Assembly (NCBI GenBank): GCA_001799735.1
Contig: MGUA01000005.1
Span: forward strand, 15,763 to 79,762
Direction: 5' to 3'
From: Elusimicrobia bacterium GWB2_63_22
GTDB taxonomy: Bacteria > Elusimicrobiota > Elusimicrobia > Elusimicrobiales > UBA9959
Length of the DNA: 64,000 bases
The translations under genes and the position numbers were made by a program. Positions 1 to 64,000 of the stretch are shown here, in pieces; positions within the stretch are counted from its first letter, which is position 1, and each line of letters begins with the position of its first letter. The notes beneath the pieces are model-generated. The model saw nothing but the letters and a program-made list of their open reading frames with translations. It was not told where the DNA came from and did no database searches.

Positions 1-468
1 ATCGTCACCGGCCTCTCTTCCATAGAGACCCCGATGTCCTCGAGCGGCGAATCCGAGGACACCATGGGCGACACGCTCAGGGACGCCGATAGCTCCACGC
101 CGGACAACCTGATCTCCATCCTGCGCCTGCACGACGAGCTCAAGGACGCGCTGGTGGAGATAGGCGAGCGCGAGCGGATGATAGTGGAGTACCGCTACGG
201 CCTCACCGGCCAGACCCCGATGACCTTGAACGACATCGGCAAGAAGCTGGGCTTATCGCGCGAGCGGGTGCGCCAGATAGAAGAGCGCGCCCTGCTGCGC
301 CTGCGCCGCGTGGCGGCCAAGATGGGCCTGATAGAGCTGGGCCGCAAGCCGGACCACACCAACCTGCAGCCCGGCTGGCAGCAGCCCAAGGTAAAGACGG
401 ACATCCTCGGCGACGCCATCCCGACCAAGCCGTACGAGCCTCGCAAGCCGCAGAAAGGCAAAAAGTAA
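1..468 (+). CDS. rpoD: RNA polymerase sigma-70 factor, C-terminal part (regions 3/4), 5' truncated by window edge
   Basis: Frame is open from base 1 (IVTGLSSIETPMSSSGESED...). Region 4 HTH: MTLNDIGKKLGLSRERVRQIEERALLRLR. Confidence 0.9.
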   Translation: MVTGLSSIETPMSSSGESEDTMGDTLRDADSSTPDNLISILRLHDELKDALVEIGERERMIVEYRYGLTGQTPMTLNDIGKKLGLSRERVRQIEERALLRLRRVAAKMGLIELGRKPDHTNLQPGWQQPKVKTDILGDAIPTKPYEPRKPQKGKK

Positions 469-485
469 CGGGGGGGGGGAGACTT

Positions 486-1025
486 ATGTCAGCAACTGCC
501 GAAGCCCTGAGCACGAAACTTAAGAGCATCATCCGCGACGTCCCGGATTTCCCCAAGAAGGGGATAGTCTTCAAGGACATCACCCCGCTGCTGGCGGACC
601 ACGCGGCCTTCACCGAGCTGGTGACTGCCTTCGCCGAAGCCTACCGCGGCACCGGCGTGACCAAGGTGCTGGGCATAGAGGCCCGCGGCTTCCTGCTGGC
701 GGCGCCGCTGGCCCTGGCGCTGGGCGCGGGCCTGGTGCCGGTGCGCAAGAAGGGCAAGCTGCCCTACAAGACGGTGGCGGCCTCCTACGCGCTGGAATAC
801 GGCACGGATACCCTGGAGATGCACGCCGACGCCGTGAAGCCCGGCGAGAAGGTGCTGGTGGTGGACGACGTGCTGGCCACCGGCGGCACCGCGGCCGCGG
901 TGTGCGAGCTGGTGGAGAAGCTCGGCGGCAAAGTGGCCGGCGTGGCCATGCTCATCGAGCTGGAGTTCCTCAAGGGCCGCGCTAAACTCGCTGGCCGCGA
1001 CATCGTTTCTTTGATAAAATATTAG
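486..1025 (+). CDS. apt: Adenine phosphoribosyltransferase
   Basis: PRPP motif VLVVDDVLATGGTAAA; IRDVPDFPKKGIVFKDITPLL N-terminus typical of Apt. Confidence 0.95.
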   Translation: MSATAEALSTKLKSIIRDVPDFPKKGIVFKDITPLLADHAAFTELVTAFAEAYRGTGVTKVLGIEARGFLLAAPLALALGAGLVPVRKKGKLPYKTVAASYALEYGTDTLEMHADAVKPGEKVLVVDDVLATGGTAAAVCELVEKLGGKVAGVAMLIELEFLKGRAKLAGRDIVSLIKY

Positions 1026-1031
1026 TTCGCT

Positions 1032-1106
1032 GCCCCCTTCGTTCAACGGATAGGACGAGAGTTTCCTAAACTCCAAATAGAGGTTCGATTCCTCTAGGGG
1101 GCACCA
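1032..1106 (+). tRNA. tRNA-Arg (anticodon CCT), CCA encoded
   Basis: Acceptor GCCCCCT/AGGGGGC, T-arm GAGGTTCGATTCCTC, anticodon loop TTCCTAA, 3' ACCA encoded. Confidence 0.9.
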
Positions 1107-1129
1107 GCTTTAAGGAGATACACATTACT

Positions 1130-1786
1130 ATGCCGGAAAACTCATGGATAGCCAGCGGTAGGGCCGAAGCCCCCAAGAAGACGGACAAGGCTTTCGCGTG
1201 GATAAAGACCAACCGCGAAACCTTCATCGGCTCGCTGGTGATACTGGTGGCCGCCATCATCTTCGGCGTCTACTTCTTCATGCACTACCGCGGCCTGCGC
1301 GACACCGCCTGGAAGAACCTCTTTATGGCCCAGCAGCTGGGCTTCTCGGGCAGCGTCAACGAGGCCCAGCAGCAGCTGGCCGCCATTGAAGCCAATTACG
1401 GCAGCACCAGCGCCGCGCCCTACGCCAGCATGACCAAGGGCGACATCTTCTTCGCGCAGAACAAGTTCAAGGAGGCGGGCGAGCAGTACGCCAAGGTGCT
1501 CAACGACCGTGACCTCGGGCCTTTCGCTTCCTACAACGTGGGCAAGTGCAAAGAAGCCGCGGGCGACCTGGCCGGCGCCCAGGCCCAGTACTCGGACTTC
1601 CTCTCCAAAACCCCGGAGCATTACATCGCCCCGGAAGTGCACGCCTCGCTGGCCCGCTCCCAGGAACTGGCCGGCGCCAAAGACCTGGCCAAGCTCTCCT
1701 ACGAAAAGATCTCCCTGCTCTACCCGGACACCACCTGGGCCATGCAGGCCAAGGCCCGGCTGGGCCAGGCCGTCCCGAAAAAATAA
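1130..1786 (+). CDS. Membrane-anchored tetratricopeptide repeat protein (YfgM/TPR_21-like)
   Basis: One TM (FIGSLVILVAAIIFGVYFFM) followed by TPR-like repeats. Confidence 0.7.
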   Translation: MPENSWIASGRAEAPKKTDKAFAWIKTNRETFIGSLVILVAAIIFGVYFFMHYRGLRDTAWKNLFMAQQLGFSGSVNEAQQQLAAIEANYGSTSAAPYASMTKGDIFFAQNKFKEAGEQYAKVLNDRDLGPFASYNVGKCKEAAGDLAGAQAQYSDFLSKTPEHYIAPEVHASLARSQELAGAKDLAKLSYEKISLLYPDTTWAMQAKARLGQAVPKK

Positions 1787-1805
1787 AAAACGGCGCTTAA
1801 GAAAA

Positions 1806-1833
1806 CCCGGCCAAACCAGGCCGGGTTTTTTTA
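1806..1833 (+). terminator. Rho-independent terminator
   Basis: CCCGGCC-AAACCA-GGCCGGG followed by a T tract. Confidence 0.85.
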
Positions 1834-1866
1834 TTGGCCGGACCGGTTTGACATATGTCAGGTTTC

Positions 1867-1894
1867 TTGACATATAAGGCATATAATATAGATA
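1867..1894 (+). promoter_or_regulatory. Candidate sigma-70 promoter for porin leader (TTGACA-N16-TAGATA)
   Basis: Consensus -35 at 1867-1872 with plausible -10 at 1889-1894, downstream of the terminator and upstream of the long leader. Confidence 0.45.
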
Positions 1895-1943
1895 TAGAGT
1901 TGACATCATGAAATCATTTTGTAATAATAATAATGCTCTGTAG

Positions 1944-2158
1944 AGGAGGCTCCCGGTTCAAACAGGGAGACCGTCACCCCGGGGTAAGGGGGGAGCGGAG
2001 CGCCAATTTAAGGCGCTTCTCCTGCAAGGCCGTAGGCCCCCGAGGGGGCAGGCCCTAACTGTAAGGCATAAAAACCCTACAGGGAGAGTTAGTAACCCGG
2101 CAGCGATGCCGGGGGACTGAAAGCCCCGGAAACGGGCTTACGACAAAGTAAGGAGGAG
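1944..2158 (+). ncRNA. Highly structured 5' leader RNA, class unidentified
   Basis: Successive strong hairpins by eye: CTCCC..GGGAG, GAGCGCC-AATTTAA-GGCGCTT, GCCCC-CGAG-GGGGC, CCCGGC-AGCGAT-GCCGGG, AAGCCC-CGGAAAC-GGGCTT, ending at a GGAGG Shine-Dalgarno before 2165. Confidence 0.5.
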
Positions 2159-2164
2159 TAATTA

Positions 2165-3442
2165 ATGAAAAAAGTAATAGGTATACTTGCTCTGCTCGTG
2201 TTCGCCGGCAATATCGCCAGCGCCGAGCTGCTCAAGAACGCGAAGTACAGCGGCAGCATGGAAATAAAGAACGTCACTGGTCAGAAGAGCGTTGCGGCCG
2301 GTAAATCCGACTTCAGCAACACCAACACCCGCCTTATGATGGGTGTGAACTTCGACCTGAGCGACGAGATCAACGCGCAGGTCTCCGCCATAAAGAGCGA
2401 CTACCGCTACTACGGCGACGACAGCACCGGTCAGAACGTGGACGCCCTCACCGCCAACATCCGCTTCGCTGAAGCTTATGTCGGCCTGAAGAACGTGCTC
2501 GGCCTGAACCACAAGTTCGGCAAGCAGTTCTACGGCAAAGCCGGCGACATGGTAGTGTACTACGGTCCCAGCTTCGGCGGCAACAACAACGTCGCCAACT
2601 TCAACGTGTCGGCCATAGACGGCTGGTACGCTGAGTGGATGAAGAACAAATGGACCGTCACCGGCCTCGCCGGCAAAGTCGACGAGCTCTCCACCACCAA
2701 CCCCCAGGACATTAACCTCTACGGCGTAACCGGCAAGTACGATTACTCCGAGATCGTTAAAGCGACCGCGTACGGCTATCAGAAAGACAGCCGCAACGAC
2801 ACCGTGGCGCCCGCCTACCAGCATGACACCCTGAACGTTTTCGGCGTTAAAGCCGAAGGCAAGTTCATGGGCGTCGGCTACGGCGCGGAATACGCCATGA
2901 ACATGGGCAAGAACAAGCAGCTGGCCGTCGCGGAAGACTACGTGGGCAACGCCCTCAAAGTCAACGCCGACTACGCGCTTGACCTCAACGCCATCGGCAA
3001 GTTCGAGTTCATGGGCGAGTTCGCCATGGGCTCCGGCGACGAATCCGCCACCGACGACGAAGAAGGCGAATTCCAGGCTATCAACCAGAACTACCAGCCC
3101 GGTATGATCTTCGGCACCTACGGCGTTGGCCAGACGATGAACGGCATCGGCAACCTGACCACCATGAACGTGGGCGCGAAGTACATGCCCAAGCAGATAG
3201 AGAAGCTCTCCATCGGCGCGAAGTTCTTCACTTTCGCCCCGACCGAAGAGCCCGTCGGCTACGACACCTACGGTTCCGAGCTCAACGTGTGCGCCAACTG
3301 GAAGCACTCCGAGAACATCGGCCTGAAGCTGTCCTACGGGATGTTCATGCCTGACGAAGATTACGTCGTCGCCTACAAGGGCGCCGGCGCTTCCGACGCC
3401 ACGGAGACCCTGATGGGCCTCGACCTGACGCTGAAGTTCTAA
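2165..3442 (+). CDS. Outer-membrane beta-barrel (porin-like) protein
   Basis: Signal peptide MKKVIGILALLVFAGNIASA, alternating amphipathic strands, terminal aromatic strand ending in LTLKF. Confidence 0.7.
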   Translation: MKKVIGILALLVFAGNIASAELLKNAKYSGSMEIKNVTGQKSVAAGKSDFSNTNTRLMMGVNFDLSDEINAQVSAIKSDYRYYGDDSTGQNVDALTANIRFAEAYVGLKNVLGLNHKFGKQFYGKAGDMVVYYGPSFGGNNNVANFNVSAIDGWYAEWMKNKWTVTGLAGKVDELSTTNPQDINLYGVTGKYDYSEIVKATAYGYQKDSRNDTVAPAYQHDTLNVFGVKAEGKFMGVGYGAEYAMNMGKNKQLAVAEDYVGNALKVNADYALDLNAIGKFEFMGEFAMGSGDESATDDEEGEFQAINQNYQPGMIFGTYGVGQTMNGIGNLTTMNVGAKYMPKQIEKLSIGAKFFTFAPTEEPVGYDTYGSELNVCANWKHSENIGLKLSYGMFMPDEDYVVAYKGAGASDATETLMGLDLTLKF

Positions 3443-3467
3443 TAGCCGCAAGGTTATAGACATAAGA

Positions 3468-3497
3468 GCCCCGGGGCGCAAAGCCCCGGGGTTTTTA
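3468..3497 (+). terminator. Rho-independent terminator
   Basis: CCCCGGGG...CCCCGGGG hairpin plus TTTTT. Confidence 0.75.
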
Positions 3498-3516
3498 TTT
3501 GTTATAATTTAACCCG

Positions 3517-4836
3517 ATGGCAAAGCCGCACAACAAGCTGACTACCTGCGCCGCGGGGCTGCTCTCCGCCCTGCTTTTACCGGCGGCGGCCGGGGCCACC
3601 AAGCTGGACCTCTCGTCCACCATAGACATCCGCGCGGCCAAGTACACGGACCTGCCCTACGCGGGCCGCACCAACGACCAGTCGGTCTATACCGAAAACG
3701 CCACGCTGGGCTTCGTCATCAAGGGCATACAGCTGGAGAAGACCCAGGGATCCAGCATGGACGTGGGCATAGTGCTGCAGAGCATCGGCGCGGGCTCCTC
3801 CACAAACACCACCACCAGCCCGCAGTTCACCGACAACGTCAACCGCCTGCCAGAATCCAACGGCACGCCGTTCGTGCATTCCGCCTACGTAAAGATCTAC
3901 AAGTTCCTGCGGCCCAACATCACCGCCACCTTCGGCCGGCAGGATTTCCTGCTGGGCCAGGGCATCACGCTTTCCGGCGGCGACCTGGGCCTGCCCGGCG
4001 GCCGGCTGGAGATCGCCAGCCTCTACCGCAACATCAAGGCCGACGTCTTCGTCTTCCGGCCTTTCAAGGGCGGGCGCTCCTACAAGGTGTACGGCGCCAC
4101 CGCCTACTACCCCGGCAGCGAGGGCCTCTGGCAGGCCTACCACTTCTGGCAGCAGGACGGCAGCCCCTCCCAGGACATACTTTTTAACGCCAAGCGCACC
4201 ACCAAGAAGTTCACCGGCCTGCGCTATTTCCTCAGCCAGAAGCAGCTTACTTTCGACGGCGAGGCCGTAGTGCAGCGCGGCACGGCCAAGAAGCTGGCCG
4301 GCGGCGAAGGCGCCTACGAAGCCTACGCCTTTATGATGAAGGGCTCCTGGACCCAGAACCTCTCCATCTTTGGCCAGTCCCGGCTGCGCCTGGGCTACGG
4401 CCGGTCTTCCGGCAACCCCGGCACCAGCCAGGACACCGACAAGGCCTTCTTCCCGGCTTTCGGCAGCAAGGCCAGCGCCTTCGAGCGCAAGGGCTACGGC
4501 GCCATAGCGGGGGCCACCCTTTACGACATGATAAAGACCTCGGCCACCGCCAACGGCATGCCGGAGGGCACCTCGGGCCTTAATATAATCAATATCGGGG
4601 CCGACCTGCCCTACAAGAAACTCCTGATCTCGGCCGACCTGTACAAGTTCCGCGCCTCCAGGAACATCAACGGCGGCTCCCTGCAGATAGCCAGCGAATG
4701 GGACCTGAAGGCCGCCTACGTGATGGGGGACAATCTCACCATAAACGCCGTTTACGCCGTTTTCTCGCCGCTTGGCCTCTACCCCTCGGGCAAGCAGGCC
4801 AAACTCATAGGCAGCTCCATAGCGGCCAAATTCTAA
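3517..4836 (+). CDS. Outer-membrane beta-barrel protein (alginate-export/porin-like)
   Basis: Signal peptide LLSALLLPAAAGA, beta-strand-rich sequence, C-terminal ...IAAKF. Confidence 0.65.
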   Translation: MAKPHNKLTTCAAGLLSALLLPAAAGATKLDLSSTIDIRAAKYTDLPYAGRTNDQSVYTENATLGFVIKGIQLEKTQGSSMDVGIVLQSIGAGSSTNTTTSPQFTDNVNRLPESNGTPFVHSAYVKIYKFLRPNITATFGRQDFLLGQGITLSGGDLGLPGGRLEIASLYRNIKADVFVFRPFKGGRSYKVYGATAYYPGSEGLWQAYHFWQQDGSPSQDILFNAKRTTKKFTGLRYFLSQKQLTFDGEAVVQRGTAKKLAGGEGAYEAYAFMMKGSWTQNLSIFGQSRLRLGYGRSSGNPGTSQDTDKAFFPAFGSKASAFERKGYGAIAGATLYDMIKTSATANGMPEGTSGLNIINIGADLPYKKLLISADLYKFRASRNINGGSLQIASEWDLKAAYVMGDNLTINAVYAVFSPLGLYPSGKQAKLIGSSIAAKF

Positions 4837-4874
4837 CCCCGCCCGCCCCGGGAGGGGGGGAAACAACCACAAGA

Positions 4875-4896
4875 ACCGGCTACCAGGCCGGTTTTT
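4875..4896 (+). terminator. Rho-independent terminator
   Basis: ACCGGC-TACCAG-GCCGGT plus T tract. Confidence 0.75.
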
Positions 4897-5047
4897 TCAT
4901 GCCCCGGCGGCGGCCCGGGGTAGGGGGGAAAAGGCCGGCATCCGGGCCGTTTTAGCCCTTATGTTCCCCCTCCGCCGCCGCCAAAAAAACCGAAGCCTCC
5001 CGTCCATATGTCATTCAGGCCGTTTTTCGACGGAGAATTGCCAACAG

Positions 5048-5067
5048 TTATCCACAGGTTATCAACA
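5048..5067 (+). promoter_or_regulatory. Pair of DnaA-box-like 9-mers (TTATCCACA, TTATCAACA)
   Basis: First 9-mer matches the classic consensus TTATCCACA exactly; second differs by one base. Confidence 0.55.
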
Positions 5068-5103
5068 ATTGTTGACATATGTCTGCCATATAGCCGCCAT
5101 ATA

Positions 5104-5132
5104 TTGACATATAACCAATTATAGGCTAGAAT
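5104..5132 (+). promoter_or_regulatory. Sigma-70 promoter TTGACA-N17-TAGAAT
   Basis: -35 at 5104-5109, -10 at 5127-5132. The start codon of the next ORF is only 9 nt beyond the -10. Confidence 0.65.
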
Positions 5133-5140
5133 AATGACAT

Positions 5141-5626
5141 ATGAACTATAAGCTCAGAATAAAACATCCCTCAGGAGCGGAATTCGAGGCCGAAGGCCCC
5201 GCGGAGTTCATCATAAGCGAAAAAGAAGGCTTTCTAAGCCGCCTGGGGCCGGCCGGCGCAGCACGCGCGGAGAACGGCCGCCAACCCAAAGAACCCCAGG
5301 AAAAGCCCTCCTGGGAGGCCCTGGCGGAGGCCAAAAACGGCCTCATAATACTAAGGAACAAGCACCCGCAGGTTAAAGCCGGCGAGGCCGCCCTGCTGAT
5401 CCTGGCCGCGGAAAGGCAGCTGAACGGCACCGAAAGCCTTAGCGCCATAACCCTCTCCAAGGCCGTAAAAACCAGCGGCTACGCGCCAGAAAGGCTGGAC
5501 CGGACCCTGGTAAAAGCCGTGCGGGAAGGCCTGATAAAGGCCTCCGGAACCAAGAGAAACAGGTCCTACCAGATAACAGACAAAGGCCTGGAAAGAGCCT
5601 GGCTGGAAGCCCGAAAGCTGGGGTAA
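5141..5626 (+). CDS. Small protein with probable C-terminal winged-helix domain, function unknown
   Basis: C-terminal half LSAITLSKAVKTSGYAPERLDRTLVKAVREGLIKASGTKRNRSYQITDKGLERA has a wHTH-like pattern. Confidence 0.6.
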   Translation: MNYKLRIKHPSGAEFEAEGPAEFIISEKEGFLSRLGPAGAARAENGRQPKEPQEKPSWEALAEAKNGLIILRNKHPQVKAGEAALLILAAERQLNGTESLSAITLSKAVKTSGYAPERLDRTLVKAVREGLIKASGTKRNRSYQITDKGLERAWLEARKLG

Positions 5627-5775
5627 ACCAGCCGGAGCAGGCCCACCACAGACAAAAAAAACACAAGCCCCGGCCGCCAGGGCCGGGCAGCCAACACACC
5701 GCAATTCAGCCAACAAACCAGCAAATCAGGCAAAGAACCTGCAGATCAGGCCGCCCTGGCCTGCCCTAGCGGATA

Positions 5776-5803
5776 ACTTACGATAAGATATATTATGTTA
5801 ACT
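5776..5803 (+). other. dif: Candidate dif (XerC/XerD) chromosome dimer resolution site
   Basis: ACTTACGATAA-GATATA-TTATGTTAACT: 11-6-11 layout, 8/11 inverted symmetry between arms, right arm TTATGTTAA as in known dif sites. Confidence 0.75.
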
Positions 5804-5863
5804 TAACAATCCTCTTCGGTAGTGGGCCTAGCACAACAAACCAACTTAATGTTTTATAAATAA

Positions 5864-5880
5864 TGCTTATTTTATAAGCA
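5864..5880. repeat. Inverted repeat TGCTTAT-TTT-ATAAGCA
   Basis: Perfect 7-bp arms in the AT-rich intergenic region next to the dif-like site. Confidence 0.6.
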
Positions 5881-5982
5881 CTATTTGAATGATATTAACA
5901 CGATTTATAGTTATTTATAACTAGCAAAAGAAATCCCGCCTGGACGCGGGACTTAACTCCAAAATTTTGTTCCCAAAATTTC

Positions 5983-6112
5983 AAAAGTTGGCAACTTTTA
6001 AAAAATCGGATACCTAGAAAACCGGAAATCAGCCAAAAATTGCCCTTCTCCAAAATACCATCAAGACCACTAAAAACCCGTGGATCCCAAAGCTGAAAAG
6101 TTGCCAACTTTT
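5983..6112. repeat. Two copies of the 17-bp palindrome AAAAGTTGSCAACTTTT
   Basis: Copies at 5983-5999 (centre G) and 6096-6112 (centre C), 113 bp apart. Confidence 0.8.
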
Positions 6113-6437
6113 AAGATCCGTTAAAAGGGCCGCCGGGGCAGGGGGGGCACAAGGGCAGCCAAAGGCCGGAAATCCCCCCCGCAGGCGGCCGCAGGCCCCA
6201 AATACCATGAAGAGGGCAGGCCCAGGCAGCCCCAAAAAGGCCAAAAAACAGGCTGATTTTGGGGAATTTAAAGACACCATGAGGCCAGGAAGGGGGCAAA
6301 AAGCGCGGGAATAGCCAAATTTACGGCTTCCTGAAAATACCATGAAGAGGCTAAAACCCTTAAAAGCGCGGACCGGGCGGGCCGGCCAGGGCACAAGGAC
6401 ATTTTCCGAGGAGACTTTAAAATACCATCAGGAGGGC
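6052..6437 (+). repeat. Degenerate interspersed direct repeats, core AAATACCATSAAGAGG
   Basis: Cores near 6053, 6200, 6270 (variant AAAGACACCATGAGG), 6334 and 6419, all in one orientation; several followed by GGC(A)AAAAGCG. Confidence 0.7.
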
Positions 6438-6596
6438 AAAAAGCGGCAGCGGCCCCGGAAGGTTCCTCCTGGTGGTGGGCGCGAACACCAGGAAAGGAGA
6501 AAACAGGCGCCCAAAAGCGCCTGCAAACTAAAATTTACGAAAAAAGGGGAAGATAGAGTGCAGAAAAACAGGCAGAAGGCCGCTAGCGGCGCTGTT

Positions 6597-6884
6597 TCAG
6601 GAGGAACGGCGGAAAGATAAGACTATGGCGGGGATTATCAGCAGGTAACCGCAGAGCAGAAGGGCCGGCGCGGCGATAGCCCAGCCGTTCTGCCCCCAGG
6701 GATCCACTTTTTTCAGGGCGGCAAAGCCGCAAACGATCAGAATAAGGGCGAGCAGCCACAGAATGCGGCTTTTAAAGACATTCCCCCCCGTTGCGGCGCC
6801 GTTAAAGGCTGCCGGCCTGACTTCCAGGCCGGCTTTAACCTTTTCTTGGCCCGCCGGGGCGGGCTGGCGGCGTTTTTTAGCCAT
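6597..6884 (-). CDS. Small membrane protein, two TM helices (DUF3098-like)
   Basis: ILWLLALILIVCGFAAL and NGWAIAAPALLLCGYLLIIPAIVLSF. Confidence 0.55.
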   Translation of the reverse strand: MAKKRRQPAPAGQEKVKAGLEVRPAAFNGAATGGNVFKSRILWLLALILIVCGFAALKKVDPWGQNGWAIAAPALLLCGYLLIIPAIVLSFRRSS

Positions 6885-6899
6885 TCAGGGCGCCTGGGG

Positions 6900-8003
6900 T
6901 CACTTGGCCTGCGGCTGCGCCTTAAGCTTGCCGGTAAGGCGCTGGCGGGTGAAATTGTACATGCCCTTGGAGACAGGATCCTGTTCCACGGCGTAGGCTT
7001 CTTCCACATACTGCAGGGTGCGGGCGTCCCCGGTAAGGGCGAAGACTTCCAGCGCCTTGCCCTTAAGACTGAGATCGGCCACCCTGCCGAAGTCGTAGGC
7101 GGTAAGCAGCCCGTCGTTCATGCCGAGCCTGGCCAGCGCCAGCGCCGCTTCCATCCTTATGGCCGGGTCTTCGGCCTTGTCCAGGAATTTCTTTATCTCG
7201 TCGGAAGAGGAGGCGTCCCCGATGGAACCCAGGGCTTTAATGGCCTCTATCTTCGTGAATTTATCCGCGTCGGTCAGGGAGCCGGCTATCTTGCCCGCGG
7301 CTTTAGCCGACTGCAGCTGCCCCAGCGCCGCTATGGCGATGCGCCGCATTTCCTTGTCGGAGAGGGCGTCTATAAGCGGCTCCTCGGCGGGGGCGTACTT
7401 CATGGCCCCGAGGGTATTGGCCGCGGCGTAGCGCACCGCCAGCTCTTTATCCTTAAGGGCTTTTATCAGCGCCGGCCCGGCGGCGGGGTCCATCATGTAG
7501 GCCAGCGAGCCGGCCGCCTGCTGGCGCACGGTGGCGTCCGGGTCTTTAGCCAAGATCTCCGAGATCTTGGGGGTAGCGTCGCGCCTCGCCAGCTGGCAGA
7601 GGCCGTCCACGGCGGCGGCGCGCACGCCCGGCACGGAGTCGGAAAGGGCCTTGGTCAGGTGCGGCGCGGCCCGCTGGTCGCGGCTGCGGGCCAGCGTCTC
7701 GGCGGCCTGGCGGCGCAGCGCGCCGTCGGCGGAGCGCAGGCCGGCCACGGCCTCGTCGAAAGGCGAAACCACCGGCGCGGCGGGCGGAACCGGAGCGGCC
7801 TGGGTGGATTTTTGAACGGCCTTGGGAGCGGGCTTTACGGCGGCCTTTTTAGGCGCCGGCTTTACCGCGCGTTTCACCGCCGCGGCCGGGGCTTTCTTTA
7901 CGGCCGGCTTGACCGTTTTTACGGGGGCGGTCTGGGCCAGCACCCCGGCGGCAGCGAACAGGACCACGGCCGCGGTAAGAGAGGATAATTTGAGGATCTT
8001 CAT
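6900..8003 (-). CDS. Secreted HEAT-repeat protein
   Basis: Signal peptide, Lys/Pro/Ala linker, then repeated ALRRQAAETLARSRDQRAAPHLTKAL-type HEAT units. Confidence 0.8.
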   Translation of the reverse strand: MKILKLSSLTAAVVLFAAAGVLAQTAPVKTVKPAVKKAPAAAVKRAVKPAPKKAAVKPAPKAVQKSTQAAPVPPAAPVVSPFDEAVAGLRSADGALRRQAAETLARSRDQRAAPHLTKALSDSVPGVRAAAVDGLCQLARRDATPKISEILAKDPDATVRQQAAGSLAYMMDPAAGPALIKALKDKELAVRYAAANTLGAMKYAPAEEPLIDALSDKEMRRIAIAALGQLQSAKAAGKIAGSLTDADKFTKIEAIKALGSIGDASSSDEIKKFLDKAEDPAIRMEAALALARLGMNDGLLTAYDFGRVADLSLKGKALEVFALTGDARTLQYVEEAYAVEQDPVSKGMYNFTRQRLTGKLKAQPQAK

Positions 8004-8056
8004 AGTTTGAATTTTAGTATATTCCGCCCTTAAATTACCATACGGTCCGCCGCGGG

Positions 8057-10906
8057 TCAGAACAGCGGCCCCAGGTAGAAGTAGAAGACTTTGCCGCCGT
8101 CCGAGGTGCGCACGGAGTAGTCCAGGCTGAGCACCAGCTGGAAAGCCTGCAGGATGAAAGTATGCACGTTCACCCCGGCGCCGATGGAGGTGTCCAGCCG
8201 GGAGATACCGAAATCCCTCAGGTCGCTGCCGCGGTCCCAGCCGTAGGCGGAGTCGGCGAACAGCTTGCCGTAGACGCCTTTAAAGTAGAAGTCGGGGAAC
8301 ATGTACCACATGTAATAATCCAGTTCCTTGACCAGCGGGAAGCGCAGCTCGGCGTTGTTCAGGAACACGCCGGGCTTCTCGTACTCGTCGGAGGAGCCGG
8401 AAAAGCCGCGCACCCCGCCCAGCCCGCCGAAGGAGAAAGAGCGCCTGTCGCGCCCCACGCTGCGCCCCGCCACGAACCTGTTGACGAAAGCCGACCGCTT
8501 GGACAGCGGGAAATACCTGAGGTAGTCGAACACGAACACGTCGTACTTCATGTTGCCGCCGTAGCGGTCCACCGCGGTCAGCCACGACAGTTCCGTCCTG
8601 GAGCCGCGCACCGCCGAGAGGTAAAGGCCGTTCACCGTGTCGCGGATATAGGCGGTCTGCACCGCCCGGGTGCGCATATGGTCGGCGAAGTCGATATCCT
8701 TGTAGTCGTTGGTCTCGTCCTTGAAGATGGCGTAGCCCTCCAGGCGGTTATAACGGTCGAAGGGCCAGGCCGTGCCCACGGCCCGGCGCGAATAGCTCTT
8801 GTCGTACTCCATGTCGGCGGAATCCACGGCCCCGTCGTAAGTAAGGGCGACGGCCTGCAGGTACAGCGGCATGCGCCAGCGCAGGTAGGCGTAGCTGGCC
8901 TGGAGGCTGAGGAAGTCGGCCCCGGAGTTGTAGTTCAGGTACAGGCTGACGTTGTGGCGGCCCAGCATGTCGGACGCCTGCCAGTAGTTCATCCAGAACA
9001 GCCCGCCCGGAGACGAGAACATGAAAGCCGGGAAGAAAAGGTCGGTGGAAGAGTCGAAAACGTAGGGCTGGAAAGTCCCGGTAGAGGGGTCCACCCCGAA
9101 CTCCTCGGCGGGCTCGGGCGACGCGGGGGCGGCCGCCAGCTCGAACAGGAAATTTTCGGGCTCGCCCGAGTAGACGTCCATCCCCCCCCGCCTGAAGGCC
9201 GAGAAGTAGATCTTCCCGCCTGCAACCGCCGGCGTGAAGACGCCGCCCATGCTGCGGGTCTGCCGGAAGGTTTTCCCGGTGGCGATTTCCAGCGAGTACA
9301 GCTCGAAATCGTACCCGGCGTCCGAGATGAAATAGATAGCCTTGCCGTCGGGGGAGAAGACGGGGTCGTAAACGTCCCCCCCGCCTAAGAATGAGGCCTT
9401 GGGCGCGGCGGCGCCGCGCCGCAGCAGGCAGAGCGCCCGGCGCGGACCGGAGGCGTCCTCGGTCTCGCAGGAATAGGCCAGCTGCGCGCCGTCCGGGGAA
9501 TAGGCCGGGGAGGCCTCGTCCTGCGCGCTGTCGGTAAGGCGCGTCAGGGAGGCGAAGGGCACCGTGCCGCCGGCGGCCAGCAGGTCCGCGGGGGCCTCGT
9601 AGAGGTCGTTAAACCCGCCCTTCATGCCGACGAAGGCCACTTTTTTCCCGTCGGGCGAGAACACCGGCTGGCGGGCCTCGGCCAGGCCCTCAAAGCCCGC
9701 GCGCGCCACCCGGCCGCTGTCCGGCGCGTAAAGGTAGAGGTACTCGCGGTGGTTCTTCTGCCCGGAAAAAGCCAGGTAGCGCCCGTCGGGAGACCAGGAG
9801 AGGGAGCGCAGCGGCTTGGTGAACCGCCCGTAGGGGACGTTCTCCGCGCCGGCGGACATGGCGGTCAGCCGCTTCTCGCGCCCGGTAGCCAGGTCCTTCA
9901 CCCGCAGCTCCGGCGGGTGGCCGGACCTGGTGGAGAGAAAGGCCAGCCGCGCGCCGTCGGGGGAGAGGGCCGGGCTCAGGTTGAACTCCGGGATACCCTC
10001 GCGGCCCTCGGTCAGGCGGCGCCCGTAAATGCCCGGTTCCTGCAGCCGGCTGCTGCGGGCCTCGGAGAGATACTTGAGCTCCGTATATTCCGCGAATTTT
10101 TTTTCGAACGTCTGCAGGTCGGCGCCTATCAGGGGGTTCAGCACGGAGCCGGCGTCGTAGCGGGTGCGGAACAGCTCCAGCATCCGCCGGGGCTTGTCCG
10201 CGCCGTACTGCTCGGCGAGAAAGCGGATGGCCTGGCCGCCGGTCTTGTAGGCCAGGGTGGTCTGGTGCGGCTTAAGGTGGGCGAACTGGTTCAGGCGCGA
10301 CAGCGGGATCAGCCCGCCGGAAAGCGCCGCGTCGCGCACGTACATTTTTTCCAGGGCGTAATCGGAGAGCCCCGTCTCGTACTCGGCGATGCCCTCCATC
10401 ATCCAGAGCGGGTAGATGTAGGTCTTCAGGATGCGCGCGCTTTTCCAGAAGCCGTCTATCAGCACGCTGAACTGCGCCTCGTGGGCGAACTCGTGCTCGA
10501 TCACGTCCTTCAGCCAGCCCTTGGAGCCGTCGGACCAGACCATGAAGCGGTCCTTGAAAGGCTCGGTCAGGCCGCCGATGCCGTCGGAGACCTCCGTGAT
10601 GGGGGTCTGCTGCATGTCGTTTATGGAGGAGTAGAGGAAGAACGGTATGCGCTTGGAAAGGGCGGGGTTCAGGTCGGCGGCCTCGCGTTTATAGGCCGCC
10701 TCCAGCACGCCGGAGGCGTAGGCCAGCCAGGGCTCGGACCCGTCGTAGTAGTGAATGTCGAAATGCTCGGTGGCGTAGATCCGCCAGTCGAAGTCCCGGA
10801 TAATGACCCGGTTCTCCCCGGCCCCGGCGGCTCCCTGGAAAAAGAAAAAGGCCGCGGCGGCCAGGACGCGGCTGAACGGACGTAGATGGAAAGCTCCTGC
10901 CTGCAT
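8057..10906 (-). CDS. Fusion: HEXXH peptidase-MA-like domain, TolB-like beta-propeller, BamA/Omp85-like barrel
   Basis: IEHEFAHEAQ...WMMEGIAEYETG; FSPDGKKVAF / YSPDGAQLAY / FSPDGKAIYF repeats; C-terminal GGLGGVRGFSGSSDEY...LGPLF. Confidence 0.8.
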   Translation of the reverse strand: MQAGAFHLRPFSRVLAAAAFFFFQGAAGAGENRVIIRDFDWRIYATEHFDIHYYDGSEPWLAYASGVLEAAYKREAADLNPALSKRIPFFLYSSINDMQQTPITEVSDGIGGLTEPFKDRFMVWSDGSKGWLKDVIEHEFAHEAQFSVLIDGFWKSARILKTYIYPLWMMEGIAEYETGLSDYALEKMYVRDAALSGGLIPLSRLNQFAHLKPHQTTLAYKTGGQAIRFLAEQYGADKPRRMLELFRTRYDAGSVLNPLIGADLQTFEKKFAEYTELKYLSEARSSRLQEPGIYGRRLTEGREGIPEFNLSPALSPDGARLAFLSTRSGHPPELRVKDLATGREKRLTAMSAGAENVPYGRFTKPLRSLSWSPDGRYLAFSGQKNHREYLYLYAPDSGRVARAGFEGLAEARQPVFSPDGKKVAFVGMKGGFNDLYEAPADLLAAGGTVPFASLTRLTDSAQDEASPAYSPDGAQLAYSCETEDASGPRRALCLLRRGAAAPKASFLGGGDVYDPVFSPDGKAIYFISDAGYDFELYSLEIATGKTFRQTRSMGGVFTPAVAGGKIYFSAFRRGGMDVYSGEPENFLFELAAAPASPEPAEEFGVDPSTGTFQPYVFDSSTDLFFPAFMFSSPGGLFWMNYWQASDMLGRHNVSLYLNYNSGADFLSLQASYAYLRWRMPLYLQAVALTYDGAVDSADMEYDKSYSRRAVGTAWPFDRYNRLEGYAIFKDETNDYKDIDFADHMRTRAVQTAYIRDTVNGLYLSAVRGSRTELSWLTAVDRYGGNMKYDVFVFDYLRYFPLSKRSAFVNRFVAGRSVGRDRRSFSFGGLGGVRGFSGSSDEYEKPGVFLNNAELRFPLVKELDYYMWYMFPDFYFKGVYGKLFADSAYGWDRGSDLRDFGISRLDTSIGAGVNVHTFILQAFQLVLSLDYSVRTSDGGKVFYFYLGPLF

Positions 10907-10916
10907 TTTCCCCCGG

Positions 10917-11861
10917 CTATTTCTTCTTTTTCTTCGCGGCGGCGGCCCGGGCTTTTTCTATTTTCGCGAGGAGCGCCTTGCCCTCGGCGTGGCCCGGGTT
11001 AAAATTCACCAGCGCTGACAGCCAGCCGTAGGCGGCGTCGCTGTCCTTGCCGCGGTAGGCGGCGTCGGCGGCCATCCAGTAGAGGCCGGCCATATCGGCG
11101 AAGCCGCCGGCCCCCGGGGCCGCCTCCAGGGCGCGCCTGAGCGGCACAAGGGCCCCGGAATAGTCTTTCTGCTCGTAGCGGATCCTGCCCTCGGCGTAAT
11201 CGCCCAGGAAGGCGCCGGAGGGGCCCAGGGCGCGCAACTGCGCCAGCGCCCCGGAATAGTCCTGCTTGTTCTTCCAGCGGGCGAGCAGCAGGTTCTCCAG
11301 CAGCACCGCGTCGGGCGTGCCGGCCTTCGACAGGGTTTCGTATTCTTTCACCGCCCCGGCGTAATCCCCGGCGGCGTAGAGCAGCTTGGCCAGCAGCATG
11401 CGCACTTCCGGGTCCTGCGGGTAATTGTTGAGGAATTTGCGGTACTCCTGGGCGGCGAAGTCGTAAAGGCCGACGGCCTGGTACATGCTGCCGAGGTAGT
11501 AGAAGGAGCGGACGTCGGCCAGGCCCAGCGCGCGGGCGCGCTCCAGGTCGGCGATGGCCTCTATGTAGCGCGGAGAGCCCAGCTGGTACTTCAGCCGGCC
11601 GGCCTCGGCCAGGGCCTGGATGTCTTCGGGAGCGGCCGCCAGCGTTTTGTCCAGCTCGGCCAGCCTGCGCGACAGGCGGGCCGACTGCATGAAATCGGAG
11701 GCTTTCCTGGGGAACTCGGGGGCGGGGCGCGCGCCCCGGCCTATAAAAAGGTAGAGCGCCGCCAGCACGAAAACGAGGAACATGCCGAGCGGCGCACCGT
11801 ACGAGTGAATAAGTTTGTTGAGCGCCTCACCTACCGCTTTGTGTCGCCGCTCATAACTCAC
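10917..11861 (-). CDS. Membrane-anchored TPR protein
   Basis: N-terminal TM GMFLVFVLAALYLFIG and several TPR units. Confidence 0.75.
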   Translation of the reverse strand: MSYERRHKAVGEALNKLIHSYGAPLGMFLVFVLAALYLFIGRGARPAPEFPRKASDFMQSARLSRRLAELDKTLAAAPEDIQALAEAGRLKYQLGSPRYIEAIADLERARALGLADVRSFYYLGSMYQAVGLYDFAAQEYRKFLNNYPQDPEVRMLLAKLLYAAGDYAGAVKEYETLSKAGTPDAVLLENLLLARWKNKQDYSGALAQLRALGPSGAFLGDYAEGRIRYEQKDYSGALVPLRRALEAAPGAGGFADMAGLYWMAADAAYRGKDSDAAYGWLSALVNFNPGHAEGKALLAKIEKARAAAAKKKKK

Positions 11862-13068
11862 CTTCGTCCTCCGAGTTATCGAGCAGGATCTGCCCGAGCG
11901 TCAGGGAAGGCGATCCCTTCATGTACTGCGCCACGCGCTTGCGGTCTTCCATCTCTTCGGCGCGCTTTACGGAAAGGACCAGGCGAAAATCGGCGGAGCT
12001 GATGGCCACCACGATACCGTTGACCTCGGCGCCTTCCTTGGGGGCCCCGTCGGCGCCGTAATCCTCGGCGGCGACCCAGGCCTCGGTGTTCTCGCCGATC
12101 TTCAGCACCGCGCCAGCCGGGGCGACGGAAACCACCTTGCCCTTCACGCGCGCGAACCGGGCGAACCTGCGCTTAAGCATGTCCACCGGGTTGGGCATCA
12201 GCTGCTTCATGCCGAAAACGATCTTTTCCCCCGCCTTGTCGACGGAGAGGACCTTGCACTTCACGCGCTGGCCGCGCCGGTAGGTCTTCAGGGCTTCCAG
12301 CGGCTCGCGCCAGGACAGGTCCTCGGCGCGCACCACGCCCTCAATGCCCTGGAACCGCACCAGCAGGGAATCCTCGGTCACTTTGGAGACCACGCCGCGC
12401 ACCACGTTGCCGGGGGCCACTTCGGACAGCACCTCGCCGCGGCGCAGCTTCTCGTCCTCCTCCAGCACCTGCCGGCGGGAGACCACGACCTTGCGGTCCT
12501 TCTCGCTGAAGTCGGTGATATAAAATTTTATCTTGGCGTTGGCGGGCAGGTAGTGCTTGTGCGCGCCGCCCAGCTCGGACAGGGAGAGCGGCATGAAAGC
12601 GCGCATCCCGGCGATATCCACTATGTAGCCGCCCTTCACTATCTCGGACACCTTGCCCTTGACCCTTTCCTTGGCCTCGTAAAGTTTTTTGGCCATCTCC
12701 CAGGCGGCCTTCTCGCGGGCGCGCCGGTGGGACAGCATGGTGTAGCGGCCCTCGCCGCCTTTCTTCTCCAGCACGGCCTGCACTTCGTCGCCGGCCACGG
12801 GAGCTTTCTCGTCTTGGAAATCGGCGAGGAGGATGGCGCCTTCTTTCTTTTCGCCTATGTCCACCAGCACCAGGTCGGCGGTGACCTGCACCACCTTCAC
12901 CGAAACCACGCCCCGGGAGTGGACCTTTTCCGAAACCGCGGCCTCCGCCTTCAGGAGGTCGGCCATCGAGAGATTTTCTTCCGAGGCGGCCTTTTCCGGT
13001 TCGGCCTGCGGCGCGGCGTCCTGCGCGGGGATCTCCTGGCCTTCCTGGGGGGTATCGTTGGTTTCCAT
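11851..13068 (-). CDS. rpsA: 30S ribosomal protein S1 (multiple S1 RNA-binding domains)
   Basis: Repeated S1 domains (VKGKVSEIVKGGYIVDIAGMRAFMPLS; VVRGVVSKVTEDSLLVRFQGIEGVV). Confidence 0.85.
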   Translation of the reverse strand: METNDTPQEGQEIPAQDAAPQAEPEKAASEENLSMADLLKAEAAVSEKVHSRGVVSVKVVQVTADLVLVDIGEKKEGAILLADFQDEKAPVAGDEVQAVLEKKGGEGRYTMLSHRRAREKAAWEMAKKLYEAKERVKGKVSEIVKGGYIVDIAGMRAFMPLSLSELGGAHKHYLPANAKIKFYITDFSEKDRKVVVSRRQVLEEDEKLRRGEVLSEVAPGNVVRGVVSKVTEDSLLVRFQGIEGVVRAEDLSWREPLEALKTYRRGQRVKCKVLSVDKAGEKIVFGMKQLMPNPVDMLKRRFARFARVKGKVVSVAPAGAVLKIGENTEAWVAAEDYGADGAPKEGAEVNGIVVAISSADFRLVLSVKRAEEMEDRKRVAQYMKGSPSLTLGQILLDNSEDEGEL

Positions 13069-13072
13069 AGGG

Positions 13073-13699
13073 CTACTGCTCCTCTGTTATAGAAAAAATG
13101 TCCGACATGACGCTCTCTGAAAATTCGGCGTAGGCAGCCTTGAGGTCTCCGTCAGCGGGCGCTTCGAAACGCCGCAGGCCGCCGAACACAATAGTTATTT
13201 TACCTAATTTTGAGAAATTATCGCTGTTAAAAATCCGGACGGTCAGCACGGGCGCGCCGGACTTGTGCGCCATCAGCGCGACGCCGGCCTTGGGCTTGAG
13301 CTTGCGGCCCTTGGCCCGGGTGCCCTCGGGGAAGATGGCCAGGCAGCCCTCGTTCTTAAGCGCCGTCAGGCAGCCGCGCAGCGCCCCCAGGTCCCCGCCC
13401 TCCCGGGCGCGGTCCACGGGAATGGCGCCCCAGCTGGGCAGGAGAAAGCTCAGCGGCCAGATGGAGAACAGCTCTTTCTTGGCGATGACGTTAGGCAGGC
13501 GGACCAGCGCCACGTGCGAAAGCAGGGCGGGCGGGTCGGCGTTGGAAAGGTGGTTGCTGGCCAGCAGCAGCGGGCCCGTGCGCGGAATCTTGTCCAGGCC
13601 CCTGACCTCGATGGAATTGAAGAACCTGAAAAAGGTCCTGAAGAACAGGTAGACCAGGAGCAGCAGCCTGGGGCGTTCGGTGTTCGGTTTGGCCGGCAT
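13073..13699 (-). CDS. plsC: 1-acyl-sn-glycerol-3-phosphate acyltransferase
   Basis: NHLSNADPP (HX4D-like) and FPEGTRAKG motifs. Confidence 0.85.
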   Translation of the reverse strand: MPAKPNTERPRLLLLVYLFFRTFFRFFNSIEVRGLDKIPRTGPLLLASNHLSNADPPALLSHVALVRLPNVIAKKELFSIWPLSFLLPSWGAIPVDRAREGGDLGALRGCLTALKNEGCLAIFPEGTRAKGRKLKPKAGVALMAHKSGAPVLTVRIFNSDNFSKLGKITIVFGGLRRFEAPADGDLKAAYAEFSESVMSDIFSITEEQ

Positions 13700-14382
13700 T
13701 ATTTTACTGAAAGGCTCTCGAAAAGTCCGACGATGGCATCCACCACCTTTTCCCTCGGCAGCTCCGTGGAGTCGAGGTAGTGGGCGTCGTCGGCCTTCCT
13801 GAGCGGGTTGACCGCGCGGCCCGAATCCTGGGCGTCGCGCTTTATGATGAAATCCAGTATCTCGGCGTAGTCGGCGGGCATGCCCTGCCCCTTGAGCTGG
13901 CCCACCCTGCGCCGCGCGCGGGCCTCGGGGGAGGCGTCCAGATAGACCTTCAGCTCGGCGTCGGGGAAAACGTTGGTGCCGATGTCGCGGCCTTCCATCA
14001 CCACGCCGCCGGACAGGCCGGCCTGGCGCTGCATGTCCTTCATGAACAGCCGCACGCCGGCCAGCCGGGCGATGGCCGACGAGGCGCGGCTGACGCTCTC
14101 CTCGGAAAGTTCCAGGGCCAGGACGCGCCCGTTAAGGGAGATGTCGGCCTCGGGGCCGGCGCCTTTGGGGAAAGCCCAGCGCAGGGCGCGGGCCAGCCCG
14201 TCGAGGGCGGCGTCGTCCTCCAGGCTCACCCCGGTCTCGAGGGCCTGCCAGGCGAGGGCCCGGTACATCTTGCCGGTGCTTATAAAGCGATAGCCCACGC
14301 GCGCGGCGACCAGCTTGCCGACGGTGGATTTCCCCACCCCGGCCGGGCCGTCTATGGCTATCACTATGCCGTCGGGTCTCAT
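13699..14382 (-). CDS. cmk: Cytidylate kinase
   Basis: IAIDGPAGVGKSTVGKLVA, GRDIGTNVFPDAELKVYLDAS; start set at MRPDG (ATGA overlap with upstream gene). Confidence 0.92.
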   Translation of the reverse strand: MRPDGIVIAIDGPAGVGKSTVGKLVAARVGYRFISTGKMYRALAWQALETGVSLEDDAALDGLARALRWAFPKGAGPEADISLNGRVLALELSEESVSRASSAIARLAGVRLFMKDMQRQAGLSGGVVMEGRDIGTNVFPDAELKVYLDASPEARARRRVGQLKGQGMPADYAEILDFIIKRDAQDSGRAVNPLRKADDAHYLDSTELPREKVVDAIVGLFESLSVK

Positions 14383-15101
14383 GGGCGGACCAGGGCCGTC
14401 TTTTTGGGAAGGTTGGCTTCGTTCTCCATGCCGAGCTTGCGCAGCGGCCGCACCCACTTGGTAAAGTTGGAGGGCTTGAGGGAGTATTCGTGCACCAGGC
14501 GCACCACTTCGCTTATCGGCTGGTAGCTCTCCCAGTTGAGGCGGAGGATGCGCACGCCGGCGTCCTCCATCTCCTCGATGAATTCGTAGTAGTTCTCCTG
14601 CAGGCTCTTGAGATACATGGGGTCGATGGCCTTCTCCATGTTGCGGCCGCGCGATTTGATGCGGGCGATCGACGTCTCGACGCGGCAGTCCAGGAAGATC
14701 ATCAGCTGCGGGAACACCATCTCGCGCAGGACCATGTTGTCGAACAGGTCCAGGTAGGTGTTGTAGTCCATGTCGGAGATGATCTTGTCCGGGTGCTTGT
14801 TAAGCATGCGGGCGAAGATGGTGTCTTCCCAGATGGTCCGGTCCTGCACCACGCCGCGGATCTTGCCGAGGCTGATGCGGGAGACGAACTCGCGGTGCTG
14901 GCGGAAGCGGTGGTTGAGCAGCCAGATCTGCATGATGGTGCCGTACTGCTTCATGTCGCCGTAGAAGCCCTCGAGGTAAGGGTTCCCCCCCACTTCCTCG
15001 AGCACCGGCTCGAAGTTGAGGGCCTTGGCCAGTTCCATGGTCAGGGTGGATTTGCCTACGCCGATGATCCCGGCGATGCCGATGTAGCCTTCAGCGAACA
15101 T
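14379..15101 (-). CDS. Deoxynucleoside kinase family protein
   Basis: IGIAGIIGVGKSTLTMELA, QDRTIWEDTIFA, DCRVETSIARIKSRGR. Confidence 0.8.
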   Translation of the reverse strand: MFAEGYIGIAGIIGVGKSTLTMELAKALNFEPVLEEVGGNPYLEGFYGDMKQYGTIMQIWLLNHRFRQHREFVSRISLGKIRGVVQDRTIWEDTIFARMLNKHPDKIISDMDYNTYLDLFDNMVLREMVFPQLMIFLDCRVETSIARIKSRGRNMEKAIDPMYLKSLQENYYEFIEEMEDAGVRILRLNWESYQPISEVVRLVHEYSLKPSNFTKWVRPLRKLGMENEANLPKKTALVRP

Positions 15102-15149
15102 AAGTACCTTCCTTGAAAAGTCTGAGTCGAAAAACAGCCGCGGGGGAGT

Positions 15150-16238
15150 TCAGCGCTTGCCCTCTATCTCCTGCTCGATGCCCTTGATGGCCAGCAGCAC
15201 GTCGTCGGGGTTGGAGGCGGCCTGCAGGATGTCCTCCAGCTTGGCCATGCCCTCCTTGTGCATCTTCACGAGCGACTGGTTGAAGGTCTGCATGCCGTAG
15301 AAGGCGCCCTTGCCTATCGCCCCGGTGATGCCGTCTATGGTGTTTTCCGCGATCATCTTCTTGATGTGCGGGGTGTTGGTCATGATCTCCACCGCCGGCA
15401 GGCGCCCGCCCTTGGAGCAGGGCAGCAGGCGCTGCGAGATGATGCCGCGCAGGCTTTCCGAAAGCTGCATGCGGACCTGGCCCTGCTGGTGCGGCGGGAA
15501 CAGGTCGATGATGCGCGAGACCGTCTGCACGGCGTTCATGGTATGCAGCGTCGCGAAGACCAGGTGGCCGGTCTCGGCCGCGGTGATGGCCGCCTGCGTG
15601 GTCTCCAGGTCGCGCATTTCGCCGACCAGGATGATGTCCGGGTCCTGGCGCATGGCCGCGCGCAGCGCGTCCACGAAGGTGGTGGTGTCGGCGCCGAGCT
15701 CGCGCTGGCTGATGATGCACTTCTTCTCGGTGAAGGAGAATTCTATGGGGTCCTCGACGGTGATGATGTGCGCCTCCCAGCTCTGGTTGAGGTACTCTAT
15801 CATCGCCGCCAGCGTGGAAGTCTTGCCGGAGCCGGTGATGCCGGTGACCAGCACCAGGCCGCGCTCGTTGGTCAGGATCTTCTTGATGGAGTCCTGCGGC
15901 AGGCGCAGCTCCTCGAAAGTGGGGATCTTGAGCGGGATGTGGCGGATCGCCACGCCGATCTTGCCCTTATGCATGAAGACGTTGAAGCGGAACCGGCCCA
16001 GCTCGCCGCCCTCGTAGGAGAAGTCGCACTCGTGCTTCTCCTCGAAGATCCGCTTGAGCCGCGGGGTCATCAGCGGGAACACCAGGTCCTCCACTTCCTT
16101 CTCGGTCATGTTGGAGGAATTGATGGGGGTGATGGCGCCGTGGATGCGCAGGAAGACGGAGGAGTCGCCTCGGATATGCGTATCCGAAGCCTTGTTCTGC
16201 ACCATCACTTTCAGCAGCAGGTTCAGGTTTATGGCCAT
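15150..16238 (-). CDS. pilT: Type IV pilus retraction ATPase PilT
   Basis: Walker A VTGITGSGKTSTLAAM, DPDIILVGEMRDLETTQAAITAAETGHLVFATLHT. Confidence 0.93.
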   Translation of the reverse strand: MAINLNLLLKVMVQNKASDTHIRGDSSVFLRIHGAITPINSSNMTEKEVEDLVFPLMTPRLKRIFEEKHECDFSYEGGELGRFRFNVFMHKGKIGVAIRHIPLKIPTFEELRLPQDSIKKILTNERGLVLVTGITGSGKTSTLAAMIEYLNQSWEAHIITVEDPIEFSFTEKKCIISQRELGADTTTFVDALRAAMRQDPDIILVGEMRDLETTQAAITAAETGHLVFATLHTMNAVQTVSRIIDLFPPHQQGQVRMQLSESLRGIISQRLLPCSKGGRLPAVEIMTNTPHIKKMIAENTIDGITGAIGKGAFYGMQTFNQSLVKMHKEGMAKLEDILQAASNPDDVLLAIKGIEQEIEGKR

Positions 16239-16254
16239 ATCGGTTCCCCCCGCC

Positions 16255-17409
16255 TTATTTAAGCCGCTTTACGGAATTCTGCCGGCGCAGGTAAGCGGGC
16301 TTGTCCATGTCGTCGTCGCCGAGCGAGCCCGAGGAAGAGGCGGCCGGCAGAAAATCGTCGTCCACCCGGCGGCGGCCCGCGGCGCGGCCGAGGCCGCGCA
16401 GGCGGGCCAGGTCGCCGGCCAGTTCGCCGCGCTTGGACGGGAAGCCGGTGGCGATCACGGTGATCTTTATCTCGTCGCCCAGCGTCTCGTCGAACGCCTG
16501 TCCGAATTTCACAAAAACGTCGGGGTTGGCGTGCTTCTTGATGTACTCCATCGCCTCGTCCAGCTCCACGATGCGGATGTCGCGGGAGCTGGTGAAGTTG
16601 ACCAGGATACCCTTGGCGCCGTCTATTACCGCGCTCTCGAGCATGGGGGAGTGCACGGCTTCCTTGGCCGCCTCTATGTGGCGCTCGGGCCCGGAGGCGC
16701 GGCCTATGCCGATAAGGGCCTCGCCGGACTTGGTCATGATCTTGCGCACGTCGGCGAAGTCCACGTTGATGGAGCCGCTGCGCGTGATCACGTCGGAAAT
16801 GCCCTGGATGGCCTGGCGCAGCACATCGTCGGCCTTGCGGTAGGCGTCGCTGCTGGAGGTGTCGCGGTCCACCACGGAAAGGATGCGGTCGTTGGGGATG
16901 ACCAGCAGGCAGTCGGTGTGCTTGCGCAGTTCCTGGATGCCGGCCTGCGCCTGGTCGGCCCGGGCCTTGCCCTCGAAGCCGAACGGTCTGGTGACCACGC
17001 CGACCACCAGCGCGTTGGGGTTGCTTTCCTTGGCGGACTGGGCCACCACCGGCGCCGCGCCGGTGCCGGTGCCGCCGCCCATGCCGGCGGTTATGAAGAT
17101 GAGGTCCGCGTCGGCCACGGCCTCGCGGAGCAGCTCCGCGGATTCCACGGCGGCGTCCTTACCCTTGGAGGGGTCGCCGCCGACGCCGAGGCCCTTGGTC
17201 AGGGTCTCGCCGATCTGGATGCGGTTGGGCGCCTTGCTGCGGCGCAGGTCCTGCGCGTCGGTGTTGACGGCCACGAACTCCACCAGGCGGATGTCGGCCT
17301 CCACCATGCGGTTGACGGCGTTGCCGCCGCCGCCGCCGACGCCGATGACCTTGATGACCGCTTCGCGGTCCTGGAAATCGTTGTTGTAGCGTATCCTGTT
17401 TTCAGACAT
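16255..17409 (-). CDS. ftsZ: Cell division protein FtsZ
   Basis: Tubulin signature GMGGGTGTGAAPVVA; C-terminal DKPAYLRRQ. Confidence 0.97.
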   Translation of the reverse strand: MSENRIRYNNDFQDREAVIKVIGVGGGGGNAVNRMVEADIRLVEFVAVNTDAQDLRRSKAPNRIQIGETLTKGLGVGGDPSKGKDAAVESAELLREAVADADLIFITAGMGGGTGTGAAPVVAQSAKESNPNALVVGVVTRPFGFEGKARADQAQAGIQELRKHTDCLLVIPNDRILSVVDRDTSSSDAYRKADDVLRQAIQGISDVITRSGSINVDFADVRKIMTKSGEALIGIGRASGPERHIEAAKEAVHSPMLESAVIDGAKGILVNFTSSRDIRIVELDEAMEYIKKHANPDVFVKFGQAFDETLGDEIKITVIATGFPSKRGELAGDLARLRGLGRAAGRRRVDDDFLPAASSSGSLGDDDMDKPAYLRRQNSVKRLK

Positions 17410-17424
17410 AATGAGCCGTACCGC

Positions 17425-18657
17425 TTAGAACAGGTCCTTGAACCAGCGCCAGAGCTTCTTCTCGACGGAGCCGCCGCGGGCGGGCGCGGGCGTGTCGGTG
17501 TTCCAGGACTTCAGGTGCGGGTAGCAGACCAGCGCCACGGCGCCCAGGTAGGGCTGGGTCATGTACTCCTCGGGGCACTGCAGGATCTCCTGCGCCGGCA
17601 GGCCCAGGCGGGCCTGGCTGAGGTCGAGCAGCTGCTCGGCCGCCTCGGGCATGCCCTTAAGCAGGGCGCCGCCGCCGGTGAGGATGGCGCCGCCGGGCAG
17701 GTCCGCGTAGTTGGAGCTCTGCACCGACTGGTTGATCTTCTCGAAAATTTCCTCGGCCCGGGGCTGGATGAAATCCAGCAGTTCGCGGGGCCGCACTTCC
17801 TTCTTGGTCCTGGCGTCGAGCTTGGTGATGTTTATCACCTTGTCCTCCTCCAGCATGTTGGAGAAGACGGCGCCGTGCTTTTCCTTTATCTCCTGGGCGG
17901 CGGTCATGGTGGTGCCCAGCCCGTAGGCGATGTCGCGGGTGATATAGTCGCCGCCGACGGCGATCTCTTTGGAGAAATGGATGCTGCCCTCGGAGTAGAT
18001 GCCGATGGAGGTGATCTGGCCGCCGGCGTCTATCAGCAGGCAGCCGAGGTCCTTCTCCTCCTCGGACACCACCAGCTCGCCGACGGCGAGCAGCGTGTAG
18101 ATGGGCGCCACCACGCGGAACCCCGCGCGGGAGACGGACTTCATAAGGTTGCTGATGATCGGGCTGGAGGCGGTGACGATGTGCACGCCCACCTCGAGGA
18201 GGGCGCCTTCCATGCCGATGGGGTTGGGCACGCCGCGCTGGCGGTCCAGGGAGAAGCCCTGCGGGATGACGTGCAGGATCTCGCGGTCGGAGGAGAGGGG
18301 CACCGTCTTGGCGCTCTCGATCACGCTGGCGACGTCCTCGCTGGTGATCTCCTTGTCGGTGCGGGCGATATTGTAGCCGCCCTTGTTGTCGAAGGCCTGT
18401 ATGTGGGAGCCGCGCACCCCGAGGTAGACCTCGCCCACGACCTCGTTGGCCTTGCCCTCCGCCGCCTCCATCACGTGGTCCACGGCGCGGGCGGTCTCCT
18501 CTATGTTGACCACCACGCCGCCCTTGAGGCCCTTGCACGGCGCGGACGCCCCGGCGAGGATGCGGATCTTGTTGTGCTCCTCGTCACGCTCGGCGATAAC
18601 GCAGGTGACCCGGCTCGATCCCATGTCGAGCCCGGCGATGATCTCAGATTTTCCCAT
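17425..18657 (-). CDS. ftsA: Cell division protein FtsA
   Basis: GLDMGSSRVTCVIAE; LPGGAILTGGGALLKGMPE; adjacent to ftsZ. Confidence 0.95.
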   Translation of the reverse strand: MGKSEIIAGLDMGSSRVTCVIAERDEEHNKIRILAGASAPCKGLKGGVVVNIEETARAVDHVMEAAEGKANEVVGEVYLGVRGSHIQAFDNKGGYNIARTDKEITSEDVASVIESAKTVPLSSDREILHVIPQGFSLDRQRGVPNPIGMEGALLEVGVHIVTASSPIISNLMKSVSRAGFRVVAPIYTLLAVGELVVSEEEKDLGCLLIDAGGQITSIGIYSEGSIHFSKEIAVGGDYITRDIAYGLGTTMTAAQEIKEKHGAVFSNMLEEDKVINITKLDARTKKEVRPRELLDFIQPRAEEIFEKINQSVQSSNYADLPGGAILTGGGALLKGMPEAAEQLLDLSQARLGLPAQEILQCPEEYMTQPYLGAVALVCYPHLKSWNTDTPAPARGGSVEKKLWRWFKDLF

Positions 18658-18726
18658 ATGATGCTCCAGAAATTAAGAACGGGCTCCGGTTTGGGCCGGC
18701 GGCCGCAACGATGTTGTTGACGTATG

Positions 18727-19521
18727 CTACTTCAGCGAGGAAACGAAGACCTTGCCTTCCCGGAAATATCTCAGGTCCACCCGCAGGGGCCCCCCGGTTT
18801 TCCGGGCGGCGTCTTCCATGACTTCGTTCAATCTTAATATTTTTAAGCGGGTGAATTCAAATCCGCCCCAGAACACGGTGGAGCCGTCCTCCAAACCGAG
18901 CCGGCAGTCCCCGGAAACTCCGGGGCAGTCCAGCAGCAGCGGGCGCGTGGCGAACAGGGGCCCGAGCGGCTTGACTCCGGCCAGGAAAGCGGCCAGGGCC
19001 GGGGCCTTTTTGGCCTGGGTCCGCACCGAGACCGCGAAGGGCGCGGCCCCGTCGTCCCGCAGGCTTTCCGTCATGAAGCGGCCGGAGACGCCCAGGTAGG
19101 CCGTGGCCCCGTTGAGCAGCACGGGCGAGACCACCTCTTCCGGGAGAGCCTTTACGCTGGCCTTGCCGGTAATAAAATTCCTGCCCACGCTGACCTCGGA
19201 AAGCCCGGGGTGGCGGCGGCGGATCTCTTCGGCGAGCTCGGCGCAGCGCCGGGCGGAAAGCGGCAAATTGACGGCCTTGGCCATCAGCTCCCTGGCGGAA
19301 GCGGCGGCCGACGGAGAAGGGCAGTCCACCTCGAAGGAGTCGGGCTTGAAGGACAGTATCCCGCCGCCGAAAAAGCCGCGGGCCGCCTTAAGCCCGGCGG
19401 CGGACAGCCAGGCGGCGGCCAGCAGGCCGAGCACGGCCCCGGCCACGGCCCCGCCGCGGCGCAGCAGGCTGTTGCGCACCTTCATGCGCACCCTCACCTT
19501 GTATCTTCTTTTTGCCGGCAT
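18727..19521 (-). CDS. ftsQ: FtsQ/DivIB-like cell division protein
   Basis: N-terminal TM, POTRA/FtsQ-like C-terminal fragment (LKILRLNEVMEDAARKTGGPLRVDLRYFREGKVFV), position upstream of ftsA. Confidence 0.7.
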   Translation of the reverse strand: MPAKRRYKVRVRMKVRNSLLRRGGAVAGAVLGLLAAAWLSAAGLKAARGFFGGGILSFKPDSFEVDCPSPSAAASARELMAKAVNLPLSARRCAELAEEIRRRHPGLSEVSVGRNFITGKASVKALPEEVVSPVLLNGATAYLGVSGRFMTESLRDDGAAPFAVSVRTQAKKAPALAAFLAGVKPLGPLFATRPLLLDCPGVSGDCRLGLEDGSTVFWGGFEFTRLKILRLNEVMEDAARKTGGPLRVDLRYFREGKVFVSSLK

Positions 19522-19625
19522 CGCTGATATTATCCTGTAAAAGGCCGGGGGCTGTCAATCGAGTAACTATTTGCCTTGCCTTGCGGATTTTTTTTTGTAT
19601 AATTACAACTGTTGCAGTACAAAAA

Positions 19626-19697
19626 GCGCCCGTAGCTCAGTGGTAGAGCATCCGCCTTTTAAGCGGGTGGCCGCGCGTTCGAATCGCGCCGGGCGCA
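19626..19697 (+). tRNA. tRNA-Lys (anticodon TTT), CCA not encoded
   Basis: Acceptor GCGCCCG/CGGGCGC, anticodon stem CCGCC..GGCGG-like with TTTTAAG loop, T-arm GCGCGTTCGAATCGCGC. Confidence 0.9.
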
Positions 19698-19734
19698 ATT
19701 ATAAACGACAGTTTCCAAGGGGGAAACACACATA

Positions 19735-20184
19735 ATGAAGAACACGAAAAAAGGTTTCACGCTGATAGAGCTGCTGGTGGTCGTGCTGATCATCGGTATC
19801 CTGGCCTCGATCGCCATCCCGCAGTACTTTAAAGTCGTGGAGAAAGCCCGCGTGGCCGAGGCTATGTCCCTCATCGCCAGCGTGAAGTCCGCCCAGGAAA
19901 GGTTCCTGGCCCGCGGCGGCACCTACACCAACGACCTTACCAAGCTCGACATCAGCTACCCCGGCATGACCGCCAACTCCATCGCCACCAAGTTCTTCGC
20001 CGGAACCGTGGTCAACGGCACCTGCGCCAGCGGCCCCTGCTTCATGATGACCGTGACCCGCCACACCAACGCGTCCAGCGTCGCCGCCCGCTACGGCAAC
20101 TACGCCCTGAACGTAAATGTGCCGGACAGGCCCCAGGTGCAGATGGCCGCCCCCTCGGCGGTACTCAACGAACTGGTGGACTAA
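19735..20184 (+). CDS. Type IV pilin-like protein (prepilin N-terminal methylation motif)
   Basis: MKNTKKGFTLIELLVVVLIIGILASIAIPQY. Confidence 0.92.
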   Translation: MKNTKKGFTLIELLVVVLIIGILASIAIPQYFKVVEKARVAEAMSLIASVKSAQERFLARGGTYTNDLTKLDISYPGMTANSIATKFFAGTVVNGTCASGPCFMMTVTRHTNASSVAARYGNYALNVNVPDRPQVQMAAPSAVLNELVD

Positions 20185-20320
20185 AGCCCGGAAAAAAATG
20201 AACCGCCACGGGCTCACCCTCGTGGCGCCCGGTGTCCAGAAGTGCGTTGCGCCAGCTTGAAGCGCGGGATATCCGTCTGCCGGCCTGGTCCGGCAGTGTT
20301 CCCCCGGCTCCACAACAAAA

Positions 20321-20345
20321 AAACCCGCCTCGGCGGGTTTTTTTA
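20321..20345. terminator. Bidirectional terminator between convergent genes
   Basis: AAACCCGCC-TC-GGCGGGTTTTTTT. Confidence 0.85.
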
Positions 20346-20361
20346 TGCCTTCCTGAATACG

Positions 20362-21594
20362 CTATTCGGCTTTCACCAGTTCCCCCGCCCCTGCCTCGTA
20401 GATCACAGACAGCCCGTCCCGCGCCAGCCAGAGGCGCGAACCGCGCCAGGCGAAAGCGGAGAGCGGGTTGCCCGGCCTGGAGGTCTTAAGCGTAAAGACC
20501 CCGTCCAGGGAAAGTGTGTCGTCGAGGTTGTGCCGGTACAGCCGGCCCGTGGAGGAGACCGCGGCCCACAGGTATTTCTTGGTCTTGTAGATCTGGTCCG
20601 GCTTCTCCGGCAGCTTGAAGGAAACCGTGGGCGTCAGTTCGGAGTCGGGCAGGCGCAGCACGGCGTTGCCCTCGCTGTCGCAGGTCCACAGGTATTCCCC
20701 GTCGTAGAACAGCGCGCTCACCTTGCCGGGCATCGGGAAACTCTTCAGCAGCGGCAGTCCGGGCGCCAGCCGCCTGGCTTCCACGGTCTTTTTCCAGGAG
20801 TCGGCCACGTACAGCGTGTCCCCGGCCAGGGCCAGGCCGCTGATGTGCGTTTTCTCCAGCGGGAAAGTCTGCTCCAGGCGGAGGCCGTCCTGCCCGTTGG
20901 CGTAGACGTAGACGGCCTGCGTCAGCCAGTCGCCGGCTACGAGCTGCTTGTCGTTCCACACCATGGCGGAGATATTTGCGGCTACGCCCGGGTATTCCTT
21001 ATGGTAGGCGGCGGCGGAAACTTTTGTCTGGCGGTACACCATGGCGCCGGAGAACAGCAGGATGGCGGCCAGGGCCGTCAGCGCGACGGGCCTGCGGGCG
21101 GGCCGGACTATGACCGGCTCCACCGGGGCGGCAACTACGGGCTCCGCCGCGGGCAGCGGCCTGAAAGGCTCAGGCGCCTTTTCCCTTACGGGCGCCTCAC
21201 TGCGGGGAGGGACCGCGCGGATCACGGCCGGGGTGCCGCCCTGCACGAATTTTTTTACGGTCTCCACCAACTGGGCGTTCTCGAAAGGCTTCTGCAGGTA
21301 TTCGCTCGCGCCCAGCTTCATAACGTCCACCGCGGACTGGATATGCCCGTAGCCGGTGATCATGATCACCGGCAGGGTGCCGTCAATTTTCTTCAGCCCC
21401 TCCAGCACCTCTATCCCGTCCATGCCGGGCAGGCGGATGTCGAGCAGCACCAGGTCGGGGCGGCTCTCGGCGACCATGGCCAGCGCGGAAGGGCCGTCGC
21501 CGGCCTCGGAGATCTCGTAGCCGCGCAGCTTGAGGACATTGCGCACCGCAAGGCGCATGTCGGGCTCGTCGTCAACAATAAGGATGCGTGCCAT
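20362..21594 (-). CDS. Response-regulator receiver domain fused via TM helix to a C-terminal propeller-like domain
   Basis: Receiver MARILIVDDEPDMRLAVRNVL..DLVLLDIRLPGMDG..YLQKPF; Pro/Ala linker; TM PVALTALAAILLFSGAMVYR; beta-repeats ISGLALAGDTLYVADS, VSALFYDGEYLWTCDSEGNAVLRL, KYLWAAVSSTGRLYRHN. Confidence 0.85.
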   Translation of the reverse strand: MARILIVDDEPDMRLAVRNVLKLRGYEISEAGDGPSALAMVAESRPDLVLLDIRLPGMDGIEVLEGLKKIDGTLPVIMITGYGHIQSAVDVMKLGASEYLQKPFENAQLVETVKKFVQGGTPAVIRAVPPRSEAPVREKAPEPFRPLPAAEPVVAAPVEPVIVRPARRPVALTALAAILLFSGAMVYRQTKVSAAAYHKEYPGVAANISAMVWNDKQLVAGDWLTQAVYVYANGQDGLRLEQTFPLEKTHISGLALAGDTLYVADSWKKTVEARRLAPGLPLLKSFPMPGKVSALFYDGEYLWTCDSEGNAVLRLPDSELTPTVSFKLPEKPDQIYKTKKYLWAAVSSTGRLYRHNLDDTLSLDGVFTLKTSRPGNPLSAFAWRGSRLWLARDGLSVIYEAGAGELVKAE

Positions 21595-21601
21595 ATTCCC
21601 C

Positions 21602-24600
21602 TCAGGCTTCAGGTAATTCGATTATCGCGGCGGCCCCCTTGCCGTGCTCGCTGGAAAGTTCCAGCGTGCCGCCGTGGGCCCGCACTACGTTCCTGGCCAG
21701 CGTAAGCCCCAGCCCCATCTTGCCTGGCCGGGTGGTAAAGAAAGGATGGAAGATCGCCCCGAGGTTCTTCTTTTCAACGCCTTCCCCTGTGTCCGCTATC
21801 TCCAGGCGCTGCCTGCCGCCGGCGGAGGAGACGGAAACCGTGATCTCGCCGCCCGAGGGCATGGCCTCGGCCGCGTTTACCAGCAGCTGCTCCAGCGCCG
21901 CGGCAAAACGCACACGGTCCAGGCTGACGGCTTTAAGTTTATCCCCGCCCTTGTGCCGCACCTTCACGCCCTTCAGCCGCCCGGAGGCGCGCAGCGAGGT
22001 CAGGACTTCGGCCAGCACCGAGGAGACGCGCTCCGGGGAGCGCTGCGGGATCACGGGCCTGGAAAAATTCATTATCGTGTCTATCTTCTTCTGCAGCGCC
22101 ACGATATTGCGCACTATCACGTCCAGGGACTCCTTGGCCCCCTCCGCCTCCGGGGCCTCGGAACAGAATTCCGCGTGGCTGCGGATGATGCTTATGGAAT
22201 TGGCTATCTGGTGCGCCACTCCGGCCACCAGTTCCTCGAAGTCCGGCATATAGCCGGGCGCGCCGGAGGACTGCCCCCGCGATTTGAGCTCGTCGAAATC
22301 CCTGCCGATCCTCTTCATGCGCGAGTTGACGTCGGAGAGCATCTTTTCCTTGATGACCAGCTTCTCCTCGGCTTCGCGCAGCATGGCGCGGTAAGGCCTG
22401 GCCTTAAGCTCCTCGCGCAGTTCCCGCTCGCGGCCCTGCAGCTCCGCCTTTTCGGCGCGGGTATCTTCCAGCTCGGCGCGCAGTTTCTCCAGGCGGCTTT
22501 CTTTGTCGGCCAGCAGGCGTTCCGCCTCCGTGGCCCTGGCAGAATGGGCCGGGGCCGATTTTTTGCGCATCATCGCCGCCAGGTTCTGCTTTTCCTTGCG
22601 CAGGGCCTCGGCCTCGTTCTTCAGCTCGTTCTCCGTCAGAGAAAGTTTGGAAATAGTGTTGTCGCGCTCCAAGATGCGGGCCTGGGCCTCTTTAAGCATC
22701 TCGTTCTCCGCCTGTATCTCCCTGGCGTATTTCTCCCCCAGTTCTATACGGCTGCGGCGCAGCAGGCCGCATTCCGCTTCCAGGCCGGACAGGGCCGAGC
22801 GCGCCTCGTCCAGCTCCAGTTCTTTCTGCTTGAGCAGCGCGCCGGCGTTGTGCAGCTTCCCGGAAAGTTCGGCATAACGCGCCTTCTCGGCGCCGGAAGC
22901 GGCGGCGGCTTCCTCTTCCACCTCGGCCACCCTGTAATTCAGAGTTTCTATTTCCACTTCCAGGGCCGACCTGGCCTCCAGGGCGGCCTCCAGTTCCATC
23001 TCGCGCTTTTTCAGCAGCGCCTGGGCGTCGCGCAGCCTGGCGGCGAGCTCGGAATGGCGGGTCTTTTCGGCCGCGCCGGAACCGGCGGCCTCGGTCTCCA
23101 CTTCGTTTATCCTGGCGCGCATCAGCTCCAGTTCCGAGAGCAGCGCCTCGCGGCCCTGCGCCGCGGACTGCAGTTCCATATCCTTCTTTTTAAGCAGGCC
23201 TTCCGCTTCGCGCAGCTTGGAAGAAACCTCGGCGTAGCGGGCCCTCTCGGCGCCGGAGGCCCCGGCGGCCCCGCTCTCTATATTCTTGATGCTGTCGCGC
23301 AGGGCTGCCACTTCGGCCAGGGCGGAATCTTTTTCCAGGTGGATGGCCTCGTTGGCCAGCACCATGTCGTCGTACTTGCGCAGCAGGGCGGTATACTTGC
23401 CGGCCTGTTCCTCCAGGGCGGCCATAAGCCCGGCGGCCTCGCTGTCGCGCGCCAGGGACTCCTGGGAGACCAGCGCCGAGGCCGAAGCCTCGGCCTTTAT
23501 GGCGGCGGCGCGGAACTTGTTGCGCTCCTCCTCCAGGCTCTTAAGCCGGCCGGCGTTTATCTCGTTCTCGTTCTCCGCGGCGCGGAGCTTTGAAAAAGCG
23601 TTGTGGAGCTGGGCGGAAGAGAATTTCCATTTTTCCTCGGCGTCGCCAAGTTCCCGCAGCAGGGTGTTCTCCCTGGCCCTGAGCTGGGCGTTCTCCTCTT
23701 CCTTGGCGCGCAGCGCCGCCTGGGAGTCGCTCAAGGCGGCCTGCGAGGAACGGACCTTCTCCAGGCTGCGGGCGGCCTCGGCGGACAGTTCGGCTTCCAG
23801 TGCGTCCACCCTGGCGGCCAGCGAGGAGGCCAGTTCCTGGGCGCGCTCGGCGGTATCCTTGCCGCTGCTGCTCCTGGCGGCCTCCAGCTCCTTGAGCAGG
23901 GAGCGGATGCGCACGTTGGCGTCCTTGAGCACGGCTTCTTTTTCGGCCAGGGCGGCCTTGGCCTCAGAGTAAAGTTTTTCCTGGTGGGCGGCCTCGGCTA
24001 TGGCCTCTTCCATCCTGGGGGCGGCGGCGGCCAGCTTGCGCTCCAGGTCTTCGGCCTTGCGGATCTGCTCGCGCAGCTCGTTCTTTAAAAGTTCCACCTT
24101 CAGCGTGAAGCCTTCCTCGGAGCGGGTGCCCTCCTGGGCGGCCTGTTCGAGGCGTTTTTCAAGGCCTTCGCGGATCTTCACGTACTTCTGGATCTGCGAC
24201 TCGCGCTCCTTGACGGTGGCGCGCTCCAGCGTCAGTTCCGCCTTGAGCTCCTCGAGGGAGCGCCAGATCTTATCCACCTCCGCCTCTTTGTCCTTGAGGA
24301 CGGAGCGGGCGCTGTTGACGTAAAGTTCTTTATCCGCGGCCCGGGATCTCTCGTCATCCAGGGCCTTGGACGCGGCCTCCAGCCGGCGGGCCAGGTCGTC
24401 GCGCTCGGAAGCCAGGGAGATAGCGGCGGTGCTCTCGCGGGAAAGGGCGTTCCTGGCTTCTTCCAGTGAGGCCGTCAGCGCGTTTTCCTTGCGCACAAAA
24501 CGCTCCATCTCCCCGTTATAGGCCTCGCGCGCGGAGAACAGCTGGTCCTCGAGCTCCTTTATCCGGGCGCCGAGGGTCTCCTCCCGGCCGTGCAGGTCGG

Positions 24601-24667
24601 AGAGGAAGCCCTCGAGCTCGGAGTTGAGCCCCTCGAGGTCGTTGATGTGGTTTACTTGGTCTTCCAT
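21602..24667 (-). CDS. Histidine kinase with ~750-residue N-terminal coiled coil, no TM
   Basis: Long heptad-type coil, then FEELVAGVAHQIANSISIIRSHAEF (HisKA), LLVNAAEAMPSGGEITV (N box), IADTGEGVEKKNLGAIFHPFFTTRPGKMGLGLTLA (G boxes). Confidence 0.88.
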   Translation of the reverse strand: MEDQVNHINDLEGLNSELEGFLSDLHGREETLGARIKELEDQLFSAREAYNGEMERFVRKENALTASLEEARNALSRESTAAISLASERDDLARRLEAASKALDDERSRAADKELYVNSARSVLKDKEAEVDKIWRSLEELKAELTLERATVKERESQIQKYVKIREGLEKRLEQAAQEGTRSEEGFTLKVELLKNELREQIRKAEDLERKLAAAAPRMEEAIAEAAHQEKLYSEAKAALAEKEAVLKDANVRIRSLLKELEAARSSSGKDTAERAQELASSLAARVDALEAELSAEAARSLEKVRSSQAALSDSQAALRAKEEENAQLRARENTLLRELGDAEEKWKFSSAQLHNAFSKLRAAENENEINAGRLKSLEEERNKFRAAAIKAEASASALVSQESLARDSEAAGLMAALEEQAGKYTALLRKYDDMVLANEAIHLEKDSALAEVAALRDSIKNIESGAAGASGAERARYAEVSSKLREAEGLLKKKDMELQSAAQGREALLSELELMRARINEVETEAAGSGAAEKTRHSELAARLRDAQALLKKREMELEAALEARSALEVEIETLNYRVAEVEEEAAAASGAEKARYAELSGKLHNAGALLKQKELELDEARSALSGLEAECGLLRRSRIELGEKYAREIQAENEMLKEAQARILERDNTISKLSLTENELKNEAEALRKEKQNLAAMMRKKSAPAHSARATEAERLLADKESRLEKLRAELEDTRAEKAELQGRERELREELKARPYRAMLREAEEKLVIKEKMLSDVNSRMKRIGRDFDELKSRGQSSGAPGYMPDFEELVAGVAHQIANSISIIRSHAEFCSEAPEAEGAKESLDVIVRNIVALQKKIDTIMNFSRPVIPQRSPERVSSVLAEVLTSLRASGRLKGVKVRHKGGDKLKAVSLDRVRFAAALEQLLVNAAEAMPSGGEITVSVSSAGGRQRLEIADTGEGVEKKNLGAIFHPFFTTRPGKMGLGLTLARNVVRAHGGTLELSSEHGKGAAAIIELPEA

Positions 24668-27600
24668 ACCCTGAATTTATCTTTGAGCTGTTCCACGAGT
24701 TTCTGGGTCTTCAGGAATTCTTCCTGCTTGTCGCGCAGGGCGGAGCGGGAGGTTTCGGCCAGCAGTTCGGCCTCCGCGCGTTTCTTGCGTTCGTCCTCGA
24801 AAGCCTTCTTGAGCCGTTCCACCGCATGCTTCAGGGCGTCCACGTCGGAGCGGGTGCCCATGAGCTCTTCGGTCTTTTCCTGCAGTGCTGAACGGGTGGC
24901 CTGGACGGCCGCTTCGTTTTCCGCGCGCTTGCGCTTCTCCTCCTCGTAGGAGGCCTTGAGGCGCTCGAAAGCCTGCCGGGTGCCTTCCGTCGCGGCCTTC
25001 AGTTCCATCGTCTCCTCGCCCTTGGCGGCCAGCGCCTTTTTAAGGGCCAGCAGTTCGGCGGCTTCCGCCTTCTCCCTGCCGGAGATATCGGTCAGACTCT
25101 TTTCATATTCGGCCTGCTTGGCGCGTTCCTCTTCGAGGATTGCCTTCATCCGCTCCACCGTGTTGCGCAGCTCTTCCGCCTGGGTCCGCTGCTTCTCCAG
25201 CGTCAGGTCTTTGGCGTTGGCCACGTCCCGCAGGGCGGAGATTTCCGTCAGCAGGGCCTTTTCCTTCTGGGCGTATTCCTGCGCGCGGCGCTCCCCGGCG
25301 GAGTGGACCTCGCGGCGGCCGGCCTCGGCCTGCTTGGCCGCGGCGTCCTTAAGCGCCGCCGTCTCCTGGTCGCGGCGGGAAAGCTCCAGGCGCAGCAGTT
25401 CGCCGTCGCGTTTGAGCGCGTCTATCTGCTTGTCGCGGGCGGCTCTCTGTTCCTCGGCGGCCCGCAGTTTCAGCATGACGTCGTTATAATTCTTCTCCGA
25501 GACCTGGACCTCTTCCTCGAAGGTCTCCTTGAAATCGTCGTACTCGGCGCGGAGCTCGCGGTAGAGTTTCTCCCGTTCCGACAGCCTGGCCGACAGGGAG
25601 GACCCCTGGTCCAGGGCCTGCTTGCGCTCGGCGGAAAGCTCGGCCTGCAGGGTGGAAACCTGGGCCTGGCGCTCCTCGGCCGTCCGCTTGAGCTCCTCGA
25701 ACTTGCCGAGGGCGTCGGCCAGCTTGGAGCGGAAATCTTCCAGCGTGCGGCGGTAGGCGTCGTCCTGGTTCTGGCGCAGCTGCGAGGCGGCCTCGAGCTC
25801 GTGGTTCTTGCGCTCTATCACCTCGCCGTAGCGCTCTGCCTCGCGGCGCATTGCCGACTCCAGTTTCATCGCGGCGGCGGCCTCTTCCTCGGACAGCCTG
25901 GCGTTAAGCCCGGCCAGCTTTTCCTCCAGCGCGCGCCTTTCGGCGGCGAAGGCGGCCACAACCCCGTCCTTGTCCACGGCGGCCTTGTTCAAAGAGTCCC
26001 TGGCGCGCAGCAGTTCCACGTCGCGGGCGGACAGTTCCTCGTCCATCGCCCTTTCCTTCTCGGCGTAGACACGCTGCAGGCGCTCGCGCTCCAGGAGCAT
26101 CAGCTCCTCGCGCTCCAGCTTGGAGGCCTCGAGGGCGCGGACCAGCTCCGCGATCTTGTCCTCGCGCAGGCGGATGGTCTCGGCCAGGCGGGCGGTCCTG
26201 TCGTCCAGTTCGGCGCCGCCGCGGGCGCGCTCTTCGGCCACGGCGGCCTTAAGGTCTTCCGCGGCTTTCTGCCGCAGCAGCCTGAAATCGTCCCCGGCCT
26301 TCTGCAGGGAGAGCCGGAGGGAATTGATCTCGTCTTCCTTGCGCCCGACCTCGGCGGCGAACTCGGCGCTCCGGCGCTCCAGCTCGTCGGCGAACTTCTG
26401 TTTGTCCAGGGCGTGGCGCTTCTCGGCCTGCACGGCCTCGTCGGCCAGCTTCTGGTCGTACTCGGACTTCAGCTTGGCGCGCAGGGCGGCCTGCTCGGAA
26501 AGGGCGCGCTCGTGGGAGGAATCGATGTCCCGGCGGAGGGCAGCGACCTGCTCCTTGGCGGTATTCTTGTCCTTGGACAGGTCTTCTATCTCGCGGCGCA
26601 GGTGGGAGATCTCCTCCACCTTGAGCTTGAGGCTATCCTCGTAAATGCGGCCGGCGGTCTCTATCTCGGAGCGCAGGGCGGCGGTGTGCTTCTCCATCTC
26701 CACCTTCAGCCGCACGTCGTACTCCGACTGCAGCTGCTTCTCGCGGAAGGAGAACTCCTCCTGCTTGACGCTGTGCTGCGTCTGCAGCTGCTCGATCTTG
26801 TGCGCGAAAGCCTCGCGCTCGGCCTGCAGGGTCTTGATGGTCTCTTCGAAAGTGCGCAGGTTGCGCTGCAAATAGTCTATTTCGTCCTGGCGCTTGCCCA
26901 GGTCCTCGCGGTAGCCGCGCTCGATGTCGGCCAGTTTTTCGGCAAAGCGGTTGCGCTCGTGCTCGACGGCGATCTTGAGGCGCTTGGGGATCTCCACTTC
27001 CATCTCGCGGAAGCGGCCCTTCTCGGACTCCGCGGCATCGGCGGCCTTGGAGAGGCGGGTCTCGTAATCGGCCTGCTGCTGCTTCTTCTCGGTCTCGAGG
27101 GTGCGGATGACGCTCTCGAGGCTGCCGATGGCGTCTTTGTAGCGGTTAAGGTCCTCGTCGCGGCGCTTGACGGCCTCGGGGAATTCTCTAAGCTGTTTTT
27201 CGAGCAGCTGGACCTTCACCTTGTAATCGTCTATCTCCTGGTTCTTCTCCAGGACCTTCTTGTCGATCTCCAGATCTTTGGTCTTAAGGGCGCGCTCGCG
27301 CTCCTCGGCGTCCTTCTGCCAGCTGTCCTTGGCCCATTTCAGGACGGCTTCCTGTTTTTTGAGCTCGTCGCTGACCTGGCGCTCGCGCTTTTCCAGTTCC
27401 TCGACGCGGTTGCGGTAGGAGGTCTCCAGCGCGGCCTTCTGGTCGCGGAGCTCCTCGGTCAGGCGGGCCTTTTCCTCTTCCAGGCGGCCGCCGTACACGC
27501 GCTCGGCCTCCTGCTGCTTGGCCAGCTGCTCCTGGCGCAGCTGCCACAGTTCCCCCTCCACCTGGCCCCAGCGGCCGCGCAGCTCCTCGGCCTTCTTCTG

Positions 27601-27975
27601 GTAGTCTTCCTGCAGGCGGACCTCTTTCTGTTTGAGGGTTTCCTCGTTCTTGGAGATCTTGTCCTCCAGCTCCTTCTCGCGCTCGGCGAGGCGCTCGAGG
27701 CGCGAACGGAACTGGTACTCCAGGGAATCCTGGCGGGACTTCATCTCCTCCTCGTGCACGCGGGAGGAGCGGTCCAGCTCCGAATTCTTGGACTTCAGCT
27801 GGTTCTCGAGAAAAGCCACCTGGCTGGATTTTTCCTGCAGGTTCTGGCGGGTCTTAAGGTCGTCCTCGTGCAGGCCGCGGATCTTGTCCAGGGCCCAGCG
27901 CAGCGCCAGCCGCGCCGTTTCCACGTCGTTTATCGCCTGTTCGTTCAGGGAAGATTCGTCAAATTTCTCGTTCAT
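24652..27975 (-). CDS. Giant coiled-coil protein (1107 aa), cytoplasmic
   Basis: Near-continuous Glu/Lys/Arg/Leu/Ala-rich coil, no signal peptide or TM. Its 3' end overlaps the kinase 5' end by 16 bp. Confidence 0.85.
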   Translation of the reverse strand: MNEKFDESSLNEQAINDVETARLALRWALDKIRGLHEDDLKTRQNLQEKSSQVAFLENQLKSKNSELDRSSRVHEEEMKSRQDSLEYQFRSRLERLAEREKELEDKISKNEETLKQKEVRLQEDYQKKAEELRGRWGQVEGELWQLRQEQLAKQQEAERVYGGRLEEEKARLTEELRDQKAALETSYRNRVEELEKRERQVSDELKKQEAVLKWAKDSWQKDAEERERALKTKDLEIDKKVLEKNQEIDDYKVKVQLLEKQLREFPEAVKRRDEDLNRYKDAIGSLESVIRTLETEKKQQQADYETRLSKAADAAESEKGRFREMEVEIPKRLKIAVEHERNRFAEKLADIERGYREDLGKRQDEIDYLQRNLRTFEETIKTLQAEREAFAHKIEQLQTQHSVKQEEFSFREKQLQSEYDVRLKVEMEKHTAALRSEIETAGRIYEDSLKLKVEEISHLRREIEDLSKDKNTAKEQVAALRRDIDSSHERALSEQAALRAKLKSEYDQKLADEAVQAEKRHALDKQKFADELERRSAEFAAEVGRKEDEINSLRLSLQKAGDDFRLLRQKAAEDLKAAVAEERARGGAELDDRTARLAETIRLREDKIAELVRALEASKLEREELMLLERERLQRVYAEKERAMDEELSARDVELLRARDSLNKAAVDKDGVVAAFAAERRALEEKLAGLNARLSEEEAAAAMKLESAMRREAERYGEVIERKNHELEAASQLRQNQDDAYRRTLEDFRSKLADALGKFEELKRTAEERQAQVSTLQAELSAERKQALDQGSSLSARLSEREKLYRELRAEYDDFKETFEEEVQVSEKNYNDVMLKLRAAEEQRAARDKQIDALKRDGELLRLELSRRDQETAALKDAAAKQAEAGRREVHSAGERRAQEYAQKEKALLTEISALRDVANAKDLTLEKQRTQAEELRNTVERMKAILEEERAKQAEYEKSLTDISGREKAEAAELLALKKALAAKGEETMELKAATEGTRQAFERLKASYEEEKRKRAENEAAVQATRSALQEKTEELMGTRSDVDALKHAVERLKKAFEDERKKRAEAELLAETSRSALRDKQEEFLKTQKLVEQLKDKFRVWKTK

Positions 27976-28012
27976 AGTAGCGTTACCAAAGAATTCATTT
28001 TAAAATTTTCTG

Positions 28013-29431
28013 TCAGGGCAGCGCCAGTACCTGGCCCGGCTTCACCTCGCCGCCGCGGCCAAGCGAGCCGGCGTTGGCGCGGTAGATCTCGGGCCAGCGC
28101 TCGGAGTCGCCGTAGATGGCGGCGGCTATGCTCTCCAGGGTGTCGCCTTCCTTTACCACGTAATTGCGGCGGACGGGCTGGGCGGCGGGCGCGGGTTTAA
28201 CCGCGGCGGGCTTGGCCGCGGCGCGCGCCTTAAGGGCTTCCATGTCGGCGCGGGCCTTGTCCAGTTCCTGCCTGAGGGATTCTATCTCGCGCGAGACCTC
28301 CGACTGCTGGGGCCCCGGGATCTGGGCCGGCACCACGGCGGGCTGGACCGGCTGCCGGGCTTGCTCGGAACTCTGCTTCACCACGGAGTCGAGCTTGTCC
28401 TGCAGCACGCGTATCTTCTCGCCCTGCAGGGAGATCTTTTCTTCGGCGCGGCGCAATTCGGCGGCGGCGGCAGCGGCGGCGGCCTGCTCGGCGCCGGCCG
28501 GCTCGGCCCCGAAGCGGAAAGAGAAAGCCAGCAGGTGGGAGCCCACGGTGCCGGAGATGCCGCCGATAGGCAGGCTGAAAGCGTAGTTGAACTCCGCCAG
28601 GCCGAAACGGCCGCCCAGGCCCATATTGACGGAGCGGCGGGCGTCGTTGCCGGCGGACAGGCCCATGCGCAGGGCGAAGCGGCGCTGGAAGAAGTATTCG
28701 GCGCCGGCGGAAAGGTTATAGTCGGAATCGGAGAAAGCGGCATCGAAGTCCAGCAGGCTGGACTTTACGGCGTAGGAGACGCCGGCGCGGACTTCCACCG
28801 GCAGCGGGTCGGAGGAGGCCAGGCCGAGGTCGGGCTTATTGAGGTTCTTGATGGTAAGGCCCAGCGCGTAGCGGGGCTCGGGGCGCCAGAAAAAGCCGAG
28901 GTCGGCGCCCAGGGCGCCCTTGGAGTAGCCGTCGGAGAAAACCGGGTCCATGGCGGTGTAGGCGTCGGAGACGTAGCCGCGGCGCAGGTACTTGAGCGAA
29001 AGACCGGCGTTGACGCCGCGGTACACGTGGGTGGCGTAGCTGACGGTGAAGGCGCTTTCGGAAAAGGCGTCGCTGAGGCGGATGTCGCTCCAGGAGAAAG
29101 CGGCGGCGCCGGGCAGGTAGCGCTTTACGGGCATGGCGAAGCCGAAATAGCCCTGGCCGATCTCGGAATCGTCGGTAAGGCCGGAGTACAGCCTGCCGTA
29201 CACGGCGGTCAGCTCCGGGGAGGTGGTCTCCACCAGGGTGGCGGGATTGGAGCAGGCGGCTTCCGCGCCCCCGGGGATGGCGGTAAAAGCCCCGCCCATG
29301 GCGGCGGCCCTCGCCCCGCAGGGAGAATTAGCGAAAGTAGCGTGAGCCTTCATAGAAAGCAGTGTCATAACGCAAAATATAACCGCCAGCAGCTTTGGCA
29401 CAGTTATTATTTTAGCTTTTAACTGTTTCAT
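28013..29431 (-). CDS. PorV/PorQ-like outer-membrane barrel with coiled coil and C-terminal LysM domain
   Basis: GARAAAMGGAFTAIPGGAEAACSNPATL (PorV/FadL-like N-terminus); RRNYVVKEGDTLESIAAAIYGDSERWPEIYRANA (LysM). Confidence 0.75.
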   Translation of the reverse strand: MKQLKAKIITVPKLLAVIFCVMTLLSMKAHATFANSPCGARAAAMGGAFTAIPGGAEAACSNPATLVETTSPELTAVYGRLYSGLTDDSEIGQGYFGFAMPVKRYLPGAAAFSWSDIRLSDAFSESAFTVSYATHVYRGVNAGLSLKYLRRGYVSDAYTAMDPVFSDGYSKGALGADLGFFWRPEPRYALGLTIKNLNKPDLGLASSDPLPVEVRAGVSYAVKSSLLDFDAAFSDSDYNLSAGAEYFFQRRFALRMGLSAGNDARRSVNMGLGGRFGLAEFNYAFSLPIGGISGTVGSHLLAFSFRFGAEPAGAEQAAAAAAAAELRRAEEKISLQGEKIRVLQDKLDSVVKQSSEQARQPVQPAVVPAQIPGPQQSEVSREIESLRQELDKARADMEALKARAAAKPAAVKPAPAAQPVRRNYVVKEGDTLESIAAAIYGDSERWPEIYRANAGSLGRGGEVKPGQVLALP

Positions 29432-29504
29432 AATTATTACCTAATCGTTAAAGCGGGCCCGCCGGCAGCTCCGGGCGCCCGCCCGCCTTAACCCCTGCCT
29501 CCGG

Positions 29505-31046
29505 TCACCGCGCCAGCACCACGGTGCCGTTGTAAGTCTTGTCGCCGGCCTTGAACTGGTAGATATAGATACCGGCCATGGCCTTGCCGCCGCCCTTACG
29601 GCTGCCGTCCCAGGCAAGCGAGGCCTCCGAGTTGTAGGTGCCTACCCGCAGGCTGGCCACTTCCGCCCCGGACAGGTCGTACACCTTGGCGCCGGAGATA
29701 TCGAGCCCCTCCGGGTTCTCGAAGATGATGTTGAAGTCGTCCCAGACGCCGTCGCCGTTGGGCGTGAAGATCTTCTTGGGCACGGTCTGCGTGATGCGGA
29801 AGGCCTGCGCCCTGATAACCTGCTTCACCTTGAAGACGCCGGTCTTGCGCGTAACTATGGACACGGTGCCGTCCGACGGGTTAACGGTGCCGCCCAGTTT
29901 AACGTCCTCGACCCCGTTGTTGTAGTAAACCGCGTAGTCGTAGGGCGTGTAGGCGGCCGAAGGCCCGAAGGCGTTGATAACGAAAGTCCCGGTCCTGGAA
30001 AGCGACATAGTAAGCGTCGCTTCGGAGCTGAGGTCCCGGTTCTGCTCGACGTTAGCCGCGTCCTTGACGCAGAACTTATAGGCCAGTATGGTGACGCCGC
30101 TTTCATACTGCGGCTGACGCACCAGGCACGGGCTCAGGCCCAGGTCGGCCAGCGCCTCGCTGACGGCCGGGGACATGTCCACCACGGCGCGCGCGTCTTC
30201 AGCTACGGTGCGCACGACCTCTTCCAGGCTATTGAGCCAGATGGAGGCGTCGCTGCGCACGTTGCTGCTATCCACGGATTTAACGTAGTACCACCGGGCG
30301 GCGGTCTGCGCCCCGGCGTTGTAGGTAAGGGTATTGCTTGAGACCGGCCCGACAAAATAGGCGGTGCCGCTGAGGGCCGTGCTGTAATAGATTTCGTAGC
30401 CCTGGCTCTTGAGCGCGACGGTGGCGCCCTCCATGTTGTACTGCACCGCGTCCCAGGAGATCACAAAGGAGCCGCCCGTTGTGACGCCGCTGGCCATGGG
30501 CGCGCGGGGTTTTATGGGCGGGGTCGCGAAAGCGGCGGTGGAGATGCGGCCGTACATATTGGAACTGTCGCGCAGCCGGAACGCCAGGTAATAGGTGGTG
30601 CCCGACGTCAGCCCGGTCTGGGAGCGCTGCTCCAGCACTTCGAAACCGAGCGCGGTCTGCACAAGGTAGGCCCCGACGGAGGTGTAGTTGACCTCGGTGA
30701 TGGAGAACGTAGCGACTTTCACTTCGAGCGAGAGGGACCCTTCGCCGGTGCCGTTGGTCCACTGGTACAGGGCAGCGGTGCCGGAGGTGGTGGAGGCGGA
30801 GACGCTGTAGACCGCGCCGGGGCCGTGGCTGGTGCCGGAATGCCCCGGGCGCAGGCCTATGCCGGCCGCGCCCATGGACGAGCCGGCCACTTCGCCGACG
30901 GTGGACTCCAGCCTGAAGGTGCCGCCGTCGGCCAGGCCCATGCCCGCGCTGACGGCCTTGGTCTCCATGCTGGCCGCGCTGAACGCGGGTATAGCCGCGC
31001 CCAACAGCGCCACGCCCGCGATCGCCCCTACGCTTTTATATTTCAT
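29505..31046 (-). CDS. Secreted FN3-like protein with FlgD-Ig/gliding-type C-terminal domain
   Basis: Fn3-like repeats; C-terminus KKIFTPNGDGVWDDFNIIFENPEGLDISGAKVYDLSGAEVASL...WDGSRKGGGKAMAGIYIYQFKAGDKTYNGTVVLAR. Confidence 0.7.
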   Translation of the reverse strand: MKYKSVGAIAGVALLGAAIPAFSAASMETKAVSAGMGLADGGTFRLESTVGEVAGSSMGAAGIGLRPGHSGTSHGPGAVYSVSASTTSGTAALYQWTNGTGEGSLSLEVKVATFSITEVNYTSVGAYLVQTALGFEVLEQRSQTGLTSGTTYYLAFRLRDSSNMYGRISTAAFATPPIKPRAPMASGVTTGGSFVISWDAVQYNMEGATVALKSQGYEIYYSTALSGTAYFVGPVSSNTLTYNAGAQTAARWYYVKSVDSSNVRSDASIWLNSLEEVVRTVAEDARAVVDMSPAVSEALADLGLSPCLVRQPQYESGVTILAYKFCVKDAANVEQNRDLSSEATLTMSLSRTGTFVINAFGPSAAYTPYDYAVYYNNGVEDVKLGGTVNPSDGTVSIVTRKTGVFKVKQVIRAQAFRITQTVPKKIFTPNGDGVWDDFNIIFENPEGLDISGAKVYDLSGAEVASLRVGTYNSEASLAWDGSRKGGGKAMAGIYIYQFKAGDKTYNGTVVLAR

Positions 31047-31124
31047 AAAAAGCCATCCCGCCTGTATTTACCACCAGCTTTAGCTACCCCGGGCCGGCAA
31101 TAAAACCCGGCCCGGACACAACGG

Positions 31125-33392
31125 CTAATTACTCTTATTTGCTATCCAGGTAGCCTCGTCATAAACAATGAAGCGCACATATTTCCACTGGTCAGCCGCA
31201 GCTAGAGGACTGGCAGCTCCACCGACAATCGAGTCTCCAGCGTCCGCGGCAAAAGTGACATCGTTAAGACTACCGTCAACTCTATAGAGATATATCTCTT
31301 TGCCTATGTTACTCGCTGTCGCTGCCGGCAGAGTTATCGCGACAGTAGCAGCGGTACAGTCAGCATAGACGACCGTATCCGTTGAAGTCACAGTATAGGC
31401 AGCCTGAACAATCGTGACAGGAGTCTGAACCAGTTTATCCATCCCGACATTCACGATGTTAGTGGATACTATCGTGGCACCCAGCAGGTCGCCATTCAGG
31501 CTGCCCGCGGTGAACTTCGTCAGGTCGAAGCCGCTGGCCGCCAGATCGCCGTTGGCGATCGTGCCGTCAAAAATGTCGCCGGTCACTACGCTGTTGGCAA
31601 GGCTCAGCTTGGAATACGCTATCGCGGCCGCACCATCTACGTCGGCGTTCACGATGGCGAGCGAGGCCAGCTTGCTCTTGGCTATAGCGGCACCCGCGGC
31701 AATGTCGGCGTCGGCTATCGTGCCGTTGACGATGTTAGTGGATACTATCGTCGCGCCCAGCAGGTCGCCATTCAGGCTGCCAGATGTGAAATTACCAATA
31801 TCAAACACTCCGGAGGCCAGGTCCGCGGCTGCTATGCTGCCGTCCACGACATGGGTAGATACTATGGTGCCAGCAAGGTAATCCGTGTTCAGTTTACTAT
31901 CCGCGTTTAGCGCGGCCACACCGTTGGCTGCCGCCTTCTGAACCAGCGGGATCTGCGCGTCATTCGTTACATTGCTTAACCCGACCTGAGTTTTGGTAAC
32001 GCTGTGCGGGTTGGTAACGTTGGCGACATGGTTTGTCAGGGTGGTGGCATCCGCGGACACATCGCGGCCGTCCACGTTGCCGGAAACGGTTATATCGCCG
32101 GTAACATGCAGAGCGGAGGAAGGCGTGGCGTTGCCTATGCCCAGCCTGAAGTTGACGGTATCCCAGAAAAGGCTATTGCTGCCGCTCAGGGAAGAGCCGG
32201 TGGCCCAATAAGAGAGCTGACCAGCGAGGCCGGCGCCGGTAACGGTGCCGCCCGCGCCGGTCTCGTCGGTGCCGCAGGCCCATGCCCCGGCAGCCGCCTT
32301 AAGCACCTGGCCAGCGGCGCATATCGACTGGGTGTACATGGCGTTAAAGGCTATAGAGGAAGATATAACTCCGGAACCCAGAGTGCCGCTGGCGATATTA
32401 CCGGCAGGGACGCCGGAACCCACCTTGGACCCGGAAAGGGACCCGTCCAGCAGGTCGTCAAGGTCTGTGTCCCAGGCCTGTACGGCGGAACCGATGCCAA
32501 GCCCCAGGCGCGCGCGCACGGCGGCGTCATCGTAGAAGCCGGCCAGGGCCACGGAAGAGATACCAAGCAGCGAAGAACCGTCTCCGCCGGTGGATATTTT
32601 CCCGCCCAGGGCCGTAGTGACGGTAGAGAGGTCCACAAGCGTTACTGGAACAGTAACAGTATTGGCCAGTTTAGTGCCAAGGGCCGCGGTAACGGTGGAG
32701 AGGTCCACGTGGGTAGCGGGAACGCTGCCGGTCAGTTTAGAAGCGGACAGGCTGGCTATCTTGGCGTCGGTGACGTTGGAGTCCGCGATCTTGGCGGTAG
32801 TCACGTTAGCGTCGGTTATCTTGATCGTGGTGATGGCATTGTCCGCCAGCTTGGCGGTGGTGATGGAACCGTCGGCTATGGCGCCGGCGCCCAGGCCGGT
32901 CAGCGCGGAACCGTCGCCGTAGAATTTGGAGGCGGTAACGTGGCCCGCCACGGTGATGTAGGTGGAGATCGAAACGCCGGTGGCGGAGGTGATGTTGCCG
33001 GCGGAGAGGGCGAAGGGCACGGAGACCAGCTGCACGCGGGGAGCCAGGGTTACCGCGTCCACCACGACTTCCAGAAAGCGGTCATCTGCGGCGTAGACGG
33101 CGGAGGTAAGCGGGTCTACGGAACCGAGCTTTACGCTGAAGATGCCGTTTTCCAGAGTTACGGTCTGGGGTTCGTCCCAGAGGCAGGTGTTGCCCACGCT
33201 GCAGGTGGCGGAACAGGCGCCGGCCAGCGTATCGCAGATGCGGAAGGTAACGGCTTTAGATCCGCTCATCGGGTTGCCGTTATTGTCCACCAGGCGGCCC
33301 TGGTAGTTTATGTAGTTCGGGACAGCCGCCGCGTACAAGGGCAGCAGCAGTACCGTTAACACCGCCATAAGGTTGGATTTGAGCATCTTCAT
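31125..33392 (-). CDS. Large secreted repeat (tail-fibre/adhesin-like) surface protein
   Basis: Start reset to MKMLKSNLMAVLTVLLLPLYAAA signal peptide; YINYQGRLVDNNGNPMSG domain; repeats such as GSLNGDLLGATIVSTNIVNG and ITTAKLADNAITTIKITDANVTTAKI. Confidence 0.7.
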   Translation of the reverse strand: MKMLKSNLMAVLTVLLLPLYAAAVPNYINYQGRLVDNNGNPMSGSKAVTFRICDTLAGACSATCSVGNTCLWDEPQTVTLENGIFSVKLGSVDPLTSAVYAADDRFLEVVVDAVTLAPRVQLVSVPFALSAGNITSATGVSISTYITVAGHVTASKFYGDGSALTGLGAGAIADGSITTAKLADNAITTIKITDANVTTAKIADSNVTDAKIASLSASKLTGSVPATHVDLSTVTAALGTKLANTVTVPVTLVDLSTVTTALGGKISTGGDGSSLLGISSVALAGFYDDAAVRARLGLGIGSAVQAWDTDLDDLLDGSLSGSKVGSGVPAGNIASGTLGSGVISSSIAFNAMYTQSICAAGQVLKAAAGAWACGTDETGAGGTVTGAGLAGQLSYWATGSSLSGSNSLFWDTVNFRLGIGNATPSSALHVTGDITVSGNVDGRDVSADATTLTNHVANVTNPHSVTKTQVGLSNVTNDAQIPLVQKAAANGVAALNADSKLNTDYLAGTIVSTHVVDGSIAAADLASGVFDIGNFTSGSLNGDLLGATIVSTNIVNGTIADADIAAGAAIAKSKLASLAIVNADVDGAAAIAYSKLSLANSVVTGDIFDGTIANGDLAASGFDLTKFTAGSLNGDLLGATIVSTNIVNVGMDKLVQTPVTIVQAAYTVTSTDTVVYADCTAATVAITLPAATASNIGKEIYLYRVDGSLNDVTFAADAGDSIVGGAASPLAAADQWKYVRFIVYDEATWIANKSN

Positions 33393-33456
33393 ATTGCCTC
33401 CAGAAACTCCGCTAGTGGACGATAAAATTTGCATGGGGTTCCCCACCTTTTTATAT

Positions 33457-33472
33457 AGCAACGACTTTGCCA
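33457..33472 (-). promoter_or_regulatory. Sigma-54 (-24/-12) promoter: TGGCAAAGTCGTTGCT on minus strand
   Basis: GG-N10-GC spacing with TGGCA and TTGCT boxes, 65 bp upstream of the surface-protein start at 33392. Confidence 0.75.
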
Positions 33473-33669
33473 AACCCTCGCTCTTTGAAACGGGGCCTGG
33501 CAGCCGGGAGCTGATAGCGGAATTATTTGCTGTTTCTGTTTTTGTCACTTGTCGTCCTCGCCTGCTCTACCCGAGCCGGAATGCGAGTTGCCTCACAGTG
33601 CTGTAAACAGATTATAGGAGATATACTGATAAAGAAAGAATACGGAAAGGTTAAATTGTTATTACAGGA

Positions 33670-33735
33670 CAGTGTAGACTAAAATCAACAGTGTAGATAA
33701 AAAACCACATTAAATTGTAGATAAAAATCTACAGT
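33670..33735 (-). promoter_or_regulatory. Candidate upstream activator sites for the sigma-54 promoter
   Basis: Three GTAGAY-AAAA repeats (near 33673, 33693, 33717), the last part of the perfect dyad TGTAGAT-AAAA-ATCTACA. Confidence 0.5.
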
Positions 33736-33737
33736 TA

Positions 33738-35114
33738 TCAACCCTGGATGCCGTATTCCTTAATTTTGTCGTACAGGGCTTTGCGGTCTATGGAGAGCAA
33801 TTTAGCGGCTTTTAACTTATTGCCGCCGGTTTGCGCCAGAGCCGCGCCGATAAGCCTGCGCTCGGTTTCGCCCCGGGACCGTTTCAGGTTTTCTTTCAGG
33901 TCGAAATCCTCGGGGGACATAGCGGCGGCCGGGGGCGGGCAGCCAGGCGGGTTCTGTCCGCCCAGGCCCAGATGCTCCGGCAGTATCTCCCCCCCGGAAA
34001 GCAGGGCCGCGCGGATTATAACGTTCTTAAGTTCGCGCACGTTGCCCGGCCAGGCATAGGCCGTCAGGGCGGCCAGGGCGGCGCTGGAGATGGACTCTAC
34101 TTTTTTATTAACCAGCCGCTCGGCCTCTTTCAAGAAGAAGGCTGCCAGCGCGGGGATGTCTTCCTTGCGCTCCGCCAGCGACGGCACGCGCAGGGTGAAC
34201 TGGTTAAGGCGGTGAAAAAGGTCCTCGCGGAAAAGGCCGTCCTTTATGCAGGCGGGCAGGTCGCGGTTGGCGGCCACGATCACGCGGGTATCCACCGGGA
34301 TATCCTTCTTGCCGCCGAGGTGGCGGATGCGGCGCTCCTCCAGCACGCGCAGGAGCTTGGCCTGCGTGGCCAGGGTGAGGTTGGCTATTTCGTCGAGAAA
34401 AAGGGTGCCGCCGAAAGCGGTTTCAAAAAGGCCGGGCTTGCGGCGGTCCGCGCCGGTAAAAGCCCCGCGCTCGTAGCCGAACAGTTCGCTCTCCACCAGG
34501 TTCTCGGGCAGGGCGCCGCAGTCCAGCGCCACAAAGGGGCTGCCGCCGCGGGTGCTGCGGCGGTGTATCTCGCGCGCCCACACTTCTTTGCCCGAGCCCG
34601 ACGGGCCGGAAAGAATGACCGTCAGGTCGGTGGCCGCCACCTGCGCGGCCAGGTCCGCCGTCTGCTTTATTTCTTTGCTGGCGCCAAAAACGGGTTCGGC
34701 GCCGTGCGCTTTTTTAACGTGGCTGCGCAGCGCGTCGAACTCGCGGCGCAGGCGGCGCTCTTTGACGGCCTTGTCGATGATGAGCAGCAGCTCCTCGTTG
34801 CCGAAAGGCTTTATCAGGTAGTCCAGCGCGCCCAGCTTCATGGCCTTCACGGCGCTGGTAACGTCGGCGTGGCCGGTGAGGATGATGACCGGCAGGCCGG
34901 GGTCCTCGGCCTTCAGTTTCTCCAGCAGGGTCAGGCCGTCGGCGTCGCCGAGCACCATATCCAGGATCACCGCGTCGAAGGTGAGGGCGTCGGCCAGGGA
35001 CAGGGCCTCGGCGCCGGAGGAGGCCGCGGCGCAGGCGTGGCGGCCGGCCTCAAGGGCGGCTTTAAGCACGTAGCGCGTGTCGGCGTCGTCTTCGGCGATG
35101 AGGATATTGGCCAT
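33738..35114 (-). CDS. NtrC-family sigma-54-dependent response regulator
   Basis: Receiver (VILDMVLGDADG), AAA+ with FGYERGAFTGADRR (GAFTGA loop), FIS-type HTH TGGNKLKAAKLLSIDRKALYDKIKEYGI. Confidence 0.95.
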   Translation of the reverse strand: MANILIAEDDADTRYVLKAALEAGRHACAAASSGAEALSLADALTFDAVILDMVLGDADGLTLLEKLKAEDPGLPVIILTGHADVTSAVKAMKLGALDYLIKPFGNEELLLIIDKAVKERRLRREFDALRSHVKKAHGAEPVFGASKEIKQTADLAAQVAATDLTVILSGPSGSGKEVWAREIHRRSTRGGSPFVALDCGALPENLVESELFGYERGAFTGADRRKPGLFETAFGGTLFLDEIANLTLATQAKLLRVLEERRIRHLGGKKDIPVDTRVIVAANRDLPACIKDGLFREDLFHRLNQFTLRVPSLAERKEDIPALAAFFLKEAERLVNKKVESISSAALAALTAYAWPGNVRELKNVIIRAALLSGGEILPEHLGLGGQNPPGCPPPAAAMSPEDFDLKENLKRSRGETERRLIGAALAQTGGNKLKAAKLLSIDRKALYDKIKEYGIQG

Positions 35115-35116
35115 AA

Positions 35117-35146
35117 TGACTGGATCCCGGCTTTCGCCGGGATGAC
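35117..35146. repeat. REP-like palindromic element TGACTGGATCCCGGCTTTCGCCGGGATGAC
   Basis: ATCCCGGC-TTTC-GCCGGGAT hairpin; encodes the familiar 'DWIPAFAGMT' peptide in the antisense ORF. Confidence 0.7.
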
Positions 35147-35148
35147 AC

Positions 35149-36258
35149 CTAGACGGTCTTCTTGAACCTCAGGCTGATCGAGGCGCCGCCGCCGGCGGGC
35201 GAGGAGGCGATGATGCGGCCGCCGTGCTCGTCCATGATCTGGCGGGCCAGGTAAAGGCCCAGGCCGGTGCCGTTCTCCTTGGTGGTGAAGAAGGGCTGGA
35301 AAAGATTTTCGAGGATGGAAGCTTCCATGCCGGGGCCGTTGTCGGTAATGGTAAGAAACACCTCCTGCTCCGCGTCCAGCCAGCCGCAGCTTATCCGGAT
35401 GCGCCCGTCGTGGCGGCCGGCCAGCGCCTGCAGGGCGTTATTGAGCAGGTTGTAGATGACGCTGTGTATGTAGTTCGGGTCCAGGAAAACCTTGGGCGCG
35501 TGGCCGCAGTCCTTCTCCACCGCCACCTTGCCGGACTTAAGCGAGCTGTCTATCAGCTCCAGCGCGGATTCGGCGGCCGTGTGCACGGAGTAAGGCTCCA
35601 GCCGGCACATGCCGCTGCGGGAAAAGTCCAGCAGGGTCTTTACTATCTTGGAGGCGCGCCGGGCGTTGCGCTCTATCAGCTCGGCGCCGGTGCGCACCTG
35701 ATCCGGCTGGCCCTCCTGGGCGCGCAGCAGCTCCGACGTGGAAAGGATCACGTGCAGCGGGTTCTTGATGTCGTGCGCGAACATGGAGGTGAGCTGGCCG
35801 ATGGAGGTGAGGCGGTTGAGCTTGCGGGCCGCGTTCTTAAAAACGTGCGGGTCCTTGAGGGCGGACCATTCGTCGGGCGAGACGGGCGACAGGTACAGGC
35901 AGAAACCGTTGACCTCCCCCTTGTCGTCCTTGAGCGCCAGGACGGTGAGGAAAAGGCGGGCGATGCTGCGCGAGGCGGTCAGCATGTAGAACCGGTAGTT
36001 GCGCACCACGCCGTTGCGGGCCGCCAGCGCCGCCATGTCCGAAAATTCTTTAAGGTCCTTCTCCAGCACCAGCGAGGAGACCGGTTTCCCGTCGAGCGAC
36101 TGGCCGGCCCAGCCCAGCAGTTTAAGGGTGGCGGCGTTCATCAGCAGGACGTTGAGGTCCTTGTCCAGCACCAGCATCGGCTCCTGCGCGTTGAAGAAGA
36201 TAGCGTTGAAAAGGCTGCGCTGAAGAGCGTGCGGGGCGGTGTCTTTTTTTGTGATCAT
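35149..36258 (-). CDS. PAS-domain histidine kinase, NtrB-like, soluble
   Basis: MLVLDKDLNVLLMNAATLKLLGW (PAS), FAHDIKNPLHVILSTSELL (H box), ITDNGPGMEASILENLFQPFFTTKENGTGLGLYLA. Confidence 0.92.
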   Translation of the reverse strand: MITKKDTAPHALQRSLFNAIFFNAQEPMLVLDKDLNVLLMNAATLKLLGWAGQSLDGKPVSSLVLEKDLKEFSDMAALAARNGVVRNYRFYMLTASRSIARLFLTVLALKDDKGEVNGFCLYLSPVSPDEWSALKDPHVFKNAARKLNRLTSIGQLTSMFAHDIKNPLHVILSTSELLRAQEGQPDQVRTGAELIERNARRASKIVKTLLDFSRSGMCRLEPYSVHTAAESALELIDSSLKSGKVAVEKDCGHAPKVFLDPNYIHSVIYNLLNNALQALAGRHDGRIRISCGWLDAEQEVFLTITDNGPGMEASILENLFQPFFTTKENGTGLGLYLARQIMDEHGGRIIASSPAGGGASISLRFKKTV

Positions 36259-37310
36259 AACCCGGCCTTGTTCCGATAAAGGTTCACGCTTCGCCTGGAA
36301 ACACGTATCCCGTGAACAGCCTTGAGGGTTTCGGCCACTTCCGCGTCAGACAGCTTTTTTTGCCCCGCCCCCAGGATGTCTTTTATTTTATCAATTATAT
36401 ACGCGTTTTTCTGCCTGAAAAGGCTTTTTAATTTTATTTCCTCCCCCTGCGGCGTTATCAGCGTTTTTGCGGAGATAAGCCGGGAGACGGTGCCGGGGTT
36501 CAGCCCGACGGCCGCGGCCAGCTCCCGCTGCGTAAAAGGCTTAAGCGGCCCCTCGCCGAGGAGGAAGCTTTTCTGCCGCTCTATTATGGCGGAAAGGGTG
36601 CGGTGAAAGCCGGCCTTGCGCCAGCCGATGCGCTGGGCGCGCGAGGCCAGGTTGCGGACGCGGGCGGCCTCCGCCGGGGACAGGGCGCCGCTCTTGAGCA
36701 GGCGCGAGAAGGCTTCCCCGTCGATAACATAGGCCCCCTTGAGATAGGAGGGATGCGTGTATTCGATAAAGAGCCGGCCTTTCTCGGCGGCTATCCGGGC
36801 GGCGCAGCGCAGGAAAAGCCCGGGCAGGGCGGCCGGCGCCACTCTTTCATGAGAAAGGATGAAGGCGTCCACGAAAGATTTAAGGGCCAGGACTTCGGCC
36901 TGGGTGAGGCCGCACTCCTTGGCGGCGGAGGGCGGAGAGAACGGCAGGCCGGAAAGAAAACAGCTCTCAAAAGCGGCCGCCCCGGCGCGGCGGGCGAGAT
37001 CCAGCATGGCGGGCCTCTCCGACAGCCATTCCCCGGCCGTGGCGCCCGGCCCGGCGGCCGTGGCCAGGGCCTCGTCGCCGCAGGCGAGGGAAAAAGCGTA
37101 GGAGGCCCCGGGGAAGCGGCGGCGGCGCAGCGGCGCGCGGCCATGGGCGTCCGGTTGGAACAATTTAGAGAACAGCGGGTCGGCCTCCAGCTCGGCCGCC
37201 TGGCCCAGAAAATCAGCCTCCGGCACGGCCAGCACGGAGAAGAGCCGCAGGTCCTGCCGCTGGACCTGCCGCTGAGAGAGCTGCTGCGCCTGTTTTACCG
37301 GCTTTTTCAT
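36255..37310 (-). CDS. rpoN: RNA polymerase sigma-54 factor, divergent/short
   Basis: Gln-rich region I-like N-terminus; LKPFTQRELAAAVGLNPGTVSRLISAKTLITPQGEEIKLKSLF; RpoN-box-like VSRRSVNLYRNKAGL. Confidence 0.8.
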   Translation of the reverse strand: MKKPVKQAQQLSQRQVQRQDLRLFSVLAVPEADFLGQAAELEADPLFSKLFQPDAHGRAPLRRRRFPGASYAFSLACGDEALATAAGPGATAGEWLSERPAMLDLARRAGAAAFESCFLSGLPFSPPSAAKECGLTQAEVLALKSFVDAFILSHERVAPAALPGLFLRCAARIAAEKGRLFIEYTHPSYLKGAYVIDGEAFSRLLKSGALSPAEAARVRNLASRAQRIGWRKAGFHRTLSAIIERQKSFLLGEGPLKPFTQRELAAAVGLNPGTVSRLISAKTLITPQGEEIKLKSLFRQKNAYIIDKIKDILGAGQKKLSDAEVAETLKAVHGIRVSRRSVNLYRNKAGL

Positions 37311-37384
37311 AGGGAAAACTACCCGTCCAGATTATAACAATTTTGCCCCTTTCTAAAGGGCCGCCCCCCTCCTCGTCGGCAAAG

Positions 37385-37413
37385 TTGACAATACCCCGCA
37401 GTATTGATAGATT
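37385..37413 (+). promoter_or_regulatory. Sigma-70 promoter TTGACA-N17-TAGATT upstream of nrdJ
   Basis: -35 37385-37390, -10 37408-37413; spacer contains inverted repeat AATAC-CCCGCA-GTATT. Confidence 0.55.
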
Positions 37414-37507
37414 ACAGTTAATTCCGATAAAGATTTTTGGCGCGGTTCACGACAGAAACCCCTGCCCGCAAGCGTTTGGGGAGCCGGAGCGGGGCCGGGA
37501 AATACAT

Positions 37508-40500
37508 ATGAGGGCGCATTTAATGAAGACCACCACATTGGACAAGAGAAAGATCTATCTCAGCGAGAACCAGGCCAAGGTAATAAAAGACAAATACCTC
37601 CGCGACGAGGCCGGCCCCGAGGAGCTTTTTGAGCGCGTCGCCCACAACATTTCCCTTTCGGAGATCATCTTCCACCCCGACGCCGCCAAGTGGGGCGTTT
37701 TCGAGGGCGTTAACTACCGCGTGAGCGAAACCGCGGGCGACGGCCCGCAGTCCCGCACCCTGTTCTTCCACGAAGGCCTGGCCGAGAGCTCCGAGCGCGA
37801 GGCGAACTTCATGAAGTTCGTCGCCAACCTGGAGAAGGCCTACGCCACCGTGGACGCCGCCCGCGCGGCCGCCGATAAATGGCGGACCGAGTTCTACAAC
37901 ATGATGGCGGATTTCAACTTCCTGCCCAATTCCCCCACGCTGATGAACGCCGGGCGCGACCTGCAGCAGCTGTCGGCCTGTTACGTGCTGCCCGTGCCGG
38001 ACTCCATGGAGGGCATCGCCAAGGCGCTGACCGCGCAGAGCCTCATCCAGAAATCCGGCGGCGGCACCGGCTTCTCTTTCTGCCGCGTGCGGCCCAAGGG
38101 CGACACGGTAAAGAAGACCAACGGCGTGGCCTCGGGCGCCATCTCGTTCATGAAGCTTTTCGACAAGCTCACCGACGTGGTAAAGCAGGGCGGCACCCGC
38201 CGCGGGGCCAACATGGGCATCATCCCCTACTGGCACCCCGAGATCAAGGAGTTCATCACGCTCAAGTCGCAGCAGGGCGTGCTGGAGAACTTCAACATCT
38301 CCATCGCCCTCGACGAGAAATTCATGAAGGCCGTGGAGACCGGCGGCAGCTACGACCTCATAAACCCGCGCAACAAAGAAGCCGTCGGCACCATGAAGTC
38401 CCGCGAGGTCTTCAACATGCTCGTCGAGTCCGCCTGGGCCTCCGGCGACCCCGGCATAGTCTTCATGGACCGCATCAACGAGACCAATTCCAACCCCACC
38501 CCGGCCCTGGGCCAGATCGAAAGCACCAACCCCTGTTTTGCCGGCACGGTACGCCTGGCCACGGACCGCGGGCTATTGACCTTTGAGGAGCTCTTCATCG
38601 ACAAGGCCCCTATCTCTGTCGCCACCGATGACCGCGTGCCGGGGATACGCGCGGCGGGGCCCGGAGGCGGCTGCGCCGTGGCCGAAAGGACCAAAACGGG
38701 CGTTACGCTGAGAAGCGCGGTTCCGGTGTTCAAGACACGCAAGAACTGGCCTGTTTTCATGCTGGAGACGGAGCACGGCTACGAGGTTACGGCAACGGCG
38801 GACCACAAGTTCTTCACCCCGGACGGGCCGGTAGAGCTTAAGGACCTGAAGCCCGGAGACCCGGTATTGATACAATCCGGCGCCGGGGCCTGGAGCCGCA
38901 ATTACGAGCTGCCGCCTTTTATCTCCGGGAACAAGCTTAAAGCGAGGGCGGAGCGCGGCGAAGCCGTTCTCCCTAAAAAATGGTCCAGGGAACTGGGCGA
39001 ACTCCTGGGCTGGCTGACGGGCGACGGCTGGGTCAGCGCCGAAACCCCGGAAGGGCGCCACGTGCCCAACTACACCGTAGGCCTGATGTACGGCGACGAA
39101 GAGAAGAAGATACTGGCGCCTAAATTCAGGGCCCTTATAAAGCAGTGGACCGGCCTTGAGGGTTCCGAAATAGAAAGAAACGGCACGCTGGCTCAGTACT
39201 ATAAATCAGCCCTGTACTATTTTTTAAACTCGCTCGGAGTCCAGGAAAAGAACGGTCTTCAGAAGCAGGTGCCGGAAGCTTTATGGAGCGCCCCGCGCGA
39301 GGCGGTGCTCGGGTTCCTGTCGGCGCTGTTCACCGCCGACGGCACGGTTAATGTCTCGGCGCGGGTCCATTACGGTTCCATTCGGCTGGCCAACAGTTCC
39401 AGGAAGCTGCTCCAGGAGGTCCAGCTGCTGCTGCTTAACGAGGGGATAGTTTCCCAGCTTTATTTGCGCCGTAAAGCCGGCAAAAAACTGATGCCTGATT
39501 CTAAAAGGAATCCCAAGCTTTATTCTTTCAGCGACCAGTACGAACTTGTGATCACCCGCCAGAACCGCGCGCGTTTCCTGAAAGAGATCGGTTTCCTGAC
39601 TCCCGCGAAACAGAGCAAAGCCGCCGCGTTCGAGACCACTCTTACGCGGGGAGCTTACCAGGAATCCTTCACAACCAGGGTCAAAGAGATACTCCCGGCC
39701 GGCCAGACCGACGTGTACTGCACTACGGAGCCGGAGACGCATTCTTTAATTTCTGCTGGTATTATAAGCGCTAATTGTGGCGAGCAACCGTTGTTGCCCT
39801 GGGAGTCCTGCAACCTGGGGTCCATCAACCTGGCCAACTACGTCACCGGCGAGATGAACCGCGGCCGCCTGGACCTGGAGCGCCTCGGCGCCACCGTGGC
39901 CAGGGCCGTGCGCTTTCTCGACAACGTGATAGAGATAAACAACTACCCGCTGGCCGAGATCGAGCGCATCGCCAAGGGCAACCGCAAGATCGGCCTGGGC
40001 GTCATGGGCTGGGCCGAGACCGCTGTAAAGCTGGGCGTGGCCTACGACAGCCCCGAAGGTCTGGAGAAGGCCGCGGAAGTGATGAAGTTCGTAAACGAAA
40101 AGGCCATGGAAGCTTCCTGCGAGCTGGCCAAAGAGCGCGGCGTGTTCCAGAACTGGCAGGATTCCATCTACGACGTGAACGGCAAACATTTCCGCGGCGT
40201 GTCGGCCAGGCCCCGCAACTCCGCCCGCACCACCATCGCCCCCACCGGCACCATCGCCATAGCGGCCGGCCTGCAGGGCTCGGGCATAGAGCCGTTCTTC
40301 GCCATCGCCTACACGCGCTACAACGCCAAGGCGCTAGACGCCATAAAGAACAACCGCGACCCCGAAGCCAAGGATACTTTCTTCGAGGTGAACGCGCTGT
40401 TCAAGCGCATCGCCCAGCACAACGGCTTCTTCGGCATGGACGAGAAGACCTTGTGGAAGAAGATCGAGGCCAACCATAAGGCCGTGCGCGGCATCCCGGA

Positions 40501-41275
40501 GATCCCCAAGCAGATCCAGGACCTGTTCCCCACCGCCCACGACGTGTCGGTAGAGAACCACATAAAGATCCAGGCGGCTTTCCAGGCGCACACTGACAAC
40601 GCCGTCTCCAAGACCATCAACATGTCCGCCTCGTCGAAGATTGAGGACGTGCGGAACTGCTACCTGCTGGCCCACAAGTTGGGCTGCAAGGGCCTTACCG
40701 TCTACCGCGACGGCTGCAAGACCCAGCAGGTGCTCAACATCGGCTCCGGCACGCAGCCCCAGGCCAAGACTAAAAAGAAGAAGGCCCCGCTGCAGTCCTT
40801 CGGCGTGTCCTCCGAGTATTTCCAGCTCAAGACCGGCTACGGCCCGCTGCACGTGCACATCAACTACAACGAGCACGGCCCGTACCAGGTGTTCACCAAC
40901 ATGCCGCCGCTTGGCACCGAGATCAGCGGCCTGACCTCGCTCATCGGCATCCTGCTCTCCAAGTACCTCGAGGAAGGCGGCGACCCGATAAAGGTGATAA
41001 AGCACCTCAACTCGGTGAAGGGCGACCGGCCCGTCGGCCTGGGCGACAACAGGATCAACTCCGTGGCGCACGGCATAGCCGTGGCGCTCAGGAGCCACCT
41101 CAAGCGCACCGGCATCATCGCCACCGACGCCGAGATAAACGGCCAGGAGAAGCTGGAGCTGTGGGACGCCTCCCACACCCAGTACTGCCCCAAGTGCTAC
41201 TCGTCCAACGTCAGCTTCGAGTCGGGCTGCTCGGGCCCCACCTGCCACGACTGCGGCTACTCGGAATGTTCCTGA
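37508..41275 (+). CDS. nrdJ: Adenosylcobalamin-dependent (class II) ribonucleotide reductase, interrupted by an intein
   Basis: NSPTLMNAGRDLQQLSACYVLPVPDSM, ESTNP|C...|CGEQPLLPWESCNLGSINLA, C-terminal CPKCYSSNVSFESGCSGPTCHDCGYSEC. Start could alternatively be 37523. Confidence 0.93.
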   Translation: MRAHLMKTTTLDKRKIYLSENQAKVIKDKYLRDEAGPEELFERVAHNISLSEIIFHPDAAKWGVFEGVNYRVSETAGDGPQSRTLFFHEGLAESSEREANFMKFVANLEKAYATVDAARAAADKWRTEFYNMMADFNFLPNSPTLMNAGRDLQQLSACYVLPVPDSMEGIAKALTAQSLIQKSGGGTGFSFCRVRPKGDTVKKTNGVASGAISFMKLFDKLTDVVKQGGTRRGANMGIIPYWHPEIKEFITLKSQQGVLENFNISIALDEKFMKAVETGGSYDLINPRNKEAVGTMKSREVFNMLVESAWASGDPGIVFMDRINETNSNPTPALGQIESTNPCFAGTVRLATDRGLLTFEELFIDKAPISVATDDRVPGIRAAGPGGGCAVAERTKTGVTLRSAVPVFKTRKNWPVFMLETEHGYEVTATADHKFFTPDGPVELKDLKPGDPVLIQSGAGAWSRNYELPPFISGNKLKARAERGEAVLPKKWSRELGELLGWLTGDGWVSAETPEGRHVPNYTVGLMYGDEEKKILAPKFRALIKQWTGLEGSEIERNGTLAQYYKSALYYFLNSLGVQEKNGLQKQVPEALWSAPREAVLGFLSALFTADGTVNVSARVHYGSIRLANSSRKLLQEVQLLLLNEGIVSQLYLRRKAGKKLMPDSKRNPKLYSFSDQYELVITRQNRARFLKEIGFLTPAKQSKAAAFETTLTRGAYQESFTTRVKEILPAGQTDVYCTTEPETHSLISAGIISANCGEQPLLPWESCNLGSINLANYVTGEMNRGRLDLERLGATVARAVRFLDNVIEINNYPLAEIERIAKGNRKIGLGVMGWAETAVKLGVAYDSPEGLEKAAEVMKFVNEKAMEASCELAKERGVFQNWQDSIYDVNGKHFRGVSARPRNSARTTIAPTGTIAIAAGLQGSGIEPFFAIAYTRYNAKALDAIKNNRDPEAKDTFFEVNALFKRIAQHNGFFGMDEKTLWKKIEANHKAVRGIPEIPKQIQDLFPTAHDVSVENHIKIQAAFQAHTDNAVSKTINMSASSKIEDVRNCYLLAHKLGCKGLTVYRDGCKTQQVLNIGSGTQPQAKTKKKKAPLQSFGVSSEYFQLKTGYGPLHVHINYNEHGPYQVFTNMPPLGTEISGLTSLIGILLSKYLEEGGDPIKVIKHLNSVKGDRPVGLGDNRINSVAHGIAVALRSHLKRTGIIATDAEINGQEKLELWDASHTQYCPKCYSSNVSFESGCSGPTCHDCGYSECS
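38534..39775 (+). mobile_element. Intein (414 aa) with LAGLIDADG homing endonuclease domain, within nrdJ
   Basis: Starts CFAGTVRLATDRGLLTFEEL, ends HSLISAGIISAN before Cys+1 of the extein; LAGLIDADG-type ELLGWLTGDGWVS and VLGFLSALFTADGTVN. Confidence 0.93.
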
Positions 41276-41294
41276 GGCGCTGACGCCCCCGGCT

Positions 41295-41324
41295 AAAAGG
41301 CCCCGCTCCGGCGGGGCCTTTATT
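41295..41324 (+). terminator. Rho-independent terminator
   Basis: AAAGGCCCCGC-TCC-GGCGGGGCCTTTATTTT. Confidence 0.8.
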
Positions 41325-41361
41325 TTGCCCGGACTCACGGGTATTTTTATAGAATATAACC

Positions 41362-41979
41362 ATGCGAAAAGGACTTTTTATCGTTCTGGAAGGGCCCGAC
41401 AGGTCCGGCAAGTCCACGCAGGCCGGGCTACTGAAGGCCTGGCTGGAGGAGCGCGGCCGCGAGGTGGTAGTGACCCGCGAGCCCGGCGGCACCCGCCTTT
41501 CGGAGCAGATCCGCGAGATACTGCTGGACCCCGCGAGCCGGATAGAGCCGATGACCGAGCTCTTCCTCTACGAGACGTCGAGGATAAAGCACACCCTCGA
41601 AAAGATCCTGCCGGCCCTCAAGGCGGGCAAGGTCATAATTTGCGACCGCTATACCCTTTCCACCACGGCCTACCAGGGCTACGGCCGCGGCCTGGACCTG
41701 AAGACCGTGGAGACCCTCAACCGCATAGCCACGCTGAATTTAAAACCGCACCTTACGCTGGTGCTGGACATTCCGGACAGGATCTTCGCCCAGCGGGAAC
41801 ACCTGCGCGCCGGGCGCGACCGCATGGAGCGGCAGTCCGACCTTTTCCGCCGGCGCGTCAACCGCGCCTACAAGCTGCTGGCCCGCAAGCCCGGCGTGAC
41901 GCGGGTGGACGCCGGCCGCCCGATAGAGGCCATACAGGCCGACATCAGGGCGCGCGTGGCGAAGCTCCTCAGGAAATAA
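41362..41979 (+). CDS. tmk: Thymidylate kinase
   Basis: FIVLEGPDRSGKSTQAGLL, TREPGGTRLSEQIREILLD, CDRYTLSTTAYQGYGRGLD. Confidence 0.95.
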   Translation: MRKGLFIVLEGPDRSGKSTQAGLLKAWLEERGREVVVTREPGGTRLSEQIREILLDPASRIEPMTELFLYETSRIKHTLEKILPALKAGKVIICDRYTLSTTAYQGYGRGLDLKTVETLNRIATLNLKPHLTLVLDIPDRIFAQREHLRAGRDRMERQSDLFRRRVNRAYKLLARKPGVTRVDAGRPIEAIQADIRARVAKLLRK

Positions 41980-41984
41980 AACCG

Positions 41985-43082
41985 ATGTCATTCTCCAATA
42001 TTTTAGGCCAGGACAAGACCGTTAAGCGGCTGCGCGCCCTCATCCTCTCCGGCCGCGTGCCGCCGGCCATGATCTTCCACGGCGCGCCCGGCACAGGCAA
42101 GTTCCTGGCGGCGCTGGAATTCGCCAAGGCGCTCAACTGCTCTCATACGGCGCACCGGGAAAAGCCGGCCGCCCCGGCCGCACCCGACCCGGACGACCTT
42201 TTTGCCGCGGCCGCCCCCGAGCCGGCGCCGGCCCCCGCGCCGGAACAGGCGCCGGCACCGGCCCACACAGACCTCTCCGATTCCTGCGGGGCCTGCCTCT
42301 CCTGCCTGCAGGCCGCCAGCGGCGCCCACCCCGATATCCGCATAGTGGACACGGAAATGCAGGCCGCGTTCCTCGACGAGGCCGAGACCACCAATCTCAA
42401 GATCGACACCCTGCGCGAGATGACGCGCTGGGCCCAGCAGAAGCCCATGCTTTCCGCTTGGAAAGTATTCATCGTGCGCGACGCCGAGGCCATGGTGACC
42501 GGCGCGCAGAACGCCATCCTCAAGACGCTCGAAGAGCCTCCGCCCGGCACCGTGGTGATCCTGACCGTCTCGCGCAAGACCGCCCTGCTTTCCACCATCC
42601 TGTCGCGCTCCTGCATGATAGAGTTCGGCCTGCTGCCGCGCCAGGCGGCCAGGAGCCTGCTGGAGGCGCAGGGAGCGGACGCCTCCGAAGCCGCGGCGCT
42701 GGCCGCGCTGGGCGGGGGCTCGCTGGAGAAATCCGCCGAAGCCGGGGCTTTCCTGAAGCGCGTCTCCGCGCTGCGCCCCGGGGACCCGTCCAAAGCTTTC
42801 AAATTCACCGCCGGCCTGCCGCGCGACAGCCACAAGGCCCGCGAGGAAGTGCGCACCCTGCTGGACCTGCTGCTGGCGCGCGCCCGCGAGGACTGGCGCG
42901 CCGCGGAAGGGCCGGACAAGAGCAGGCTCACCGCCCTGCTGCGGCGCACGCTGGACCTGCGGCGCATGGCGGACCGCAACGTCTCCTACGCGCTGCTGCT
43001 GGAAACCGCCCTGCTGGAAGGGGAGCGCGCCGGCATAAAGCTGGAGGACCTGGTCAGGCCCCGCCAGCCCGGCCGCGGCTGA
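41985..43082 (+). CDS. holB: DNA polymerase III delta' subunit
   Basis: ILGQDKTVKRLRALILSGRVPPAMIFHGAPGTGKF; CGACLSCLQAASGAHPD; AQNAILKTLEEPPPGTVVIL. Confidence 0.88.
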   Translation: MSFSNILGQDKTVKRLRALILSGRVPPAMIFHGAPGTGKFLAALEFAKALNCSHTAHREKPAAPAAPDPDDLFAAAAPEPAPAPAPEQAPAPAHTDLSDSCGACLSCLQAASGAHPDIRIVDTEMQAAFLDEAETTNLKIDTLREMTRWAQQKPMLSAWKVFIVRDAEAMVTGAQNAILKTLEEPPPGTVVILTVSRKTALLSTILSRSCMIEFGLLPRQAARSLLEAQGADASEAAALAALGGGSLEKSAEAGAFLKRVSALRPGDPSKAFKFTAGLPRDSHKAREEVRTLLDLLLARAREDWRAAEGPDKSRLTALLRRTLDLRRMADRNVSYALLLETALLEGERAGIKLEDLVRPRQPGRG

Positions 43083-43084
43083 AG

Positions 43085-44590
43085 ATGCGAAGCAAGAAAT
43101 TTTACATCACCACCCCCCTGTATTACGTCAACGCCAAGCCCCATATAGGCCACGCCTATACCACGCTGGCCGCGGACGTGCTGGCCCGCCACCTGCGGGG
43201 CAAGGACATCCCGGTACACTTCCAGACCGGCACCGACGAGCACGGCGCCAACATAGAGAAAACGGCCAGGGAGAAGGGCGTGGAGCCCAAGGCCTGGTGC
43301 GACCTCATTTCGGCCGAGTTCCGCGCGCTGTGGAAAACGCTCAACATCAGCTACGACCATTTTATCCGCACTACCGACGCCGGGCACCAGGCGGGCGTAC
43401 AGGCCGTATTCGAGCGGCTGCTCCGGACCGGGGACATCTACAAGGGCGCCTACGAGGGCCTGTACTGCGCCTCCTGCGAGGCCTTCTACGACGAGGGCGA
43501 GCTGAAGGCCGGGCGCTGCCCGGTGCACGGCACACCGGCGCAGCGCGTGAGCGAGGAAACTTATTTCTTCCGCCTGTCTAAATACGAAAAGCCGCTGCTC
43601 GAACATTTCGCCCGGCACCCGGATTTCCTCTCCCCCCGCTACCGGGCGCAGGAGCTGCTGAATTTCGTCAGCGCGGGGCTCAAGGACATCTCCGTCTCCC
43701 GCGCCAGGGTGGCGTGGGGCGTGCCCGTAAAGTCCGACCCCGCCCACACCGTCTACGTCTGGTTCGACGCCCTGCTCAACTACGCCACCGGCCCCGGCTA
43801 CCACCCGGACCAGCCCTCCACCGACTTTCAGCACGTCTGGCCGGCCGACGTACAACTGGTGGGCAAGGAGATCTTCCGCTTCCACGGCGTAGTCTGGCCC
43901 GCCATGCTGCTGGCCCTGGGCGTGGAGCTGCCGCGCAAGGTGTACGCGCACGGCTGGTGGACCATCAACGGCGAGAAGATGTCCAAGTCGCGGGGCAACT
44001 TTATAAGGGCGGAGGACGTGGTGCGCGATTACGGCGTGGACGCCCTGCGCTATTTCCTCCTGCGCGAAGTGCCCTTCGGCCAGGACGGGGATTTTTCCCT
44101 GGAGGCCCTGCGCCGGCGCTACAACGCGGACCTGGCCAACGACCTGGGCAACCTTTTTTCGCGGGTGATGAACATGGCGGCCAAGTACCTGGAGCACCGG
44201 CTGCCGCACAAGCCGGAGAGCTCGGAGGCGTTCCGCGAACTCGCCTCGCGGACGCCCGGGATACACCGCAGCATAGAGGCGCTGCAGTTCAGCGAAGCCC
44301 TGGAACAGATCTGGCAGGGCGTCGCCAGCCTCAACCGGCTGATCGACGAGAAAAAGCCCTGGGAAATGGCGAAGAGGGACCCGGCCGCGCTCAGGCCTTT
44401 TCTCAACGAGCTGGTCTGGTGCCTGCGCCTTGTGGCCGGCTGGCTGGACCCTTTTATGCCAGACACCGCCAGTAAGATGCACCTGCAGCTGGGCGTAGGC
44501 ATGACCTCCGCGGGCGTGGAGCCGCAGAAGCTCCCCCCGCTTTTCCCGCGCAAGCACGACGATAACCCCGGAGCTCCCGGCAACAACTGA
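43085..44590 (+). CDS. metG: Methionyl-tRNA synthetase
   Basis: FYITTPLYYVNAKPHIGHAYTT, INGEKMSKSRGN (KMSKS). Confidence 0.97.
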   Translation: MRSKKFYITTPLYYVNAKPHIGHAYTTLAADVLARHLRGKDIPVHFQTGTDEHGANIEKTAREKGVEPKAWCDLISAEFRALWKTLNISYDHFIRTTDAGHQAGVQAVFERLLRTGDIYKGAYEGLYCASCEAFYDEGELKAGRCPVHGTPAQRVSEETYFFRLSKYEKPLLEHFARHPDFLSPRYRAQELLNFVSAGLKDISVSRARVAWGVPVKSDPAHTVYVWFDALLNYATGPGYHPDQPSTDFQHVWPADVQLVGKEIFRFHGVVWPAMLLALGVELPRKVYAHGWWTINGEKMSKSRGNFIRAEDVVRDYGVDALRYFLLREVPFGQDGDFSLEALRRRYNADLANDLGNLFSRVMNMAAKYLEHRLPHKPESSEAFRELASRTPGIHRSIEALQFSEALEQIWQGVASLNRLIDEKKPWEMAKRDPAALRPFLNELVWCLRLVAGWLDPFMPDTASKMHLQLGVGMTSAGVEPQKLPPLFPRKHDDNPGAPGNN

Positions 44591-44612
44591 CCCCGCCTTG
44601 CGGCGGGGCATA

Positions 44613-44646
44613 AAAAAAGGCCCGGGCGCTCGCCCGGGCCTTTTTT
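44613..44646. terminator. Bidirectional terminator
   Basis: AAAAAAAGGCCCGGGCGCTCGCCCGGGCCTTTTTT. Confidence 0.85.
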
Positions 44647-44659
44647 GCGCTTTTAAACG

Positions 44660-45463
44660 TCAGGCTTCTTTGGAACTGAGGGCCCCTCGAAGGGCCTTGT
44701 AGATGCCCACGATGACGCCGGAGACGGCGTACAGGGAGAAGAACAGGAACAGCGCGTCCTGCGGGTAGGCCACTATCATCGACAGCACCGCGATGATGAG
44801 CATGATGCCCGTAAGCGACGTGGGCTTTATCATGTCGCCTTTGAAAGCGGCATAAGGGGCCGTGGAGACCATCAGCAGCGCCAGCGCTATCATGATGAAG
44901 GGAATGGCGGCGTAGACGTAAGGCATCTGCGCCATGACCAGCTTTATGCTGCGCGCCCCGCCGTCGCCCTCGAGCATGCTGTAGGCCAGCACGAAGGAGA
45001 CCAGGATGCCGGCGGCGCCCGGGATGGGCAGGCCCTGGAAATAATCCTTGTCGCTGCCGCCGAAATGCGATTTCACGTTATAGCGGGCCAGGCGCAGCGC
45101 CCCGCACAGCACGTACAGGAAGGCCACCGGGTAGCTCCAGACGCCGTAATCCTTGAGCACCAGCTTGTAGATCATGTACGCCGGCGCGATGCCGAAGGAC
45201 ATCCAGTCCGACAGGGAGTCTATCTCCACGCCGAAGGAGCTTTCGCCGTGCACCAGGCGCGCCACGCGGCCGTCGAGCATGTCCATAACGTAGGCCAGGA
45301 TTATGAACCAGGCCGCCTGCACGAACTTCCCCTCGGAAGCCAGCAGTATCGCGAAGAAGCCGAAGGCCATGTTGGCGATGGTGAAGATGGACGGCAGCAC
45401 TATGGCGCCGGTCTTCTTGAGCTTGGCCATGTCGATGCGCTTTTTTTCCTGTATCTCTTCCAT
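44660..45463 (-). CDS. pssA: CDP-diacylglycerol--serine O-phosphatidyltransferase
   Basis: DMLDGRVARLVHGESSFGVEIDSLSDWMSFG (CDP-alcohol phosphatidyltransferase motif). Confidence 0.92.
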   Translation of the reverse strand: MEEIQEKKRIDMAKLKKTGAIVLPSIFTIANMAFGFFAILLASEGKFVQAAWFIILAYVMDMLDGRVARLVHGESSFGVEIDSLSDWMSFGIAPAYMIYKLVLKDYGVWSYPVAFLYVLCGALRLARYNVKSHFGGSDKDYFQGLPIPGAAGILVSFVLAYSMLEGDGGARSIKLVMAQMPYVYAAIPFIMIALALLMVSTAPYAAFKGDMIKPTSLTGIMLIIAVLSMIVAYPQDALFLFFSLYAVSGVIVGIYKALRGALSSKEA

Positions 45464-45476
45464 TGTTAAGGTCCTT

Positions 45477-46103
45477 TTACCAGACGGCGAGCACGGTCTC
45501 GGCCCCGGCCACCTTGTCGCCGGGCTTCACCAGCACCTTGGCGGTCTCAGGCAGGTAGACGGCCACCTGCGAACCGAAATAGATCATGCCGACGCGCTGG
45601 CCCTGCTTCACGTCCTCGCCTTCCTTGACGTAGCAGGCTATGCGGCGGGCTATGGCGCCGGTGATCTGCTCTATGGTTATCGTCCGGCCGTACTCCCCGG
45701 TGATGCCGATGAGGTTGCGCTCGTTGTCGGCGGCCTCGGGCGCGTAGGCGACGGCGAACTTGCCCTTGGTGTACTTCACTTTGGAGATCTTGCCTTCCAT
45801 CGGCGCGCGCTGCACGTGCACGTTAAGCACCGACAGGAAGATGCGCACCACGGTGATGCCGGGGGTGCCCTCGTTCTTGATGGTCATCACGGTGCCGTCG
45901 GCGGGGCAGGCTATTTCGCCGGGGGCGAAGACCTTTTCGCGCTCGGGGTCGCGGAAAAAGTAGGCCGAGAAAGAGGCGAAGGCCAGGCCGAGGACCAGCA
46001 GCGGTATGCCGACGATCCTGGACCAGACTATCACCACGCCGCCCAGCGCGGCGGCTATGATGCCGGCTGCTATAAGTTTTATTCCTTCAGGCGCAAATCC
46101 CAT
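45477..46103 (-). CDS. psd: Phosphatidylserine decarboxylase
   Basis: ACPADGTVMTIKNE, FLSVLNVHVQRAPMEGKI, GSQVAVYLP; start reset to MGFAPEGIKL. Confidence 0.92.
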   Translation of the reverse strand: MGFAPEGIKLIAAGIIAAALGGVVIVWSRIVGIPLLVLGLAFASFSAYFFRDPEREKVFAPGEIACPADGTVMTIKNEGTPGITVVRIFLSVLNVHVQRAPMEGKISKVKYTKGKFAVAYAPEAADNERNLIGITGEYGRTITIEQITGAIARRIACYVKEGEDVKQGQRVGMIYFGSQVAVYLPETAKVLVKPGDKVAGAETVLAVW

Positions 46104-46216
46104 GTTTTCCTCCTGCGATTTTAAACTGTAAATTCTGTGGGCATGGTGGGACGGGGAAGGCCTCCGCAAACACACGACACGGAAGCGTAGTCGGCCCGAA
46201 CCCACAGCCAATTAAC

Positions 46217-46301
46217 TGCCCGGGGCGGGACTCGAACCCGCACGGAGGAAACCTCCAGCTGATTTTAAGTCAGCTCTGGCTACCAGTTACAGCACCCGGG
46301 C
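46217..46301 (-). tRNA. tRNA-Leu (anticodon TAA)
   Basis: Minus strand GCCCGGG...CTTAAAA loop, long variable arm, GGGTTCGAGTCCC, CCCGGGC. Confidence 0.92.
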
Positions 46302-46325
46302 CAGTGGTTTATTATTCTACTAATT

Positions 46326-46751
46326 TTAGCGCTGGCCCTTGCGGAGCTCCGCGTCGGCCAGGTGCTGGAAGCCGTCGCAGGTCAGGGTCTTTATCCCCTC
46401 GGCGGCCGCGCGGTCGCGCAGGCCGTTGTCCGAGGTAACAATTATCGCCCTGATGCCCTCGTTCTGCATGAAATAGCCGCGCTCGACCAGCATTTCGTCG
46501 GCCGGCTCGGAATCGCTGTAGTAGACCGTGACGGACGGCCCGGCCGAACCGGACTTGCGGTAAGGCCCGTCGAAAACCACCCGGAAGCACGAGGCGCGCA
46601 GGGTTTCGGTGCGGGCCACGTCCCCGAGCCAGCGCATGAATTCCCGCTCCAGCTCCTCGGGCGAAGTCCCGCCGGCCCGCTCCCAGAAGCGCATGGAAAA
46701 ATTGGAGCCGTCTATCAGGTAGACGGTAGGCTTGGTGGAGAGACGCTTCAT
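46326..46751 (-). CDS. NYN/PIN-like (YacP-type) nuclease-fold protein
   Basis: VYLIDGSNFSMRFW, VTVYYSDSEPADEMLVERG, AIIVTSDNGLRDRAAAEG. Confidence 0.75.
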   Translation of the reverse strand: MKRLSTKPTVYLIDGSNFSMRFWERAGGTSPEELEREFMRWLGDVARTETLRASCFRVVFDGPYRKSGSAGPSVTVYYSDSEPADEMLVERGYFMQNEGIRAIIVTSDNGLRDRAAAEGIKTLTCDGFQHLADAELRKGQR

Positions 46752-47893
46752 TTAGAGACCTCGACCACGGTTATCCTGCGCTTCAGCAGGGACAGCCTCA
46801 GGCCGAGCTGCCGCTGCAACTGTACGTCTATCACCCGGGGGTCGTCCGAATCCAGCTCGAAGCTGTACTCGTAGGGCCCGGCCTCTCGCGTCTCGTCGAG
46901 CACGGGGCGGCGGAGCACTTCTTTCAGCCGCCCGGCCAGCACGTTAAAGCCCCCGCCTTTCACCTCCAGCACGGCGCCGTTTAGCCTGGCGTCGCCGTAC
47001 TCCCGGCGGGTCTTTACGTTAACGGGGCCGCCGGAGGCTTTTTTCAGCACATAGACCTCGGCCTCGCGCTCCGACCTGGCTACCTTCAGCCCCAGCGCGG
47101 CCTGCAGGCCGCCCAGGAAAAAATCTTTTTTAGCCGCCGCCCGGCTGTCGGGCAGGCGGAAGCGGATGTCGTAGGAGGCGGCCATGGCCGGGGCGGCCGC
47201 GGGCTTTATGTCGAACCTGTCCACCTTGCCGTACAGCCACTCCAGCGCGTATTCCAGCGACATGGCCGAGGCCCGCAGCGAGGCGGGGCCGTACTGAGCC
47301 GAGCCGGAATTGCCTTCGGACGGGGAGATGGAGAACTCCGCCATCGCGGAGCCGGTGGAGACGGCGGCGCCCGCAGCCGCCTGAGACTTATAGCTGCCGG
47401 CCAGCAGTTCCATTATGGTCTCGGGCGCGAGGTCCGCAGGATGCGGGAAGGCCGCCACCGTGCCTTCGGCGTCCACCAGCACGGTATGCGGGCGGCCGTA
47501 AACGCGGAAAGCCTTGAAGACTTCGGCGCCGGCCTCCGGGGCCACCCAGCCCGAGACCGGGTGCTGCCGCAGGAAAGCGCTGACGTCGGCTTCGCTCTCG
47601 TCGGTAATATGGATGAACACCACCGGCCGGCCGCGGAACCTTTCGGCCAACCCGTTGAGGTGCGGGATGGATTCCACGCACGGGTCGCACCAGGTGGCCC
47701 AGAACTCAAGCACGACCACCTTGCCGCGCAGCTCCTCCCAGCCTCCCAGCGCCCGCTGCGGGGCGTTGATCAGTTTAGGCAGGGCTATCACGGGCGCGGG
47801 GCGGCCCGCCTTCGCCAGGCGGGGACGCTCGGCCGGTTTGCCGTTGCAGGCCGCGAGCGCCAGCAGAAGGATAAGGGCCGCCGTCTTTCGCAT
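46748..47893 (-). CDS. TlpA-like thioredoxin-fold lipoprotein fused to DUF3738/TIGR03435-like domain
   Basis: GKVVVLEFWATWCDPCVESIPHLNGL; C-terminal LAGRLKEVLRRPVLDETREAGPYEYSFEL...LQRQLGLRLSLLKRRITVVEV. Confidence 0.75.
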   Translation of the reverse strand: MRKTAALILLLALAACNGKPAERPRLAKAGRPAPVIALPKLINAPQRALGGWEELRGKVVVLEFWATWCDPCVESIPHLNGLAERFRGRPVVFIHITDESEADVSAFLRQHPVSGWVAPEAGAEVFKAFRVYGRPHTVLVDAEGTVAAFPHPADLAPETIMELLAGSYKSQAAAGAAVSTGSAMAEFSISPSEGNSGSAQYGPASLRASAMSLEYALEWLYGKVDRFDIKPAAAPAMAASYDIRFRLPDSRAAAKKDFFLGGLQAALGLKVARSEREAEVYVLKKASGGPVNVKTRREYGDARLNGAVLEVKGGGFNVLAGRLKEVLRRPVLDETREAGPYEYSFELDSDDPRVIDVQLQRQLGLRLSLLKRRITVVEVSK

Positions 47894-47897
47894 GTTT

Positions 47898-48599
47898 TTA
47901 AGCGCGCTCCGGGGCTTTTATGCCGAGCGCGAGGCCCTCGGGAGTGGGGATCACGGCGGACGAGACAAAGCGGTCCGAGTCGAAAAGTACGTGGAAGAAC
48001 TCGCGCATGGCGCGCGCCGCGGCGGTTTCGGCCGGCGCGCCGCCCTCGGCGCAGATCTTGCCTTTTACAAAGACCCGCCCGGCCAGGGCCAGGCCGCCGG
48101 GGCGCAGGTTGGCGGCCGCCCAGCGCAGGTAGGCGGGATAGTTTTCAGCGTCTCCGTCGATAAAACAAAGGTCGAAAGGCGCCAGCTTGGAGAGGGTCTT
48201 GAGATTGTCGAGGGCCGGCCCCTCCATTACGGTCACTTTCCTGGACAGGCCCGAGGCCTCCATCGCGTCCTTGGCGGCGTTGACGCAGGCGGGATCTTTT
48301 TCCAGGCAGTACAGCCGCGCCCCGTCCTGCAGGCCGCGGGCCAGCCAATGCGCGGAATAGCCGTAGAGCGAGCCTATCTCCACCGCCTTCCTGGCACCGG
48401 AGAGCCGGGCGAACGTCTCGAGGAGCTTGCCCTCCATCGCCGAGACGGCCTCGCCGCGCAGGCCGGCGTTCTGCATGGCCGAGACCACGTGCGAGGCGTA
48501 GCCCTCGTCGGCGGCGGCAAGGGACGCCAGGTAGGCGGCCAGTTCGGGCGTGTGGTAGGCCCCGGAGAAGAGGTCAGGTTTTTGGTCGTTCATGGTCAT
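47898..48599 (-). CDS. SAM-dependent O-methyltransferase (class I, caffeoyl-CoA OMT-like)
   Basis: KAVEIGSLYGYSAHWLA, DLCFIDGDAENYPAYLRWAAANLRPGGL; start reset to MTMNDQ. Confidence 0.85.
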   Translation of the reverse strand: MTMNDQKPDLFSGAYHTPELAAYLASLAAADEGYASHVVSAMQNAGLRGEAVSAMEGKLLETFARLSGARKAVEIGSLYGYSAHWLARGLQDGARLYCLEKDPACVNAAKDAMEASGLSRKVTVMEGPALDNLKTLSKLAPFDLCFIDGDAENYPAYLRWAAANLRPGGLALAGRVFVKGKICAEGGAPAETAAARAMREFFHVLFDSDRFVSSAVIPTPEGLALGIKAPERA

Positions 48600-49069
48600 A
48601 AGGGCTGGCGGTGCAGGGTAATTCCGAAGCGGCGGCCGCCGGGGGCGGCGCCCGCGCACATGAGCACGGGGAAAGGCGAAAAATCGCCCGCGTTCAGCGC
48701 GGCGGCGCAGAAAGCCCCGGCGGGGCCGTCGAGGCGCGCCTGCGCCTGGAAATAGCGGCCGGCGCAGGCGTCCCTGCCCACGTAAGGGCAGATAGCGTAA
48801 AAGTCCAGCTCCACGGAGAGGTCCCCCCCGGGGAGGGCCAGTTTTTTTGAGAGGTGCGCGGCGGCGGCCTCGCCGGCGGCCGCGGGCAGCGCCAGGAGCA
48901 GCGTCACCGGGACGTTGCGCTCGCCCGGGACCGGCAGGGCGCAGGAGGAGCCGGCGCAGTCCTGCGTCCAGGAGGAGAGATAACCTTTAAGTTCCAGTTG
49001 CGGTTCGCCAACGGCCGCCGCAACAGGACCGGCCAGCAGCGCCGCCAGGGCGATTAATATCTTTTTCAT
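48596..49069 (-). CDS. Secreted hypothetical protein
   Basis: Signal peptide MKKILIALAALLAGPVAAA; four Cys; ATGA overlap with downstream methyltransferase. Confidence 0.55.
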   Translation of the reverse strand: MKKILIALAALLAGPVAAAVGEPQLELKGYLSSWTQDCAGSSCALPVPGERNVPVTLLLALPAAAGEAAAAHLSKKLALPGGDLSVELDFYAICPYVGRDACAGRYFQAQARLDGPAGAFCAAALNAGDFSPFPVLMCAGAAPGGRRFGITLHRQPL

Positions 49070-49183
49070 TAGAAGTCATATATTTTACAAAAAAACAGGG
49101 GGCAGCGGTTTTTTACCGCAAAACCCCCGGCCCCCGGGCCGCCTTTGCTTTCTTTTGCCCTCTTATGCTATATTTCAGTATCT

Positions 49184-50683
49184 ATGGCGACCCAAAACAT
49201 CAAATTCGGCACCTCCGGTTGGAGAGCCGTTATCGGCGAAGATTTCACAGTTTCCAGCCTGCGCCGCGTGGCGCACGCGGCCGCTGAGCACGTTAAGGAG
49301 AACCGCGAGTACGGCTACAAGGGCGAGGAATTCCTCCTGAGCCTGCGCAAAGCCGGCAAGCCCGCACCCAAAACGGCCCGGATCATAATCGGCTACGACA
49401 CCCGCTACATGTCCGAGGATTTTGCCAAGATCGCGGCCGAGGCGATAGCCGCCGAGGGCATCACCGCCGTCATCTCCAGCGCCGAAGCCCCCACCCCGGT
49501 GGTGGCCTGGGAAGTCCTGCGCAACGACGCCTCCGGCGGCCTGATGCTGACCGCCAGCCAGAACGAACCCTACTACAACGGGGTCAAGTGGACCCCCTAC
49601 TGGGGCGGCCCCGCCCTGCCCGACATTACCGCCGACCTCGAAGCCCGGGTGCAGGGCCTGACGATCGCCGAGGTGGAGAAGCTCATCCCCTTCGACCACG
49701 GCGTTACGGCCGGCATCATAAAGGTGCAGGATTTCCGCGAGGACTATTTTAAACAGCTGGGGTCGCTGCTGGACCTGGGCGCCATAAAAAAAGCGGGGCT
49801 CAAGATCGCCACCGATTCCGTCAACGGCGCCGCCCGCACCTACCTGCGGCCGATGCTGGAGCGGGCCGGGGCCAAAGTGACCGGCCTGCGCGAGGAGCGC
49901 GACGTGCTGTTCGGCGGCCGCTCCCCGGACACCGGCGAAGAGAACCTGAAAGGGCTCAAGGAAGCCGTGGTAAAGGGCAAATTGCAGCTGGGCCTGGCCT
50001 GCGACGGCGACGCGGACCGCTTCGGCGTGATAGATTCCGACGGCACCTGGATCTCCCCCAACGTGGTGCTGGGCCTGGTGCTGGAGCACCTGGTGAAGAA
50101 CCGGGGCCTCAAGGGCAAGGTCGCCCGCTCGGTAATGACCTCCCATTTCACGGACGCCATAGCCAAATCGCACGGTCTGGAGGTGCGCGAGACCGCCGTC
50201 GGCTTCAAGCACGTCGGCAACCTGATGCGCACCGGCCAGTACCTCCTCGGCGGCGAGGAATCCGGCGGCCTGACGGTCATGAACCACGTGCCCGAGAAGG
50301 ACGGCATCCTCGCCTGCATGCTGATGGCGGAGATGGTGGCCTACGAGCGCAAGCCGATAAAGAAGATCATAGCGGAGCTCGCCAAGAAGGTGGGCAGCTT
50401 CACCAATACGCGCCTCACTCTGCCGCTGGACAAGAACGTCCACATGGAATTCCTGGTAGAGCGGCTCAAGCTCAACCCGCCGCTCAACCTGGCCGGCGCC
50501 CCGGTCTGGCGCATCGACCACACCGACGGCTTCAAGTTCATCATGAAGGACGGCAGCTGGCTGGGCCTGCGCCCCGCCGGCGCTTCGGAGCCGACGGTGC
50601 GCCTCTACGCCGAGGCCTCCACCCCGCAGAAAGCCGCCGCCCTTAACGAGGCGGGCCGGAAGATAGTCAGCGGCAAGTTTTAA
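49184..50683 (+). CDS. Phosphoglucomutase/phosphomannomutase family protein
   Basis: IKFGTSGWRAVIGEDFT, LMLTASQNEPYYNGVKW, ACDGDADRFGVID, GGEESGGLT. Confidence 0.9.
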   Translation: MATQNIKFGTSGWRAVIGEDFTVSSLRRVAHAAAEHVKENREYGYKGEEFLLSLRKAGKPAPKTARIIIGYDTRYMSEDFAKIAAEAIAAEGITAVISSAEAPTPVVAWEVLRNDASGGLMLTASQNEPYYNGVKWTPYWGGPALPDITADLEARVQGLTIAEVEKLIPFDHGVTAGIIKVQDFREDYFKQLGSLLDLGAIKKAGLKIATDSVNGAARTYLRPMLERAGAKVTGLREERDVLFGGRSPDTGEENLKGLKEAVVKGKLQLGLACDGDADRFGVIDSDGTWISPNVVLGLVLEHLVKNRGLKGKVARSVMTSHFTDAIAKSHGLEVRETAVGFKHVGNLMRTGQYLLGGEESGGLTVMNHVPEKDGILACMLMAEMVAYERKPIKKIIAELAKKVGSFTNTRLTLPLDKNVHMEFLVERLKLNPPLNLAGAPVWRIDHTDGFKFIMKDGSWLGLRPAGASEPTVRLYAEASTPQKAAALNEAGRKIVSGKF

Positions 50684-50731
50684 AGGTCCGCGCGGCGCTT
50701 AAGTCGCCGGACCAACTCAGGAGAAAAAACA

Positions 50732-52015
50732 ATGGAAGCCAAAATAAAAAAAGTTATAGCAAGGGAAATTCTTGACTCGCGCGGTTTCCCCACCGTGGAA
50801 GCCGACGTAATGCTTACCGACGGCTCTTTCGGCCGCGCCGCGGTGCCGAGCGGCGCCTCTACCGGCACCCACGAGGCCCTGGAAATGCGCGACGGCGGCA
50901 AGCGCTACCTGGGCAAGGGCGTCACCAAGGCCGTGGAGAACGTCAACAAGGCCATCGCGGCCGAGATCACCGGCCTGAAGGCCGAGCAGATAAGGATCGA
51001 CGAGCTGATGATAAAGCTCGACGACACCCAGACCAAGAGCAAGCTGGGCGCCAACGCCATCCTGGGCGTCTCCATGGCGCTGGCCCGCGCCGGCGCCGCC
51101 AACGCCAAGCTCCCGCTCTACGCCTACATCCGCAAGGCCTACGGCCTCAAGCATAAGGACTTCGTCATCCCCGCCCCCATGATGAACATCATCAACGGCG
51201 GCAAGCACGCCGACTCCGGCATCAGCATCCAGGAATTCATGATCGTGCCGACCGGCGCGGCCAAGTTCACCGACGGCATCCGCATGGGCTGCGAGATCTA
51301 CCACACGCTCAAGAAGGTCCTGACCAAGGCGGGCTACAGCACGTCCGTCGGCGACGAGGGCGGCTTCGCCCCCAAGATCTTCACGCACGAGTCCGTGCTG
51401 GAGACCATCTGCAACGCCATCAAGGAAGCGGGCTACACCTTCAAGGAAGTCCAGATCGCCCTGGACTCGGCCGCCAGCGAGTTCTTCCAGAACGACCGCT
51501 ACGTGTTCGAAGGCTCCAACCTGAGCTACCAGGAACTGACCGCCAAGTACTCCGAGTGGAAGAAGCACTTCCCCATCATCTCCTACGAGGACCCGCTCGC
51601 CGAAGACGACTGGGAAGGCTGGGACCACCTCACCAAGCACCTGGGCAAGAAAGCCCGCGTGGTGGGCGACGACCTGTTCGTCACCAACCCCGAGCGCCTC
51701 AAGAAGGGCATAGAGGACGGCGTCGCGAACTCCATCCTGATCAAGCTTAACCAGATCGGCTCGCTGACCGAGACCGTGCGCGTGATAGAGCAGGCCCACA
51801 AGGCCAATTACGCCACCGTGATCAGCCACCGCTCGGGCGAGACCGAGGACGCCTTCATCGCCGACCTGGCCGTGGCCACCAACGCCGGCGCCATAAAGAC
51901 CGGCGCGCCCTGCCGCTCCGAGCGCCTGTGCAAGTACAACCAGCTCATCCGCATAGAGGAAGAACTGGGCAAGAAGGCGCGCTACGCCAAGGACAGCGTC
52001 TTCAAGTTCAAGTAA
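50732..52015 (+). CDS. eno: Enolase
   Basis: [53 protein letters not shown]. Confidence 0.98.
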
Positions 52016-52075
52016 GACTTACCGGATGAAAGCCCCGTCCGTTTGAAAGCGGGCGGGGCTTTTTCACAGAGCGCG

Positions 52076-52366
52076 ATGAAACCAGTACGATTCAAGTTCC
52101 AGCTCAAATACCTCGTCATCCTGGCGCTGGCCCTGGTGCTTTTCGGCAACAAGGGCTTCCGCAAACTGGTCAAGAACTACAGGGAGTACCGCACGCTTAC
52201 CTATGAGAAGGCGCACCTGGAAACGCAGCGCAAGGAACTGGAACAGCAGCTTAAGGACGTAAAGGAAAAGCCGGCGGTGGAGCACGCCGCCCGCAAAGAG
52301 CTCAGCATGCTCAAGCCGGAGGAGACGGAATACCGTTTCCCCCCGCCCAAGGACTCCGACAAATGA
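52076..52366 (+). CDS. FtsB/DivIC-like septum formation initiator
   Basis: Short N-terminal TM followed by coil YREYRTLTYEKAHLETQRKELEQQLKDV. Confidence 0.65.
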   Translation: MKPVRFKFQLKYLVILALALVLFGNKGFRKLVKNYREYRTLTYEKAHLETQRKELEQQLKDVKEKPAVEHAARKELSMLKPEETEYRFPPPKDSDK

Positions 52367-52995
52367 AGACCAGGCAGTTCAAACTAGGCCCGATGGACAA
52401 TTTTTCCTACCTGCTCTGGGACCAGGACACCAGGGAGGCAGCCCTGATAGACCCGGCCTGGGAGCCGGAGAAGCTGGCCGCCTTCATAAAGGAAGAAAAG
52501 CTGTCCCTGCAGTGCGTGCTGCTGACGCACGCCCACCCGGACCACGTCAACGCGGTCGCTTTCTTCGCCGGAGCGGACAAAGAGATGCCCGTGTACCTGC
52601 ACGAGGCCGACCATTTCATGCTGGAGGCGAAGCTCCCGACGCTCAAGCACATCAACGACGGGGAGGTCCTGCAGGCCGGCGCCCTTAAGGTAAAGGTGCT
52701 GCACACCCCCGGCCACACGCCCGGCTCCGTCTGCTACCAGGCCGGGGACTCGGTCTTCACCGGCGATACGCTCTTCATAGGCGAATGCGGCAGGGTGGAC
52801 CTGCCCGGGTCCAGCGCCGAGGCGCTCTACGACAGCTTTGTAAAACTGGCCGCGCTGCCGGACGCCGCCGCCGTCTACCCCGGCCATTCCTACAACGGCG
52901 ACACCTCCACCTTCGGCGTGCAGAAGGAATACAACCTGTACCTCAAGCTGGCGCGGCTGGGCAGGCGGGCCGACTTCCTGAAGGCGGTCTCGTGA
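52363..52995 (+). CDS. Metallo-beta-lactamase-fold hydrolase (glyoxalase II-like)
   Basis: LTHAHPDHVNAV, VLHTPGHTPGSVCY, VYPGHSYNGDTSTFGVQKEYN. Confidence 0.9.
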   Translation: MKTRQFKLGPMDNFSYLLWDQDTREAALIDPAWEPEKLAAFIKEEKLSLQCVLLTHAHPDHVNAVAFFAGADKEMPVYLHEADHFMLEAKLPTLKHINDGEVLQAGALKVKVLHTPGHTPGSVCYQAGDSVFTGDTLFIGECGRVDLPGSSAEALYDSFVKLAALPDAAAVYPGHSYNGDTSTFGVQKEYNLYLKLARLGRRADFLKAVS

Positions 52996-53627
52996 GCGCG
53001 CGCTGGGCGGCCGTCTCCGACTTCGACGGCACCATCACCCTGCGCGACGTGGGCGACCACCTGCTGCTGCATTACGGCTTCGCCGACAAAAAAACCATAG
53101 AGGAGTCCTATTCCCTCAAGGTCCGCGTCGAGGATTTCATGAAGCGGGCTTTCGCGGGCGCGGCGCTGACGGAGAAGACCATAGCCGATTTCGTGAGGAA
53201 AAAGGTGAAGGCCAGGCGCGGCTTCAGGGACTTCATAGTTTTCTGCGAGGAGAGCGGGGTCCCCTTCGAGATCGTCAGCGGCGGCGTGGATCTCTACGCC
53301 GACCCGTTCTTCAGGGCGCACGGCGTTAAGGTGCGGTCCTTCTTCGGCCGGGCCAGGGTGGTCAAGGGCGGCATCAGGATCACCTACCCTTTCCTCCGGC
53401 GCATGGACCTGAGCTCTTTCAAGGAAGCCCGGGTGCTGCGCCAGAAGCGGGCGGGCCGCCGGGTGGTCTTTTTCGGCGACGGGCCGAACGACCTTAAGGC
53501 CGCGGCGGCCGCGGACAAGGTTTACGCGGCCGGCAGGCTTTACCGCCTTTGCCGGGAGCGCGGCATAGCGGCGTCGCGCCTGGAGGATTTCTCCCGCGCC
53601 GCCTCTTTTCTCAGGAAGAACAGTTAA
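52992..53627 (+). CDS. HAD-superfamily phosphatase (MtnX/PSP-like), GTG start
   Basis: SDFDGTITLRDVGDHLL, VSGGVDLYADPFF, VVFFGDGPNDLKAAAAADKVYA; GTGA overlap with the preceding gene. Confidence 0.85.
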   Translation: MSARWAAVSDFDGTITLRDVGDHLLLHYGFADKKTIEESYSLKVRVEDFMKRAFAGAALTEKTIADFVRKKVKARRGFRDFIVFCEESGVPFEIVSGGVDLYADPFFRAHGVKVRSFFGRARVVKGGIRITYPFLRRMDLSSFKEARVLRQKRAGRRVVFFGDGPNDLKAAAAADKVYAAGRLYRLCRERGIAASRLEDFSRAASFLRKNS

Positions 53628-53650
53628 GCCGGCCGGTACCGGCGACCCAC

Positions 53651-54436
53651 ATGCACCCGATAATATTTCAACTCGGTTCCTTTAAACTTCCGGCTTACGG
53701 CCTGATGGTGGCGCTTGGCTACCTGGCGGCCATCTTTTACCTGTTCCGCAAGGCCGGCGAGGCGGGCCTGAAGAAGGAGGACCTTTCGGACCTGGTCTTC
53801 TACACGGTGCTGGGCGGCATGGCCGGCGCCAAGCTCTTCTACGCCGCCACCTACTGGGACCAGTTCGGCCCGGACTTCCTGGCCAGGGCCGGCTACGCGC
53901 TGCGCACCTTCCAGTACGGCTTCGTCTTCTACGGCGGGCTTATTTTCGGGGCCGCGATCTTCTTCTACCTCTGCGCCCGCCGCAAGCTGGCGGCCCTGCG
54001 CGCGGCGGACCTGGCCGCGCCGGCGCTGGCGCTGGGCCACGCCTTCGGCAGGATCGGCTGCTTCCTGGCCGGCTGCTGCCACGGCAGGCCCACCGCCTGC
54101 CCGGTAAGCGTCACCTTTAACGACCCCGCCTCCGAGGTCAGCCCGCTCTACCTCGGGACGCCGCTGCATCCCACGCAGCTTTACGAGGCGGGCGGCAACC
54201 TGCTCATCTTCTTCCTGCTGCACCGGGCGTTCGCCCGGAAGTTCAGGCCCGGCGCCGTGCTGGCGCTCTACGCGGGCCTCTACTCGGCGCAGCGCTTCCT
54301 GATAGAGTTTCTGCGCGGGGACGACCGGGGCGCGGCGCATTTCGGCCTCTCGCCGGCGCAGCTCATCTCGGCCGCCGCCTTCTGCGGAGCGGCCGTTCTC
54401 TTTTACAAGCTAAAGGACCAAAATGAAAAAAACTAA
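53651..54436 (+). CDS. lgt: Prolipoprotein diacylglyceryl transferase
   Basis: LGHAFGRIGCFLAGCCHGRPT, LHPTQLYEAGGNLLIF, RFLIEFLRGDDRG. Confidence 0.95.
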   Translation: MHPIIFQLGSFKLPAYGLMVALGYLAAIFYLFRKAGEAGLKKEDLSDLVFYTVLGGMAGAKLFYAATYWDQFGPDFLARAGYALRTFQYGFVFYGGLIFGAAIFFYLCARRKLAALRAADLAAPALALGHAFGRIGCFLAGCCHGRPTACPVSVTFNDPASEVSPLYLGTPLHPTQLYEAGGNLLIFFLLHRAFARKFRPGAVLALYAGLYSAQRFLIEFLRGDDRGAAHFGLSPAQLISAAAFCGAAVLFYKLKDQNEKN

Positions 54437-55328
54437 ACTGACCTATTCCGGCGCCCCGGCCCGCCTGGATATCTATCTCGCCGGCAGCGGGGAGAATTTT
54501 TCCCGCTCCTACGCGCGGCGCCTCATAGAAGAGGGCATGGCCACCGTCAACGGCAAGAAGAAAAAGCCGTCCTACATCCTCATCCCCGACGATGAGGTGG
54601 TGATAACGTTCCCGGGCGCGGGGGCCGCGCAGGTCTTTGAGGACCTGGTGATCTTCGAGGACAAGGCCCTGCTGGCCGTGCACAAGCCGGCCGGCCTGGC
54701 CGTGCACCCCAACCCGCCCGGCTGGGAGACCAACCCCAAGGCCGCGCTGCTCGGCGAGGCCACGCTGGTCTCCATGGTCCTTTCCGCCCGCCCGGCCATG
54801 GCCGAAGCCGGCCTGGAGCGGCTTGGCCTGGTGCACCGCCTGGACCGGGACACCAGCGGCCTGATGCTGCTGGCCAAGACCCCAGCGGCGCAGACGTCTC
54901 TCACGACGGGCTTCAGGGAGCGCGTGATGGCCAAGGTTTATATCGGCTGCGTGGCCGGCGTCCCGGAGAAGAAGGGGATCATAGACGCCCCCATCGGCCG
55001 CGCCGGCGGCTTCAAGAAGATAAAAGTGTGGGAGTACGGCCGCGAGGCGGTGACCGAATACAAACTCAAGGAAAAAGGCAAAGGCTGCGCGCTGCTGGAG
55101 ATCTACCCCAAGACCGGCCGCACCAACCAGATAAGGATACACCTGGCGCACATAGGCCACCCGATCATAGGCGACAAGCTGTACGGCGGGCCGCCGGCGG
55201 CGCGCATGCTGCTGCATTCGCTCAGCCTGGCCTTCGACCATCCCGTGACCGGAAAAAAGACAAAGCTGGAAGCCCCGCTGCCGGCGGACTTCAAGAAGGC
55301 CTGGAAAGAGGTTAAGGGAAAGGCCTGA
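54423..55328 (+). CDS. RluA/RluD family pseudouridine synthase
   Basis: S4-like N-terminus, VHRLDRDTSGLMLLAKT, YPKTGRTNQIRIHLAHIGHPIIGDKLYG. Confidence 0.93.
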   Translation: MKKTKLTYSGAPARLDIYLAGSGENFSRSYARRLIEEGMATVNGKKKKPSYILIPDDEVVITFPGAGAAQVFEDLVIFEDKALLAVHKPAGLAVHPNPPGWETNPKAALLGEATLVSMVLSARPAMAEAGLERLGLVHRLDRDTSGLMLLAKTPAAQTSLTTGFRERVMAKVYIGCVAGVPEKKGIIDAPIGRAGGFKKIKVWEYGREAVTEYKLKEKGKGCALLEIYPKTGRTNQIRIHLAHIGHPIIGDKLYGGPPAARMLLHSLSLAFDHPVTGKKTKLEAPLPADFKKAWKEVKGKA

Positions 55329-55343
55329 ACGGGCCGCGCAAAA

Positions 55344-55373
55344 TAAAAAAACCGGCGAAGGCCGGTTTTTTTA
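55344..55373. terminator. Bidirectional terminator
   Basis: AAAAAAACCGGCGAAGGCCGGTTTTTTT. Confidence 0.8.
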
Positions 55374-55386
55374 CGCCCCGAAGGCT

Positions 55387-56994
55387 TCAGAATTTGGAAA
55401 TAGAGGCGAAAACCTTGAAGTCCAGCCTCGGGAACACGCTGTTCTTCTGCTCCAGCTCGGCGAGCGCGGCCTCGTCCACGCGCTTTTCTATCACCTCGGA
55501 CAGCAGCCGCACAGCGTTGGCGGAGTGGTCCTCCAGGCGGCCCTTGGCGTAGTCGGAATGGGAACCGATATACAGCAGGAAAGCCCAATCGGAGGACTGG
55601 GCCAGCAGGGTCTCGCGCGCGGCCTGGTTGAGAGCCCGGGCGGCGAGGCTGTTGAGGTCCTGGTTGCGGAACCGGTTGGCCGTCTCTATCATCTTGTCGG
55701 TGGCGGCGTAGACGGCGGAGTAGATGAAATCGTTGCTCTCGTTGACCCACGGGTCGAAGTAGCCGCTCTCGCCCCAGGAGGAGATGCCCGGGGTCAGTTC
55801 CGCCGGCTCCTGGCAGGAGTTCAGGTACTCCGACGGGGTGACGAACTGCAGGGGCAGGCGCTCCGCCCGGATCTTCCTTATGACGGTCTCCAGAAAAGCG
55901 GGGCCTTCGAACCACCAGTGGCCGAACAGCTCCGCGTCGTAGCAGCTCACTATCAGGGGCCTGGTACCGCGCGCGGCGTAGAAGTCGTCGGTCTGCTTCA
56001 TGCGGCGGGCGAGAAAATCCGAGGCGTGCGCCTCCACCCTGGCCATGGCGGCCTCGGGGTCGTAATACTCTTTGGCGGAAAGGTCGTTGCCGGGGCCGGT
56101 GATGCGGTGGTACTTCAGGCCCAGCGGCCGGCGGACGCCGTCCGAACCCAGGTAGGGCCTGACGTACTCGTAATCCCCGTCGTAGCCGAGGTCGCGGTAG
56201 AACTCGCGGTAGGCCGGGTCGCCGGGATAGCCGAACTTGGAGCTCCAGACCTCGCGCGAACTGGCGGCGTCCCGCGCGAAGAGCCCGACGCCGTTGGTGG
56301 TGCGGTAAGGGGAATAGACGCCGTTGGGCGCCTGCGGGGCGGCGAACTCCATGGCGTGCGACTCGGTAAAGGTATAGTTGAAGCCGGAAAGCTTCAGGTA
56401 GGAGTTCAGGCGCGGCTCATAGGCGCATTCCGGCAGCCAGAAGCCAGAGGGCTTGCGGTTGAACCGGTCCTCGTAATCCTCGGCGGCCACGGCCAGCTGG
56501 GCGCGCACGGCCTCCGGGCGGGTCAGCAGCGGCAGCACGGCGTGCGTGGCGGAGGTGGTGATGATCTCTATCTGCCCGGCATGCTGCAGGGATTTCAGCG
56601 GGGTTATCAGGTCGCCGCTGTACTTATGCAGCACTTCGGCCGCTTCCTGGTACAGCTTCTGATAAAATTTTACGCTCCGGAGCAGGGCGGGGTCGCCGGC
56701 GGCGCGCTCCAGTTCTTTCTCTATAAGCTCCAGGCGGGAGTCCACGTAAAGCTGCAGTTTGTCTTCGAGCGCCTCGTTCTCCAGCATGGCGCCCAGGGTG
56801 GGCGAGATGGAAAGCGCCACGCCGGGCCTGATGCCTTCCGCGGCCAGCCGCTCGAGGGCGGAGATGATGGGCACGTAAGTCTCGACCACGGCCTCGAAGA
56901 ACCAGTTCTCCTCGAGGAAGCCCGAGTCGCGGGGGTGGTTGACGTACGGCAGGTGCGCGTGCAGCAGGAACATCAGGGAGCCGCGCGAGCTCAT
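55387..56994 (-). CDS. GH57 1,4-alpha-glucan branching enzyme (DUF1957-containing)
   Basis: LMFLLHAHLPYVNHP, GFWLPECAYEPRL, SCYDAELFGHWWFEGP, GWGESGYF-like SSWGESGYFDPWVN. Confidence 0.92.
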   Translation of the reverse strand: MSSRGSLMFLLHAHLPYVNHPRDSGFLEENWFFEAVVETYVPIISALERLAAEGIRPGVALSISPTLGAMLENEALEDKLQLYVDSRLELIEKELERAAGDPALLRSVKFYQKLYQEAAEVLHKYSGDLITPLKSLQHAGQIEIITTSATHAVLPLLTRPEAVRAQLAVAAEDYEDRFNRKPSGFWLPECAYEPRLNSYLKLSGFNYTFTESHAMEFAAPQAPNGVYSPYRTTNGVGLFARDAASSREVWSSKFGYPGDPAYREFYRDLGYDGDYEYVRPYLGSDGVRRPLGLKYHRITGPGNDLSAKEYYDPEAAMARVEAHASDFLARRMKQTDDFYAARGTRPLIVSCYDAELFGHWWFEGPAFLETVIRKIRAERLPLQFVTPSEYLNSCQEPAELTPGISSWGESGYFDPWVNESNDFIYSAVYAATDKMIETANRFRNQDLNSLAARALNQAARETLLAQSSDWAFLLYIGSHSDYAKGRLEDHSANAVRLLSEVIEKRVDEAALAELEQKNSVFPRLDFKVFASISKF

Positions 56995-57380
56995 GACAGC
57001 ACCTTCTTGTGGAATTCCATGCTGGCGTAGGCGCGCTCTTCGGCCATGCCGGCGGCGGCGGGCGCCGCGGCCTGGTTGGACTCGAGGAGTTTTTCCCAGG
57101 CGTCGCCGCGCAGCGCGTAAAGCGAGGCCTGGTAAGTTTTGCCCTGCGCGGGGACCGGGAGGTAGGCGCGGCCGGCCTGCCAGCCGGCTTTCAGGACCGA
57201 GGCCTGGGCCCCGTCGTCCACGCAGGCCAGCCTGAGCTCCAGTTCGCCGGCGAAAGCGCCGGACGCGAAAGCTTCGGCCCGCCCGGCGGAGAACAGCCAG
57301 AAAACAAAAAAGGAACCGGGGTTCTTCGGGAGAAGCACCAGGCGGTCTTCGGCAGGCAGAGGTCTCGACAGTTCGGGCAT
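56991..57380 (-). CDS. DUF4912 domain protein
   Basis: DRLVLLPKNPGSFFVFWLFSAGRAEAF; ATGA overlap with GH57 gene. Confidence 0.75.
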   Translation of the reverse strand: MPELSRPLPAEDRLVLLPKNPGSFFVFWLFSAGRAEAFASGAFAGELELRLACVDDGAQASVLKAGWQAGRAYLPVPAQGKTYQASLYALRGDAWEKLLESNQAAAPAAAGMAEERAYASMEFHKKVLS

Positions 57381-57504
57381 CTACAGATAATCTACTAAAT
57401 TTTCCCGGAATTAAAAATAATTTTCTGGTCTCCCGCTTTTTTTATATGATAGCTATGCGGCCGGACGCCGCTAAATCTCTTTGAACAGGGCCAAGGAGCC
57501 ACCC

Positions 57505-58539
57505 ATGAAAGCCATTCTCAAAACCTCCAGGTCGCGCGGCGCCAGCTACCGCGACGCCCAAACGCCGGTCATCGCCAAGGACGAGCTCCTTATCCGCGTC
57601 ACCGCCGCCTCCATCAGCCCCAGCGACCTGGCCATCCACAACCACGCCGGCCCCGGCTTCGCCACGCCCACGCTCCCCTTCGCCTTCGGCCAGGAATTCT
57701 GCGGCGAAGTGGTGGAGATAGGGTCGCTCGCCAAGGGGTTCGACAAGGGCGATTTCGTCTCCGTGGAATCCCACATCTTCTGCGGCGTCTGCGGGCAGTG
57801 CCGCAACGACCAGCGCCATATCTGCCAGAACCTGCGCGTGATAGGCCGCGACGTGCCCGGCGGCCTGGCCGAATACGCCGCGGTGCCGGCGCGCTGCGCC
57901 TGGAAACACACCGACGATTCGCTCAAGGACATCGGCGCCATCATGGGGCCGTTCGGCAGCTCGGTGCACGCCGTGCTGTCCGAGGACCTGGTGGGCCGCA
58001 GCGTGCTGATCTCCGGAGTCGCCCCGCAGGGGCTGTTCGCCGCGGCGATAGCCAAGGCAGGCGGGGCCAAGCGCGTGATCGCGCTGGACTCGTCCGACTA
58101 CCGCCGCAAGCTCGCCCTTAAGATGGGCGCCGACGTGGCCATGGACTCCTCCGCCGCCGACTGCGTGGGCCGGATCCACAAGGCCTGCGGCCAGGAAGGC
58201 GTAGACGCCGTAATAGAGATGAGCGGCGGCGCCAAGGCCATAGCGCTCGGCCTGAAGGCCCTGCGCCCCGGCGGCCGCTTTGTGGCTTTCGGCCTGCCGG
58301 TGGAGAACCTCAACCTGGACTACGCCGGAGACATAGTGAAACGCGGCATCCGCCTGGAGGGCGTGGCCGGCCGGGAGATCTTCCGCAGCTGGTACAAGAT
58401 GGAGAGCCTGCTGAAGTCCGGCGCGGTGGACCCGCGGCCCGCCGTCACGCACACCTTCGCCTTCAAGGACTTTAAAAAAGCCTTCGCCCTGATCAATTCC
58501 AAGGACAAGCGCTGCGGCAAGGTCATACTGAAACCGTAA
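57505..58539 (+). CDS. tdh: Zinc-dependent alcohol/L-threonine dehydrogenase
   Basis: GQEFCGEVVEIGSLAKGFDKGDFVSVESHIFCGVCGQCRNDQRHICQN; adjacent to kbl. Confidence 0.85.
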   Translation: MKAILKTSRSRGASYRDAQTPVIAKDELLIRVTAASISPSDLAIHNHAGPGFATPTLPFAFGQEFCGEVVEIGSLAKGFDKGDFVSVESHIFCGVCGQCRNDQRHICQNLRVIGRDVPGGLAEYAAVPARCAWKHTDDSLKDIGAIMGPFGSSVHAVLSEDLVGRSVLISGVAPQGLFAAAIAKAGGAKRVIALDSSDYRRKLALKMGADVAMDSSAADCVGRIHKACGQEGVDAVIEMSGGAKAIALGLKALRPGGRFVAFGLPVENLNLDYAGDIVKRGIRLEGVAGREIFRSWYKMESLLKSGAVDPRPAVTHTFAFKDFKKAFALINSKDKRCGKVILKP

Positions 58540-58551
58540 CAAGGAGACACC

Positions 58552-59742
58552 ATGAGCTTCGATACCCTTAAGTTCGCCGACGAGGAAGTAGCCCTGCTGA
58601 AGCAGGAGGGCCGCTTCCTGCAGCCGCGGGTGCTGGAATCCGCGCAGGAGCCCGTCTCGGTGATAGACGGCAAAAAAGTCGTCAACCTGACCTCCAACAA
58701 CTACCTGGCGCTGGCCAACAACCCCAAAGTAAAGAAGGCCGCCATAGAGGCCATAGAGAAATACGGCATAGGTTCCGCCGCCGTGCGCACCATCATCGGC
58801 ACCATGTCCATCCACCGTGAGCTCGAGGAGGAGTTCGCCAAGTTCAAGCATTCCGAGGCCTCCATCCTGTTCCAGAGCGGCTTTACCTCCAACGTGGCGG
58901 TCTGCCAGTCGCTGATGTCCTCCGAGGCCGACCTGCTGATCTCCGACGAGCTCAACCACGCCTCCATCATAGACGGGGCCCGCCTGGCCAAGTCCCCCCG
59001 CAAGATCTACCGCCACAAGGACATCAAGCACCTGACCGAGATCCTTGAGACGCCCGAAGCGCGCAAGGCCCGCCGCAAGATGGTGGTCACCGACGGCGTG
59101 TTCTCCATGGACGGCGACATCGCCAACCTCGACGAGATAGTGGCGACCGCCCATAAGTACGGGGCCTTCGTGATGGTGGACGACGCGCACGCCAGCGGCG
59201 TGATAGGCAAGGAAGGCCGCGGCACCGTCAGCCATTTCAACCTTGACGGCCAGGTGGAGATCCAGATCGGCACGCTTTCCAAGGCCTTCGCGGCCGTAGG
59301 CGGCTACGCCGCCACCACGCAGAACCTACGCGACTACATGGGCTCGGTGGCCCGGCCCTTCCTGTTCTCCAGCTCCCAGCCGCCGTCGGTGGCCGCCTCG
59401 TGCCTGGCGGTGCTCGACATCCTGCTCAACGAGCCGGAATACCTCAAGCGCCTCTGGGACAACACCGCCTTCTTCAAGGAAGAGATGAAGAAGGCCGGTT
59501 TCGACACCGGCCATTCGGTCACCCCCATCACCCCGGTGATGATCGGCGACCCCGTAAAGGCGAAGGCGCTCTCCGTGAAACTTTTCGAGGAAGGCGTCTT
59601 CGCGCTGCCGCTGGGCTTTCCTACCGTGCCCAAGGGCAAGGAACGCCTGCGCACCATAGTGACCGCCGGCCACACGCTCAAGGACCTGGAATTCGCCGTG
59701 GAGAAGTTCAAGAAAGCCGGCAAAGAACTCGGCATAATCTAA
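58552..59742 (+). CDS. kbl: 2-amino-3-ketobutyrate CoA ligase / glycine C-acetyltransferase
   Basis: VNLTSNNYLALANNPKVKKAAIEAIEKYGIGSAAVRTIIGTMSIH, MVDDAHASGVIGKEGRGT, IGTLSKAFAAVGGY. Confidence 0.93.
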   Translation: MSFDTLKFADEEVALLKQEGRFLQPRVLESAQEPVSVIDGKKVVNLTSNNYLALANNPKVKKAAIEAIEKYGIGSAAVRTIIGTMSIHRELEEEFAKFKHSEASILFQSGFTSNVAVCQSLMSSEADLLISDELNHASIIDGARLAKSPRKIYRHKDIKHLTEILETPEARKARRKMVVTDGVFSMDGDIANLDEIVATAHKYGAFVMVDDAHASGVIGKEGRGTVSHFNLDGQVEIQIGTLSKAFAAVGGYAATTQNLRDYMGSVARPFLFSSSQPPSVAASCLAVLDILLNEPEYLKRLWDNTAFFKEEMKKAGFDTGHSVTPITPVMIGDPVKAKALSVKLFEEGVFALPLGFPTVPKGKERLRTIVTAGHTLKDLEFAVEKFKKAGKELGII

Positions 59743-59752
59743 GGAGATACGG

Positions 59753-60163
59753 ATGAAACGCAACCTTCTGATAACTTTAGCCGCGGTGGCCGTACTGGCC
59801 GCCAGCGCCGGCGCCGCGGTGATGCGCGTCAACGGCGAGCCGGCCCGCAAGATGTGGGAAGCCCTGAACCTGATGGCCAAGCTGGAAGACCTGCCGCTGC
59901 ACGTGATAGACGGCGCCTCCGACACCATCGAGGTCAGGAGCCTGACCTGCGCCTCGGAGATGTACGACGCCTGCTCCCTCTTCGTTAAAGTCGACGGCGA
60001 GGAGAAGATGATAGTCCACCTCGACGCCGCCTGCAAGATCATAGACGCGCTCTACGCCAACGGCATCTACCCCTCCGAAGACGACCCCAGCCTTTCCCAG
60101 TCGGCCGGGCACGTGTCCTGCACTAAAACCAACGACAAGTTCGACTGCGTCATAACGGAATAA
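59753..60163 (+). CDS. Small secreted protein, function unknown
   Basis: Signal peptide MKRNLLITLAAVAVLAASAGAA; four Cys residues in the mature part. Confidence 0.6.
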   Translation: MKRNLLITLAAVAVLAASAGAAVMRVNGEPARKMWEALNLMAKLEDLPLHVIDGASDTIEVRSLTCASEMYDACSLFVKVDGEEKMIVHLDAACKIIDALYANGIYPSEDDPSLSQSAGHVSCTKTNDKFDCVITE

Positions 60164-60188
60164 AGGCGGCCCCCGCCTCACAGGAAAC

Positions 60189-60872
60189 ATGGTAACGATA
60201 ATAGGGCTGGGCATCTCCTCCGGCGAGCACCTGACGCTGGAAGGCCTGCGCCTGCTCAAGAGCTGCGACGTGATCTTCGCCCCCAGGGGCGCCCTGCCGG
60301 AACCGCTGCTGCGGCTGGCCGCCGACTTCCGCGACACTTCCGCCTTCTACCACCAGCCAGAAACGGAGCGCCTGCTTACGGAAGCGGTGCTGGCCGAGGC
60401 CAGGAGCCGCAGCGTGGCGGTCTGCACCGTCGGGCATCCCCTCATCTTCGACAAACCCGTGGCGGCGCTTAAAGAGGCGTGCCGCCGCGCCGGCGTCCCC
60501 TGCAAGGTGCTGCCCGGCGTCTCGGCCGTGGACGCGGTGCTCTGCGAGCTGGGCTTCGCCGCCGACCAGGAAGGCTTCCAGGCCCGCCAGGCCGCGCATA
60601 TCCCCGGCACCAAGATAGACGCCTCCCTGCCGCTGTTCGTCTTCAGATGCAACGCCCTGGCCGCCAAGGCCGGCCTGGCCGGCCGCTTTGTGGCCGCCGT
60701 CACCAAGGCCTACCCGCCCGGCCACTACGCCAGTTTCGTGGAAACCGCGCATGTGCCCAGGCAAGTGGCGCTCGTGGATAGTTTTCCCCTCAAAGACCTG
60801 GAAAAGAAATTAGCCTCGGCGCCGGCCGAGGCCACTCTGTTCATCCCCCCGCTCAAGAAAAAAAAGAAATAG
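60189..60872 (+). CDS. Stand-alone tetrapyrrole-methylase-fold SAM methyltransferase (borosin-MT-like)
   Basis: VTIIGLGISSGEHLTLEGLRLLKSCDVIF, VGHPLIFDKPVAALKEACRRAGVPCKVLPGVSAVDAVLCELGF. Confidence 0.8.
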   Translation: MVTIIGLGISSGEHLTLEGLRLLKSCDVIFAPRGALPEPLLRLAADFRDTSAFYHQPETERLLTEAVLAEARSRSVAVCTVGHPLIFDKPVAALKEACRRAGVPCKVLPGVSAVDAVLCELGFAADQEGFQARQAAHIPGTKIDASLPLFVFRCNALAAKAGLAGRFVAAVTKAYPPGHYASFVETAHVPRQVALVDSFPLKDLEKKLASAPAEATLFIPPLKKKKK

Positions 60873-62372
60873 TCAGTGCCTGAAATGGCGGATGCCGGCC
60901 AGCAGCATGGCCGCGCCCCGCGCGTCGCAGAGCTGCGCGCAATCCTCGTCGTCCTGCCACCCGCCGGGCTGGATCACGGCCGTCACTCCGCCGGCCAGCG
61001 CGGCCTGCAGGGTCTTGAGCGGCAGGGCCGCGTCGGCGGCCATCACCAGCGGGCCCGCCCCGGGCAGGATGGAGCGCCGCTCCCGCATCTTCCAGACCGC
61101 CCCCCTCACCGCGTCGTAGGTAGAGCTCTCGGCCGCGCTTACGGCGATAACGGTATTCCCCTCCGCCAGCACCACGGCGTAGGTCTTGGCGTATTTTACG
61201 GCGCGCCAGGCCAGCAGCAGCGAACGCATTTCCGCTTCCGACGGCCGGCGCCGGGTGACGCAGGCCGGTTCGGAAGAGAGCAGGACATTGTCCTTGTCCT
61301 CTATGAGCACGCCGCCGGCCACCGAGTGCAGTTCCACTTCGCGCGGGGAAAGCACGGGGGCGCCGAGCTCCAGCACGCGCAGCCCCTCTTTCGTCCGCAG
61401 GATCCGCAGGGCGTCGGGGCTGTAGCCTGGCGCCACCACGCTTTCGATAAAGGCTTCTTTCAGCAGGCCGGCGGTGTCGGCGTCCAGCTGGCGGTTGAAG
61501 GCGGCCGTGCCGCCCACCGCCCCGGCGGGGTCGGCCCGCAGGGCGCCGCGCAGGCACTCGGGCAGGGTGGCGCCGGCGCAGAGGCCTGAGGGGCGGGCAT
61601 GCTTGGCCACGGCGCAGACGGGCTCCTCGAACTCCATGGCGAGCTCGAAGGCCGTGTCGAGGTCGAGGTAATGGTTGAGGTTGAAATTCTCCCCTGCGTG
61701 CACCCTGGCGGCGTTGAGGCCGCGCGGCCGGGCGCCGCTGAGGGCGTAGAAGGCGGCGCGCTGGTGGCGGTTCTCGCCGTAATCCAGGTCGGCTACTTTT
61801 TTAAGGCTGATCACCACCTCGTCGCCGAGCAGGTTGCCGGTCTCGGAGAGGTACTGCGCTATGGTGGCGTCGTAGGCGGCCAGGTATTGCCAGGCCCGGG
61901 AGGCGAGCTGTTTTTTTATCTCGGGCTCCAGGCCGCCGTCCTCCTTGAGCGCCCGCAGGACCGGGCCGTAATCCACGGGACTCGCTACGGTGATGACGTT
62001 GGTGAAGTCGCGGGCGGCGGCCCTGAGCACGGCGGAGTTGGACTGGTCGAGGTAATTGGAGAGTTCCTCTAGGGCGAATTCTTCCTGGCCTACGATGCTG
62101 GCTATGGGGTAAAGGTTGGCGGCTACCACGTAGAAGGCGGGCAGCTCCACGCCGTTCTCGGAAACGGCCGGGAAGCGGCCGGAGAGGGCTTTGAGGACGG
62201 AGTAGGGCACGGGCGGGGAGTAGCGGACTTCCTCGGCTTCTATGCCGGCTTCGGCGAGGAGTTTATAGGTGGAGCCGGAGGCGTAGACGGCGAAGCCGAG
62301 CTCGGAGAGTCCCTTGGCGAACTCCTCGATCCCGGTCTTGTCGTAAACGCTGAGATAAGCGGTTTTATCCAT
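60873..62372 (-). CDS. purH: PurH-like AICAR formyltransferase/IMP cyclohydrolase, divergent
   Basis: AYLSVYDKTGIEEFAKGLSELGFAVYASGSTYKLL; DYGENRHQRAAFYAL; VAKHARPSG; GVTAVIQPGG; GIRHFRH C-terminus. Confidence 0.85.
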   Translation of the reverse strand: MDKTAYLSVYDKTGIEEFAKGLSELGFAVYASGSTYKLLAEAGIEAEEVRYSPPVPYSVLKALSGRFPAVSENGVELPAFYVVAANLYPIASIVGQEEFALEELSNYLDQSNSAVLRAAARDFTNVITVASPVDYGPVLRALKEDGGLEPEIKKQLASRAWQYLAAYDATIAQYLSETGNLLGDEVVISLKKVADLDYGENRHQRAAFYALSGARPRGLNAARVHAGENFNLNHYLDLDTAFELAMEFEEPVCAVAKHARPSGLCAGATLPECLRGALRADPAGAVGGTAAFNRQLDADTAGLLKEAFIESVVAPGYSPDALRILRTKEGLRVLELGAPVLSPREVELHSVAGGVLIEDKDNVLLSSEPACVTRRRPSEAEMRSLLLAWRAVKYAKTYAVVLAEGNTVIAVSAAESSTYDAVRGAVWKMRERRSILPGAGPLVMAADAALPLKTLQAALAGGVTAVIQPGGWQDDEDCAQLCDARGAAMLLAGIRHFRH

Positions 62373-62397
62373 ACATTTCAGCCCAGGGCCGTCCGGA

Positions 62398-62506
62398 GTA
62401 TTCCCCCGCCAACCCTGGCTTGCCGCAGGGAAACCGTTGCGCGGTTTCCCCCCCGCGGGAAATTAAGCGGGGCCCCCCTTTCCCCAAAGGGTTGGCGGGG
62501 GAATAC
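62398..62506. repeat. 109-bp palindromic element with perfect 19-bp inverted ends
   Basis: GTATTCCCCCGCCAACCCT (62398-62416) and its exact reverse complement (62488-62506); inner GGGAAACCG...CGGTTTCCC dyad. Confidence 0.8.
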
Positions 62507-62533
62507 CCCGATCAGCCCTTCGTCAGCTAATAT

Positions 62534-64000
<1,467 letters not shown>

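What the first reader, a model, noticed from the sequence alone, without database searches (positions are those of the whole stretch)
19626..37310. Candidate undescribed sigma-54-controlled surface/sensory system
One mostly minus-strand block holds a divergent rpoN, an NtrB-like kinase, an NtrC-like activator with GAFTGA, a -24/-12 promoter with candidate activator sites, an adhesin-like secreted protein, an FN3 protein with a gliding/FlgD-type C-terminus, a PorV-like barrel with LysM, two giant coiled-coil proteins (one a kinase) and a receiver fused to an extracytoplasmic propeller. A type IV pilin lies at its edge. Family calls come from motifs. The idea that these form one machine (signalling linked to envelope, secretion or motility) is inference from adjacency.
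Basis: partly seen in the sequence, partly recalled or inferred. Interest (0 to 1): 0.8.

Follow-up and report, generated by a model that had tools for sequence, protein, structure and literature searches.

The report
Sigma-54-switched surface and envelope-signalling locus
This uncultured Elusimicrobiota bacterium has a real, conserved gene block in which a private genetic switch (its own sigma-54 factor, kinase and activator) turns on a set of surface proteins together with an unusual kinase/receiver pair whose receiver reaches through the inner membrane, and the core of this set recurs across the phylum although no description of it was found.

Summary
On the minus strand lie rpoN-kinase-NtrC (module A) and adhesin-FN3/CHU_C-PorV/LysM-coil-coil kinase-receiver/TM/propeller (module B). 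The neighbourhood is conserved: FN3-PorV-coil-coil kinase-receiver/propeller in order in the relatives whose contigs reach far enough, and module A directly before the adhesin in 22 relatives. A reduced FN3-PorV-kinase-receiver/propeller cassette occurs in distant Elusimicrobiota families. So 'scattered genes' is refuted. Sigma-54 control has strong comparative support. All 23 genomes with module A and the adhesin have TGGCA-N6-TTGC, with the expected palindromes upstream (usually three, 24 and 19 bp apart). Both motifs occur once in the 3.06-Mb genome. A relative without module A lacks both. In another family the same switch sits directly before coil kinase-receiver/propeller. The receiver protein is a cytoplasmic receiver, one membrane helix and a periplasmic five-bladed-type propeller. 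Inference: a locus-dedicated switch for a fibre and a T9SS type-B-like cargo/anchor pair, with phosphorylation-driven signalling to the periplasm. A divergent SprA-like protein exists; other T9SS parts were not found. No expression or biochemical evidence exists. The pilin is a convergent neighbour.

The parts
36255..37310 (-). rpoN-A: divergent sigma-54 factor (351 aa), one of two in the genome
   Evidence: Pfam Sigma54_DBD 2.8e-19; TIGR02395 72.5 bits, cut-off 277; profile matches sigma-54 chain 5ui5 over profile positions 165-347, E=3.6e-28, with HTH and RpoN-box-like VSRRSVNLYR; orthologues 57-69% identical in congeners, rpoN-B about 30%
35149..36258 (-). PAS-HisKA-HATPase soluble histidine kinase (AtoS/NtrB type)
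   Evidence: no TM segment; conserved between rpoN-A and ntrC in relatives
33738..35114 (-). NtrC/AtoC-type sigma-54 activator (receiver, AAA+ with GAFTGA, Fis HTH)
   Evidence: Sigma54_activat 1.2e-63, Response_reg, HTH_8; 80-88% identical in congeners, 55-67% in other genera
33716..33733 (-). activator palindrome 1, TGTAGATTTTTATCTACA
   Evidence: strict motif unique in the genome; conserved upstream of adh in relatives
33692..33709 (-). activator palindrome 2, TGTGGTTTTTTATCTACA
   Evidence: spacing of 24 bp conserved
33673..33690 (-). activator palindrome 3, TGTTGATTTTAGTCTACA
   Evidence: spacing of 19 bp conserved
33612..33617 (-). TATAAT element in a sigma-70-like promoter context
   Evidence: present at the same distance from ntrC in most congeners and kept in G016, which lost module A; no TATAAT there in three more distant genera (G032, G034, G035)
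33455..33473 (-). -24/-12 sigma-54 promoter TTGGCAAAGTCGTTGCTAT
   Evidence: unique match of TGGCA-N6-TTGCTA in the genome; conserved in 23 of 23 family genomes with module A and adh
31125..33392 (-). secreted chimeric fibre/adhesin: signal peptide, MAT_N-like domain, tail-fibre-like repeats, variable C-terminus
   Evidence: Bdello_MAT_N 1.1e-7, below cut-off; PHROG tail-fibre matches; N-terminal part conserved, rest variable in relatives; single copy apart from one weak relative
29505..31046 (-). secreted FN3-type protein with T9SS type-B-like (CHU_C) C-terminal domain, FTPNGDG motif
   Evidence: CHU_C 29.8 bits, over cut-off; alignment A3; FN3-type matches of a medium-confidence model
28013..29431 (-). 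PorV/PorQ-family outer-membrane barrel with coiled region and C-terminal LysM
   Evidence: PorV_fam 2.7e-21, 76.5 bits, cut-off 90; LysM 27.4 bits, over cut-off
24652..27975 (-). 1107-aa cytoplasmic coiled-coil protein
   Evidence: no TM or signal peptide, 50% DEKRQ, 0.2% proline; 60-75% identical in congeners
21602..24667 (-). 1021-aa coiled-coil protein with C-terminal HisKA-HATPase kinase, no TM; overlaps the coil gene by 16 bp
   Evidence: HATPase_c 5.8e-20, HisKA 3.8e-7
20362..21594 (-). receiver (1-119), disordered linker, one TM helix (170-195), periplasmic beta-propeller (198-408)
   Evidence: AlphaFold2 pLDDT 86.5; Foldseek propeller match to glutaminyl cyclases, E about 1e-13; receiver Asp52 and Lys102 invariant in alignment A1
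19735..20184 (+). type IV pilin, convergent neighbour; probably not part of the operon
   Evidence: N_methyl 2.6e-9; next to the receiver-propeller gene in most relatives

Best explanation
The block is one regulated locus made of a locus-dedicated sigma-54 switch and a surface/envelope operon. The cytoplasmic PAS kinase phosphorylates the NtrC-type activator, which binds palindromes behind ntrC and drives RpoN-A polymerase at the -24/-12 promoter in front of the fibre gene. The operon makes a secreted chimeric fibre, an FN3 protein with a T9SS type-B-like C-terminal domain, and a PorV/PorP-like barrel whose coil-LysM tail would tie it to peptidoglycan; the FN3 protein and barrel would act as cargo and anchor, like SprB and SprF, with the SprA-like protein encoded elsewhere as exporter. 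The last genes form an inside-out two-component pair: a soluble coiled-coil kinase, scaffolded by the separate coil protein, phosphorylates the receiver of an inner-membrane protein whose output is a periplasmic propeller that adjusts the anchored surface layer. Shown here: gene content, conserved order, promoter and site conservation, absence of sites where module A is absent, predicted topology and fold. Inferred: one transcript, kinase-receiver pairing, propeller as output, SprA-dependent export, adhesion as the purpose.
For: Conserved locus: FN3-PorV-coil-coil kinase-receiver/propeller in order in relatives with long enough contigs, including other genera; module A followed by adh in 22 relatives; both modules on one contig in G010, G019 and G024 besides the window. 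Regulation: promoter and palindrome motifs unique in the genome, present in all 23 family genomes with module A and adh even where insertions (1 and 9 kb) separate ntrC from adh, absent in G016, which lacks module A. Family f14: rpoN-kinase-ntrC, two palindromes, TGGCAACATAATTGC, then a 2078-aa coil kinase and receiver/propeller, then a MAT_N-like-coil-LysM protein. Co-occurrence of module A and the receiver/propeller in the family: 26 both, 6 neither, 5 discordant. Phylum-wide reduced cassette. Topology and fold of the receiver protein; kinase phospho-acceptor histidine and receiver aspartate retained in the sequences inspected. Precedents: type-B CTD proteins bind adjacent PorP-like barrels (PMC9143113); inside-out signalling to the periplasm by LapD (PMC3032553, abstract).
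Against: No expression, binding or phosphotransfer data. Gaps of 37-78 bp between fibre, FN3, barrel and coil genes leave room for internal promoters, and a TATAAT element sits upstream. G016 and G003 keep coil-coil kinase-receiver/propeller without module A, so that part can exist without the switch. No PorU peptidase or GldM match in the own genome, though no control genome matched either. SprA-like and PorV-like scores are below curated cut-offs. The propeller could be an input or binding domain rather than an output. The co-occurrence test is not corrected for phylogeny, and the G016 loss is a single event.
Confidence: 0.6

Rival explanations
1. Outside-in reading: the periplasmic propeller senses envelope or adhesin contact, and the receiver serves as docking site or phosphate sink that recruits and tunes the coiled-coil kinase.
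For: Topology alone cannot give direction; in family f5 the kinase is a minimal soluble HisKA-HATPase of 217-223 aa with no sensor domain, so sensing might lie in the receiver-propeller protein.
Against: A full receiver with conserved Asp and Lys adjacent to its kinase normally takes phosphate as output, and no other output domain or DNA-binding regulator follows in the reduced cassettes.
Confidence: 0.25
2. Motility or polarity apparatus: the coils form a cytoplasmic scaffold that places a gliding or pilus machine, and the FN3/CHU_C protein is a SprB-like gliding adhesin.
For: CHU_C protein next to a PorV/PorP-like barrel resembles SprB-SprF; giant coils; pilin next door in most relatives.
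Against: No GldM match (weak negative); the reduced phylum-wide cassettes have no separate coil protein; the pilin is convergent, behind a tRNA, with no sigma-54 site.
Confidence: 0.15
3. Two independent neighbours: a sigma-54 two-component module controlling only the fibre gene, beside an unrelated envelope-maintenance cassette.
For: G016 and G003 keep coil-coil kinase-receiver/propeller without module A; the f5, f11, f23 and f27 cassettes examined had no rpoN nearby, and no sigma-54 site in the four upstream regions scanned.
Against: In family f14 the sigma-54 switch directly precedes the coil kinase and receiver/propeller, without the fibre in between; strong co-occurrence in the family.
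Confidence: 0.2

Closest known systems
SprB-SprF / PG1035-PorP-PorE (T9SS type-B CTD cargo and PorP-like anchor, Bacteroidota; PMC9143113)
   Same: secreted protein with CHU_C-type C-terminal domain encoded next to a PorV/PorP-family barrel; an SprA-like protein is present elsewhere in the genome; one f5 barrel scores PorP_SprF above cut-off
   Different: the barrel carries its own coil-LysM tail; it is joined to a kinase and receiver-propeller; no PorU or GldM found; phylum outside Bacteroidota
LapD inside-out signalling (PMC3032553)
   Same: a cytoplasmic signal relayed through an inner-membrane protein to a periplasmic domain that controls a surface adhesin (functional analogy)
   Different: phospho-receiver instead of c-di-GMP-binding domain; propeller instead of LapD's own periplasmic output domain; not homologous
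NtrC/AtoC sigma-54 two-component systems that control the bacterial exterior (PMC3162934)
   Same: kinase, activator, upstream palindromes, -24/-12 promoter
   Different: carries its own divergent rpoN beside kinase and activator, and strict motifs point to a single target promoter
Bdellovibrio mosaic adhesive trimer (MAT) fibres (PMC10769870)
   Same: N-terminal beta-rich domain after the signal peptide, tail-fibre-like shaft, variable C-terminus
   Different: MAT_N score below cut-off; trimer not shown; no sign of predation
Bacterial glutaminyl cyclases (3mbr, 3nol, 3nok)
   Same: beta-propeller fold of the periplasmic domain (Foldseek TM 0.71-0.74 by target length)
   Different: no sequence match to any PDB chain at E up to 10 and none to a cyclase family in Pfam; catalysis not tested

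Membership tests
Sigma-54 (RpoN) factor | C-terminal DNA-binding domain with HTH and RpoN box | tested here: met
   Pfam 2.8e-19 over cut-off; PDB profile match to 5ui5 at 3.6e-28; VSRRSVNLYR conserved
Sigma-54 (RpoN) factor | Recognisable activator-interacting region I and core-binding domain | tested here: inconclusive
   TIGR02395 matches only residues 228-349; a profile of the family reaches position 165; the N-terminus is conserved among orthologues but too divergent for the models
NtrC-type sigma-54 activator | Receiver, AAA+ domain with GAFTGA, Fis-type HTH | tested here: met
   and sequence
Sigma-54-dependent promoter | GG/GC -24/-12 element with upstream activator sites, conserved with the sigma module | tested here: met
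   absent with module A in G016
Type IX secretion system | SprA/Sov translocon | tested here: inconclusive
   TIGR04189 in all 41 genomes searched, none over the cut-off; own protein E=2.1e-36, 124.7 bits, three stretches, cut-off 200
Type IX secretion system | Cargo with T9SS C-terminal domain | tested here: met
   CHU_C over cut-off in the FN3 protein; six matches in the genome, three over cut-off
Type IX secretion system | PorL/M-type motor and PorU sortase | tested here: inconclusive
   GldM and C25 peptidase not found in the own genome, but no control genome matched either
Type-B CTD / PorP-like anchor pair | CHU_C cargo gene adjacent to PorP/PorV-family barrel gene | tested here: met
Type-B CTD / PorP-like anchor pair | Physical cargo-barrel complex on the cell surface | not testable with these tools
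   needs biochemistry
MAT fibre | MAT_N domain above curated score | tested here: not met
   31.8 bits against 60; the protein resembles a MAT fibre but is not filed as one
Two-component system | Kinase with conserved His and HATPase, receiver with phospho-acceptor Asp and Lys | tested here: met
   kinase H-box reads AHQI in the sequences inspected
Two-component system | Phosphotransfer from the coil kinase to the receiver/propeller protein | not testable with these tools
   needs biochemistry; inferred from adjacency across the phylum
Glutaminyl cyclase | Sequence membership in a cyclase family | tested here: not met
   no Pfam match to a cyclase family and no PDB sequence match; similarity is at fold level only
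Glutaminyl cyclase | Catalytic residues in place | not tested
   no structural superposition was made

The most novel reading that the evidence does not exclude
A phylum-wide inside-out phosphorelay: a soluble kinase phosphorylates a receiver fused through one membrane helix to a periplasmic propeller, so that cytoplasmic phosphorylation directly reconfigures a PorV/LysM-anchored, type-B-secreted surface layer in Elusimicrobiota; in several families it has acquired giant coiled-coil scaffolds and, in at least two, a dedicated sigma-54 factor.
Probability: 0.4. Interest if true: 0.85.

Novelty: new variant of a known kind. Interest (0 to 1): 0.7.

Why it matters
Receiver domains normally act inside the cytoplasm; a conserved receiver-TM-periplasmic propeller with its own kinase gives a concrete, testable case of phosphorylation signalling to the cell envelope. 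The locus also suggests that a T9SS-like cargo/anchor logic (SprA-like, CHU_C, PorV/PorP-like) exists in Elusimicrobiota, a phylum for which the papers searched gave no such description, and offers an unusually clean case of a sigma-54 factor whose strict promoter and activator motifs occur once in the genome.

Tried and rejected
Full T9SS with motor and sortase: not found in the own genome, but the negatives are weak. SprA-like protein against the PDB by sequence: no credible hit. Glutaminyl-cyclase membership: only fold-level similarity. Anti-phage defence: PADLOC matches hit shared ATPase or receiver domains and a coil. Paralogous adhesin repeats as the cause of contig breaks at the fibre gene: the own genome has only one weak relative; internal repeats remain possible. 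Pilin as part of the operon: rejected by orientation and by the tRNA-Lys directly upstream. The GTG start of the fibre gene at 33548: rejected, the promoter lies inside it.
Full report
WHAT IS THERE. The window lies on contig C5 of a 3.06-Mb genome whose named relatives are Elusimicrobia MAGs. Minus-strand genes 37310 to 20362 are rpoN-A, PAS kinase, NtrC, fibre, FN3/CHU_C protein, PorV/LysM barrel, coil, coil kinase and receiver-TM-propeller. Two corrections: the fibre begins at ATG 33392, not GTG 33548, because the conserved sigma-54 promoter lies inside the longer frame; and the pilin at 19735-20184 is convergent and preceded by tRNA-Lys.

CONSERVED NEIGHBOURHOOD. In the family (f1), FN3-PorV-coil-coil kinase-receiver/propeller keep their order in the relatives whose contigs are long enough, usually followed by a convergent pilin and ftsQ. 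rpoN-A, kinase and NtrC precede a fibre gene in 22 relatives, including four other genera. Many contigs end inside or near the fibre gene, so the two halves are on one contig only in the window, G010, G019 and G024; G012 links module A, fibre and FN3. In the family, module A and the receiver/propeller occur together in 26 genomes, neither in 6, and one without the other in 5, two of which lack the receiver/propeller in assemblies that are 81% complete (Fisher p=0.0008, not corrected for phylogeny). The sister gut family f2 has neither.

SIGMA-54 CONTROL. Downstream of ntrC are three 18-bp palindromes, TGTRGA-N6-TCYACA type, 24 and 19 bp apart, then TTGGCAAAGTCGTTGCTAT. All 23 family genomes examined with module A and fibre have TGGCA-N6-TTGC and the palindromes; in a few genomes one palindrome is imperfect. 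In G012 and G027, where about 1 and 9 kb are inserted behind ntrC, the sites have stayed with the fibre gene. Three of the other genera (G032, G034, G035) keep palindromes and promoter without the TATAAT element. Strict motifs occur once each in the own genome; the palindrome search allows only the exact consensus, which one of the three sites meets, and relaxed motifs were not searched genome-wide. G016, which has no rpoN-A, keeps the fibre gene but has neither palindromes nor promoter. In family f14 (G190), rpoN-kinase-ntrC is followed by two palindromes, TGGCAACATAATTGC, a 2078-aa coil kinase and the receiver/propeller, with no fibre in between. This ties the switch to the signalling genes in an independent arrangement.

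THE RECEIVER-PROPELLER. The model (pLDDT 86.5) has a receiver, a disordered linker, one membrane helix and a propeller. Foldseek places the propeller with glutaminyl cyclases (E about 1e-13, TM 0.71-0.74 by target length) and the receiver with Spo0F/NtrX; the five-bladed count rests on five repeats in the sequence and on this fold match. No sequence match to a known propeller family was significant. Basic residues before the helix fit a cytoplasmic receiver and periplasmic propeller (inference). Asp52 and Lys102 are invariant in the family, and the aspartate motif is kept in 23 of 23 proteins across the phylum.

PHYLUM-WIDE CORE. A propeller-only profile matched 146 of 341 Elusimicrobiota genomes. 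Among fetched loci with enough flanking DNA, families f5, f11, f23 and f27 have FN3/CHU_C - PorV-LysM - kinase - receiver/propeller; f18 has FN3, barrel-LysM and a propeller protein without a recognisable receiver or kinase. Kinases range from 217-223 aa with no sensor (f5) to a 2571-aa open frame (f14). The tree of receiver/propeller proteins mostly groups them by family, with some forks poorly supported and one f1 genus (g15) apart, broadly consistent with vertical descent. In G001 a second PorV-like gene is followed by a TM-propeller protein without a recognisable receiver domain.

SURFACE PART. The FN3 protein ends in a strongly conserved CHU_C-type domain with FTPNGDG. In Bacteroidota, type-B CTD proteins bind PorP-like barrels, and secretion of SprB needs SprF rather than PorV (PMC9143113). 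The barrel here is PorV-family below cut-off, and an f5 homologue scores PorP_SprF above cut-off. A divergent SprA-like protein is present in all 41 genomes searched, including gut species, always below the curated cut-off. PorU and GldM were not found, but those controls were silent. The fibre resembles MAT fibres and phage tail fibres without meeting the MAT_N cut-off.

MECHANISM. Best reading: a locus-dedicated sigma-54 switch turns on a fibre, a type-B-like cargo/anchor pair and an inside-out two-component pair. Shown: conservation, motifs, absence of sites without module A, topology prediction. Inferred: single transcript, phosphotransfer pairing, direction of signalling, SprA-dependent export, adhesive purpose. 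The main open rival is that the propeller senses rather than acts.

NOVELTY. Each element has a known relative, so the claim is a new variant of a known kind. The literature searches found no description of this locus or of T9SS-like parts in Elusimicrobiota; the library holds open-licence papers only. Sigma-54 was reported absent from Elusimicrobium minutum (PMC3162934), in line with its absence from family f2 here.

Noticed in passing
window 37343-41275 (+): The ribonucleotide reductase gene next to rpoN appears to carry an intein of about 410 aa (between residues about 398 and 812); many congeners align without it, others with it, so presence is patchy.
   Followed up: no
L132:7435-12786 (-), G000:C39: A 1783-aa divergent SprA/Sov-like protein, found in all 41 relatives searched including the small-genome gut family.
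   Followed up: partly
L133:8871-9923 (+), G000:C32: A second divergent rpoN (rpoN-B, about 30% identical to rpoN-A) with a sigma-54 activator gene divergently placed beside it and solute-binding and kinase genes nearby.
   Followed up: no
L205:1841-4294 (+), G001:C17: A paralogous pair: PorV-like coil protein followed by a TM-propeller protein whose N-terminal part has no Pfam receiver match.
   Followed up: partly
L187:16817-17806 (+) and L186:2253-2945 (-): In family f14 a secreted protein joins a MAT_N-like domain, a coil and LysM right after the receiver/propeller gene.
   Followed up: no
window 33612-33617 (-): A conserved TATAAT element between the activator sites and the sigma-54 promoter in most congeners, kept in G016 after loss of the sigma-54 sites.
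   Followed up: partly
L074:12241-13345, L075, L076, L080, L094, L097: In several relatives another kinase/receiver pair sits between the pilin and ftsQ.
   Followed up: no
L165:2833-11844 and L167:4320-5742: Insertions of about 9 kb and 1 kb between ntrC and the regulatory sites in G027 and G012, the latter with a transposase-like reading frame; the sites stayed with the fibre gene.
   Followed up: yes
L037:1-4700, G003:C2: G003, the relative with the most similar receiver/propeller protein, lacks rpoN-A and shows only a PorV C-terminal remnant before coil; its contig begins there.
   Followed up: partly
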